This document shows, piece after piece, positions 1 through 64,000 of a stretch of 64,000 nucleotides of DNA. The position numbers and the translations under genes are program-made. Source of the DNA: Pleodorina starrii (taxonomy: Eukaryota; Chlorophyta; Chlorophyceae; Chlamydomonadales; Volvocaceae); NCBI GenBank assembly GCA_030267565.1, contig BRXU01000025.1, forward strand, positions 328,501 through 392,500, in the 5' to 3' direction. Every line of letters begins with the position of its first letter. Position 1 is the first letter of the stretch. The notes beneath the pieces were generated by a model. It worked only from the letters and a program-made list of their open reading frames with translations. It did not search any database and was not told the origin of the DNA.

Positions 1-66
1 TGCCGCCCGCGCCGCCCTCCTGTCGGTCCTACAACCTTGCAACCCTGCCTCCCTGCAACCCCACAG

Positions 67-1794
67 GCCCAGTTCCGTCTGTCTGAGCTGAGCCTGCCCG
101 GCCAGGCCCTCAGCGGCTCGCTGCCCGACTCGCTGCCCCAGTTCCTGGAGGACGGGGCCGTGCTGGACCTCAGCGGAAACGACATCACAGGTGCGGTCTG
201 CGTGGTTCTGGCCCTGTGGGCCGCTGGTGGACAGTCAGTTAGCCAGGCAGAAAGGGAAAAGAGTGGGCAACGGCTTGCACTTCCACCATGCCCTGCCCTG
301 GCGCTGGCATGCCCTGGAGCGCTGCCGTACTGCCTCCGCTGTCCACTCCTTATGTCATTGTGCCACCGCTACCGCTAGTTGGTGTGGAGACGCTCGCTGC
401 GGAGCTGCGGAGGCGGCTTTCGTGGCGGTGGTACTTTCCAACCCTGGCTGGTGCACTGCTCCCCTTGCGGCCCGCTGCCTCGCTCGTGTCGTCATGTCGA
501 CGTGTATTATGTGGCACGGCGCTTCAGAGCAGCCATGTGACATGCCTGGCTCCGAAACGCACCCCGTGCGCCACCACCACCACCATCACCGCGTGCTGGG
601 GGTTGCGCACAATGACAGACCGTTTGGTTGGACCTGGCTGCAACCCTCTTTTCCAACCCCAGTCACATACACACGGTCTCTGGGTTCTGTGGCCCGTTTG
701 CCAACGTTGCATCCTATCCAGCGCTGCGCTCCATTCGTTAATTACGAATTTACCCCTCATTCCGGGTCGGAACGACAGGCACTCTGCCGTCCGCCTGGGG
801 CAGCAACACCAGCGACTTGACGGGCTTCTCCCTCCTGCGACTGGATGGCAACCAGCTGCGGGGCACCCTGCCCGCCTCCTGGGCTCGCCTGGTGTGGTCC
901 TCCGTCTCAGTCAGCCTAGGCGGCCAGCAGAGAAAAAGTGGGGGCCTTCGGGGGCCCCTGCCGCAAGAGTGGTTGTCGTACTCGCCGAGCGGCTCGTACA
1001 ACGGGTCGGCGCTGGTTGCCCTGGACATCAGGCAAGCGGCGGGGGGGCGGGAGGGCTGGCTGAGATCAGGACACGTCGGCGGGTAGCGCTGGAATGCAAG
1101 GGTGAAAGTCGGTGTGCGCTCTGCTGGCCTCCCTCCCTGATTCCCCTCCCTGGACCCCTAAAACCCTAAAACCCTAAAACCCCTCGGCAGTTCGGCCAAC
1201 TGCACCTGTGATGATCCGCGGCCTGCGGGGTCATGGCTGACAGCAAAGGAAACAGCGGGCCTGCTGACATTCAACACCAGTGGCGCATTCCAGACGTCTT
1301 GCGCGCTTTCAGGCTGCATGCCCGATCCCCCGTTACCACCGCCATCGCCGCCGTCGCCGCCATCGCCGCCGTCGCCAGTTTTGTCACCGCCGCCGCAGCG
1401 ACCACCCTCGCCATCGCCGCCGTCGCCACGACCGTCGCCGCCGCCATCACCACCATCGCCATCACCCCTGCCGCCGCCAGCACCCTCGCCATTGCCACCT
1501 CCACCACGACCGTCGCCGCCGCCAGCACCACCATCGCCATCAACCCTGCCGCCGCCATCACCCTCGCCATTGCCACCTCCACCACGACCGCTGCCGCCGC
1601 CGGCACCGCCGTCGCCGGTACCCCGTCCGCCGCCACCACCGTCGCAATCGCCGCCGCCGCCACGGCCATCGCCGCCGCCGGCACCGCCGTCACCCCGACC
1701 ACCTTCCACACCTAATGCGGCAATCGATTTGGATTTCAGTGCGCTGGTGGCCTTGACGGAGGCCATCTTGAGCGCCACAGAGATTCCAGATGAG
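67..1794 (+). other. LRR module A: last LRR exons, Cys cap and first Pro-rich linker
   Basis: Exons are 67-190, 779-1031 and 1191-1794. The first two encode plant-type leucine-rich repeats (SLPGQALSGSLPDSL, DGNQLRGTLPASW). The third begins with a Cys-containing cap (CTCDDPRPAGSWLTAKETAG) and then about 130 residues of Pro/Ser-rich repeats (PPSPPSPP type) at 1318-1710, the kind that is hydroxylated and glycosylated in volvocine wall proteins. It ends ILSATEIPDE before a GT donor at 1795. The intron after 1031 begins with GC rather than GT. The earlier LRR exons of this module must lie before the window. The same cap and linker recur in module B. Confidence 0.75.
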
Positions 1795-4700
1795 GTGCGA
1801 GATGGCGCATTTCCTAGACATGTGAAACACCTGAAACGAGGGGACATGTTGGCTGGGCCCGGGTTGCGGTCTTGCTGGGTCAGTTGCACGTCACACAGAA
1901 ACACCTCCCTTCCATTCGAGGTGTTTCTATGTGACGTGCAACTGACCCAGCAGGTTTTAAGTCTGGTTACAGGTAACCGGTACGTCTTCTGGGAGCTCCA
2001 CAAGGTTCTCGGAAACTCTCTCTCCATGTCCCCGGCTTGCTAGGTCCGCTCGCCAGGGGTCGCCTCGCCCCACTCCGCTGCGGTTCCTCGTTTTCCTCCG
2101 CGGCTTGTCGTTCCCCTTTGGCAACCGGCAGCGAAGAGGACAGCGAACTCTCCTCCTCCTCCTCGCTGAAGATGCGCCTGGGGCCTTGTGTGTCTCGTTG
2201 CCTGGTTGCGCGCCTCTCCGCCGTCTGGCATCCCGTCAGCTCGCCACGCTTGGGACTTGTCATACTTCCCCCCACCCCCCCCACCCCACCCTTCGCTCTC
2301 GCCTGCGTCGCATCCGTCTAAAGCGTTCCGCTGCGGTGTCATCTTCACGACCGCCTTTCTCCCCCCTAAAGGGAGCATATCATTCCCTGACCCCCCTAAA
2401 TTACCGTTTACGGGCACCGGGCTATACTTGGATAACCCCCCCTCCCTCCCCCCATTCCGTCAACTTAGGGGCAAGCACTGCTGGCCAGCCCCCTGCCCTC
2501 CGGTCCACCGCTGCGGTTTCATCTTATTTTTTACGGCTCCCCCTGCCTGCCCGGGCGCCGACCTCTGCCCTGCCAAACCGATCCCCCCGCAACCCCCGTG
2601 CGCGTGTGCGGCCCCTCGTCCTCCTCCTCCGCCGCCACCTCCCACAGCCCTCCACCGCCGGGACGCTTCTGGACAGCTGGACCGGCACCCAGCCGCCCTG
2701 CTCCGCCTCCGAGTGCGAGCCTTGCCGCCTGTCCGATACGGCGCCGTGCGGCAGCACAACCGGCGGCGTCACCACCTGCAACTACATGTACATTTCCTGT
2801 TCAGGCAACCGCATCACGGGGATACACCTGGGTGAGCGGCGACGGGTGTGTGTGTTGGGGGGAACCCGTCCATGCACCACCGCCCTCGCAAACACATTCC
2901 GCACTCACCCGCACTTACCAAACAGCACATACACACACACGCCCCCCAAGGTCCTGTCTGGGGCTGGCATACGCCTACCTTGCGCACTGACCCCTACCTG
3001 GCTCAGTTTGGGGGCACATGCCACTGTTGTTCAGGAGCCTGGCTTGCACGCTTTGACACCCGGGCTTGGTTGCGCCTCGGGGGTGAGGGCGGCTGTCGGG
3101 GCTCCAAGCCGTCATGCGGCCCGTATTTGCTCTACCCACGATCACCGCAACATCCAATCCGAGCCGCGTCGTTTTTATACGCATGGGCACACACACACAC
3201 ACACACATACACGCGCGCTCTCGCACGGACACCCTCGCGCCCTCACAGGCCTGGACCCCTCAACGGAGCCGGCAGCGGTCGAGCTGAACCTCACGCTGCC
3301 CTCCCTGCGGGCCAGCCACCTGCCTTCGGAGTTCCGGAACCTGACCGCCCTCTCGGTCCTGGACCTGGGAGGGGTGGCGCTGGAGGGCGGCTCGCTTCCA
3401 AGCGGTCTCAGTGCGCTGACGAAGCTCCGAAACCTGACGTTGGTGGGGGTCCCCGGCGGCGGCCCCACCGGCACGCTGCCCAGCTCCTGGTCGGCGCTGA
3501 CGTCCCTGGAGCATCTGGAGCTGAGGCACATGCCGAAGATGGACATGGGGATCCCAGCCGCGTGGCAGGAGCGGACGTTTTCCTCCCTGCGGAATGTGAC
3601 GCTGCGTAAGTGGGAAGGCGGGCCGTGTGGGGTGACGGTATAAAGAGAAAATCGCAGCGGAGAAGGAGATGGCATGAGCGAACGGACCCAGGGGGTGGCG
3701 TGGGGTGAGGGGAGGCGGAGGGGACGTGTGGGTGCGGGTGCGGGTGGGAGGGGATGTGTGGAAGTGCATGGGGCGGGATGAGGAGGTGGAGGCGGGGCAT
3801 GTGCGCACCTGCCTTTGTCCTCTGTGCTTGCGGGCCCCGCACATGTTGGCCACCGGCCGCCTTGCATTGCTGCGCCTCGCCCTTCCTAGCTTCCATACGC
3901 ACATACACACATACACACATACCTACATGTGCCGGTATGTCGTATCTGCTCGTCGCGTGACTGAGGGAGCCGCAAAGGCAGCCGCTCCGGCTACACCACC
4001 ACCAGTCCACCACTACCACCACCACCACCACCCTCGCGACTCCCGCTGCGGCTGTCGCCTGCCCTACCACCTACCCTTTTGCGCCCTCCCATCCCGCCCC
4101 CTCCCAGCCCCCATCCCAGCCCGCTCCCACCCCGCACCCCACCTCCCCCATCTCCGCTGTGAATTTTTCTGTATATCCCCCACCCCGCCCTCTTGACTGG
4201 CAAACCAAAGCCCGATCCGACCGCACGTGCTCCTAGCTCTACCCCTTGCACCCTACCCCACCCCACCCCACGTACACATACACCCACCAATCACACCCGG
4301 CTGCGCGCGCCGCGCCTCTCGCCACGCACCTTTCAACGCGCCCGCGCCTTTCACCGCGCCGCCCCTTTCACCGCGCCTTTCACCGCGCCGCCCCTTTCAA
4401 CGCGCCTTTCGCAGTGGGTATCTTCGGCAAAACCGGCTGCCTGGAGCTGTGGCAGTTGGAGGGGCTGTTGCTGGGCGCCGCGGGGAGCCTGGCGCATCTG
4501 CAGCTGGGCGGCCTGGGCGAGCAGCCCGCCGTGGACGGCTGCTACCAGGGCGTCACCCGAGACCTGGCCTTCCTCGCCGGTTTCGGAGCGCTGCGCGTGC
4601 TGCGGATACAGCACATTCGGGAGGCGGGGCTCAATGGCATCGAGGGCGACCTGGAGGCGCTTCTGCAGCAGGAGGAGGTAAGGGCAGGGGTGTGTGTGAG

Positions 4701-7700
4701 TGTGGTACGCAGAACCTGCCCTTACCGCCGCACCTTCTTCTCTTGTACCTGCGTCGGAAAGGACCGCGTGGGAAGTCGAACCTGAAGTGCGCCGATCTGA
4801 GCCTTTGTGAGAACCCCCTCCCTAACCCCTATCCCCGCCCTTTCCAATCGGCCGCTCCGCCCCTTGTTTCTGCAACCCCACAGACCCCACAGTTCCGTCT
4901 GTCTGAGCTGAGCCTGCCCGGCCAGGCCCTCAGCGGCTCCCTGCCGGACTCGCTGCCCCAGTTCCTGGAGGACGGGGCCGTGCTGGACCTCAGCGGAAAC
5001 GACATCACAGGTGCGGTCTGCGTGGCTGTGGCCCTGTGGGCCGCTGGTGGACAGTCAGTTAGCCGGGCAGGCAGGCAGTGCGGTTCTCTTGCCTGCGGGC
5101 GTTTCTGGTGGCGTGTTGTTGCTGGGTCGCGGCCGACCGACAGACAGACAGGGTCGGCAGGCAAGTCGCGGGCACGTCGCGGGCAGCGGGTTTTCATCTA
5201 CCGAGGGAGGCACCAAACCGGCGCTGACGAAGAAAGGGGAGGCAGGGAAGGGAACACCGTGTTGGTGGTGCAACTGCCCACGTGCACATGTTCCGTTCTG
5301 CGGTGGGTGAACAGTGCTGGCCCGCAGCAGAACTGACTGTGGGCTGGCGACTACTACTTGCGGGTTTTAGGGTTTTCAAATGCCTCCTCTGCCTCATCCT
5401 GCGTTTCCCATTCTCTATCTGACCCTCGGGTCCACCCGCCATCACTCCTCTGCTGCGGGTTCCTTGGGCCCGTCCCGCTCCCCCGCCCCCCCATCCCGCT
5501 TCTCCTGTCCTGTGGGTTACTGTATTCTCATCGTGTGGTGTACGGTACCGGTATTCTACCGCGGCATGCATTCTCCTGCTGTGGGGTTCTCCTGCTGGGC
5601 TTCAATGGGCCGATCCATTCTATGCACGCCGTACCCGCAGGCACCCTGCCATCCGCCTTGCATCCTATCCACCGCTGCGCTCCATTCGTTATTTACGGAT
5701 TCACCCCTCATTCCGGGTTGGAACGACAGGAACTCTGCCGTCCGCCTGGGGCAGCAACAGCAGCGACTTGACGGGCTTCTCCCTCCTGCGACTGGATGGC
5801 AACCAGCTGCGGGGCACCCTGCCCGCCTCCTGGGCTCGCCTGGTGTGGTCCTCCGTCTCAGTCAGCCTAGGCGGCCAGCGGAGCGCTGAGGGCTTGCGGG
5901 GCTCCCTGCCGCAAGAGTGGTTGTCGTACTCGCCGAGCGGCTCGTACAACGGGTCGGCGCTTGTCGCTCTGGACATCAGGCAAGCGGCGTGGGGGGCGGG
6001 AGGGCGAGTGGGGGTTTGAACGTTGAGCCAAAGCGAATGTGAGGAGGGGCAGCGATTAGCGCAATAGCGAGGAAAGACCACCATGTGAGAGCGAAGTGAG
6101 GCTGAGGCGGCGCGTGCAGAGGAGTGAAGGGGGTATAAGGAATGAATCGCAGCGGAGAAGGAGACGGCGGTAGAATGAAGGGGGGCAACCAGCCAGAACG
6201 GAGCGGGACCCGGCAGAGGGTCCGTGAGGGGAGGGGGGGACCTGCTTGGCCTCTGGGGCCTGCTTGGCCGCGTGAGGGGGGTGGGGGAAGAAGGCACCGG
6301 CCGCCTGTCCGCAAGCTTGGCCCCACCCCGCACTTGGCCCTGCCTTGCTCCTGCATCCTCGTCGTCAGCAGTACCGTATTACGGAGTAGAGTGGAGGCGG
6401 CAGTGCCCAGTGCCTTGTACCACACGTGGCGGCTTCAGGCACCCCTGCCCCCAAAGGCCAGACGTGACCCCGGCGATGCCCCCGTGCGCTCCCCTCCGTC
6501 GCGTCGCCCCGGACGAGGCAACGTCCTCCTCTCATGCACGCAAGCGGAGGCGCCACCGCGGATGCCGCACGAGTGCTCGGCCTAACACTCCATGTGTGCT
6601 CCCTCCCCCCTCCGTTGCCCTTGCGCTCCATCGCTGCAATTCCGCCCTAGGGTTTTTCATTTTTTGCCGCTGTGTTCTCGCCTGCCTGTGTTTCTCCCCT
6701 CCCTGGATTCCTCCCGCCGCAGCGCGTCCCCATGCACCTGTGGCTACGCCCTGCCTGCCGGGTCCTGGCTCGAGGCCAAAGTACGGGCGGGTCTACTGTC
6801 GTACACTTACTCCAACGCATTCCTGTTCCCCTGCAACGAGACGACGTGTCAGCTGGATCCGCCGTCGCCCCCCTCCACACCCATGCCGCGATCCCCGCCA
6901 CCCGCGCCACCCGCGCCGCCGTCTCCACCAGCATCACTATCGCTGCCGCCGCCGCCGCCGCCGCCGCCATCGCCGCCGCCCCTCCCTCCACCATCGGGGG
7001 CCAGTTCACCTCCAAACCCACCTGGCCTTGACCCAAGGCCGCCCACAGCTCGACCGGATTTCCCTATTGTGCCAGTAGCATCACCACCGTTGCCGCCGCC
7101 TCCGCCACGCAGCCCTCCCGCAGTGCCCCCATCTCCTAATCCTCCATCACCCCCGCATCCGCCAGCGCCTCCCAGCCCGCCGCCATCACCGCCTCTGCCC
7201 CCCAGACCTCGGCCACAGCCACCCCTGCCGCTCAGCCCGCCACCCCTGCCGCCAAGCCGAAATGCCCCACCACAGCCGCCGCCGCCCAGCCCGCCACTGC
7301 CGCCGCTGCCGCCCAGCCCGCCACTGCCGCCGCTGCCGCCACCCAAACCACCATCACCGGCGCCACCGTCAACCGTACTGCCGCCACCGTCAACCGTACT
7401 GCCGCCGCCGCCGTCGACTGTATTGCCGCCGCCGTCAACCGTACTGCCGCCGCCGCTGTCAACCGCACTGCCGCCGCCGTCGACCGTACTGCCGCCACAA
7501 AGGACAGTCCTGCCGCCACCTCCATCACCAACACCAACGCCGCCACCGCCGTCACCTGGCCGGCTCCCACCACCAGGCACCACGCCGCTGCCGCCGCCAT
7601 CTTACCCAACGTCACGGCCCACCCCCGACACCCTGCCGGCGCCGCTACCGCCTGAAGCCCGCCCGGCGCCCAGCCCGGCGCCCTGGCCCTCTGCAGCGCC

Positions 7701-10700
7701 TCCTGCGCCAGCTTCACCACCCATGTACCCACCATCGACTGATCCCGGCACTCCACCAAGACCGGCACCGCCACCAGCGCCGTCGCCACCGGCCTTGTAC
7801 CCTGTAGCGCCACCGCCGCCCATGGAAGCCGGTGTATACCCCCCGGCACCGCAGGCTCCTCTGATGGAGTCGAAGAAGGCGCCGCCGCCTCGACCCCCAC
7901 GACCTCCCTCACCACAACCGCGCTCACCTCGGCCGCCCCCATCTCAATCGCCGCCTCCACAACCGCCAGCGCCTCGGCCGCCGCCCCCACCTAGACCACC
8001 CCCGCCTTGGCCGCCCTCGCCTCCGAGACCACCGCCTCCCCCTCCAGCGCCCCCGCCCTCACCACCCCCTCCTTCCCCACCCCCGCGACCGCCCTCTCCG
8101 CTGTCGCCCCCTCCGTCGCCGCCCTCCCCACCCCCGCCCCCATCGCCACCCCCGGCGCCGCCGCCTCGGCCGCCGCCACCCCCATCACCACAGCCACCCC
8201 GCAGACTCCGGCCCCCGCCCTCGCCGCCTGGTAGGTCTGAACCTGGGGGGCGTATCCTGACCCCTCCCCCCCTGACCCCTGACCCCTCCCCCCCTCGGGA
8301 TTCCGGAGGTCTGACGCCGCGGCCGGAGGCCTTAGGAAACACGACGCTCCTGTGTGTCACAAATGAAACCACAAAGAGGGGTGGCCTTGGGCAGATTGAC
8401 ACTGGGGGTAAAAAAGAAGATACCGCAGCGACAGGACGGAGATGGCGTTCGCGAACGGACCTGGAACGGACCTGGACCGTTCCTTTGCATGCCGAAATAT
8501 GCACGTCGTCGCCAATCTTGGGCTACCAAGCCTGACACCCACTGCCGCCCTTCACACCTTCAGAACTTTCCCATGTCCTCCTACACCCCAAACCCCAGAC
8601 TCCCTAACCCCACGCCTCCACCCCCCGCACGCGTGTGTATGTGTATGTGTATGTGTATGTCTGCCCCCCTGCAGCTCCCCCGCCGTCTCCCCCCTCCGCC
8701 GCCGCCCTCTTCGACTCCGTGTACAACCCCTACGTGGCCTTCACCGCCGGCTTCCCCGCCCTCTCCGCCTCCGGCTACCCGGGGGGCGCCTCCTCCCTGC
8801 TGAAGGACTTCCAGGCCATTGTTGCCAGCACTGCCCGGCTGCCGTCAACGGAGTACGTGCAGGCAAGACACACGGGGGGGGCGGGAAGGGGGGGAAGGGG
8901 CAGGCAAGACACGGGGGGCGGGAAAGGGGCATAAAGAAAAAATCGCAGCGGAAAAGGAGACGGCGTAAGCGAACGGACCCAGAACCCAGCAATACTTACC
9001 GAACATACCTGGGGCAGGCAAGGGGAGAAGCAGGCGAGGGTGCACAGGCCGGGGAAGGGGCAGGCGAGGGAAGAAGCAGGCGAGGGCGCACAGGGCGGGG
9101 AAGGGGCAGGCAAGGGAAGAACCAGGCAAGGACGTACAGGGCGCTGGGCGCCACCCTTGAGGGCCCGGAGCGCACTGTAGCAGGAGGGGATAGTACAAGA
9201 GGCCACAGGGCGGGTTTTAGGGTTTTTAGGGTTCAACAGCATGATGTTACAAGACGCGCAGGGCGGGAAGGGGGGCGGGAGGGAGGAGGCAGGGAAGGCG
9301 AGGGGAGGGGCGGAGGGGGTGCGCCATCAGAAGGTGTGAAAAAGGAAACGCGACCGGAACGGGCCCCGGCACCACAGTGGGTGCTCCACGTCGGCGTGCC
9401 AGCATTCAGCCATCGTTCGTGCAACGCAGTACGCAGCCTGCCAACCCCTATCCAACCCGTGTGCCCCCTACATGCTGCGCTCCCGCCCTCGGCCCCTGCC
9501 CTCGGCCCCTGCCCTCGCCGTTTGTCATGCACGCCGCCTCCTCCGCCGCCCCTGTCCCTCCACCGCCTCGGTTGCTTTGCTGCGCTCCCTATTGCTTGCA
9601 TCACCTGCACGTCCCTCGCGTCGCCTCGTTGACCTTGATCTTGATCTTGATCTTGCTGCGCTGCGGGGATTTCCTGCACCGCTCATCCTGCGCCTTAGGT
9701 GAGCCTCGTCGCGGACGCAACCTCCAGGCGCAGAGCACTACTGGCGGCTGATGCCAGCGGCAGTGGGTTGGTCCTTTCCTGCAAGGTGAGCCAACGCGCG
9801 CGCGCGTGTCTGTGTGTATGTCGTATTGTCGTTACAGTATCTGACCGGGCTCTGACGCTGACCAGGGGCTGCTAACCCAGCCCCGACGGAAAGACCGCCT
9901 AAGCACTCTCCCCCTTGCGGTGGGAGAAAGGCGTGAGGGGCCGCTACCTGCTCCTGCTCGACGCAGAGCTGGCTGCGTCGTACACCCCATGTACGGGTGT
10001 ACGACGCAGCGGCTCCCCAAGGGCTTGAGTGTTTGAGGGGGGCGGCGGCGGGGCCGCCACATCGCCGCGGGGAGCTGCAAGAAACACACTGGACTGGGGT
10101 TACACGAAAGTGAAGGCACTGGCCTTTTTTCCCTTCTCTAGAAATTTCGCCCCCGCCCCCTCCGCCTTTCTCCTGGTGCGTGTGCGCCCGCTGCCGCTGC
10201 TGGCCTGCGCGCACCGCTGCCGCTGCCGCCCCTGCCTGTGCGCCCCACTGCCCTCGCTGCCTGCGTGCCAACCACTGCACACCGCTGTCACTCCTGCCTG
10301 CGCGCCCCCCTCCACCCCCCTGAGCTCCGGCCTATTACGTGGATAACCGCCTCTCCCCCCATCCCCACCCCTCAGGTTTGGTTCCCGACCAACTGGAAGT
10401 CCGTGTCCGGCACCTTCGCCAGTCAGACCTCCCTGGACTCGTTCGTGTTCTTCCTGAGGAAGATGCCCTCCCTGGCGCTGGAGCTTCCGGACACCTACAC
10501 CGACTTCGACGCAACGAACGTGGAGGTGGGCGGTGTGTGCGTGTGTATGTGTGCGTGGGTGTGTGTGGTGGAGTGCTATTCCCGCACGCGAAGGCGCGTG
10601 CATGTCACACGGCTCGTCACGCGGCTCGTCACGCGGCTCGTCACACGGCTCGTCACGCGGCTCGTCACACGGCTTGTTACACGGCTCGTCACACGGCTTG

Positions 10701-13700
10701 TCACACGGCTCGTCACACGGCTCGTCACACGGCTGGTCACACGGCTCGTCACACGGCACTTGCATACCGGGTTTCGTCGTATGTCCATATTTGACTGTGC
10801 CTCCCTGTCCCCTGATTACTCCCACTAATCAATACCCCACTGATCAATACCCCATTTTAATCAATCCCCTTTCCAGATCGACGGCCTCGACGTCTCCGTA
10901 GACACCCCTAGCCTCCATGACACCGATACCAGCTCGTCGGGCTCAGGTGCGAGGAGCTGGGCAGGCGCGTACCCGTGCCCGCTTGCCTCTGGGTTGCCAC
11001 CCTGCACTTGCAGGGTAACGGGATACGATGCGTGGATTGGATTGGGGCATTTCGTTTCGGGGCGGGCGCGTGTGCCCACGGTCCAGTTCATGTGTCGTGC
11101 GAGTACGGCAGGCAGCCATCCATGACGTACACAGACAGCAGGCCTTTCATGACTAGCTCACACGGCTCTTAACACCTGCATCCCCACAGCTTGACCCCTA
11201 GCTTCTGTCCCCCCCTCACTCACACACAGACGGGCATCCCGGAGGTAATCCCCCAAGACTTTGCTTTCCTGCCCCCGTTTCCCCAATACCGCTTCACCCA
11301 CCCTTTGCCGCGTCCACGGTTGGTCGTGCCCTTGATTTGTGTACGGCCTTAAACGACCATGCATACGTAATACCTTGCCATCTGCCTTCGCCTTCGCCAG
11401 TCACCCGCCTTCGCCTTCGCCAGTCACCCGCCAGTCACCCGCCTTCGCCAGTCACCCGCCTTCGTCTCGCATCACGCTGCATGTTGTCCGCACCCGCAGG
11501 CTCGAGCAGCGTCGTGGAGATCGTCGATATCGATCTGGCCGATGTGCTGTCCTCCATGTCTTCCTCCTCCACCGCGGACGGCGGCTCGGAGGAGGACACC
11601 CCTCTCATCAACATGGCGGCACTGGCGGCCAATAACAAGGAGCCGCCGTCACTGACGCTGCAGGTGTGTGTGTATGTGTGTGTATGTAGGACGACACCCG
11701 ATGACACGCGATGAGTCATGAGTGTGGGCTGTAAAGAAAGGTTTTGGTGATGGTGCCACGGCGGTGGAACGAGGGGGCGGTTGGCGGTGGAAGGTGGTGG
11801 TGGAGGTGGTCGCTGCACGGTGAACCACGGAAGCCGCAACGGGAACGGGAGGAGCTGCGCGGCAAGGAATTGTCCAATCAATTCCAGCGTTGCTGCTCCA
11901 CCGTTCCTGCTGTGATACCGTAAGGGGGAGCTGCAGCCCGGACGTCCGCGTGCGCTCCACTTCCATTCCACTGCTGCATTTGCACCAGTCAGGTCTAAAC
12001 GGCCAAAACGCAGCCCCTGCCCGTAAACGCCGCCTGCGTATCGTTATTGCATTCGGTGTTGCTTCCTGCGCCCCACCCCCTTTGACGGCCTTCTTTCGTT
12101 ACTTTTACCGTTCACGGGCTTCGTCCTATACGTGGATAACCCCCCCTTTGCCACCCAGGGCGACACGCTCTACCAGTGGCCCGCCTCCAGCACCGTCCCC
12201 TTCGTGGAGCCGCCCGTCTCCGCCTCCGACCCCATCGACTCGGTCAACGTCAAGGTCACCACCGCCTACCGCCTGTGCCGCCTGCCGCCGGGAGGTCTGG
12301 ATGCGGTGGTGACGGGAGAGGGTGAGTCGTGAGTGGCGCGCCAGCGCCAGCAGCAGTAGCGGCAGTAGGGGGAGTAGCGGCAGTAGCGGCAGTAGGGGGA
12401 GTAGCGGCAGTAGCGGCAGTAGGGGGAGTAGCGGCAGTAGCGGCGCCGGCAAATGCAGGGAAAGGGAGGAGGGGATTGCGCTGGGCTGTAAGGCCCGCAG
12501 TAAGGCCTGGCAGTGGGGCGGTCATCTGGGGGCGGGGGCGGCCCTCCCCATCCGACTCCCATCCGACTCCCTGACGACTCCCCGGGTATCCCTCCTGCCC
12601 CCCACGACTCGACCCGACCAAACCCGACCCTACCCGACCATACCCGGCCCTACCCGACCATACCCGACCCTACACGGCTGACGAGACCCGCCCCTCCGCC
12701 ACCCGACCCACCCTCCAGAGTCGGGCGACCTGGACTTGTCCGCCAACGGCCTCGACTGCTCCTCCACGCCCTCCCTGAACTCCTCCCAGCCCAACCGAGC
12801 CGGGGAAGCCTTCCTGGTGGAGTACGGCGCCGTCAACAGCAGGAAGATGTGAGCGGCACGGCGGCGGCGGTGGTCTCATTCTGACCGCTATTTGTTTCTG
12901 TGTGCAGAGTACCGGTACCTTCCACGTATGCCTTTTGACGTGTTACAAACTTACAATGCAGTCACCTGCGCCACCACGCCCTCCTTGGTCTGTCCTTTTC
13001 ATGTGATACTTTTCCGTACCGAAGCCGCACCGCCATGAGCAAGATACCGAACGTAAGTAAAATTTATCTGACACGGAACCCCCGTTCGATCCCGTGCAGC
13101 GCCGCCTCACCCAAGCGGCTGCTGGTGGTGGTGACCGACCCCTGTCAGCCCACGGGAGAGTCCTGGTGCTACGGACTCGCCAAGTGCTCTGTGGCGGGGC
13201 AGTGCGTGGCGGTAAACCTGGGCACGAGCGCAAGCAGCAGCAGCAGCGGCAGCAGCAGCGGCAGCGGTGGAGCCGCCAGTCGGTGAGTCGGCGCGGCGTT
13301 GTTAGGCTTCGGATGGGGCCTCTGTTGATGCGGCCTCGCCTCGCGATTGGCCCCCTACCGGCTACACCGATACGCAGTCCGCCTGCCCATCGTCAGAGCT
13401 CGTGTAGTGCGATGCCGGTGCTTTGTTTGCTGTCCCGGCGCCCGTGCCGGTGCTTCGCCTGCTGTCCGGCCGCCAGCAGGGGCACCTCGGTCCTGGCTGC
13501 CCTCCCGCACCTTGCCCTCCCCGCTTCGCCGCGTGCCATGCCGTGTCTGACCCCGTCTACACCCCCCTGCTTCCTTCGTTCGTTTGTGTATCTTCTTTGT
13601 TTCCCCTGCTGCTCCGCCTCCTTTCGACTTTTGATTCGTTTTCCTTATGGGGCATCGTCCCGCAGGGCGCTCCTGCCCGTTCCCAAGGACACCACCCCGC

Positions 13701-16700
13701 CTCGAATCACATTGGCGGGATCCGGTCGGACCGCCCTCAACAAGCAAGGCCAGGCGATCATGTTCGATGACGTACCGTACGGCAGTGAATGGGTGCACCC
13801 GGGTGGGTGCTGGGTACCCCGGGGGGTTGGGGGTAGGGGTTGGGTCGGGTGGCCCCTTGGCCTGGGATGGGCAGGGAGGTAAATGAAAGGGGGAGGTGGA
13901 CAGGATGTGCGCCGGGTGTGGGGGTTTGGGGTTGGGGGTGGTCTGTTTGGGGGCTCTGCCGCCTCGGTGGGAGCTGATACGGTAACGGACGATGACCGTT
14001 GAACCGAATCTGTCGTGCCGAATCTGTCGTACACACGCACGCACCCGCAGGCGCCAACGCCACGGACGTGAACGAGTACGGCGTCACCGTCGACATCTCG
14101 TCCAGGATCCAGTCGTACGGCGCCGCCACCGTCGATACCTCCGTGGCGACGCCGCCGACGTCGTCGTCGTTCAGCTTTGCCGTACAGTACACGGTGACGG
14201 ACGAGGCGGGCAACTCGGCGACGGCGGCTTGGAGGCTGGTGCGTGACCGGGGCGGGGCGGGACCAGGGCGGGGCGGGACGGGCGGGCGGGCGGATGGTCG
14301 CGTGGGCGGGTCCGGAAAGGAAAGGAGTCTGACTGAGGTCTATCTGGGGCAATGAAAGCGAAGCCGGCAGCAAAGTAACCGGACGGCGACGTCTCTGTGG
14401 TCACAGGGTAAACAGGGGAACGCGAGAGAGGTTGGAGGTGAGGAGAAGTGAGGGTCGGGCGGTCGGGCCGCCGGGACCCCAAGATGCCGGTAATTCAGAC
14501 GGTATTTCAGACGGTAATTTGACCTAGCGGTATCATCCAACCCCGGCTGTGGCTGTCCCTTGTTTTCAATCCCACTTTCATTCCGACAACCCCCACTCCG
14601 AATCGCGCGCCCGCTCCCACTCCCGCTCCCAATACCCAGATCCGAATCGTCTGCGTGCCGCCCGAAGTCTACTGTCTGGTCAACGACTCCACCACAACCA
14701 CCTCAACCACCAGCAGCGGCAGCGTCGGCAGGTGCACCATCAACGGCGCCTGCGTGGCGGATGCCGGCGCCGCCATCAGCAGTGTCAGCACCAACAGCAC
14801 CACCACCTCCACCACATCCACCACCACCACCACCAGCGGCAGCGATTCGTCGTCGTCGCAGTACGACGGGTACGAGCCGGCCGCCAGCCCCACCTCGCCT
14901 CGGATCGGCCTGCTGGGGCCGCGTTTCGTGGAGTTGCAGCAGTACAGCAAGTATGACAGGTAGGTTGACGGCACGGGAACGACGAGAACAATAAAGCACG
15001 CCGGAGTGCGTGGGAACCTGAGGTCACGAGCCCACTGCTCCATTTCGTCCATATTTGTGAACTGCAATGTTGCGTGTGCTTGTGCTGCTCCTCGCCACCT
15101 CCCGTCGCAGCAACCCACCCACTCGACCCCATCACGTCCGTAATCTGCCGCCTCTTTTGGACCCCTTCAAACCCCGCCCTCCCCCATCCCCCCGTGTCTG
15201 CTCTCCCATCCTCTCCCTGCCAGGTGCCCCTCCTCCGCGTCCATGCAGACGGTGTGCGACCCGGGGGCCCGAGCCTTTGACCCACGAGAGGGTAACTTGG
15301 ACCGCCGGGTGACTGTGTGTGGACAGCCGCTGATCCCAGCCCGGGGGCAGATGGCGGTGCCGGTGCTGCTGGCATGCGGGACCAGGTAAGGCAGGCGGGG
15401 GATGTGCGAGGAAAGCAGCCCCCAGCGGCGGCCGGCCGATGCAGGACCTTGGGGCAGGGTCGGGAAAACGTGGCATGTGGCAGTGGCAGTCTGTTGTCGG
15501 AAGGTCCAAGACACGTTGGGGTGTGCTCTCATTGGCTTGCTTGTTGGTTTGATTGATCCCAGCAGCTCGGAGCAAAGCTTCCACGACGCTTACCTTCTCC
15601 CCCCGTCCGTCCCTCCCTCCCTCTGCGCTCCCTGCTCCATCCGACCCCCCCCCCCGACCCCTGCAGCACCCAGCTTCCCGGCACCTTCAATCTGACGTAC
15701 TCGGTCCAAAACTCCGCCGGAGCCTCAGTCACCACTTGGAGGCAAATAACCGTCAGACCGGTCTGTCCAACCGGAGAGCGGCTATGCGATGACCGGGTAG
15801 GTGTGCCTGAAAATGCGGACCTGACCGGATTGTTTGACCGGATTCTTGTGCTCTGTTGGCTTTTTGGCCAGCCAACACCCGATCATCCGGTGTCGGATGT
15901 TCGGGTGGGTCGGCGCTGTGGAGTGTCTGTCTGCCTCCCTCCCTCTCCCTCTCTCTCCCCCTCCGTTCCACCGCTGCGGCTTCGCCTCTATGCTGTCCCT
16001 CTACCGGCCTCCCTGGACTCCGTTCCGTGTCCCTTGGCCCCCCCCCCCACCCACACACCCCTTTGCTGCGGTGCTTTCTTTCATCCGCTCCCGCCAGGTG
16101 ACCTGCTCGGAAGATGGCGGTGTGTGCGCCTCTGAGCTCGCGGCGGCGAACGCAACGGCCTCCTCCTCCACATCGTCCTCATCAACCACCTCAACCACCT
16201 CAACCACCAGCAGCGGCAGCAGCAGCAGCAGCTCCAACTCGCCCCCGGTCATTTCGCTCATCACCGCGGACTTCCTGCCGGCCCGGGTCGGCATCAAGCG
16301 GGGAAGCGGGTAAGTGGCGGAGCGGCACAGGCGGGCGTGCGAGTGGGGGCGGGGGGGACCTTCGGGCCTAGGAGCGCGTGGCTATGGGAGTTTGGTTTGG
16401 CGACGCTGGCGGCCGCTGAAGGAAGCGTGGGCCCGGAAGGACGCAGGGGCTGGGCAGTGTTGTTATGGCAAGAACCGTTAGCGGCAGGTGTGGTGGTGCG
16501 TGTTTGGCGGAGCTGAATCCAACTGGGGGGCCGAACGCGGTGTGCCTCTGGTGGCCCGCGGTGGTCCCTGCCCGCCCTGCTAGCCACCCGAAGCTTCATA
16601 GCCCTGACCCCAGCCCCCGACCCAGCCCCGCAACAAACCAGTCTTCCCTTTGGATGCTTACACACACACCCCTCCGTCTCTGCCTACCGTCCTTTTTTGC

Positions 16701-19495
16701 CTTGTCCTCTCAGCTACACCTACTGCAACGGCTCCGACCCCAGCCCCGACGCGCTCTGCGAGCCGGGCGCGCTGGCGGTCGACCCCGACGGCGGCCCGGG
16801 CGGCCAAGCCACCAACCTGACCGCCTCCATCATCGTCTGCCCCCCGTCCGCGTGCCTGGGCAGGGGGGGCTGCGCGGAGAACGTGAGTGGAGGAAAGGGG
16901 GCCGTGTGTGTATATCAGTATATGTCTGTGTTGGGGGGGGGGGGCGGGGTTCGGTCGTCTGCTACGGTACTCAAAACAATGCATGGCACAGTCCTATTTC
17001 AGCTCGGAAAGTGGAGGGTTGGCAAGGTGGCGTCGTGAGGCTGTGGCCTCCTCGGAAGCCGCCACCCGCATGTGGCATATGCCTCAGAAAGCCCTCCCTA
17101 AGGCGCGAGTCTGCACCTCGCCCGCTTCCACAGTTGAGCTCATCGTCGCCCCGCTCCTCACCCTCACCCGCCCCTCCGCTGCGGTATCTTCTTGTTACCC
17201 CTCCTCACCCTCACCCGCCCCTCGTCACCCTCACCCGCCCCTCCTCACCCTCACCCGCCCCTCCTCACCCTCACCCGCCCCTCCTCACCCTCACCCGCCC
17301 CTCCTCACCCTCACCCGCCCCTCCTCATCCTCACCCGCCCCTTCTCACCCTCACCCGCCCCTCCTCATCTCACCCGCCCCTCCTCACCCGCCCCTCCTCA
17401 CCCTCACCCGCCCCTCCTCACCCTCACCCGCCCCCCCACTGTGCCCCCTCAGGTCCTCAACAGCTACCGCCTGAACCGGCGCGGTCTGGCCGGCTGTGGT
17501 ATCGACCCGATGGCGGCGGTGGGGACCATCTTCGCTGTCGGTGAGAGCCCTCACCCGCCTTTGGGTCCGGATCTCGACTTGGTCCCACCGGGAGGGGGGT
17601 GGCGTGCTGTGTGACCGGACCGTGGCCGCATATTCCGTTCCGCAATCTCCTCAGTCACGCGCTTTCCCGCCCTCCTGGCCCCTCTCCCTCCCTGGCCCCT
17701 CCCTCCCTGGTCGCCCCCGTCCCTGGTCCCTTTCCACGTCCCTCCGCTGCGGTGTCCTTTTCCTAACTCCCTCCCTGGCCCCTCCCTCCCTGGCGCCTTC
17801 CTCTCTCGGCGATCGCGTCCTCACACTCGGTCCGCAGATCTGTGGGTGTGGGACTCCAACCGGGCCAATGCGTCCGTGGTACGATACGTGGAGGTGAGTG
17901 GGCTGGCTGGCTGGTTGGCTAGCTGGGCCGCCGTCTTATGTCAGTGGGGGCTTGGGAGGGTGCCATGGGGGGGACTAGGCGTTCTCGGGCTGGCAAGCTA
18001 TGAAGGCTGGGGAGGGTGTGCCTGGCGATTGTCGGGCTCGGAATCGGGGTTTTCTTTTGGGGAAAGGGCGTCATCCGCGCGGCACCGTCTATGCATGGAC
18101 GGAGGCGGACTTGTGGCGGCAGCGCTTATCAGGTCCCTCTGTAGAGAGGAGGGGGTGGCGCGTGCCTGGTTGGGTTGTCCTGAGTCCTGGATTGTCCACC
18201 TCAAGGGCCCGGGTTGGCTGTTTGGGCCCCATCTTCTCGTCGCCTTGTGTACTACTGCCGCATCTCTCTTTACCTTCCCTCTGGGCCCCGCACCCCCCCT
18301 GGCTCAGATCACGGAGCCCTGCCCTGCCACGGGCAATGACACGGCGCAGTACCAGCTGTGCAAGGACGTGTCCGGCAGGTACGGCAGCGGGTACGGCAGC
18401 GGCGGGGGGAGGGGGAGGAGGAGGAGGGATGGGTTGGGTTGGGTTGGGTTGAGGAGGGGCGAACCGGGGAAGGGCCCCTGCCCCTAGTCCCTTGACCGCA
18501 TAGATCCATCAACCACCTTCCTACCAACCGCCGCCTGGGTTCCAGGTGCCGGGTGCCGGGTTCCGGGTCCGTTCGCTAACGCCGTCTCCGTCTCCGCTGC
18601 GGTACCGGTATCTTCTTTTTACCGACCGCCGCCTCGTCCGCGCTCTTGACAAGCACACCTCTACCGCCCTCCCCCCTTCCCACCTGCTTTCTTACGTTCC
18701 TCGTCGTTTCGGTTCCTCCGCTGCGGCAATTATATGGATCAAAACCCTAAAAAAACCCTGTATCCCACCCACTCTACCCCCTCCTCTTCCATCCCTGGAC
18801 CGCAGCTACTACTGTTCGCCGCTGCCGTGCGACCAGGCCAACAGCCTGCGGCTGCCGTACACCGCACCCCCGGCGCTGGCGCTGCTGGCGGAGGTGGCGT
18901 ACGTCGAGTACGGCATGGTCCCGTCGTACTACCTGGGGCCCTGCATGGCGCTGCCCACCACCTCCACCGACGGCGGCGTCACCTGCGGTGCTTACGCGCT
19001 GTCGCGGACGCTGTACGGCGACGGCAGTACGGACATAACTGATCTAACAGACGCTATCCAGGTGTTGCCTGTAGCGAACTGCCCAACCACGACAACCGCC
19101 AGTAGCGGTAGCAGTAGCAGCGGTAGCAACTCGACCTCGAGGTTCTGCAGCAGTTGCCCGTTGGACATGTTGCACCTACCGGGAAAGTGCCCACCTGGTA
19201 CCTACTCGTACAGGTACGGCATGTACGGCAAGGCGGGGGGCATGTACACATGCATGCATGCATGCATGCGTGTATGCCATACCTGGGCTGTGTCCGGGCT
19301 ACTACCTGCCTTTACGGGTATCCCGGCTTGCTCAGGGCGACAAGGCCCTGAAACCAAAGCCACGGCAATTTGAGAACCATCAAAACCAAACCCACCAAAA
19401 CATAAACCACCACCACCACTACCAAAACCACCACCACTACCACCACCGCCACCGCCACCACCACTACCAAAACAACCACAACGCCGGCTGTCTGC

Positions 19496-19530
<35 letters not shown>

Positions 19531-22285
19531 CAGGTTCTCCGTCACCGCCGCCGATGGCGCCACCGCCGTACAAACCCTCACCGTGCACGTCTACACCCAG
19601 TCTTCCACACGCGGCGTCGTGTCGCCGCTCCCGCCCGATGCCAACGCGACGCGCGTCTCGGAAGACGCCGCCTCCATCGAAGCCACCATTCGACTGCTCG
19701 ACTCGGCGCCGCGCGCGCGCGTCTCGACGCTCCTGGCCCTCAACGCCACCCTGCCGTACATTACGGCAGTGTCGTACGTTTCCGGCGGCCTGGGCTCCGC
19801 CCTGCGGGTCGATGACACGGACGTGGTGCCGCGGTCGGCGTGGGTTGCTCCGGCGCCGGGATCCGGGTCAAGCGGTGGTACGACTGGTACGACTGTCGTA
19901 CAGGTGGACGTGGAGGTCTTCGCACACGTGCCGAGCGCAGTCAACGTCGGCGACCTGCGCGATTCCGCCGTGTTCATCGAGTCGCTTTCCGCCAACGCCA
20001 GTTTCCTTGCGGAGACGCTGGGTGCCAAATTAGGCTACAACCTGTCCGCCTTGTGGGCTAGCAGCGACACCGGCTCCGGAGCTGCGGCAGCCGCCAAGGA
20101 CACTGACGTACGCAACAGCGGCAACAGCGGCAGCAGCTCCGGCAACAACAATAAGTACAACAACGGCGCCAATGGAGGCCGCCGCATCCAACTGCAGCAA
20201 CAGCAACAACCTCATCCTCATCATCAACAACCGCAGCAGCAGCAGGAGCCACAGCAGCAGGAGCAGCAGCAGCAGGAGCCACAGCAGCAGCAGGAGCAAC
20301 AGCAGGGCGGGCCTGTGATGATGACGAGGGCAGTGACTGCTGCCCAGCTGGAGCCTTCATGGCACTCGTTGGTTTCGGATCTGTCCTTGGATCTTCTGGG
20401 CTTTCAGCAGCTGCAGCAGCAGCAGCAACAGGAGGATGAAAAAGGACCTGCAGGCGCACTCGTGTCTCGGGCAGCTGCCGCTGCCGCCGCCGCCGCCGCT
20501 GCCGCTGGAACACCTGCCGAGGCCACAGGCCCCGGTGGCTTTGCCGCCGCCGCCGCCGCCACCAGCACCACCAGCACCAGCGGCTGCGGCGGCGGCGGCA
20601 CCGCCGCTGCCACAGCCGAAGCGGCGGCGGCCGTCGACGACGACGATGACGATTATATCTTCTGCCCCAGCGCCGATGAGCTCCGGCTGCGCGGCGCGCG
20701 GCGGAAGTTGGCCCAACAGCTGCCCGTCACACCGCCCGCCACGCCGCCCGCCACGCCGCCCGACACACCGCCCGCCACGCCGGCACCGCTGCCGCCACCC
20801 GTTGCGCCGCCGCCGATGCCGCCCTCGCAGCCGCCGCCCGCCGCGCCGCCGTCGCTGCAAGTGGGCGCCGTCAGCTTCGTTGGCGGCGCCGCCACCAACC
20901 TGACGGAGGCTCGGGCGCCTGACCCCGGTTCCATGGGTGCGTTGCTGCTGTCTCTGCAGGCGCTGGTGGCGACTCTGGAGGGCCAGGTGGGCCTTATGGT
21001 GTGGGGAGCGGGGTGGGTAGGCCTTATGGTGTGGGGAGCGGGGTTGGGTGGACCTTATGGTGTGGGGAGCAGGGTGGGTGAGCTTATGGTGCGGGGTGCG
21101 TGAGCAGGGACAGGGAGATACGAGCAAAGAAAGGGGCAGGGAGACAGGTGTGTGAGGTGGAGAAGAAGCGGAGAGGCAGAGGGGGTGGGAGGGACTGGAG
21201 GGACTCATCCACATGCATCGCGCCACATACACATGCACCAGAGCACCACGCCCTGGCACTTCCGCCGTGCGCGTGTGACAGCGTCCCAAACACCGAAGGC
21301 GCGTCCGCGGGCTATCCCTCCACCACCGCTGCCATCTCCCCGCTCCATTTTTCGCTGTTCCTGCCACCCATCTGCTGCTGCCACCCATTCAATTGCTGCC
21401 ACCCATTCATCTGCTGCCACCCTGCACACACTGCCCCGATGAGCGGACCCGGGTTCACCAGTGTTGTCACCGCTTCGACCCTCCGCTGCGGCATTCAGCT
21501 GTGTTTTCCTTCGCTGCGGCATTCAGCTTTATATCCCATTGCTGCGGCATTCATCTGTGTTTTCCTTCGCTGCGGTATCCCCCCGTTACCCCCGGTGAAC
21601 CCTGTACCAGTCCCCCCCCCCAACAACAACAACCGCAGGTGTCTGCGGCCCAGCGCTCCAGCGCCACCATCTTGCGCTCCGCCAATGTCAGTCTGAGTGA
21701 GGCCGCTATCACGGAAGCGCAGGAGGCGTGGAACCGCAAGACGGGGTCGGCGGTGTCGGGCCTGCTGCAGGCGCGGAAGGCGATGGCGGAGCGCGCGCTG
21801 AACAAGTAGGGTTGGGGGGCTGCGGGGCTCGATCCGGGGATCGGAGGCTGTGGGGCTCGATCGAGGGATCGGGGGCTGTGGGGCTCGATCGGGGGATCAG
21901 GGGCTGCGGGGCTCGATCGGGGGATCGGGGGCTGTGGGACTCGATCGGGGGATCAGGGGCTGTGAGGCTCGATCGAGGGATCGGGGGCTGTGGGGCTCGT
22001 TCGAGGGTTGGGGGGCTGCGGGGCTCGATCGGGGGATCGGGGACTGTGAAGCTCGTTCGGGGGATCAGGAGATCGGGGCTCGATTATGGAATTGTGAGAT
22101 CGGGCGCTATGGGGGCTCGATCGGGGGATCTGGGGATGGTGGGCTGTGGGGCACGATCAAGGAATCGTGGGATCGGGGGCTGTGGGGCTCAATCGGGGGA
22201 TCGGGGGCGGTGTGGCTTGATCGGGCGATCGGGGGACCGGGGTGATTTGCAGGACGTCGGACGGGCTGGCGTGAGTTATGGGTGT

Positions 22286-22318
<33 letters not shown>

Positions 22319-25300
22319 GCGGTAACAGTCTTGGGTGTCACACAGCACGACCCCAAACCCCCTCGCCCACTCGCCCACTTTTGCTTCTATGTCGGTCTCT
22401 CAGCTTGCAACCTTGCATACCGCATACTGACTGTCCTCCTTTACCCATCGGCCATCGCCCTCACCCTCACCCCCACCCTCACCCTAAAACCCTAAAACCC
22501 TAAAACACTCACTCCAGGTCACAGCTAGTGGCGGCCGCCCTGGACGCAACGCTGACAGAGATGGCCGCCCAGCAGACCGCACTGTACGACACCGCTGCGC
22601 AACTTTCTGAGCTGCTGGCCAGTACTGAGGCGATGACGGCGCGTGCAGTGTACGACACCATGGTGTTGGAGGGGTCCACCGGGCAGTACGAGTACGTGTG
22701 GACAAGCTGCCCACAGTTATCGTACACGAAGCCCCTGGGCTCGACGACGTGGGCGTTTAATGTCAGTACGTTTGGCCTGGCGGGGGCGGCGAACGAATCT
22801 GCAGCAGCGGGTAAGTCGGCGAGTGAGCCTGTCGGTGTGGTTGGGGGATATATGCGGAAGGGGCCTTTGGGTTTGGGTGAGGCCGAGAGGAACAAGGTCT
22901 TTTGGGGTTTGGGGAGGTGGGAATGAGGCCTATGAGGCTTATGGGTTTGGGGGAAGTGAGAGCGGGGCCTTCGGGGGGTTTGGGGAGGTGGGGCAAGACG
23001 CATGGAAGACGGGCGGGCGCCGTTGCTGGGGTCGCTCAGGGCCGCTCCTGGGTCGGGCACCCCGCGACCGGAGAGGTGGGCCGTGTACCGTAATGGGTGG
23101 ATGGATGGCTCATGACCTCAACAACAACACAGTTGTTTGCCACGGCACCAGCCACCAGATGCATGGGCCTGCCTTGTCCAGCCCGACAGAGCGGGCCCAA
23201 ACTGCCGCGAACGTCATGCCGTACGTCTCCCTGCTACCGCCTGCCGTGCCGTGCATGTCTAGCTGCAGCTGGTTCCACCTTCCCGCCGCGTCCTGTCGTA
23301 AAATCCACTATCGAGCCACCCACTATCCATTAACCAACAGCCTTCCCTCATGGCGCTAACGATGGTGGTGGGAATGCTGGTGCTGGTGCTGATGTTGACT
23401 GAAACGAACCGATGCAGGCGCTCGCCGTCGCGTCCTGGTGTCCCGCTCGTTCTCACCGGCCGTGTCGCGGACCGGCTCCGGAACCAGAACGGCTCTGGGC
23501 TACCTGCCGGTGGCTTCGGAGGAGGTGTTGGAGGACGAGGTGAGTCGGTTGGTGGTTGGTGGTTGGCGAGTGGTAGTTTTTACGTGCGGGAGATGTGTGA
23601 AACACGGTGGAAGCGCGACCCGAGGACGTGCGAATGAAGGCAGACGGAGTGAGAGGACACGGATGGGTGGTTGGGCGGGCGGGAAGGCTGGGGGCCCCGT
23701 CCCAGCCGACCGCGCCCCACCTATGACTGCCCCCCTAAGCTCTGTGAGGTAGCTCCCGCCACGCAAGGTTCCCCCTCCCTCACACATGCTTCCCCTCCTC
23801 CACGCATGCTTTCCCCTACCTACACATTCTACCCCTCCTTCACACGCACATTCTTTCCTTCTCCACACACACACACACATGCCCCCCTTCTTCGCACATG
23901 CTCCCCCTCCTTTACGCGTGCTTCCCTCTCCATTGTCTGTCGCACGCCAGTTCCTGTACGGCATTAACTCCTCGGCGCTCTTTGACCGACGGCTCTTCCG
24001 GGCGCTGCACTTGGTGGGCGGAGTCATGCTGCACGTCGTACGGCGAGAGATGGACGATCAAGGGCGCTGTACGGACGGCCGCGGGGCCTTCAACAACCTC
24101 AACTTTGATTGCGTCCGGTGCGTTACCTCGCTCTCGACTGGCCTGGGGTAGACAAGCTCTGGGGTCTTGGGGTATTCGGCGCATTCGGGGGTAGGTATTT
24201 GGCGGCTACCGTGCAATCCCTTTCAGGGTTTTCCTGCCGAGGTCGTTGGGTTTTAGGGTTTAAGGGTTTAGGGTTTAACTCAGTCTGCTGCCTGCCGTGT
24301 GTGGTACCATCCGCGTTTCCCTTCAATCCCTTGAGCTGCTGCTGAACCGGAATCGCCCCTCCGCGGGGGGATCAGGCGGCCCTTTCCCCTTCACAGCCTG
24401 CAACACACTGTCCGCCCTGAAACTGAAACCCGCTCGCTCCCCTGCCCTGGCCCGCCACCGCTTCCACCCCTTCCTCTTGCAGCCACAATGTGCCGGGGAC
24501 CACCTCCACCACCTCCACCTCCTCCTCGTCCTCCTCCACCTCCTCCTCCTCCACCTCCTCGTCCTCCGTCTCGTCCTTCCTGGCGTCCCTTTTTAGCGCC
24601 GAAACCAACTCGCTGCACCCCTACGGCACCGACCCCGTCTTCCTGCCTAGCTCGTCCCTGTACGACGCCCGCCTGGCGGACAAGGTCAATCAGTACTACA
24701 ACATGACCCACGGGTCGGGAGAGGTGTCGGCCACTGGTTCGCCGTACTTGTACTACTCCAGGCGCCTGCAGGTACGGAACACATCCTAAACTCCCGTACT
24801 GCCAATGTGCCAAATCCAGCCTGTCCGGGGCCCCCCTCCCTCATTCCCCATGTCCATTAAACCCCTTAAAAACCCTAAAACCCTCTTCCCTGCAGGGCTA
24901 CCCCGACGGCTTCCCGGTGCTGCTTCCCAACCCTCTGCCGGTGTGGCGGCTGCAGGAGCTGCTCACCTATCTGCGGGTGCGGCCAGCATCATATGTCCGG
25001 GGCGGGGCGGGGCGGGGCGGGGCGGGGCGGGGCGGGGCGGGGCGGGGCGGGGCGGGGCGGGCCTTTCGCACTACGGTACTTGAGTGGCAATGAGGCAATG
25101 CGGCAAGGCACATTTACAAACACACAAACACAGCACCGTCTGGCTGAGCACCGGCCCGCACAGTACGTCGTCTGGCTGCTGCTCTCCTTTTTGCCTACTC
25201 ACCTCAATCACACCTTGTCTCCGCCCCCCTTCCACACCTGCCCCCAGGACTCGAACTTCCTGGATCGCTACACCCGCAGCCTGACCGCCGAGGTCCTGGC

Positions 25301-28300
25301 TTTCTCCACAGAGCTGAGGGTGTTTGGACACGTGGCAATGACGTTTGCCTGGGCGCGAGATGGTGGGTCGGTTCAGGGTCGGTTGCTGGTTTTGAGGGTT
25401 TTAGGGTTTTAGGGTTATGGGCTAAGTGCTACGGCATGCGTGCGCACGCGGCCATTGATGACATCCATCCAATGGTTGATGCTGTGCCTTGAGATTTGGG
25501 CACGAGACGGTGCGTGGCTAGCTGGCTGGCTGGCTTTCCTCGCCTCGCACTCCCCAACCCAACCCAACCCAACCCAACCCAACCCAACCCAACCCAACCC
25601 AACCCAACCCAACCCAACCCAACCCAACCCAACCCAACCCAACCCAACCCAACCCAACCCAACCCAACCCAACCCAACCCAACCCAACCCAACCCAACCC
25701 AACCCAACCCAACCCAACCCAACCCAACCCAACCCAACCCAACCCAACCCAACCCAACCCAACCCAACCCAACCCAACCCAACCCAACCCAACCCAACCC
25801 AACCCAACCCAACCCAACCCAACCCAACCCAACCCAACCCAACCCAACCCAACCCAACCCAACCCAACCCAACCCAACCCAACCCAACCCAACCCAACCC
25901 AACCCAACCCAACCCAACCCAACCCAACCCAACCCAACCCAACCCAACCCAACCCAACCCAACCCAACCCAACCCAACCCAACCCAACCCAACCCAACCC
26001 AACCCAACCCAACCCAACCCAACCCAACCCAACCCAACCCAACCCCAACCCCAACCCCAACCCCAATCCCAATCCCAATCCCAATCCCAATCCCAATCCC
26101 AATCCCAATCCCAATCCCAATCCCAATCCCAATCCCAATCCCAATCCCAATCCCAATCCCAATCCCAATCCCAATCCCAACCCCAACCCCAACCCCAACC
26201 CCAACCCAACCCAACCCAACCCATACCACATGCACGCCCAAATACACACATACGTACGCAAACGCCCAACCCGTGCAGGCAGCGTGAACCTCGGCTTCCG
26301 CTTCTCCGGGCTGCCTGGCCCCACCTACCTGCGCACGTCCGCCGCCTCCTCGGGACACACCTGGTCGGCGGTGGCGGCCCACGAGCTGGCTGGGCTGTGG
26401 GTGCTGACAGCCCTGTTCGTGGCGGTGGTGGCGGTGCAGGCTGCCAAGGCGGTGTGGGACGCGCGAGGGGGAGACCTCTCCATGCAACAGGTGGGTGGGT
26501 GGGTGGCTGGGTGGGTGGTAATTGAAACGGCCCGGGACGAGGGAACGGGGCTGGGTGGGTGGCTGGGTGGGTGGGTGGCTGGGTGGGTGGGTGGCTGGCT
26601 GGGTTGCTGGGTGGTAATTAAAACGGCCCGGGACGAGGGAACGGGGCTGGGTGGGTGGCTGGGTGGCTGGGTGGCTGGGTGGCTGGGTGGCTGGATGGCT
26701 GGGTGGCTGGGTGGCTGGGTGGGTGGGTGGGTGGGTGGGTGGCTGGGCGGGTGGGTGGGTGGGTGACGACTGCCAATGTGCTGCCCACTGCTGCCTGGTG
26801 CCTGATATGCACCGCCTGCTGTGCACCGCCTGCTGCCGACTGCCCGCTGTTGCCGAAGGTTTGGGACCGCTTCGGCAACCTGCTGATTGACTTGACGGTG
26901 GCGGGGCTGCTGCTGGCGGCATCAGCCACTTGTGCCTGGTGAGGCATTTGATCGTACCACCAACATGAGGGGACATGGGGGGGGGGAGGGAGTCGTGCTT
27001 GTGTGTGTTTGGGGGGAGGGGGAGGTGGGTCCACGGATAGGCCGGAGCCCGTGAACGGTAATTGATGTCGGAACCCTCGAAAGAAATGGAACGGGGGTTG
27101 GAGGTGCGGGCAACGAATTCCGGTAGTAGAGACGCGCGGCAAGATCTGGAGATGCCAAAGGGGGGGCGTTTGGAGTAATAGCTAATAGGGTTTTGGGGAG
27201 AGACGTTTGCAGTTGGGAGTTGTTCTCTCTCCCCTTCCTCCGCCCCCACACAAACACACCTCCCCCTCCCCTTTCCCCCCTTTCCCCCGGCACACCCTCC
27301 ACAGGTACATGGTGGCCCACGCGTCCATCTTTTCCGCCCGCCAGCACTACCAAGTGTACGACAACATCTTGGCGGCGCGCGCCAGGTGGCTGCTGCCGCA
27401 CAAGATCGACCCATGGGACATTCCCGCCAATTCGACGCAGGCCGTGGCATTGCAGGTAGGGAGGTCGGGTGGAGAAGGGCGACGGAAGGGCACGTCATTA
27501 TCTTGGGTGGTGTCCTTCAGAGTAAGTGTGTAACTCCCGTCCCCCACGGGTTTTGATGCCTTCCCCTCACCTCCCCCTCACCTCCCCCTCACCTCCCCCT
27601 CACCTCCCCCTCACCTCCCCTTATCTTGGTTGGTGGCCTTCAGGCAGCACTCACCGCCCTGAACCTGACCCAGCCCACCGAGGCCGGCGACCCGGGCCGC
27701 TACCTGCTGCCGGACATGCCGTACGACCAGTTGGACGAGCTGGCGGGAGTGCTGGCGGCCACGCATGGCATGACACAGGCGTGGACGTTGTACGGCATCC
27801 TCCAGGCCTTCACTCTGGTGCTGCTTCTCGGCAGGTGCGGGCGGGGGGGGGGGGCGGAGTGGTCTGGGTGTGTGCGTGACAAGCGCATCTGTGTATATGT
27901 GCGCATGCGCGCGTGGCATTGCACAAACACCGCGCACGTGGGTGTGCATTACACCATGCATTACAGCAAGCGTTGCAGCATGCGTTACAGCATGAGTTAC
28001 ACCACGCGTTACACCATGCGTTACAGCATGCGTCTGTTACGGCTGTCTTGGGGGAGTGGTGCGACCGGGCGATGGCTGGGTTGGCCCATTTCCAGCACGC
28101 GGTCCATCCATCCATCCATCCATCCATCCAAACGGAAGCGCGAGAAAGCGACCCAAAGGCGTCCATCCAAACTGAAGCGCGAGAAAGCCACCAAAGGCGT
28201 CGGTCCAGCGGAAGGTGGTCTGCTCCCTTCGTCTCCGCACCCGCCCGCAGCCCCCCACCCCACCCCATCCCGCTGCTTGTTGCTGCTCCCGACCCGTACC

Positions 28301-31300
28301 AGCGACGCCACTCCAGCTTGCTCCCAACCCCCCCGACCGCCCAGCCACTGAGGTTATCTTCCCTGCACTCTCCTCGACCCCTCTGGCCGCCGCAGGCTGC
28401 TTTCCACGCTGGCTTTCCAGGGCCGCCTAGGCGCCATGATCCGGACCCTCTACCACACCGTGCCACCCCTGGCGCATCTGGTGAGCAATGCGTTGGGCTA
28501 CCAGTCAGTGGCGATACCCATTGCAAAGGACGAGGCTAGACGAGGCTAGATGAGGCTTGATGAGGAGCTAGATTAGGCTAGATGAGGCTTGATGAGGCTT
28601 GATGAGGAGGCTAGATGAGGCTAGATGAGGCTTTCTCCCTCTTCCCTTACCTATCTGGTGCGTGGCGCCCGGCCTGGCACATGCGGAATGGGTGGCGGCC
28701 CCCTCTTCGTGCATTGCCCTTGCCCTCACCCCCGGTCACACGCCGCCGCTCCCCCCCCCGCCCTCCGTCCCTTCGCTGCGGTGTCATCTTTCTTACCCCT
28801 CACTCATCCGACCTCGGGCCCCCCCTTCCGGTTCAGCGGCAGTGGCAGCTAGCTCAACAACGTCCGCAGTGACTCATTATTTATATAAAGGAGCATATCA
28901 CTCTCTGACCCCCTTTCCTCACGGACCTTGTCTCCCCCTCACGGTATCATTTTGGGTATCACTTTTTACCCCCTCACGCCACAGATGCTCGTGATTGTGG
29001 TGATGAGCCTGATGCTGGCAGCCATGGCTCACCTGGTGCTGGGGACCTATGTGGAGTCAGCATCTACATACACAGGTGCAGGGGGGGGAGGATGGGTGGG
29101 GGGGCCGGGGGCGGGGCGGTGGGAAGGTTTGGAGGGTTTGCGGCGGGTCCCTTTTCCCTGTCACACTGTCAGCCTGGACGAGTCTTGCCACTTTGGACCG
29201 TCACATTCTCCCCCTTCCCCTCCCCCCTCCCCTCCCCCTTCGTCTCCCCCTCCCCTTGGTCCGTCCCCCCAGGCGCCCTCGACCGCACCATGTCGCTGTT
29301 CTTCGACCGGGGCTTTCTGGAATCCCTTTCTGTGCTGCTCTCCCGCGACAAGGAATTCACGGCCGGGCAGGTGAGTCGAGGAGGGAGCCCGCCTGCCCTC
29401 TCCTGCTGAAGGAGGGAGCCCGCCTGCCCTCTCCTGCTGAAGGAGGGAGCCCGCCTGCCCTCTCCTGCTGAAGGAGGGAGCCCGCCTGCCCTCTCCTGCT
29501 GAAGGAGGAAGCCCGCCTGCCCTCTCCTGCTGAAGGAGGGAGCCCGCCTGCCCTCTCCTGCTGAAGGAGGGAGCCCGCCTGCCCTCTCCTGCTGAAGGAG
29601 GGAGCCCGCCTGCCCTCTCCTGCTGAAGGAGGGAGCCCGCCTGCCCTCTCCTGCTGAAGGGGGACCGCAGTGAAGCCGGGAGGCTCCCACACCTCTCCTC
29701 CCCTCTCCCCCCATTCCCGGCCCCTCCATTCCCCCTTCCCTGCCCTCTCTAATCCTCTTCTATCCTCTCCTATCCATTCCCTTCCCCCTCTACCCCTGTT
29801 TCCTCCGCTCCCTCCCTCGGCCCCCGCCCCCCGCATTGTCCCCGCAGCGCCTGGCCGCTACCCTGGTTCTCATGGCTCAGGTGCTGCTGATCATGTTTGT
29901 GCTCGTCAACTTCTTCTTCTCGGTCATCGTAACAACGTGGGTGTGGGGGTGGGGGTGGTTGTGGCGGTTCTGGTGGTTGTGGTTGTGGTTGTGGTTATGG
30001 TTGTCGCGGTGGTTGTCGCAACGGGCTCCAGACTCCGGGAGAGAAGGGGTAGGGAACAGACGCTGGCCGTAAGACGCCAACACGCCATACACATACAGGG
30101 CTCTGAGGGGTGAGGGAATGACAGGGTGAGGGAAAGACACTAAAACCGTTAACCTCCCCATCCAACAATCCCTCATCTTCCCCGCCCTCCCTCCTGAAGT
30201 CCTAATCTGCTCCCGCCCCATCCTCCCTCCCCATTTCCGCATTTCACCCCCCAACCTCCCGCCTTTTCTCCTGACCTCCCTCGGTCCCATCCCCCCTGCC
30301 CGCAGGTTCCGGAAGGTCAAGTTTAGCTGGGGCTTCCGGAATGGCACCACCGTGTGGCAGGTGGGGGGATGTGTGTGGTGGTGGGGGGGGGACGCGGGGG
30401 AGGCGGGGTGTTAAGGGGCTGAGCGGGTGAGGGTGCGGGTGAGGGGGTGGGACGTGGGCCTTTCTACCCTTCTTATATTCATCACAACCAACCTCTTAGC
30501 TCAAAACCCACAAATCCTATTATGTCACCATGATCACCCGTACCCCATAGTCCATAATCACCCGTACCGCTATTCGATTTTATGGATATCGACGACGACC
30601 AACTCTTGACACCGGAAGCACCAACACTTCCAACCTGGCTCCAATCCGGAATTCCGAAAAAGTTCGCAAAATTCCGGAATTCCGACGGATGGAATCCACG
30701 ATCTGGTTTCGGCGCGCTCCCCGCATGCAGGACTTGGGCCGGGTCCTGCTGCCCGACATGTCCGCCGCCGCGCAGCGCTGGTCGCGCAAGGTCGGCTGCG
30801 GACTGCTGTACCGCCGCCGCCAACCGCCACTGACCAACCGCCAAGTCAACCGACTGGTACGAAAGCGCGCCCTGGCGGGCGTCGACGTGCGGCCGCCCGA
30901 GTGGAAGGCCGTGCGGGCCATCCTCCTGAGGCAGGGCGACGGCGAGGGCTGCGTGCCGCTGCCCATACCGCCGCCGCGGCCCGGGGCCCGTCGCTCCGTA
31001 GCGGCTGCCGCCGCCGCTGCCGCCGCCGCTGCCGCCGACCGCGAGCCGGAGGCCCCCCAGGGCGGTCGCCGTCACCGCTACCGCCAATCTCATCCCGCAC
31101 ACGCCCACTACTTTTACGTGGAGGTGGAGGTGCTGCGGGCGGTGCTCTTGGCGGCCATCGGTCAGCGGATGCAGGTGGACGAGCGTGTCGTACAGTCGCT
31201 GATGCTGTTTGGGGTGCCGAGGCCGTCATCGGCGGCGGCGGCGGAGGGCGGTGGTGGTCCCGCTGGCGGCGGCGGCGCACGTGCCGTCGCGGAGAGCACT

Positions 31301-31730
31301 GACGCCGGCGGCGGCGGCGGCGGCGATGGTAGTGGAAGGGGCGGCGGGCCGGTCGCTGCGCCGGAGTTGCTGTCCGCCCAGGCGCCCCACGGGCTCCCGA
31401 GGCTGCCGCTGCCACGGCTGCAGCCGTTGCTGCTGCGGCCGCCACCGCCGCCACCGCCACAGCCGGAGCAAGAGCAGGACGAGGCACAGCAGCAGCACCA
31501 GCAACAGCACCTGCAGCAGCACCAGCAACACCAGCAACAGCAGCACCAGCAGCAGCACCAGCAACACCAGCAGCAGCAGCAGCAGCAGCTGATGCTTCCG
31601 GCCATTATCGCTACCATGGCCCGGACCCCGCTCCCGCTCCCGACCGCGGCCCCAGCCTGTGGCCCGGCCGCGCAAGCGCTCGTGCGGCCTTCTTTCAAAG
31701 CCACGAGCGAGGGGCCTTCCGGGTCTTCGC

Positions 31731-31774
<44 letters not shown>

Positions 31775-34731
31775 TCCTCGCCGTTGCCAGCCAGTCCCGA
31801 GCTGGAATCCGTTGTGGCCTTGGCGGCGGAGCGGCTGATGGCGCGGCAGGGCCACCGAGTGTACCCTCCGCCGCCGCCACCGCCGCCGCGGGCGGGGCGG
31901 ATCAGCCGGGCCTGGGCCGCCGCGTCGGCGGCGGCGGGCGTGGCCGCGCAATGGCAGCGCGCCTTGCGGAAGCGATCCGAGGGTGGAGGCACGGCCGCGG
32001 CTGCCGCGGCGGCGGGAGCTGTGGAGGGTGGTGGCGGCGGCGGCGTCAGCGGCGTCGGCGGGAAGGGGGCTGCGGAGGCGGCCACGGTGGCGGCAGCCAC
32101 GGAAGGTGGCGGCGGCGGCGGCGGCGGCGGGAAGGCACTTGCAAAGGTTGTCGCCTGCGGCGGTTTCATTATCGGCGTCAGCGGCAGCGGCGGCGGTACC
32201 GGGTACAGCGCCGGCGGCAGTGGCAGCGGCAGCGGCAGCGGCGGGGGTGTTGATGGTGGCGGTGGCGGCCCTGTCGTGGACGCGGAGGGCGAGGTAGAGC
32301 GCTTGCTAAAACTGTACGACGCGCTACAGCAGTTCGTACACGCCATGGAGAGGTGGCAGGTGGGAGTCCACCGCTGGCAGCTCAAGGCTTGGAAGCAGCA
32401 GGCCGCCATGCGGCTGCAGGTACGACAAGGGGTCGTGTCCGTACCGTACGGCAAGCCGCGGTGGTGTCCGTATCGTATAGGCTCCAGCAGCAGCAGCCCT
32501 CACATCCGCCCTACCGTTGGAGCCGTGGTTTAGGGTTTTAGGGTTGTTTTAGGGCTCGGTGCTTTGTGCTGCTGGTATGGCCACTGGAAAATGAAACCAA
32601 CTTGATACCGTTCGCATTGCATCTTCCGGCACATGCTCTCTGGCCAGCCAGCCTGACGAAAAGGGTGCGACCGGAACCACTGTACCTCCCGTCCCTATCT
32701 CCCTAAGCTCCTCCTGATCCTGATCAGGCAACTCTGGAGCCTGCCTCTCCTCTTCATGGCCCATCACCATCGCCATGCCTGGCCTCACCCTCACCCTCGC
32801 CCTCAGTCCCATCCCATCCCCACCGCCCTCACACATATACACACATACACACACGCCGCCCCCACCCACCCCCCGCTGGGTTCTGGGTCCGTTCGCTAAC
32901 GCCGTCTCCTTCTCCGATGCGGAATTCTCTTTACACCCCCCGCCCTCACCCGCCCTCCGCTGCTGCCCGTCTCCAGACCCACTCCATGCTCGCCTCTCTC
33001 ACCGGCCTCAGTGAGCCACCACCGCAAGACAGCCTGCCGCCGCCACCACCGCCCCTGACGGCGCTCGGTAACCTCTCCGTCTGCCCCAGCGGCGCCTTCT
33101 CCCGGAGCGTCGCCGCCACCGCGGCTGCCGTACACGCCGCCGCTGCCGCTACCCCCGCCGCCGCTGACTTTTCCTCGGCCGGCAGCAGCTACCAGGCAAT
33201 CCAGCTCTCCGGCGGCGCCGAGTCGTCGTACAGCACTGGCGACGGCGCCGCCGCCGCCGCCGCCGCCGGCCGCGCCTGTGGCGGCAGCAACAGCAGCATC
33301 GACGCGAGGGCATCGCTGTCACAGCAGCTGGGCGCCGCCGCCGCGGCGGTGGCGGCGGCGCTGCGTCGGCCGCTGTCTCATCACGGCGGCTCCAGCCGCG
33401 TGCTGCCGCTGCCGGCGGCTGACCCGGCGGGGCCGCTGCCGCCGCCGCCGCCGCCGGCGTCCATCTCCTGGCCAGGCAACGCCGGTGCAGCACCGCCGGA
33501 GCTGGCACCCGCCGCCGCCGACCTCCGCAGCCCCGTCTGGGCTGAGAGGAAGCCATCCAGCACTCTGCTGGGTCCGGGCTCGATGCCAAGCCGCCAGCCG
33601 TCGCTGGATACGACGGGGGCGGCCGCCGCCGTCGCCGCGGCAGCGGCGACCCCGCCGCCTCCACCATCCGCGCTGGCGTCCGACCAGCCGCAGGACTCCC
33701 CCGACGCCGTACTCCCGATGCGGTCCACGGCCAACGGCTCGGCCGCCGGCGACGGCGCCGACGCGGTGGCACGCAGTCCCGGCGTCGGGCACCTGCCGCC
33801 GCTGCCGCGTCACCATCTGCAGCCGCTCAACGGCGGCGGAGGCATCCGCTCCCACGGCAGCGGCGGCGGCAGCGTCCACCGGCCGCCGGCGCTTCCGCGC
33901 GTCTCCGAGCGCGGTGACGCGACGGCGCTCGATACACTGACGCTGCCGACGGCATTCAGCAGCCCGACGGCGGCGCTGACGGCTGCGGCGGCAGCGGCGG
34001 CAGCCTACGGCACCGCCGACGGCGGCGCCGGCGGCAACGCCGTCACGGCCGCCGCCGCCGTCGTCGGCAGCAGCGGCGGCGGCGGCGATGAAGCGCCTCC
34101 CTACAACTCGATGCCGGTCCGCAGGCGCTCCTCCCTCAGCAACAACTTTATGCGCACCGACGGTGACGGCGCCGCCGCCGACGGCGCCGCCAGGTCGCCG
34201 GCGGCGCTGCCGCCGCCACCGTCGGCATCGGCGTCGGCGGCAGAGCCGAGCACCACCAGCCCGCCGACCTCGGCTGTGCTGCCGCTGCCGCCGCTTCCAT
34301 CCCGGCAGCAGCAGAGGCAGAAACAGGAGCAGGAACGGCAAAGGGAACAGGAACAGCCGACTTCAATGTCGGACGAGGATGCTGATGGCGGCGGCGGCGG
34401 CGCCGCCGCCGCCGCCGGCGGCTCTGAGCAGGGCACCGACGGCGAGGCCGCCAGGCCTGCGGACCAACAGCGCCTGCGGGCGTGGCCCACCGGGCGTGCC
34501 GGCGCAGCCGTCAACGCCCCCGGCGCGGCGCCAAAGTCACCGCCGCGGCCGCTGTCGCCGTCGCAGCAGCTGCAGAAGTCGCAGAAGCGCCTGCGGCAGC
34601 AGACGCAGAAGACGATGATGCAGCTGAGGCAGCAGATGCAGGTGCTGGCGCAGACGTTGCCCAGGGTGGAGGCGGAGGCGTCGGAAGCAGCTGGCGGCGG
34701 CGCCGCCGCCGCCGCCGCCGCCGATGATGGA

Positions 34732-34764
<33 letters not shown>

Positions 34765-36013
34765 GACGACGGCAACAACAAGGGCACCTGGTCCAGGGGC
34801 ATGCCGGTGCTTCGGGAGAAGTCCAGGTATGGTAGGTTTATGAAGGTTCAGCATTTAGGGGCCGGGGGCGGGGCGGCTGGGTAGAAGTAGTAACAACGGA
34901 ATCTATATTAGTCCAACTAGCCATAAAATACCGTAAATTAGCAGTGAGGCATGGCAGCAGTTGACATGTACCGTAGATTGACATGTACCGTATATAGAAA
35001 GCCTTAACAGATGAGCGAATTAAAACTCCTATGCGTCCGATAGCTGTACAGATAGGGATGGGCGGGAAGGGAAGGGAAGGGACTCGCACGCCGCGCCGCT
35101 GCCAGTGTGTATCATCTTGATCACCCCGCTGCCAGCCGCTGCACACAACACCTCAGAGGCGGTGCAGCGCACGGAGGGCCAGCTGCTGGCCCGTTGGCTC
35201 TGCCCTTCCCTGGATCTGCAGCCCGCTGTAACCCCCGCCCTCAAAACACACACGTACCCACACAAACACACACAAACACACAGACACACAATCACACACA
35301 TGCCACCTTAGAGCCTTCCCACGTTCCCAGCGCTCCCTTTTCCCCCCGCCTGTGCAAGTGACGCCCCCATCCGGGGCCATAACCCTGCATCCTCCTCTAC
35401 CGGCAACTCCGCCCCGCAGACAGCCCCACCAAACCCGCCTCACCAACCTCTCACCCCCGCTCCCCGCCCCCACTACGGTTCATCCCATCACAGGACCTCC
35501 TGGGCCATGCCCCTTCCGGACCCCGCTGGCGTGCGGCCGTCCGACAACGGCGGCAGTGGCGGCGGCAGTGGCGGTGGCGGTAGCGGTGGCAGCAAGGCCG
35601 GCCCCGACACCTCCCCAGTCGCCCAGCCGTCCCTCTGGTCGAACACGCGGCACATAAGCTTCTTCAACAAGCCAGAGCCGACGTCGACGTCGCCGCCTGG
35701 CGCCAGCGGCGGCGGCGCCGCCGCCGCCACACCGCCGCGGCCACAGCTGGCGGCGGCGGCGCCGCGGCAGGGTCGCCTGGCGGCGGGCTTGAGCCTCGGA
35801 TCCAACGTGTTCTCGCCGCTGGTCCGCGGCTCATCTATAGACATCCCGCGACACGCTGGAATCCCGCCGCCGCCGCCGCTGCCGCTGCGGGCGGGCACAG
35901 GCAGCGGCGGCGACACCGCTTCCGCCTCCGCTGCCGCTGCCGCTGCTGCGGTCTCCATGGCAGAGCCAGCGGCGCCGCCGCCGCCGCAATACCCGCAGGA
36001 GCCGCACCCATAG
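67..36013 (+). CDS. Giant LRR / Pro-rich / Ig-like / polycystin-type channel protein, 5' truncated by window
   Basis: I read one gene of about 49 exons running off the left edge of the window, with its stop codon at 36011-36013. Exon phases close at almost every junction, which is the main argument for a single gene rather than several. Coding length in the window is about 14.7 kb (about 4,890 residues). Order: LRR module A, Cys cap and Pro linker, LRR module B, Cys cap and Pro linker, unrecognised extracellular segment, Cys/Ig-like repeats, polycystin extracellular (TOP-like) domain, transmembrane core, very long cytoplasmic tail. The channel assignment rests on YGTDPVFLPSSSLY (24,620s), DRYTRSLTAEVLAFSTELRV (exon 25248-25362), the S4-S5 linker FQGRLGAMIRTL and the S6 segment LLIMFVLVNFFFSVIV. 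The protein is likely plasma-membrane or flagellar, with a big ectodomain. Polycystins (TRPP) are cation channels; whether this one conducts is unknown. The penultimate exon (about 35100-35230) is uncertain. Individual blocks are described in the following entries. Confidence 0.82.
1159..1182. repeat. Interstitial telomere-like motif (CCCTAAAA)n
   Basis: About three tandem copies of CCCTAAAA, the complement of the Chlamydomonas-type telomere unit TTTTAGGG, sit just upstream of the acceptor for the exon at 1191. Shorter copies recur in other introns (see the findings). Confidence 0.8.
1872..1954. other. Long near-perfect hairpin inside an intron
   Basis: The arms 1874-1907 and 1918-1951 are inverted complements over 34 nt with one mismatch (a possible G-U pair in RNA), separated by a 10-nt loop. 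Pairing extends a few bases further with one wobble. It lies in the intron 1795-2647 of the giant gene. Length and near-perfect pairing resemble algal miRNA precursors, but a small inverted-repeat element is an alternative. Confidence 0.8.
2648..5979 (+). other. LRR module B (N-terminal cap and leucine-rich repeats)
   Basis: Exons are 2648-2831, 3249-3605, 4415-4677, 4884-5010 and 5730-5979. The first exon is an LRR N-cap (LLDSWTGTQPPCS, a Cys cluster, then GNRITGIHL), the usual start of a plant-type LRR domain. The following exons carry LRRs such as LPSEFRNLTALSVLDLGG and LPSSWSALTSLEHLEL. The last two exons are near copies of 67-190 and 779-1031 in module A, including flanking intron sequence. 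Phase into 2648 (0) fits the donor at 1795, so modules A and B can be read as one protein. A separate gene starting near 2600 cannot be fully excluded. Confidence 0.78.
6723..8230 (+). other. Cys cap and long Pro-rich (hydroxyproline-type) linker of module B
   Basis: This single 1,508-nt exon is entered from a GC donor (5980). It starts with CTCGYALPAGSWLEAKVRAG, a clear paralogue of the module A cap, then FPCNETTCQLDPP. From about 6858 it is almost pure Pro/Ser/Ala (PPSPPPPSPP, with STVLPPP repeats at 7365-7500), about 455 residues long. This composition is typical of pherophorin/extensin-like linkers that become hydroxyproline-glycosylated rods. The donor is at 8231 (phase 1). Confidence 0.8.
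8932..9000 (+). repeat. Dispersed repeat R1, most complete + copy
   Basis: It starts ATAAAGAAAAAATCGCAGCG and ends CCAGCAATACTTACC. Other + copies lie at about 3641-3691, 6134-6172, 8409-8462, 41923-41990 and (partial) 45668-45690 and 47453-47483. Confidence 0.85.
9972..10010. repeat. 16-bp perfect inverted repeat
   Basis: The arms 9972-9987 and 9995-10010 pair perfectly around a 7-nt loop. A further 8-bp copy of the arm end (CGACGCAG) sits just upstream near 9959. It lies in the intron between exons 9699-9785 and 10376-10525. Confidence 0.85.
10605..10757. repeat. 12-bp intronic minisatellite
   Basis: About twelve copies of CACACGGCTCGT (with CACGCGG variants) lie in the intron after the exon ending at 10525. 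Confidence 0.9.
12345..12446. repeat. AGTAGCGGC / AGTAGGGGG minisatellite
   Basis: Nine-base units alternate in a higher-order pattern in the intron after the exon ending at 12321. Confidence 0.85.
17205..17440. repeat. 20-bp minisatellite next to a 3' splice site
   Basis: About eleven copies of CTCCTCACCCTCACCCGCCC directly precede the acceptor of the exon at 17453. The array is pure pyrimidine/A on the coding strand and so extends the polypyrimidine tract. Confidence 0.9.
18559..18632 (-). repeat. Dispersed repeat R1, - orientation
   Basis: The inverted form contains GGGTCCGTTCGCTAACGCCG and CGCTGCGGTACCGGTATCTT. A second inverted copy is at about 32875-32935. Fragments of the CGCTGCGGTATC end are common in other introns. 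Confidence 0.82.
19534..20986 (+). other. Large single exon with Q-, A- and D-rich tracts
   Basis: This 1,453-nt exon starts with the end of an Ig-like repeat, then an ordered stretch (DVEVFAHVPSAVNVGDLRD, FIESLSANASFLAETLGAKL). It runs into a Gln/His/Glu-rich tract (about 20188-20330), a second short Q run, Ala runs (20470-20510, 20540-20570), an acidic DDDDDDY patch near 20640 and a PPATPPATPP linker. It ends SLQALVATLEGQ before the donor at 20987. The low-complexity tracts are coding-compatible CAG/GCC expansions, absent from neighbouring exons. Confidence 0.75.
21816..22240. repeat. About 28-bp minisatellite (GGGGCTCGATCGGGGGATCG type)
   Basis: About fourteen degenerate copies fill most of the intron following the exon ending at 21805. 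It is followed by a (TG)n run near 22285. Confidence 0.88.
22474..22506. repeat. Interstitial telomere-like motif before an acceptor
   Basis: Three CCCTAAAA units lie about ten bases upstream of the acceptor for the exon at 22518, in the giant gene. Confidence 0.85.
24999..25061. repeat. (GGGGC)n array
   Basis: About twelve uninterrupted GGGGC units lie 22 bases downstream of the exon ending at 24976. Such a run can form G-quadruplexes on the transcript. Confidence 0.95.
25554..26222. repeat. AACCC-family satellite with nested variant units
   Basis: About 97 AACCC units run to 26040, then four AACCCC, about nineteen AATCCC, four AACCCC and about four AACCC units. The array fills nearly all of the intron between 25362 and 26279. 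On the other strand it reads GGGTT, close to but not the same as the TTTTAGGG telomere unit. Long open frames across it on both strands are artefacts. Confidence 0.97.
26495..26766. repeat. GGGTGGCTGG-type microsatellite with internal 100-bp duplication
   Basis: GGTGGGTGGCTG units are interrupted twice by the same block (containing AAACGGCCCGGGACGAGGGA at about 26524 and 26621). Local tandem duplication is therefore layered on the simple repeat. It lies in the intron after S2. Confidence 0.85.
28525..28632. repeat. GAGGCTAGATGAGGCTT short tandem repeat
   Basis: Degenerate units of 8-17 bases lie in the intron after the S4-S5 exon. A (CATC)n run also occurs at about 28105-28130. Confidence 0.8.
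28857..28913 (+). repeat. Dispersed repeat R3 in the channel gene intron
   Basis: Contains ATAAAGGAGCATATCACTCT preceded by CGTCCGCAGTGACTCAT, nearly the same as 46104-46158 some 17 kb away. Confidence 0.85.
29379..29659. repeat. 31-bp minisatellite in the intron before S6
   Basis: About nine near-identical units containing CTCTCCTGCTGAAGGAGGGA begin within ten bases of the donor at 29371. There are no unique spacers, so it is a tandem array and not a CRISPR. Confidence 0.95.
30731..36013 (+). other. Very long low-complexity cytoplasmic tail
   Basis: Exons are 30731-32419 (1,689 nt), 32977-34826 (1,850 nt), a short uncertain exon around 35100-35230, and 35494-36013 with the stop. After a basic start (SRKVGCGLLYRRRQPPL) come ordered islands (HAHYFYVEVEVLRAVLLAAI; VERLLKLYDALQQFVHAMER) separated by poly-Ala, Gly, Pro and a Q/H tract at about 31480-31590. 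Near 34561-34680 a predicted coiled coil, QQLQKSQKRLRQQTQKTMMQ, could mediate oligomerisation as C-terminal coils do in polycystins. The final exon is Gly/Pro/Ala-rich and ends QYPQEPHP. The exon splits are far fewer here than in the ectodomain. Confidence 0.72.
32875..32935 (-). repeat. Dispersed repeat R1, - orientation, next to a splice acceptor
   Basis: Contains GGGTCCGTTCGCTAACGCCG and ends about 40 bases before the acceptor of the exon at 32977. It lies close to the branch-point/polypyrimidine zone. Confidence 0.82.
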
Positions 36014-36423
36014 GGCGTGGGAACAGAGCACTCCCTGGAGGGCTAGTCCTAGTAGTCCTGATAGTCCTAATCGTCTTGATAGTCCTAATCGTCCTAATCG
36101 TCTTGATCGTCTTAATTGTCCAGGAAGTCCTCCGAACTGAGAAGATGATGAAGATTTTTCTTCGGTCGCTGCGGTGTTGCGGTGGTCGCGACGCGACGCG
36201 GCTTACACAGAACTGGGTCGCGACGCGACGCGGCATACACAGAACTGGGTTTGCCGCCTCGCCTCACCGCGCTGTGCAGCGCAGCGCTCACGGCGTGTTA
36301 CGTGCACCGGCTGTGGCGGTCACGGGTCGCGCCGCGTGTGTCGTGCTTGTGGTGGTGGTGGTGGTGGTGTGCGGTCCTGCTGTGTCGTGCTTGTGGTGGT
36401 GGTGGTGGTGGTGGTCCTGCATT

Positions 36424-36516
36424 GTGGCTGTGTCAGTGTGTCAGTGTGTCAGTGTGTCAGTGTGTCAGTGTGTCAGTGTGTCAGTATGTCAGTGTGTCAG
36501 TGTGTCAGTGTGTCAC
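36424..36516. repeat. (TCAGTGTG)n array
   Basis: About eleven units of an 8-bp repeat, with one TCAGTATG variant. Confidence 0.95.
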
Positions 36517-37901
36517 TACGGTATGTTGGGGGAGGTGCTTTGCGGGCGGGCGCGAGTGGCATCGCGGCATCAAGACTTCAAGAGTACGGCACCCTCACAA
36601 ACACACACACACGCGCGCGCGCACCCCGCTAGGCGACCGAAAGGAAGCGACGGCCGACGGCCGCCACGCCGAGCGTCGTCGGGCGACCTGAAGGCGCCCC
36701 GAGTCTCGTCGGACGGGCTGGTGGTCGGGCTGCATACACACACACCCACACGCCCCCACACACGCACTCTCTCAATACAACAGCCGGTGCACAGGAGCGT
36801 CTGCACAATCCGCGCCGGGGGCCATGAACTGGCATATGCTAATCCAGGCAAATAATTCTTGACGTTAGCTTAGTGTGGTCAAGTCGTGGTGACGTCATCG
36901 TATTACGTCATCCGATTGCATCCAACGTTGCAACGAAGACACGGGTGGAGTGCGAGGCGGGTGACGGGGAGGAGGTGCGGAGGGACGGAGGTCAACAGGC
37001 GGAACAGCAAAAGGCGGAACAGCAAAAGGCGGTACAGGGAGGCGTGGGGACTGGGGAGGGGAGAGTGAGCTGAGCCTTGAGGCGGCGGATTCTGTTAGGG
37101 GGTAGGTGACTTTATTTATTTACTGGGGACTTTGAGACGACTTTTGTTGGGTCTTGGGCAGAGACAGAGCTCCATTCCAAGCTGAGCCACACGCGTCCAA
37201 CCAAATGTCTGTTGTTGGAACTGACTCGACGCGAACCCACAAAGGCCCGACGCCGCAGCCGTCGCTGCGGTTTCTGTACGTATTCATTTATGTCTTTGGG
37301 TAGGATGAAAAAAACGTTGATACCCGTATTTGAGGGCTGTAGTCTTCAATCTAAGATCGTAAGATGGTCCACAGTGCGTGGAAAATTGGGGGACCCTCAG
37401 CCTGGGTCTCTTGCAGCTTAGCACTGGCTTCCTGACCTTATGTGTTGTCGTTGCTGTTGTCGTTATTGTTGTTGTTGTTACAGCTGTGGCAATGGGCTCG
37501 AAACCCTGGGAAGGGCTGAGCCAGCGGGCGGGTGTGTGTGAGGGGGTGCGGGGTGAGGGTTGGGGCGCGGAGTGGGGGTCGGACGTGTGCTCTTACTCTC
37601 TTGTAGTCGTTGGTTGTGAAGAAATGGCGGGCTGTGTCGGTTGTTGGTTGGCCTATGCCCTCTTGGTCCGTTTACCGGTGGGACCGTGCAACCGACCGTT
37701 ATGACCGTTGGCTTGCGCCGTGCCAACAAAACGCCGTGCCCTTACCGGCGCTTTCCGGCCGTATTAGGTCGTCGCGCGCCGGCTTTTAGTGTCTGAGGCG
37801 AATCCCAAGAAGAGAGGACACACACACACGCAGAGAGCATCCGACATCTGAATCCGACGACATCAATGTTTCGGGCATATGGGGGATCCCCTCCTCCCCT
37901 G

Positions 37902-37919
37902 GCCTATCCGCGGATAGGC
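37902..37919. repeat. 18-bp perfect palindrome
   Basis: GCCTATCCGCGGATAGGC reads identically on both strands. Its half-site resembles the CCTATACGTGGATA core of dispersed repeat R2, so it may be a rearranged R2 fragment. Confidence 0.85.
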
Positions 37920-38517
37920 TGCGATCTCCGGAATGTGTCGAGTGAACCCAGTGTTGCGGCTTATCATTCACGGCTGCGGTCTCATCCCGACGAAACGAAA
38001 TTAATAATTATCATGAGAGCGGAAGACAACTCTTTCGTGCGGCAGACGCACTTTCCACTTTCATTCCTTTTCTCTTGCGCTTCTGCGCGGGTGTTTGGCG
38101 CGGTCTTGTCTTTCTTTTCCAGCGCAGCAAGGCACATGCCACCCTTCATTTGGCGCATGTGTTTATAGGCGGTGGCGTTCGTTCGTTTGTGTGGCGACTG
38201 GCGAGGCTGGGGCAGTCAGTTCGTCCGGTCGCGTAAGCGGAGGGGTGGTGGTGGTGGTGGTGGGGTAGTTTCCTAATGAGCCAGCAAAGATAAGGAAACG
38301 TCGGTTTGCCACACAAGGCGTCCAAGGTTGTGTCGTACGGCTCGTACGACTTGTACCGTATTGACTGACTGGGCCGTCAAGGCATGTGCTTGTGTCATCG
38401 GCGGCCTCCCAACTTGCTCCCCTTAGCCAATAGCGCCAACAGAGCGCCAACCGCGCCTTCTTGGCCCATCCCGCTGCGGCCCGTACCTGATGGACCCCTT
38501 TCCCCCTTTTTCTGATT

Positions 38518-38556
38518 CGATACCGTTCACGGGCTCCGGCCTATACGTGGATAAAA
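38518..38556 (+). repeat. Dispersed repeat R2
   Basis: Core CACGGGCTCCGGCCTATACG then TGGATAA. Related copies: 2402-2441, 10322-10350, 12105-12146, 54628-54670, and inverted at 27026-27064 and about 46432-46470. Confidence 0.82.
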
Positions 38557-39090
38557 CCCTCCCTTCCGGCCCTCTTTGTAGTGGCGTGTGGCGGGGGTAA
38601 GGGTGGGTGTGGCGGGGGTGGGTGTGGAGAGGGAGGGGGGTTGCACGCCGCTCTTTCCCCGTGCAGACTTCCGGCAGCAGCCGGGTTGCCGGTACTTGAC
38701 GCGCTTTCTGCCTTGCTGACGAGCAGACAACAAAGGGATGCCGTGCGACCTGACCTCTTTTTTGTTGCGTTTTGGGTCTGGGCTGGGAAGATAGACTGGA
38801 CCGGACTTGACTTGACTTGACTGAGACCGCCTGGCCATCCTGCCTGAGCCCTCCTTGAGACTCGAGTTGCAACGGACCCGTTGAGTGTGTTGCAACCTAC
38901 CCGCGGGTCCTTCACGAGCCGAGAGCGTGCATACCGCTCGCATCAACCTCTGTGTGTGTATGAGAGAGAGACGCGTGTCGGTGTGTGTGACATTGTGTGT
39001 GCGTGTGTGAAATGATGCACGTGCTCAAGAAGCCTCTTGTAACACGCACCCGCTCCATCTCGTGTCTCCATCTCGTGTCTCCATCTCGTG

Positions 39091-39097
<7 letters not shown>

Positions 39098-39143
<46 letters not shown>

Positions 39144-39192
39144 ATCCCTCTCACTCTCTCTGTCTCTCTCTCTCTTCATCTCTCTCTCTCCC
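39098..39192. repeat. (CT)n microsatellite
   Basis: A long CT dinucleotide run with minor interruptions, preceded by three copies of CCATCTCGTGTCT. Confidence 0.95.
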
Positions 39193-39721
39193 CATTCCCC
39201 ATGATGCCGGGCAATTCGGCGGTAGGATTCAGCGTTTGCCGACTGCGCCTGCAAGTGACGAATGACGCCCAACCCTGCCCAACCTGCCGGAGGTCCTTCC
39301 TCCCACAGTCCTCCCTCTCTGTCGGGGCCGGGGCCAGGGGCCGGCCCGACTGGTCAGGTGTGCTCTGGGCTGGCCCGGCTGCCGTCCTCTTCACGGCGGC
39401 GCGACCTCACCAGCCGGAAATGCATTGTGTGGCTCCGGGCTGTGTGGCTGCGGTATAACGGTAGCCTTTGGGTTCCCGAGGACACCTAGTTTCTCCTTCT
39501 GGGCTCCCGGCGCCGTAGCTATCCGCGGCCAAAGCTGTTCCGGATCGAAAACCAGAGCGGGAGAGCCGACACTCGTCCCATGCGACGTGCGGGGCGGTGT
39601 GTTTTGTGCTGCTTCCGGCCGACCGGACTAGGACTTAGGGTTCCGCCCCCCCAAGGCCCCCGGCCCAGAGCTGCCGCAGTGTCGTCTGTCGGAGTGTCGG
39701 CGCCCCCGACATCGCCTGAGT

Positions 39722-39938
39722 ACGAGATCCGACTTGAGATCCGACCTGAGATCCGACTTGAGATCCGACTTGAGATCCGACCTGGGATCCGATATGAGAT
39801 CCGACTTGAGATCCGACTTGAGATCCGACCTGGGATCCGATATGAGATCCGACCTGAGATCCGACCTGAGATCCGACCTGAGATCCGACTTGAGATCCGA
39901 CCTGAGATCCGACCTGAGATCCGACCTGAGATCCGACC
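39722..39938. repeat. 12-bp minisatellite ATCCGACYTGAG
   Basis: About eighteen copies, some as ATCCGATATGAG, arranged in a higher-order pattern. All frames through it look coding only because the period is a multiple of three. Confidence 0.95.
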
Positions 39939-40796
39939 CCATGCAAAAGGCAAAAAACGAGAGTGTGTCGCTTCCCACCCCAGGACTTCCCATCTGTATA
40001 ACCATCTGAGCGGTGCCGGCCGGATGGATGCCCGGATCGCAGTCGAGTTGAGTCCGTTCCGTCCGTTGCCTCAAAACTGGGAATGGGGGTGTGGCAGAGT
40101 GGCACCTCCTCCGTGGATGCGACCCGTGGGTCTGTCTGTCGGTCCGTCCGTCGTCCGTCGATCCAAAACGACAAGGGGCGTCCAACGGCACCTGCTCGCC
40201 TGCTTCCAAAATTCCAATCCCCCCTCCCTTCTACACTTGAGTGTATCTGCATCTTCTTGCGCTCGCCACCCTCCCGCTCTATCTGACCACCGCACGCCTC
40301 ACACCAACCCACATCAACCCACATCAACCCATATCATGTTCTCATCCCATCTCATCCCGACCGCTGCTGCCGCCGCTGCCGAAATTCCCACTCCCCAGCT
40401 GTCCCCCCGGGGGCCAGCGCCGCACTCCAGCCCCACGCGGGCAACGACCACCAACGTCGTTCTTTCCCTTTCCCTTTTCCTTTCCCTTTTCCTTTTCTTT
40501 TTCCTTTTCCTTTTCGTTCTTTCCCTTTTCCTTCGCCGCCGGCTCGCACGTTGCCCCGTGGTACCGTACCCCTCACCTGCCCCCTGTTTACCCCTCACCA
40601 CCGGCCCCCTCACCGATGTCAACCCTTCCCTTTCCCCGCTCCGCTCCGCAGTATTGTTTTAGTAACAATCCCCCTCCCCCTGCCCCCCGCTGCGCCCCAG
40701 CGCGGCTTGGTCACGCGGTTACGGGGTTCGTTGCTTCATTGCGCGCCTGCCGCCTCGTCCGTCCTGGCCTTCTTCGCAGCGGGCTCATCTGCATGG

Positions 40797-40990
40797 CAGA
40801 GCAGCGCAGGTCAGATCAGGACAGAACAGAACAGGTCAGATCAGAGCAGGGAAGGGCAGATGAGCGCAGGTCAGAGCAGGACAGAGCAGAACAGATCAGA
40901 TCAGAACAGAACAGGAAAGAATAGATCGGAGCAGAACAGGACAGATCAGAGTAGCACGGGTCAGAGCAGGACAGAACAGAGCAGAGCTCC
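40797..40990. repeat. AGAACAG / AGATCAG short tandem array
   Basis: Interspersed 5-bp units (CAGAA, CAGAT, CAGAG, CAGGA) run up to, and slightly overlap in position, the stop codon of the - strand phosphoribosyltransferase gene. Confidence 0.85.
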
Positions 40991-43900
40991 CAGCCGGCTC
41001 CTCTCAGGCAGCTCAATAAAAAGGGGATCGCGATCTACGGCGGCGGGTGACTTTGCTGGATTCCGACTCAAACCACCACCACCACCACCACAACCACAAC
41101 CACGCCCGTCGTCCGCACCTTCCGCCTCCACCTTGGCCTCCGCCACCGCCTCCGGCGCCGGCGTGGGTGCCGCCGCCGCCGCGTCCGTCGAGGCCGCCGC
41201 CGCCGCCGCCGTCACTGCCGTACGCTCGTCCGCCGCCCGCTGGTGTGCCTCGATGTCGAGCGCGTCCCAGGGGTATACGATCCAGTTGTCCGGTACGTCC
41301 TGGCACCTGCCGGCGGTTGACGGTTGACAGTTGACAGCAGTTTGCCGTTGCCGGTTGAATGGGTAGTTGGCCGGGACGCACTCCAAACGTCAGATGTGGG
41401 AGTCGGACGGGGCACTTTCGCGGCGATTGATCCCTTCCTCAGTAAGAACGATAGATCAAAGCGATTTGATGACAGAGAGAACTATCGTGTTGTGTAGCGG
41501 GATAAGTAGTTTTCTGACGCCCCGCTCCGCCCCACGCTCTGTCCCCGCTCTACTTTACTCGCTCGCTTTTCCAAGCGATAACCCAACCCCCCGAGGTTCC
41601 AGCCCAGAGGTTCCAGCCCAGTAATCGGCCCCCAAACCCCGCCCCGAAACCCTAAAACCCTTCCCCCTCCCTCCCCCGCATCATCATCTCACTTGAAATA
41701 ACTGGTCTCCATGACCTCCTCGGGCAGCCCTCCTTGCTTCGGTTTCATCTTGTTATGAACCACAAACACACCCTGGGGTGGAGGGGGAGTTGAATCGTGT
41801 GTGTATAGGAGTATGTATGTACGTATGTGTGAGGGGGAGGGGGAGGGGTGCCGTGGTCAGGGTGTGAGGGGGAGGGCGGTGAGGGTGTGGAGGGTGTGGA
41901 GGGTGTGAGGGGGAGGGTGGGGTAAAAAGAAAAGACCGCAGCGGAGAAGTAGACGGCGTTAGCAAACGGACCCAGAACCCAGCAATACTTGGGGGAGGGT
42001 GGGGAGGGTGTGAGCGTTGCCGGGGTGTGGGGTAGCACGTGGACGGTGATAGAAGCTGCGGTGCCGGCTGTGCAGTGGCGGTGGCTAACACCATCTCCGT
42101 GCCTTCGCTGCGGCATCTTCTTTTTTCATGTCCAGTGCCCTCTGTGGGGCCTCTCACGCACCCACTCACCCAACGTGCCACTCACCTCACCTCACCTCAC
42201 CCCACCCACCCACCCTCACTGCCCATCCCTCCCTTCGTTGCGGTACCTCTTTTCGTACCCACCCCGCCCACCCAACCCACCCCACCCACCCCACCCACCA
42301 GCCGCGGCGCCGCCCACTCGGGGTCTCCCTCCTTCCGCCTGCCCTCGTACTCGTGCCGCTGCTTCTCAATGTCCTGCAGTGGCAGTAACAGCAGCAGCAG
42401 CGGCAGCAGCGGCAGCATCACCAGCCGTTCATACAACGCCGTCACCTCCACCATGCCTCCCGTCGCTCGTCCAATGCACCCCACCCCCACCCCCGCCCCC
42501 ACCCCCACCACCACCACCACCACCACCCCCAACCGCCCCAAGAACCGTACCTTGTTCAACTCGGATACGGCGTACGACAGCGTCTTGCGGGTGTCGTCCA
42601 CCTCGTCAACGATCAGGACGTTGTGGCCCTGATCAACGGCACCAATATTGTAGTCATGTCATAATGTAAAGCAACATACGGCAGCCATGTAATTATGTAA
42701 AGCAGCATACGGTAGGTAGAGCAAAAAGAGCATACGGTATACAACGTGCGGTGCATTTCGACAAGTGAGTGAGAGCGCCGTCGTGCGTCCGCCATGGGCA
42801 AAAAAGCCAGCAGCGAGCAGCAAGCAGCAGCAGCAGCAGCGGCAGCCGGAGCAGCGGCAGTCAGGGAAGCGGGTAGGTGCTGTACCCACAGGCGGTAAAG
42901 CAGCAATGGAGTATGGTATGGCAGCAACAAAATATACAGCAACAGCAGCAGCAGCAGCAGCAGCAGCAAGAAGCACCGTATATCTGCAGCAACAAGCACC
43001 ATACATCATTACCAACCCACCTGCAGCGAGATGCCGGTGCCCTCCCCCGCACTGTAGTTGAGCCACTGTACGACAGCGTGCCGGGTGCGTGCCCCACCCA
43101 CAGGGGCGGAGGGCAGGGGGGGCGGGGGGCAGGGGGGGCGTTGGACATATTTCCACAGATAGATATACACACACTCTGTTGTGCGCGGGTGAGCACAAGT
43201 GAAGAAGTAGGAAAAGAGGAGGCACACCTGGGTTTTGCGTACGACAGCGGTCTCCGGGTCGTACTTGTCGAGGTTGTCGTCGTACAGAATGAGGCCGATG
43301 GTCTGAATGGGCAGAGACTTGCCTGCCCGGGCGGCCGGAGGTGTGTGGTGGGTTGGGAGGTGGGGGAGTTTGAGCCATATCCCATACCGGTATGCGTGCG
43401 TGTGCGTGCGTGCGTGCGTGTGCGTGCGTGTGCGTGTGCGTGTGTGTGCGTATGCGAGATTATGTGCACGCGCAAGGAGAGTTTGCACATCGGTTGAGTC
43501 GGTTTGGTGGTTCTTGAGCACAGTGGTTTCGGGGGCATGACAAATATGGCGGGAACAAACGGGGCGAGGAAGGCACCGCTTGCATATCGATTCGGAATCA
43601 AGTGACTTGGAGTGCGCGACTACTGCAGCAGCAGCAGCAGCAGCAGCACCAGCAGCAGCAAAGCGGCATGATGGCTGTGTGCCATCATTTTTAGGTGTAA
43701 GATTTCGGTCTCTTCAAAAGTCGGCCAATTACCGTACTCGCCATACACTCATTTACTGGCGCCAGAGGGACCGTCCCACAGCCCCCTCATCCCCATCCAG
43801 GGACCACAAGCTCACCGCATTTGGCTTTCAGGAAGGTTCGGAGCATGCGGGCTGGAATGAAGCCACCTGGGTTTCGTTTCGAGGTTTTGGGGGAGGAGGG

Positions 43901-44470
43901 AAGGCGGGGATGGTGGCCGCAGGAGTAGGAGCAGAAGGTGGGGGCGAGAACGCTGGGAAAGGCCAGCGGTGCAGCGGAGCGGGAGGGAAGGGGGCCTGCG
44001 GGCTCCGCCTTCGGGTCACTCGCTTTGCCAGCGGCGAATGGGATCCCTAGTGCGGTATTGCGGGATAATCAACAGCCGTCACATCAAAGAGTGAACAGTG
44101 AGGATGTGGGCAGCAGGGCTGTGTGGAAGTGTGGACGGTTGTGAAGTCGCCGACAATCAAGATTGGCACGGACTCACATGGCCGCAGCGGCAGCGCGGGG
44201 GCGCTGCGGGTTTCATTATGCCGGACGAGAGCTTTGCGAATCTACAGCAGCGCGGAGTATGGTAATCCCTCTTGCGGACGCGAGGCGGCGTTCCGCTGAT
44301 TCCGACACCGGTACGTCATGGCCCCCTTCCAACAGCCGAAACTGCTCACCCGACCCAATCGCGATTATCAAAGTGGGCTTGAAGCTCTCATAAACTTGAT
44401 TGCTGTTCACGCAGTCGCAAATGGACTGGTGAATTTGATTGTAGCTGATAAAGAGTTTTTCTACTGCCAT
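40961..44470 (-). CDS. Xpt1/Hpt1-like purine phosphoribosyltransferase
   Basis: Eight exons (transcription order): 44350-44470, 43816-43866, 43228-43322, 43021-43065, 42551-42628, 42299-42373, 41693-41772, 40961-41306. All phases close, giving 296 residues. The start MAVEKLFISYNQIHQ is the first in-frame ATG. The family transfers phosphoribose from PRPP to xanthine, hypoxanthine or guanine in purine salvage. The PRPP-binding motif is VLIVDEVDDTRKTL. Other family landmarks are PTLIIAIGSGGFIPARML, IQTIGLILYDD, FVVHNKMKPKQGGLP and PDNWIVYPWDALDIEAH, in the order seen in yeast Xpt1. After about 205 residues comes a roughly 90-residue Ala/Pro/Gly-rich tail with no known role. The substrate base cannot be decided from sequence. 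I see no clear transit peptide, so it is probably cytosolic. Its start lies 488 bases below the OEP21 stop on the same strand. Confidence 0.88.
41923..41990 (+). repeat. Dispersed repeat R1 in the phosphoribosyltransferase intron
   Basis: Shares about 65 bases with 8932-9000, from TAAAAAGAAAAGACCGCAGC to CCCAGCAATACTT. It lies between two exons of the - strand gene. Confidence 0.85.
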
Positions 44471-44957
44471 TTTCGCCGCTAGACGCGCTAAAAAGCAGTT
44501 CGAGTAATCAGCAAGCAATATTGATAAAGAAAGCTGGTCAAGTTTGAGAAGCCAGCTGGCTTTGGTCGTGGAGGGCACATCATGTGAAATGTGTCACGTC
44601 TTGACGAGCAGTCGCCTCGCTCCGAAACTGCATGCCAGCAGGCTCCAAGACCGATCCTTACAAATCATTTCATGCACGCAAGCTCGACCACTCTGAAAGT
44701 CCCGAATCATAATTTTCCAACTTTTAACACATTCTCGACTTTACTAAGTCGACACACTTTTCCGCGCAAATTGTGCAGCCCAAATCACGTCCCAAGCCGT
44801 CCCAGCATCGCGCCGGGCTCAGCCCTTTCTACCAAAGCTAAACAAGTTAGCAAACTGTAAACGCCCTACAGTCTAGACAAAGATCCAGCTTTTCCCCCGC
44901 CCGGGCACGACCGGGCGCGGGAGGGCGTTCTCCCCGGCCCGGGCGGACCTCGTCAAA
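44471..44957 (-). other. OEP21 3' UTR and phosphoribosyltransferase promoter region
   Basis: The reverse complement carries a TGTAA poly(A) signal at about 44657-44661, some 300 bases past the OEP21 stop. A GC-rich inverted repeat (44897-44906 with 44937-44946, CCGCCCGGGC) follows that stop closely. The remainder, lower in GC, is presumably the promoter and 5' UTR of the downstream gene. Confidence 0.55.
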
Positions 44958-47900
44958 CTAGAGTGTGTACGTCAGCTGCCAGCGCCGGTTTTGGAGCCGA
45001 GCCCCCAGCTTGCCGTCGCTGATGTGCACGTACGGCATCTGCACCGCCAAAGGGAAGAGGGCCAGCGGGGGAGGACGGGGGCCACATAAACGGGAAACAC
45101 ATACACACGCACGCACGCGTACGGGGGATTGGGGCGAGAGCTCGGGTTTCGACTTTCACGCCGCAGGGAAAGCAAGGCACGTCATCTCCTGCTACGAATC
45201 ATGCGTGAGGGGGAGGGGCAATGCCCACTTGCCCAGGCCGCGGCCCCCCCTCGCCCGGTACCCTCATTTTCTTTACACCTTTCATTATCGCACACGCATC
45301 CCGCCGCTTCCCCATACCCCGCATTACCGCCCCGCCCCCTGGCCCCCCCGCGAGATCTAGTCGACCTTCAGACTGCAACGTCCGCAGCGCTTCTTGCTTC
45401 ATTCTTGCAAAATCACTCTCCAAACCCCCCCCTTCCCACGCTGCCGCCTCCGCCGCCTCCCCCTCTCACCCTGGCCAGGCGCCCCGCTTCGTCGTGCACC
45501 AGGTCCAGACCCACAGACAGCCGCAGGTCCTGGGCCCCGGTGACGCCGTACTTGACAGCCTTGAGGCGAAGAGAGCCGCCCAACGCAACCTGCGAAGGGG
45601 GCCGCGGGAGGGCAGGGGGTAAAAGAAATCGGCCGGGGACGAGGGAACGCAGGCAGGGGGAGGGTGAGAAAAATGAAGATACCGCACTGAAGGGACTAAG
45701 GGTTTTAGGGACGGCGCTTGCAGGGCGGATTCGGACCCGGAGGGGTTATCCCTCCGGGTCCGGTCCGGGAGGAGAAGGAGAAGGAGAGGAGAGGAGAGGA
45801 GGGAGGAGAAGGGAGGAGGGGAGATGAGAGAGAGATGTCAGGGGGTGTTGGGGGGACATAGGAGGGGCGCGGCGGGAAAGCTGCGCCGCCGCACGTGTGT
45901 GTATGTGTGTGTATGTGCGTGTGCGCGTGGGTTTATATCGCAAGGAGTGTGGCACTGTGTCGTGACAGCGGCGGCATATCCCCCTCCCCGCCGGTTTCTC
46001 CGTCTCGCCCGGAGGAAACCTCTCCCGTCCGCCAACCGCCCGCGTCTTCACTCCGCTTCGCTCTGAACTCGATTTCCTAACCCCCACCCCCCAGCATGAT
46101 CAACAACGTCCGCAGTGACTCATTTTTATATAAAGGAGCTTATCACTCCCTGACCCCCACCCAAACCCACACCCACCCACACCCACCCACCCACCCACCC
46201 ACACGAATACACACCTCGGATGCCTTGGGGTCAAACTCCGCCAGCGCCCGGGCTTGAACCCACAAGTCCGCAGTGGCGCCGTTCTTGATGACCTGCAGGG
46301 GGTGGGGGTTTGAAGAGTGAATTTGCAAGAATGAAGGGGGGGGTCAGGGAGGAGGGGGGCAGGGAAGGGGTCAGGGAGTGATATGCTCCTTTTCATAACA
46401 ATGAGTCGCTGCGGACCTGCAGGCGGGGGAGGGGGTTATCCACGTGTAGGCCACGTATCCACGTGGGGTTGGTGGGCGGAAGGGGCGGCATCACCCCGTT
46501 AAAATCCTTTAAAGTTTAAAGAATATTAAGGGATATTAATACATAATATTAAAATTAATATTTATATCCGTTAAAACCCTCTAAAACCCACCTGCGGATT
46601 CTTCTTGATGGCCAGCTGGTACCGCACCCGCTGCCCCAGCAGCGTCGCCAGACCCACATTGCCGCCACCGAAGCCGCCGCCGCTGCTGCTGCCGCCGCCG
46701 CTGGCGGAGGCACTCGGCGGCAGCGGCGGTGAGCGAGCCGTGTCGTACGACACTCCCGGCGCGATGCACCAGTCTTGGAGGAGCAGGCAGCGGAGGCCGC
46801 CTTTTGGGGTGGGGGAGGCAGACGTGTGCGGACGTTGGGAGGGGGGTGGGTTGGGGACGTAAGCGCACCTTGCGAAATTCGTGAGCACGGGCACGGGCAC
46901 GGGCACGACTGGTTGCAGCGACTGGGCACCCAGATTGTGGGGGGTTGAGGACATGGGGAGGTTGGTGGTGGTGGTGGGGAGGTGCCTGGGGGGAGTCACA
47001 CACCCCGTCCCGTCCCTCTCCCGCGTGCCCCTAAGTCTGCCTTCCCAAACCATGAAGCCCCATGCAGCCCCAACCGCACCCCCACACTCCCCAACCTCCC
47101 CCCCGCCACCCCTGGGGTAAACCCCTTTTCAAGTACTCTAGGTCTCGAACTGGTTGAGTGGATCACACGCAAACGCACGCACGGACCCGCCCATCCATCC
47201 ACTTACCCGCCCATGCACCACACCCTCTACCGTGCACCCACCCACCTACCCAGCCACCCACCCAGCTAGCCCGCCAGCGACCCAACCACCCACCCAACCA
47301 TCCGCCCTGTCACCCGCCCTGCCAGCCGAGCCCGCCACCCACCCGGCAGCAGCGCTTCGGGGTCGAGATCCGGCTCGTCCACCCAGCCGCCCGACTGGCG
47401 CTGAGACTGGGCCGTCATCAGCCGCTGCGGAGCACGCCGGGGTCCAGGGAGGGTAAAAAGAAGATACGGTACCGCAGCGAGGGAGGGAAGGTTCAACAGA
47501 GAGATGCGCGCGTGGGCGCGTGGACGTGAGATGCGGGCGTGGCGAGTCCTATGGCACCCGCAGCACTTTCAGCAGCACATCTGCAAGGCGTGGCCACACA
47601 CATACACACACGCCGCACCGCTGCCTGGCTGCCCCTCTTGCCGCGCCCCTGTGGCCCCTGTGCCCCCTCCCCCCCCCGCCAGGACGCCCGCCCCGACCAA
47701 ACGTTCCCGAGCCCACACTCCCACTGCAGGCGAAGCCCTCGGCGTCCGCAGCAGCCCCCGCTGCGGCGCGTTTCCTCCACAGACTCGTTCCTACCACAGA
47801 CCAAGCGTTTCCCTCCCCTCCCTCTCCCCGCCATCCAATAACCTGAAGATCCTTCTCGCCTCCTCTCCTTCTCCTTCGCCCTCCCGCCTCACCACAGGCA

Positions 47901-49746
47901 ACACCCAACGCACGCACGCACGGACGCACGCGCGCACGTTCAGCAACAGACCCCACCCTGCCCACCCTTCCCCTTACCGCAAACCATCTCAATACTCATA
48001 CACACGCACACCCAAACACACGCGCACCTGCAGCAGCGGCACGTGCGTGTAGAAGTTGCGACGCATGTGGCCCTGAATGCGGTGCTGCCCTGTCGAGTGT
48101 CGAGTGCCGCAAAACCCAAACACCACCAAGCATGCGCGCGGAGACGGACGGGAACGATGAGGGATGAAAGGACAGGACGAAGGGGCGCGAGGGCAGGACA
48201 AAGGGGCTGGGATTCGCCGCGGCTGATCAAGGCCAGACGGGGACAGGCAAGGGTTCGAAGGGCCGGAGGGGTATCCACGCCTCTCTTTTCCTCTCTCCCT
48301 CTTCTGTGAGAGAGGCGACCCTCTTCTGTAAGAGAGGCGCGGAATGAGCGGGCGGGCGGCGGAGTGCGGCGGCTGACGACCCGCGGGTCGGCGGCGCATG
48401 TCTGAGTGGGAATCTCTGCCCTGGGCTCGCCTTCCCTCGCCTCCCTCGCCTACCCCCACCACCCGCACTACCTCCCCTGGAGGCTGTGAGTCCCCACAAG
48501 TCCACCCAGCCACCCAGCCAGCCACCCAACCACCCAACCAGCCACCCAACCAGCCACCCACCCAGCCAGCCAGCCAGCCACCCAGCCAGCGAGGCAGCCA
48601 GCCACCCAGCCAGCTAGGCAGCCAGCCGGCCACCCAGCCAGCTAGGCAGGCAGTCAGCCACCCGCCCCCTTCGCTGCGGTTCCGCCTTTATTACCGCCCG
48701 CTGCGGCCTGGCTTCGCTGCGGCTTATATCACGCCCCGTCCCGTCCCTCCCAGTCCAGACCAGTCCAGACCAGTCCTGTCCAGATCAGTTCCCACTCTCC
48801 TTCCTTGTGGTGTGAGAGATAAGCGCCGTTTCCCAACTCGACCCCCACCCCCAGCACGCGCACGCGCACCCGAGGCGGTGTCCAGCGCACGAGCACCCAC
48901 CCGCACCCGCACGAGCAGCCGCACCCCCAGCACACGCACCCGATGCGGTGTCGAGCGCACGAGCACCCGCACCCCACGCGCACCCGAGGCGCACGCGCAC
49001 CCGAGGCGCACGCGCACCCGAGGCGCATGCGCACGAGCACCCTACCGCCACCCCACGCGCCCCAGCACACGCACCCGAGGCGGCGTCCAGCGCACGAGCA
49101 CCCCACGCGCACCCAACTCGACCCCCACCCGCACCCCCAGCACACGCACCCGAGGCGGTGTCCAGCATCCCCCTCATCTTGAGCTCCAGCTTGCGGGGCG
49201 ACTCGGCGTACTGGCGGGCGGAGATGCACAGCCGCCGACCCGTGCAGTCCCACACCAGGTTGGTCTAGGGAGGGAGACGGGAGCGAGGGAGGGAGGGACG
49301 GAGGGGGTGCGCAGGCGGTTACGAGGTGAAGCCGGCGGCGTGCTCCGGGTCCACTCGACTGGCTGGGCTCTTTGAAGGGTTATAATTGCGCGCTTGCTCC
49401 AGGCTCCCCCCGGGCTTGAATGAAGAGCTCGGCAGCCCGTGGCGGGAAGACCGCGTGGCGTACTACATCGTCGTACCTTGAGGTTGCCGTAGATGTCAAT
49501 TTCGTCGTCGCCCTCGTCCGTCCCCTCCCCCGACTCCTCTCCGCTGTCCTGGTCCCGAGCGCTCGCGCGGCCCCGCTTTTGCAAGACCGCTGCCGCCGCA
49601 CCGGCGGGGAACGACGACGACGCCTTGGCCTCAGCCAGCGTCGCGAGCACATTCGGGTTGCTACGCGGAGACGTGAGCGCCGTGATCGGGCCCACGGATC
49701 GAATCGCCGCGGACTGGCTGTCGTTGTCCAGCTGCGGCTCCGACAT
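44958..49746 (-). CDS. OEP21-like chloroplast outer-envelope anion pore
   Basis: Exons in order: 49477-49746, 49150-49264, 48028-48089, probably 47343-47424, one unresolved between about 47340 and 46860, then 46592-46800, 46215-46292, 45470-45589 and 44958-45038. The C-terminal half follows plant OEP21: LGQRVRYQLAIKKNPQ, ADLWVQARALAEFDPKAS, LRLKAVKYGVTGAQDLRLSV and the end PYVHISDGKLGARLQNRRWQ then LTYTL. LDTASG and RRNFYTHVPLL match the first strands. OEP21 is a small beta-barrel, rectifying pore for phosphorylated metabolites in the outer envelope. Unusual here are an acidic, low-complexity N-terminal exon of 90 residues (SGEESGEGTDEGDDEIDIYG) and a Gly/Ser insertion between barrel strands (about 46640-46730). 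The plant protein, from general family knowledge, lacks both. The assignment comes from remembered family features; the N-terminal half is less certain. Confidence 0.82.
45733..45761. repeat. 12-bp perfect hairpin, 5-nt loop
   Basis: The arms 45733-45744 and 45750-45761 (GGACCCGGAGGG and its complement) flank GTTAT. It lies in the OEP21 intron between exons 46215-46292 and 45470-45589. Confidence 0.9.
46104..46158 (+). repeat. Dispersed repeat R3, + orientation
   Basis: It contains ATAAAGGAGCTTATCACTCC preceded by CGTCCGCAGTGACTCAT. A close copy is at 28857-28913, a partial one at 2367-2396 and an inverted one at 46370-46416. It sits beside the OEP21 exon 46215-46292. Confidence 0.85.
46370..46416 (-). 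repeat. Dispersed repeat R3, - orientation
   Basis: Inverted copy of the repeat at 46104-46158. The two flank one 78-nt OEP21 exon in opposite orientation. Confidence 0.85.
48490..48662. repeat. CAGCCACCCAGC-type minisatellite
   Basis: Degenerate 4-12 bp units in the OEP21 intron between exons 49150-49264 and 48028-48089. A second, GCACCCGAGGCGCACGCGCA-type array lies at 48856-49165 and reaches the donor side of the exon ending at 49150. Confidence 0.88.
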
Positions 49747-50140
49747 GGCTGTCGCTCGCGCCGCCGGCTAAAGCGGGATGACTGGTGCAATACCCCGGTC
49801 CTATAGTCGTTCACGCTTTCTGGAGGGATCCGAGCAGGAATCACCGAACACCGGCCGACTACCAGCCGACGAAACCAACAGAGGGAGACCACGCGACTTG
49901 CTTTATTCACTGCAACTTTGGCACAAGCTCTTGACTGGTTGCTTGGGATTGGCAGCGTCCCAGGTACAGAAAATCCAGTCTTCCAAAACGGTAAGTACGG
50001 TTTGCCGTACGCCGTCCTGGTCGCTCAAGGCCTGAAGGCGCCTGAAGATTGCACAGGGTTAGCCATTCAATCGAATCTCAATAGTTCGACCTGTAGGCTG
50101 AGCCATTCACTTTAGTGCAGCCAATCCGCCGCACCGAAAA
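49747..50140. promoter_or_regulatory. Shared head-to-head promoter of OEP21 and plastid bL35
   Basis: 394 bases separate the two divergent start codons. Both products go to the chloroplast, so a bidirectional promoter is plausible. I see no convincing TATA box. This is inferred from gene arrangement only. Confidence 0.5.
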
Positions 50141-51163
50141 ATGGCCCTCGCTCTGCAGCGCATGAACATGCGTGCCTCTGTGGTGAGAATTTTAGCGTCA
50201 ACATGTGGCTGTATGGAAATTACGTCCATAATAGAGCTAGAGGTCAAACTGCTGGCGGCCACCTTGTGGCCACCGATGCTTTCGGGCTATTTGCTGGACG
50301 CTAGCGGTCCTGGAATGCAAAGGAGTTGTGCACAACATTCAATATACAATACTGGGTCCTTTGCCCTTGCTTCAGGCGCCCTCCGTGGCCTCTCGCGGCT
50401 CTGCCTTCATGGCGTCGCCGGTGGCGCCTGTGCGCGTTGCTATTGCGGTGAGCGCCCCGGACAATTTGTCCTTCGTGCAGCGATCGCGAAGTGAAGCATG
50501 TTCTACAAAGCCTCGTGTTTGCGCTCCGCAATTCCCACATGATTCTCCAAAGCTCGCCAGGGAACGAATTGGTCGCTCTTTGACCTTACATTTTCCTTTC
50601 CCCTTTGACATCCAGCCCGTCAAGGCGTCGCCCGTCGCCGTGACTGTGGAGTGCAAGGCCAAGACGCGCAAGGTAGGCGACGTCCCGCGCCGCCCGGCCC
50701 CTTGCCTTGACGGGGGTTTTTGGTGGCTCCGGGGCTAAGCGCTGCGCTCCCTGCAGGCCGCGGCCAAGCGCTTCAAGGTGACCGGCAGCGGCAAGGTCAT
50801 GGGCCGCCGGAGCTGCAAGCAGCACTTCAACGAGAAGATGACCCGCGATGAGATCCGGTAGGTGTCACACACCGGGTCGCCGCGCCCGGGTTTGCGCAGT
50901 CGGATCAAGTGAGCCGGCCGTTGGGGTTGTTGCACCGGTTTGTTTTAACACTCTTATCTCGCCCCTGCGACACCAACCTCACCTCACTTCTCTTCACGCG
51001 TTACCTCTCTTTTTCTCCATCTATCCAACCACCATGTGGGCCCCTCCCGTCCCTCGCCTCCGCCCTTCCTCCATGCAGCGAGCACTCGAAGATGTTCGTC
51101 CTCAGCCCAGCGAACCTCTACAACGCTGTCAAGTGCCTGCCCAACCACGGCATTGGCAAGTAA
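50141..51163 (+). CDS. Plastid ribosomal protein bL35 precursor
   Basis: Five exons: 50141-50182, 50376-50447, 50616-50672, 50757-50857, 51079-51163; phases close to give 118 residues. The first about 50 residues ([14 protein letters not shown], rich in Ala/Ser/Arg/Val) look like a chloroplast transit peptide. The mature part has the bL35 signature [18 protein letters not shown] then RRSCKQHF, and ends [20 protein letters not shown] followed by GIGK. bL35 is a small basic protein of the large ribosomal subunit; here it serves chloroplast translation. Length fits a bacterial-type bL35 (about 65 residues) plus the targeting peptide. The gene is divergent from OEP21. A TGTAA lies at 51177-51181, only 14 bases past the stop, and another at 52094-52098, which would give a long 3' UTR. 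Confidence 0.95.
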
Positions 51164-52664
51164 ATGCAGCTGGCCCTGTAAGGATCTGACGGCGCTGCGG
51201 GCGCCTCGTTTGGAGTGTGGCGACGTGTGGCGGCGTCTCGTGGCCGGCCCAAAGCCGGCGCGCGCGGCTCAGCGCCGGCGGGCAGGCGCCGAGTGGGCGA
51301 GACGGAGACATTCAAGGAGCCCTTTGCTTTCTCTGTTTGGGGTTGGGGAGAGCGGAGGAGAACCAAGCTGCCGCTGGCGGCTGCCGGGACCGGTCGGCGG
51401 CGAGAGGCACGTAGGGACGGGCGGCCTGTCAGCCACACGGCGATTTTCACGGCAGCCGTTGGCGTTTTGGTTTCGGCGCTGCTGCCGCCGCCGCCGGTGC
51501 CCCCGAGTTGATACGCCTAGCTGTAGCAGTGGCGACAGCAGCCGCTGCTGATGCTGATGCTGCTTCCGCTGAAGGCGGTTTCCTGGCCATGGTGCTACTC
51601 GAGGCGCCCAGCTACTGACGCTTGATATAGGCTTCAGGTGGTGGCGTTGTGGCGAATCCTGGCGTCAGGCCCGCAGACCACGATTTGGGTTTCACCTTGC
51701 TGGCTTGGCATGCCTCACGGTGCCTTGCCTCACGCTGGTGATGTGAAAGAACCAGGGTTTGGCGTGCTGGCATGGGAGCGGAGCAAGCGTGACTTGGTGT
51801 TTCGTTCCCTGGTTCTTTCTGGGGAGGGAAGCACGTGTGGACACGACGCTTGCTGTGGCCCTTCGCATGTCACTAGGGTACTCACCAGCTGCCGCAGATC
51901 ACAAGCTACAACGCTTGGGATGTTCAATGGCCTGCGATGCCCGTGTGTCTGCGATGTGGGTTCCGGCTCGGCATGGCCCTTGGGCCCGTTCCATGGCTGG
52001 TGTTGGTTCCGGCAAATGGGCCTCGAGTCGACACGCCCGCTGATGCCGGTTTGGCTGCCTCACTTGGGTTCAGGCGGTTGCGGGCCCCCTTTTTGTAAGC
52101 ACCGGAGCAAGTGGCATCCAACCGAGTCATACATCCGTACATAAGTGCGATCGGTGGTCACAGAAACGTCCTCGCATCAGTTCAAAGAAATGAACAGCGT
52201 CAAACTCGTGGACGTCGTCTCGCAAGGGTGAAATGATAGTCATCTACTCCAAACCAGGAGCGTCTTGAATGCCCGTGCTCAGAGGCGTCCCGAATTTCGC
52301 GAGCGGCTTAGGCAGCTTCCGAGTTCTCTCCGACAAACGGTACCAACTGTACAAAAAACGGCCGCACGCCATTTGGGGCAAGAATGCCCACAACTTAATC
52401 ACTGACACATTTCACGACCACTTTAGTAAATAAAAATCCCACCACGTAAGCGACGCCACTACAAAGACGAAGTGGACCGCAGCTGCTGCCCTGTTCGTTC
52501 GTAGGCTTAGTACTTCACAAGGATGACCATTTTGCTCCTGGAAAATTTACCATTTTGAACGTGTATTGGCATATTAATAGGGTAGCGGGAAACTGTTGCG
52601 CTCAGTTCACCCTTCTGCCGATCGTCCCTACTGTTGAGGAAAGACGCACTGCCGCTTGGGGCAA
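51164..52664. other. Intergenic: bL35 3' UTR and prolyl hydroxylase promoter
   Basis: I find no further gene. A TGTAA at 52094-52098 may end the bL35 transcript. From about 52150 the GC content drops, consistent with the promoter and 5' UTR of the next gene. Confidence 0.55.
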
Positions 52665-55600
52665 ATGGCGTTCATGTTGAGTGCAAGAAGACGAAAACTA
52701 TTATTCTTCTTGCTCTTTCAAGCTGCTTTAGCGGCCATCATTCCCGAAGGTGAGAGCAGTTTTTGGACAGCTCCTCCGATCACTGGACCTGAAGCCTCAG
52801 TGAGGCTACTCTTGACACAGAGGAGGAGGAGCTCTTAATTGGATGGAAGGGCGAGACGTACGGGCACCACCGAAGGGACCCATGGGCGTTGGTAAGTGCC
52901 GAGCCTCGGCTGGAGCCCTGATGAACGTCCGGATTCCCCAGCTAGTTAGGCCACACCCGCGTCGCAGGGCGCAGATATTGGATTGCGCCTCTTCTGTACT
53001 GGAAGGGAAGTACACAACCAGACGGTGTACTGACTGGGGCAGCAGGCCAGGGGAGGGCGGGCTGCTCAAGCGAGCAGCCTCCCCGTAAAGATTCGCGGCC
53101 GATCCGCTCGGCTGCCCCTTCCCCACTCCTACCAACTCCCTGCGCTCGCCCCGTCTCCCCCTTTGCCCGCTCCCCTTCCTTCCTTTGCCCTATCTGTCCG
53201 CAACGACCCACGGGACGGTCCTGATTGCAGGCCGCCGATGAACCCCCGGGCACCCCCTGGTGAGCGCTGCATCGGGGCAATGGCTGAGTCCAGGGTTGCT
53301 GGATGGGGGGTGGGGGGTGTTCTGGGCAAGCATAGCTGGGCGGGGAGGGTCTTGGCAGGGATGCTGGGGGTGGGGTGGGGGGCGTTGGGCAAGTCAAGTG
53401 ATCAGCCAGCTGTGTGAGCGTGAGGGCAACAGAGCAACAGAGCCACAGGGTCGGGGGGCGGAACTGGGCGGGTAGGGCTGGCTGGCTGGCTGGCTGGCTG
53501 CTGGGACCGGCGGCGGCAGGGCGACAGCAGTGCAGGGGCAGGGCCAGACGGCAGTAGCTTGGTGTGGCGGGCGCGGCACGGGGTCTGCGGCAGGACAGAG
53601 CGACGGCTGGATGGGGCGGGATGGGGCAGGAGACGGGGGAGGGCAGGGTTTGGTTTGATTTAAGGTTTATAGTGGTGCATCCGCCGAGGTGCCAGGACCG
53701 GGGGGGGTGGGGGAGCGTGTGGGCCCCCGCGTCTTCAACTGACCTTGGTACCTGGATGCCTGGGCCCGCCGTTCGCAGAGTCGAAAGTCGCCATGCATGC
53801 TGCGCGTTGCTGCTGCTGGGCAACCCGCACCCTCAAAACCCAAAGTCCCTCCGTCCCCCTCCGCCGCGGTATCTCGTCTTCACAGCCCCTTCTTCCTTTT
53901 GTCTAATAATTCCCTCCCTGCCTCCCTCCCTCCCTGCCTCCCTCCCTTCCCCCCTTTCCTGCCCCCAGGGTAGAGACGGTGTCCTGGAACCCCCGGGTGT
54001 TCATTTACCACAACTTCCTGACGGACGCGGAGTGCCGCCACATCAAGCGGACGGCAGCGCCCAGGGTGTGTGTGTGTGTGCGTGTGTGGGGGGAAGGGGG
54101 GCGCGTGTGTATGAGGTCGGGCTTGGGGTACCGTACCCGTAGTCCCGTACCCTCGCCCTGCTGCGCTGGCCCACCGCTGCCACGTCAGGCGACGGGGCAT
54201 CGGGGCTCAAGTGCAGCACCCTCCTACCCTCCTGCCCTCCTGCCCTCCTACCCTTCCCATCCCATCCCCCGTCCCATCCCGTCCCGCAGATGAAGCGCAG
54301 CTCGGTGGTGGGCCAGAACGGCTCATCCGTACAGGACACGATCCGTACCAGCTACGGCACGTTTGTAAGGTACGGCGCGGGTCGGTGTGGGTCGGTCACG
54401 ACGCGGGGGGCGGGGCGGAGCAGGTTGCGCGCGGGGGCGGGGGCGGGGGCGGGGGGGCGGGGGCGCCAGCGCACTTGTGGTGTCACCGACAACCCTGTGC
54501 CCCTCCCACTTCTGTGGCCGCCCACCCCCACCCCTACCCCCTTGTGGCCCCCTGTGGCCTCCCTCCCTGCTATACGCGGATAACCCCGATTCCATCCCAT
54601 CCTATCCCACCACCATCCCCCCCGATTTGATACCGTTTACGGGCTCCGGCCTACACGTGGATAACACCCCCCCCCAGACGGCGTCACGACGCGGTCGTAG
54701 AGCGGGTCCTCCACCGGGTTGCTGCCTGGACCAAGGCACCCCCGGAGAACCAGGAGGATCTGCAGGTGGGCAGGGGGCAGTTTGGGGGGGGGACGGGGGA
54801 ACGGGGAGGGGGAAACAGGGGGGGTACAATACACACACACGCATACACCCATAGTTCCCCGTCCGTCCAAACCGCCAGACACACACACGTCCACACAACG
54901 ACCGTCCCTTGCATGTTGCATCGCACCGCCGACGTGTGCATTCATCACGAGTTCACGACGACGTTTTGTAATGTAACGCCCGCAGGTGCTCCGGTACGGC
55001 ATCGGCCAGAAGTACGGCGCACACATGGACTCGCTGATCGATGACAGCCCACGCATGGCCACGGTGCGTCTCCATGAGCTGCGTACCACGTGCTGTGAGC
55101 TGTGTACTGTGTACTGCGTACTGTGTACTGCGCTGTGCGTGCCACGCTGTGTACTGCGCTGCGTTGCCGTGGGGGCCAGAGCCTGGCCGGGCCTTGCCGG
55201 TTCTGGCCTGGCCTGGCCGGGCTGGGCTGGGCAGAGGCCGGGCCGGGGGATGGGCTGGGCTGGGCAGAGGCCGGGCCGGGGGATGGGCTGGGCTGGGCAG
55301 AGGCCGGGCCGGGCAGAGGCCGGGCCGGGGGATGGGCTGGGCTGGGCAGAGGCCGGGCCGGGCAGAGGCCGGGCCGGGGGATGGGCTGGGCTGGGCAGAG
55401 GCCGGGCCGGGCAGAGGCCGGGCCGGGGGATGGGCGGCGCAGGAAGCGAGGGGCGCAGGACATTGGAGGAGGGGTGGTCCGCAAAGGTTGAGGGCGGTCT
55501 TTTTCTGTTTTCGAACGGTATCCCCCCCCCCACGCACACACACATATATACACACGGCCCATCCGGCGCCCCCCCCCCCAGGTCCTGCTGTACCTGCACG

Positions 55601-57239
55601 ACACTGAGGAGGGCGGTGAGACCGCCTTCCCCGACAGCTCCCACTGGCTGGACCCCCAACTGGCGCAGCGCATGGGGCCCTTCTCGGACTGCGCCCGGGG
55701 CAAGGTGGCGTTCAGGTGGGTGGGCCGGTGGAGACCCGTGGGTCGGTGGAGACCCGTGGGTCGGTGGTCGGATGGGTCGGTGGGTCGGTGGATTGAGTGA
55801 CCCGTGGGTCGGTTGGCGGATGGGTGGGCTGCGCTGCCGCTGCTGCCCATCCTGCTCCTCATCTTGCTCCTGTGTCCGCTGCTCCTGTTTCTGCTGCTGC
55901 TGTTGCTGCTGTTATCTGCTATTATCTGACGCCGCTGCCGCTTGCTCACTCCTCAGGCCCAAGAAGGGCGATGCGCTCATGTTTTGGTCCATCAAGCCGG
56001 ACGGGACGCACGACCCGCTGTCGCTGCACACCGGTGGGTGTGGATGTCCACATCGGCGGCCGCCTTGGGCTGGAAAGCGCCTGGGGTGGGGTTGAAGAGT
56101 GACTTTGCAAGAAAGAAACAAGAAGACCTGGGGGGAGGGGTGTTTTATCTGGGTAGAAAATATCTCGGCGTGGTTTAATATGGGATATGGATATGAGATC
56201 TTCTCTCATGTACCGGTATGTGCTCCGAAACCTCATAATACCGCATGTGATGTTGCCGGGGTCGATGTGGTGGGGGTGATGGTGGTGGTGATGTCGCACC
56301 GCAGGTTGCCCCGTGGTCAAGGGCGTCAAGTGGACCGCCACGTCATGGGTGCACTCGATGCCGTACGAGTACGAACGTTACATCTCGGTACGGCAGTACG
56401 GCAGTACGACAGCCGGGGGGTTGGGGGCAGGGGTGGGGCGGGGGGGGCCCGGAACGTGCCCAGCAGGCAGCCCAGCGCCTTGGGCTCCCTCTTTGGTGGC
56501 GGTGGTGGTGTCGTGGTTTGTTGTGGTACCATGGCGCTTTACACCCCCTTCGCGCCCTTCCTTCCCTCCCCTCCCCGCCGTCGATGAGTATCTTCACTGC
56601 ACTGCGTCACTTCTGGTTTGCTACGCCCGAAGGTATCAGGCAAGCACACGGCATGCACTGCCCGGGGCCCTGGGTCCGTTCGCTGCTGACGTCGCCTCTG
56701 CTGCCCCGCCCACCGCTGGCGGTCTCTCCATCCCATCCTGCAGGAGGGCAAGGACCCGGGTGAGCACGATGGCGAGCCGGGCGCGTGCAAGGACCTGCAC
56801 GACATGTGCCGCCAATGGGCGGCGGGAGGGGAGGTGAGTTACCAGTTGTCGGTTGTCGGTTGTCGGTGTGCTTTGGCCTCAAATCATAATAGGTGTAAAG
56901 GGGACTGAACTGGGAACCAACGGCGCATTGCACTCGACCCACCCACCCCGCCTCGCCCAGCCCCTTCCTCATCTTTCTTACCCCCCGCCCCGCCCCCGCG
57001 CCCCCGCGCCCCCACGCCCCCACACCCCCTCCCGCCCCCCCTCTCCTCCTCTCCTCTCCTCTCCTCTCCTCCCCTGCTGCTCCTAGTGCGACAAGAACCC
57101 GGTGTACATGCACACCCAATGCGGCCGCGCTTGCAAGCAGTGCGAGCCCTGCAGCTCCGAAACCGACGTAGCCTGCATAAACCGCAACCGGGAGCGACTG
57201 GGGTTCATGGTGTACGACCAGGCCGAGCTGGACGCGTGA
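52665..57239 (+). CDS. Prolyl 4-hydroxylase with C-terminal ShKT domain
   Basis: Eleven exons: 52665-52749, 52821-52857, 53969-54065, 54290-54369, 54678-54765, 54986-55063, 55582-55715, 55957-56033, 56305-56387, 56744-56833, 57087-57239; all phases close, 333 residues. The N-terminus [20 protein letters not shown] is a basic-then-hydrophobic signal or type II anchor for the ER/Golgi. Then [17 protein letters not shown], typical of the plant/algal P4H start. Catalytic Fe ligands: HMD in YGAHMDSL and the distal His in LSLHTG; the 2-oxoglutarate Lys is in VVKGVKW. The C-terminus [22 protein letters not shown] and [10 protein letters not shown] is a six-Cys ShKT module. The enzyme hydroxylates peptidyl proline, using O2, Fe(II) and 2-oxoglutarate, in Pro-rich wall proteins. 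TGTAA occurs at about 57608. Confidence 0.95.
54628..54670 (+). repeat. Dispersed repeat R2 in a prolyl hydroxylase intron
   Basis: It matches the copy at 38518 almost exactly and stops a few bases before the acceptor of the exon at 54678. Copies at 10322 and 12105 also sit just before acceptors. Confidence 0.82.
55215..55437. repeat. GGGCTGGGCAGAGGCCGGGC minisatellite
   Basis: Five to eight copies of a 28-46 bp unit (GGGCTGGGCAGAGGCCGGGC then CGGGGGAT) lie in the hydroxylase intron 55064-55581. A run of TGTACTGYGTACTG repeats precedes it. Confidence 0.9.
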
Positions 57240-58807
57240 TGTGCAACTGTCGCTCGTACCGTACGACGGTTGGCAAGGTGACACGACGGCGGGCGGGCCA
57301 AGAGCGGGTTGCGATGAAGTAAGGCGCTCGTAGTGCTGCTCCGTTGTGCGGGATGCGGTTCGGGCTGGGGCTAGGGGCCAGGGCCGGGGCCAAGGGCCAA
57401 TGGCCAGGGGCTGTGGCTGTTATTGCCGCTGTGGCGTCCGATGGCGGTAGTGGTTACATGGTGTCGGTGGTCGGTGGTGGTGGTGGTGGCGGTGTGTGTG
57501 TGGTGGCGGTGTGTGTGTGTGTATGTCACAACCCGTCCAAGGATCTGGACTCTTGATGCCCGCTGCCATAAGCCCTAATACCGGTAACAGCAGCCACGAC
57601 CATCAGACATGTAAGATGTGTTAAAAAAGGTAAGCAGCTACGGTACTAAGAAGGCCACTCGCTCGCAACGGCCCCGGGTTCGGCCGGCACAGTCACCTTG
57701 CTTCACCTTGCTTGACGGAAGCACTTCATCGTTTTGCCGGACGCGAAACGAAGGATCACCGGTGCAAGCCGCATCCTGACACGGTCGTGGTTGTTGTGGT
57801 TGTGGTTGTCCGTGACTCCTGCCATGTAATGACATGGGCTCTGATGCTGTAAGCAAGCCAAGCGAACCTGAAATAACGTGCGACTTGCGACTGAGGTGGT
57901 GCGGGATGGTGGTGTGTGCGTGTGTGTGTGGGGGGGGGGAAGGCCGGGCGGGCGAGCGGGCAGGGCGGGTGCAGGCGCAGGCATGTATGTATGCCCTTTG
58001 CCCCCGGCGCTTGCTGCGGCTCCGACGAGGCTCGTCTCATTCGCATCACCCTCACTCAGCGCTGCCGAACCAGCAGAACGCATTGCAGCATCTTCTCCCC
58101 GCTGTCTCCCTCGTCAAAGTTAAGGGGGGGAGTTGTCCTTGCTGCGTAACGCACGCCGCGACATGGGCATCGCCCGTCGGCGAATTGCGGCGATGCTGTC
58201 CAGTCGGTCTGGCCGTGATATTGATATAGCAATGCTGTTGCGATGTGGAGGGATGCGTTAAGAATTCTGGCCTCAGATGGCTAGGGCCGCTTCCGCACAT
58301 GGTACAACCGGTTGTCTCGTTAGGACCAACCGTCTCTCCTGGTAAGATTTTCAGATTCTGCGCCCCTGCAATGTCAACTTTTAAAGCGACCTCATCTATA
58401 CCATATTTTGAGACATCTGCATATATGTGCCTTTCCCCAATTTCAGAAAGCGTTGAGGGTTGCACGTCGGGGGCATTTGCCGCTCCATAGCTTTTCCTTA
58501 ATGCTCCTCAGACAAACCAATAAAAGGTAAGCCTGACTCGTTGACGCGGTTGCTGCTTGCCGTGTCGTGATGTTGAACATATCCCGCCGAAACGCCCAAC
58601 CGCACCTCTCACTTCCGTAGCCTTTTCATCGCTTGAACTGCGTGTCTGGCTTCTCACAATTGTCTTGTCGGAGCGAAACGTAACCCTCCTGCGCCTCGAA
58701 CGGCAATTGTTGCTCGTTTACGCCTTGCACATGCAAGCTCTTGGACGCGTTTCCTTTCGTCCAGCTCTGTCCGGTCCCCGACATATGCAGCCAAAGGGGC
58801 TGGGACT
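57240..58807. other. Intergenic between prolyl hydroxylase and Nudix genes
   Basis: It contains the hydroxylase 3' UTR (TGTAA near 57608) and GT-rich microsatellites at 57465-57525 and 57905-57935. From about 58050 a lower-GC stretch has an open, protein-like frame on the - strand (58052 to about 58500) without an ATG. No gene is supported. Confidence 0.5.
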
Positions 58808-60782
58808 ATGGCCCGCCAGGGCTTTGGCAAAGCACGCTTCATACCAAAAAGTCCCTGGCCTGACGATGATCTGGCATCTCGCCCTGTCCCCGCCCCGCCT
58901 GCAGCCTCGCACGAGGCAGAAGGCACTCACCACTGCTCGAGGTCTCCGGACCTAGGAGTGCCGGTGTGGGACGTCTTGGCCCCTCCGCCTCGGCCTGCCG
59001 TTGCCGGGCCCCTCTCGTCCACCGCCTCCCGTCCCCGTCCCTCCTTCCCGCCGCTGCCGCCGCCGGCGCTGCGTCGGGGCCAAGCGGGAGTGGCAGCCTC
59101 GCTCCGGGACCAGCAGGCGGAAGCGACAACCACCACAACCACAACCACCACCATCACCAGCCGGCGGCGGTCGGAGGAGGAGGAGGGCCCTCGGCGGCGT
59201 CGGCGGTCGGCGGCGGTGGCGGCAGCAGCAGCAAAAGCTACAGCCGCGGCCAGGTACGGGGTACCGTACTCCGTACGGTTGACCCGGTAGTCGCCGCGGC
59301 CTCGGCGGCGCGTGCGTTGTCGGCGCCGCCAGCGGCGGCGGCGGCAGCGAGTGGCGCCGAGTCGTCCAGCTTTCTGTCGACGGATCGGGAGTCCGGGACG
59401 TACGACAGCGTCGACGTCAGCATGGACGACGGCAACGGCGGCGGTGTACGGCTGCTGGTCGTCGTGGGGGTCGTACTTTTGGACGACCCGGAATGGACGG
59501 ACGCCGCTGCGGCCGCTGCGGCGGCGGAGGCAGGTGTGTGTGTGCCGCAGGGGGGAGAGGGTCACAGCTGCGAAACGTGCGCCGAATGCCGTACCTTACA
59601 AACACACACATACATACACACACACTTTTCCTCGCCTTTTTTTAGTAGAGCACGCAACCGCGGCCCTCATTTCCCTCGGCCCCCTCTTCCTCCAGCAGGT
59701 GGTGACGACGGTGCCTCCGAAACCACCACCGCCACCACCATCGCCAGCGACAATGGGCCCTCGCCTTCGCCTTCCTCTTCCGCCCCCATTGTCCCCGTGA
59801 CCTCCGTTGCCCCCGTGACCTCCGACCGGCCGGTCCGTGTGCTGCTGGCTCAGAGGCTGGTGGGAAAGGCCAATGCGGGACTGTGGGAGTTCCCGGGCGG
59901 AAAGGTGGACCCGGGGGAGACGCCAGAGGTGGGCGGCTGGAGGGGTTTGGGCAGGGCCGGCCGGGTATGGGTGGAGGGGGGTCAGGGCTCAGGGGAGCTG
60001 TCCATTATCGCATGCGCGTTTGTGCGTGTGTGCGTGTACGTGTGCGTGTTTGTGTTTTGCCCCGTGTTTTGCACCGTGCCCATCATCGCATCGCATCGCG
60101 TCGTGTCGTGTCCTGTCGTGTCAAAACCCTAAAACCCATCCCACCCCACCCCACCCCACCCAGGCCGCCCTGGTCCGAGAGCTTTGGGAGGAGTTGGGTA
60201 TCGCCGTGGAGACCCCCGACCTCACCCCCCTCACCTTCGCCTCACACACCTACCCCACCTTCCACCTGCTCATGCCGCTGTACGGTAAGTGAGCTGCTGG
60301 GTGCCGTACGGTATGCCTGCCTGCCGTGCCCCGCGTGCCTGACTGCCGTGCTCCGCCTGCCGTGTCGTGCCGTATCGTGCACACACGGGGGCCTCATTCT
60401 TAATTTCTTACACCGCAAACAGGGGCACGATGTGCAGCCTCACACCGCAGCGGGCCCCGGCCCCCGCCCCGCCCCGGCCCCGCGCCTTCCGACCACCCCC
60501 CAAAAACCCCGTTCGCACCTCCGCACTTCCGGAACATCCCGCGAACCAACCCCACGCCCCACCCACCCCACCCCACCCACCCACCCCCTACCCCTTAACC
60601 CGCATCTCTCCTCCCCCTCCTCCTCCTCAGTGTGTCGGCGCTGGCGGGGCGAGCCGCGCGGGGCGGAGGGCCAGGCGGTGGCGTGGGCGACCGCCGGCGA
60701 AGTCTCGTCGTACAACCTAACGCCCGCAGACATTCCGCTCGTCCCTGCCGTACTGGCGGCCATGCGACACGGCGACACCTAA
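58808..60782 (+). CDS. MutT-like Nudix hydrolase (8-oxo-dGTP diphosphatase type)
   Basis: Resolved exons: one ending at 59533, then 59699-59928, 60164-60284 and 60631-60782 (stop TAA). The Nudix box is complete: GKVDPGETPE followed by AALVRELWEELGI, satisfying GX5EX7REUXEEXGU. Flanks VRLLVVVGVVLLDD, VRVLLAQRLVGKANAGLWEF, HTYPTFHLLMPLYVCRRW and the end PADIPLVPAVLAAM resemble bacterial MutT, which hydrolyses oxidised dGTP to keep it out of DNA. Between the first strand and VLLAQR is an insertion of about 60 residues, rich in Ala, Ser, Thr and Pro, containing an intron. The 5' end is unresolved. The coding frame is open from 58870 but has no ATG before about 59421, so an upstream exon is needed; ATG 58808 or 58785 are candidates. 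The long N-terminal extension could hold an organelle targeting signal. Confidence 0.85.
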
Positions 60783-63700
60783 CCCTTGGCCGCCTGACGC
60801 GATGCGGATAGACGCGACGCGACGCGACGCGACGTAAGCGCGGGTCGACTTCACGAGACGTCAGCTCCAGAACGTTTGGTCAGCTCCAGAGCCGCTCCGA
60901 AACCTGATACACCGTCCGTGAGGCACCTCGGGCGTGGCGCCTGGCTCCGCGGCTGGGGCAACTGGGGCAACTGGGGCACTTGGCTCCACGGCTGGCTGGC
61001 TGGCTGGCTGGCTGCATTCAGGCTGATCCCAAACCCAACGCAGAGACGACGGGGGCCCTAATCACGGAGTGGGGCGCGGGGGGTTTCGGGGGGGGGGGGG
61101 CCAGGGGCTGGAAAACACAGGGAGACGACACGGGCGGGAGAGCTGGGGGCAGTTGCGGGAGGGTGGGCGTCTTCCCGTCCGGTCCGGTTGGGGGTGAGGA
61201 TGGGAGGGGGGGTTACGGGTTACGGGGGGGGGGGTGAGTGTACGGGTTACGGAGGGCTGCGGCAGTGTCATGTGCGGTATGCGCATGTGGGTATCGTATA
61301 ATAACAAAAGGCAGCAACGTCGTCTACCACAGACCGCTACTACAGTACTCCTACTACAACACTCTTTAAACAAGGGTCCATTTGGAGCCCTCGGTGGCAA
61401 GAGCACAGCCACAGCTTCTGCAGATAATATCCTACAGACCCGACAGACAGCACTACAGACCTGCTACGCTAGGGTCATTCGGAGTTTCTGGAACCGGCGG
61501 CGGGCTAGCCAGCTGTGACCGTTGCAGTGCATCGGCGGAGGACGTACCGATCGGTGCTTTGCTGCTGCTTTTTTCCTGCATCCCTCTTTTAGTTAGTCTC
61601 GTAAGAATTCGAAAAGAAAAGAAGACATTGCTGCGCAAGCTTGCCTACAGCAGCAGATCGAGAGCTGCGCGCTTTTTTTCGTTGCTGGCTGTTGCTGGCG
61701 ATCGAACTTCCTACAACAGTACAACTACGAATCGCGATACGTGGACGTCGATTGGGCGATTCGACTCGACTCGAGCGTCCTGCTCAACCACGCACGCGAA
61801 CTGCCTGACCCTGCCTGACAGTTACGGGTTACGAACGCGCGGCTGCGAGCATTGAGGTGTCCCATAGTTGGCGGAAATGCGAGCGGACGCAGCGCATCTT
61901 GTTGCGGAAGAGCGAATATGATTAAAATTCGTTACGTTATTGTGAGGAAAAACGGTGCCGCCGTGATGCACCGTGTAGCGGTGGGGTCGATCGGGGATTC
62001 GGAAGCGCGTGTTCAGTGTTCTCGCCTGCGCGCGGGCGGCGGGGGTTGTTTGCCACGGTGCAGGGAAAATAAAAATCCAGCGCCCAGCATGTGCAGTCAG
62101 AGCAGCGGTGATGTGCACAGACAGCGCAGCGGTGACAGGATATAAAAGACCTCCAACAGCCCGTGAATACAAAGTCTACGCGCTCTGCCGCACGATGCAA
62201 TACTCGTTGCCTACATAGGCCCAGTTTGCCTAAACAGGCAAGTGGGATCGCTCCTTTGACGAGCGAGCCGCAAGGTCCCATCCTCCGTTCCTCCCCTCCC
62301 CGCCCGCTCGCCCACACACTTCGTTGGTTTAATACTTTAAATGTGTTTAGTTTTCGCCGGGGCCCTGGCTCGGTGGCCACTGCACTGGGAAGAGAATGAT
62401 CGCCCTGGACCACGAGTGGGATTGATCCCTTGCTATTCGACTAGTGTGCGATTGGCACATGTGCGGCTCCCAAACGTCCCAACTCGTACTGAAGTTTGTC
62501 CTTCGTTGGGAGAGGCGGGTTTAGTTTATGGTGTTACCAGGTTTGTTTTCAAACTGACCTCTTTGACTACCGGTATTTTTTCATTTATAAAAAATATAAA
62601 AAATACAAACTGACGCCGGTCGCGATGATGAATGAGAACGATGAAGCCCATTTTCGGGCCCTCTGCCTTCCCGCCTCACTTGAAACAGCAACTCCTGACG
62701 CCAGACGGACGAAGCCTATCAGGCCACGTGAGCTTCGTAAGTGTGTGAATTTTGCGATCGCCGGGTTAGAATTGCCGCCTTTGCAAACGACCTTAGTGCC
62801 AAATTAACGTTTGCAGAACGAAGATCAGTCAGCTAGCTAAAGCGGGGGACCGGGATCGCGGATCTGAGAAAGGTTTAAAGTTGGGTTACGAGTACGTGAT
62901 GGGAATACGTGAGACGTAACCGACTCTGTCACGTGCCAGACTTTCGTCAGCTGCTCGTCCAGTAGGACGGTCTAGTCGGAAAGCGGCGAAGACATGGGCC
63001 TGCTGGCTTTACGTATTTGCGTGTCCCAAAGGATACCAGGTCCTGATTGAGCCGGATTGTGTCAGGGCTGTGTCCCAAAGGATACCAGGTCCTGTTGAGC
63101 CGGATTGAAACAGATCAGACAGCATTCACGCAACTTCGTAGACCTTCCAGACTCTGCAGTGTTCCGAACGGGCCGTCGGCAGTTGTACCGGTATTTATTA
63201 CAAATGGCTTCTTTGGGACGGCGCCAAGAAAGCAAATGATAGCGAGGTCAGCCTTGCCTCGTTGCCTGGGGTTCATTCTTGCCAGTGAATTCGTGTCATT
63301 CCGTTTTAGGAATCGACGATTACCAGGGGGACCGGTTGTCACACCGGTCGCTAGCCGTACAGGCTAGACAGACTGTTCATCCTACCCCAGGGGCACCCGC
63401 AAAGGGGTGCCAAACGCAAAGCCACCAATGCCCGCCAGCTGCAAGCCCACCGCGCCATCAGGCCCACCAGTCCCTAGCCTACACAAGCAGCAAGAACGGC
63501 GCAAGGTCCACTATCGTCAAAACCTCCCAGCAGAAAAGACGCCGCCAGGCTGGGCAGTCCCGCACCCACACAAGAGTCAAGTGTGGTCACAGTAGGTTCG
63601 TGCAGAGGTCAGCACGACCAAGTCAAGCGCGCACGCGGTACGCACTCAGCAGAGCGAGTGTCGGGCAGAAACAGAAATGCTCGTGGGGCCCTCCGTTTTA

Positions 63701-64000
63701 GGATGGGCTCTCATAATGTGCGTCTCGCTGTACGGAATAAAACCAGTCGGCCTGGCTCGACCTCCTACTCTCGATGCGAGGATACTTTTGCTCGACGCAT
63801 TGGGAAATGCTATCAAGGCATCGAAATTTACCTTGCGCCAGCTGCAATTTGGGAAGGCGCGGCAGGCGACTGCGGACGTCGGCAGCTTGATCGGCCCTTG
63901 TCGGCGCGTGTGAGGTCTTGAAAGCGCCGTGCGTAGCGCTCGCGCCGAAGGAAAAAGTGCTTGAAACAAAAACAAATGCAATCAGATTTTACTTTGCCGG
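60783..64000. other. Terminal region without a supported gene
   Basis: GACGC repeats follow the Nudix stop (60805-60835), then G-rich runs to about 61230. From about 61260 GC content is clearly lower than in the rest of the window. It contains a direct duplication of about 40 bases (63022-63056 and 63071-63108) and several short open frames with no recognised domain. It may be old transposon sequence or the upstream region of a gene beyond the window. Confidence 0.5.
63022..63108. repeat. Short direct duplication
   Basis: GTCCCAAAGGATACCAGGTC then CTGATTGAGCCGGATTG occurs twice, the second copy lacking two bases, with 14 bases between. It is in the low-GC terminal region. Confidence 0.9.

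Follow-up and report, generated by a model that had tools for sequence, protein, structure and literature searches.

Human polycystin-1, a partner of PKD2, combines LRR domains and Ig-like repeats with a polycystin core, and it has eleven helices, a GAIN/GPS region and a PLAT domain; polycystin-2 has six helices and an LGD filter. A closer counterpart to the gene described here is MST3, the axial protein of the mastigoneme in Chlamydomonas (PDB 9b4h chain X), an 8,572-residue protein named for a C-type lectin domain that copolymerises with MST1 and combines poly-Pro helices and Ig-like domains in a large ectodomain with a PKD-like membrane part and a long C-terminus (PMC11015965). The same 2024 study reports that S1 and some of the TOP domain are absent from the PKD-like domain of MST3, that this missing piece is encoded by SIP, which is proposed to complete MST3-type split polycystins, and that MST3 occurs in a complex with PKD2 and SIP, as reported partly from predicted models (PMC11015965). 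Seven more C. reinhardtii proteins, predicted to bind SIP, are described as sharing this layout of a large ectodomain and an incomplete PKD domain, with LRR among their named domain types and poly-Pro in six of the seven; of these predicted SIP binders, Cre13.g569550, Cre12.g539650, Cre09.g400850 and Cre11.g479383 are given in the main text, which mentions no Cre16 gene (PMC11015965). A receptor-channel class defined by a large ectodomain and an incomplete PKD domain completed by SIP has been known since 2024, with PKD1 named as its possible functional analogue (PMC11015965), and SIP has also been reported in Volvox carteri (PMC10846610).

We analysed a window of 64,000 nucleotides of the Pleodorina starrii genome (C25:328501-392500, such that position 0 is C25:328500), taken from a contig of 1,777,229 bases in an assembly of 136,057,477 bases and 95 contigs. 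The window holds most of a gene which probably encodes one giant MST3-class receptor-channel subunit.

Gene model, extent and splice joins

A hinted gene model on the plus strand joins 52 exons into 5,287 residues without an internal stop and ends at the stop codon at 36013. Position 67, where the region marked in the first-pass annotation begins, is the start of exon 5 and not of the gene, and 48 of the 52 exons lie within 67-36013, close to the roughly 49 counted there. The gene begins about 2.6 kb before the window, with an ATG at -2582 in a first exon extended by hand, and hydropathy places a signal peptide at about -2582, followed by a Pro-rich stretch. From its N-terminus onward, the protein has the signal peptide and Pro stretch, then LRR module 1 with a Pro/Ser rod and LRR module 2 with a long rod, followed by a globular domain, the Ig-like repeats and a third rod, and finally an apparently partial TOP domain, S2-S6 and a tail. 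The parts are as follows.

-2582 to -192, upstream of the window: signal-peptide exon and first three exons of LRR module 1 (gene model)
67..1260, +: 3' part of LRR module 1 (gene model; LRR_1 1.2e-6), with exons 67-190, 779-1082 and the start of 1191-1794
1261..1779, +: Pro/Ser rod 1, inside exon 1191-1794; 61% Pro over 133 residues, frame hinted
2648..6789, +: LRR module 2, an exon-by-exon duplicate of module 1
6790..8721, +: Pro-rich rod 2, in exon 6723-8308 and the start of 8675-8862 (gene model); 54% Pro over 491 residues, frame hinted
8722..11663, +: globular domain that follows rod 2 and precedes the Ig-like repeats, conserved in P0008, P0009 and P0010
11640..19612, +: Cys-containing Ig-like repeats, five by eye (PF16403 1.8e-13, two stretches)
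20672..20902, +: third Pro stretch, which P0008, P0009 and P0010 likewise have ahead of the channel
23951..26370, +: TOP (polycystin) domain, apparently partial (MST3 profile alignment; three strands in the paralog-core model)
26386..30306, +: channel core S2-S6 (hydropathy, PKD_channel, MST3 profile): S2 26386-26454, S3 26871-27311, S4 27779-28423, S5 28478-29044, pore region 29281-29349, S6 29851-30306
30307..36013, +: low-complexity cytoplasmic tail of 1,370 residues; the join into its last exon (35494-36013) is without homolog support
32282..33015, +: short tail segment conserved in relatives, MERWQVGVHRWQLKAWKQQ region (BLAST: P0002-P0005, P0010, P0011)

The tail length of 1,370 residues corrects the roughly 1,400 given earlier. 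A search for solved structures with its conserved motif gave no relative, and the globular domain had no Pfam family above cut-off and one sub-threshold match, being SEA-like by eye only. Much of the intron before the S2 exon is taken up by a CCCAA array (25553-26223; 671 bases, about 129 copies, 99% matches).

The model comes from a gene HMM self-trained on the window, on the 40 kb that precede it and on 16 further 10-kb stretches from this genome, with Pro-rich exon frames hinted by hand at 1250-1800, 6790-8250 and 8660-8860. Without hints the HMM read the rods in Ala/Thr frames and its path ran into neighbouring genes; the rod reading frame is based on the hints, the open frames at 1162-2043 and 6586-8535, and the Pro-rich rods of relatives. 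The best unhinted path scored 1108.5 on the plus strand against 552.8 on the reverse strand, and 30 dinucleotide shuffles gave a mean of 15.0 and a maximum of 32.9. Since the HMM was trained partly on the window, we weighted homology more than path score. By homology, 45 of 51 joins are bridged, ungapped over 16 residues with at least four identities, by separately annotated homologs. The six joins without such support, after 1082, 1794, 5988, 8308, 10946 and 34826, comprise four rod-edge joins, the join after 10946 and the last join.

Three Chlamydomonas proteins are annotated with LRR, Ig-like repeats and channel in one chain: CHLRE_16g682550v5 of C. reinhardtii (P0009; 6,017 aa), HYH02_003943 of C. 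schloesseri (P0008; 6,974 aa) and HXX76_009800 of C. incerta (P0010; 4,583 aa), annotations which may themselves be partly predictions. All three share with the window gene LRR, the globular domain, Ig-like repeats, a Pro stretch, TOP and S2-S6, at about 44-45% identity over the channel part; P0010 and others have the tail motif, P0008 likewise begins with a signal peptide and a Pro rod, and P0008 and P0009 differ in carrying Ricin-B lectin domains. The same order thus recurs in single annotated proteins of other volvocine algae, where the first-pass annotation had proposed to look for it. A homolog search seeded with P0009 found no further family member.

The missing homolog support at the four rod-edge joins and the dependence of the rod frames on hints would also suit a misjoining, across the rods, of two or more genes, one for an LRR/Pro-rod wall glycoprotein and another for the Ig-like/channel part. 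Consistent with this, two homolog searches (1,243-3,955 and 2,750-8,750 residues) returned neither a full-span annotated P. starrii protein nor any annotated protein identical to the gene, the nearest annotated P. starrii proteins being other copies (66% and 61%). Against such a split stand the single chains of the three Chlamydomonas proteins and the fact that no more than one segment ahead of the channel resembles a signal peptide. TGTAA is the volvocine poly(A) signal, and none occurs on the plus strand between -1298 and 11730, where a poly(A) site near 2050 had been named as one way in which the gene could come apart. Starts near 2600 or 22500 had been named as others; the exon at 2648 begins at an acceptor site, and so does exon 22518, into which homologs bridge the join. 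We regard a misjoining of separate genes as unlikely, and the predicted receptor-channel architecture of the gene ending at 36013 is real.

At the 3' end, the chain might instead stop at 34884, with a TGTAA following at 35227; an SW-x-MP motif past the last join, shared by eye with P0009, favours 36013. Against 36013 stand the missing ungapped homolog support for that last join and the position of the next TGTAA, at 39038.

The channel core and its relation to MST3

A Pfam scan of three assembled pieces of the gene model, the kind of search proposed in the first-pass annotation, matched PKD_channel (PF08016; 8.5e-10, 38.9 bits against a cut-off of 22.4), LRR_1 on module 1 (27.9 bits against a cut-off of 20.6) and, across the Ig-like repeats, PF16403 and weakly HYR. 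Together with the gene model and the Chlamydomonas order, this bears out the combination of LRR, Pro rods, Ig-like repeats and a polycystin-type channel in one protein. Raw reading frames gave no PKD_channel match, because the exons are short, and a PF08016 search of the P. starrii genome had no match in the window among the matches listed. PF20519 matched nowhere and is hence uninformative.

Hydropathy gives the signal peptide and five strong segments fitting S2-S6, with none that reaches 1.5 in the stretch from the signal peptide to S2 and so no clear S1; the low-complexity part of the tail has one weak peak (1.51). The part before the channel has 40 N-glycosylation sequons, where its composition predicts 17.8, and the tail has 3, where 2.0 are expected. 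This excess, confined to the part before the channel, fits an outside N-terminus. Signal peptide by hydropathy, sequon excess and rods together point to a large extracellular N-terminal region with poly-Pro.

The sole S1 candidate is a weak hydrophobic segment at residue 3156, which would make the protein a six-helix polycystin. It scores only 1.35 here, and a related segment reaches 1.80-1.86 in P0002, P0009 and P0010. Between it and the TOP strand at residue 3391 there are about 220 residues of predicted helical sequence, the interval up to S2 contains six sequons, and, given the signal peptide, a helix at this point would leave the TOP domain on the wrong side. In view of this distance and topology the segment is unlikely to be S1, and we hold a six-helix channel to be very improbable.

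We compared a profile built from seven homolog cores with known structures. It matched MST3 chain 9b4h_X with an E-value of 1.7e-73 (251 bits; chain residues 6248-6883, profile positions 121-759 of 775); the best E-values for PKD2L1 and PC2 were 3.4e-11 and 3.8e-11, and a single sequence matched MST3 at 6.9e-14. The gene fits the class described for MST3, with an S1-less PKD-like domain and a large ectodomain (PMC11015965). Unlike MST3, the window protein has LRR modules, no lectin match in the parts scanned and no sign of filament formation.

The first-pass annotation had drawn an analogy to polycystin-1 and had allowed for an ancestral version of it. The analogy of layout holds, in that a single protein unites LRR, Ig-like repeats and a polycystin core. 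An orthologous or ancestral tie to polycystin-1 is not supported: there are five clear helices and not eleven, no PLAT, GPS (GAIN/GPS) or PF00801 match was listed in the pieces and raw frames scanned at Pfam sensitivity, the Ig-like repeats score as another family (PF16403, not PF00801), and the core is nearest to MST3. An orthologous or ancestral polycystin-1 is to our minds scarcely credible, and by its sequence the gene fits the class of MST3-type 'split' polycystins, not polycystin-1. From polycystin-2 it differs in its five clear helices and in reading FDRG where homologs have G.

Structure prediction with AF2 gave a poor model of a 756-residue fragment and a better one of a 542-residue paralog core (P0001 fragment; pLDDT 52). 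With the latter, at least the first 34 Foldseek rows were polycystin entries (best E 2e-7, TM-score about 0.3). VIA placed TRPML chains above polycystins by Z, and polycystins aligned over more residues; since the two measures disagree, we did not use fold rank between TRPML and polycystins. In the MST3-type class the TOP domain lacks its first helices and a strand; PC2 chains align with this model from about residue 270, where the modelled piece was itself cut. The fragment begins after the place of S1 and has no bearing on its absence. A tree left three P. starrii sequences and a Volvox pair unresolved.

Elsewhere in the genome, a locus at about 6.127 Mb of contig C1 (L007) holds a channel gene judged MST3-like by eye, from which P. 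starrii may have the mastigoneme axial protein as well. Among the eight loci of the PF08016 search, three (L001, L002 and L004) gave no readable channel model.

Tandem copies and the LRR duplication

Searches with channel, Ig-like and LRR queries revealed five tandem plus-strand genes on C25, whose channel exons lie as follows.

C25 163.6-167.4 kb, +: copy A
C25 206.3-210.6 kb, +: copy B
C25 245.7-249.5 kb, +: copy C
C25 287.3-292.5 kb, +: copy D
C25 353.7-358.9 kb, +: copy E, the window gene

Two further genes, of a sister subfamily, are on C2. LRR matches at E <= 0.001, counts of which are lower bounds, precede A, B (two exon sets) and E (two modules). That LRR exons stand ahead of the channel in A, B and E alike speaks again for one gene rather than two. 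Copies C and D, by contrast, have channel and Ig-like matches and no LRR match ahead of the channel at this threshold and with the same lower-bound counts, as separate genes would predict. At 249.6-269.6 kb, upstream of D, there was no match to N-terminal pieces of the window gene or of four relatives. Between the D channel and the window gene, an intron-free open frame of 3,028 residues (C25:309,940-319,025; L010/L009; window -18560 to -9475) encodes a Ser/Thr-rich repeat with 32 SSSLQ motifs 58-148 residues apart; the gene model would make it the tail of copy D, an assignment that is not proven.

Copies D and E differ with a dN of 0.27 and a dS of 1.10 over 273 aligned codons, which on this comparison is purifying selection. 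Low dN relative to dS, together with a reading frame open over 52 exons, argues against E being a decaying array copy kept intact only recently. Such decay could nevertheless account for two features. The pore-region glycine (29281-29349), kept in 9 of 9 compared homologs, is Asp (GAC) in the window gene, and a donor used by LRR module 2 is changed in module 1. We consider decay very unlikely; the Asp would suit either decay or a subunit that regulates rather than conducts.

LRR modules 1 and 2 are 93-97% identical in four DNA blocks. These blocks have a dS of 0.067 (290 codons) and the middle block a dS of 0.69 (103 codons), a mosaic pattern suggestive of gene conversion around a middle exon that has diverged. 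With two LRR exon sets in B, the LRR duplication may predate the array. The five tandem copies, the LRR modules detected in three of them and the mosaic LRR duplication are new here. As a tentative and rather doubtful idea, the array might provide a shared split-polycystin channel with diversifying recognition heads, directed for instance at the extracellular matrix, at neighbouring cells or at mating, given its differing ectodomains, homogenised LRR edges and divergent middle exon.

A putative receptor-channel subunit

Our preferred reading is that of a single MST3-class subunit. The signal peptide would send the long N-terminal part outside the cell, where the LRR and Ig-like domains would form a recognition arm and the Pro/Ser rods, presumably hydroxylated and glycosylated, would act as stiff spacers that hold these heads off the membrane. 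The membrane part appears to be an incomplete polycystin fold, with a partial TOP domain and S2-S6 and without a recognisable S1. By analogy with MST3, a SIP-like single-pass partner would most likely be needed to supply S1, and the protein may be a minority subunit that completes a tetramer with PKD2-type subunits. Force or ligand acting on the ectodomain could then tune the gating of a cation channel in the ciliary or plasma membrane, and a mechanosensing role tethered to the extracellular matrix, as suggested in the first-pass annotation, would be compatible with this layout.

Two other genes lie downstream in the window. One at 53967-56833 (+) encodes a 2OG-Fe(II) oxygenase (PF13640 4.8e-17), of prolyl 4-hydroxylase type by eye; it may be by chance that it lies downstream of a gene with rods that would require hydroxylated proline. 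The other, at 59770-60779 (+), encodes a NUDIX hydrolase (PF14815 3.7e-17, PF00293 6e-16).

In the open-licence literature we found no paper that brings together Pleodorina and polycystin and none that names any of the five gene identifiers tried, nor did we find this gene, its five-copy array or its LRR mosaic in print there. The present gene extends the 2024 idea, that a split PKD fold with large glycoprotein arms makes polycystin-1-like sensors, from unicellular Chlamydomonas to a colonial relative. It also shows that genes of this kind can be amplified in tandem, with a reshuffling of LRR-plus-rod cassettes, and it makes testable the question of whether colonial volvocines use these channels for sensing the extracellular matrix, or on cilia.
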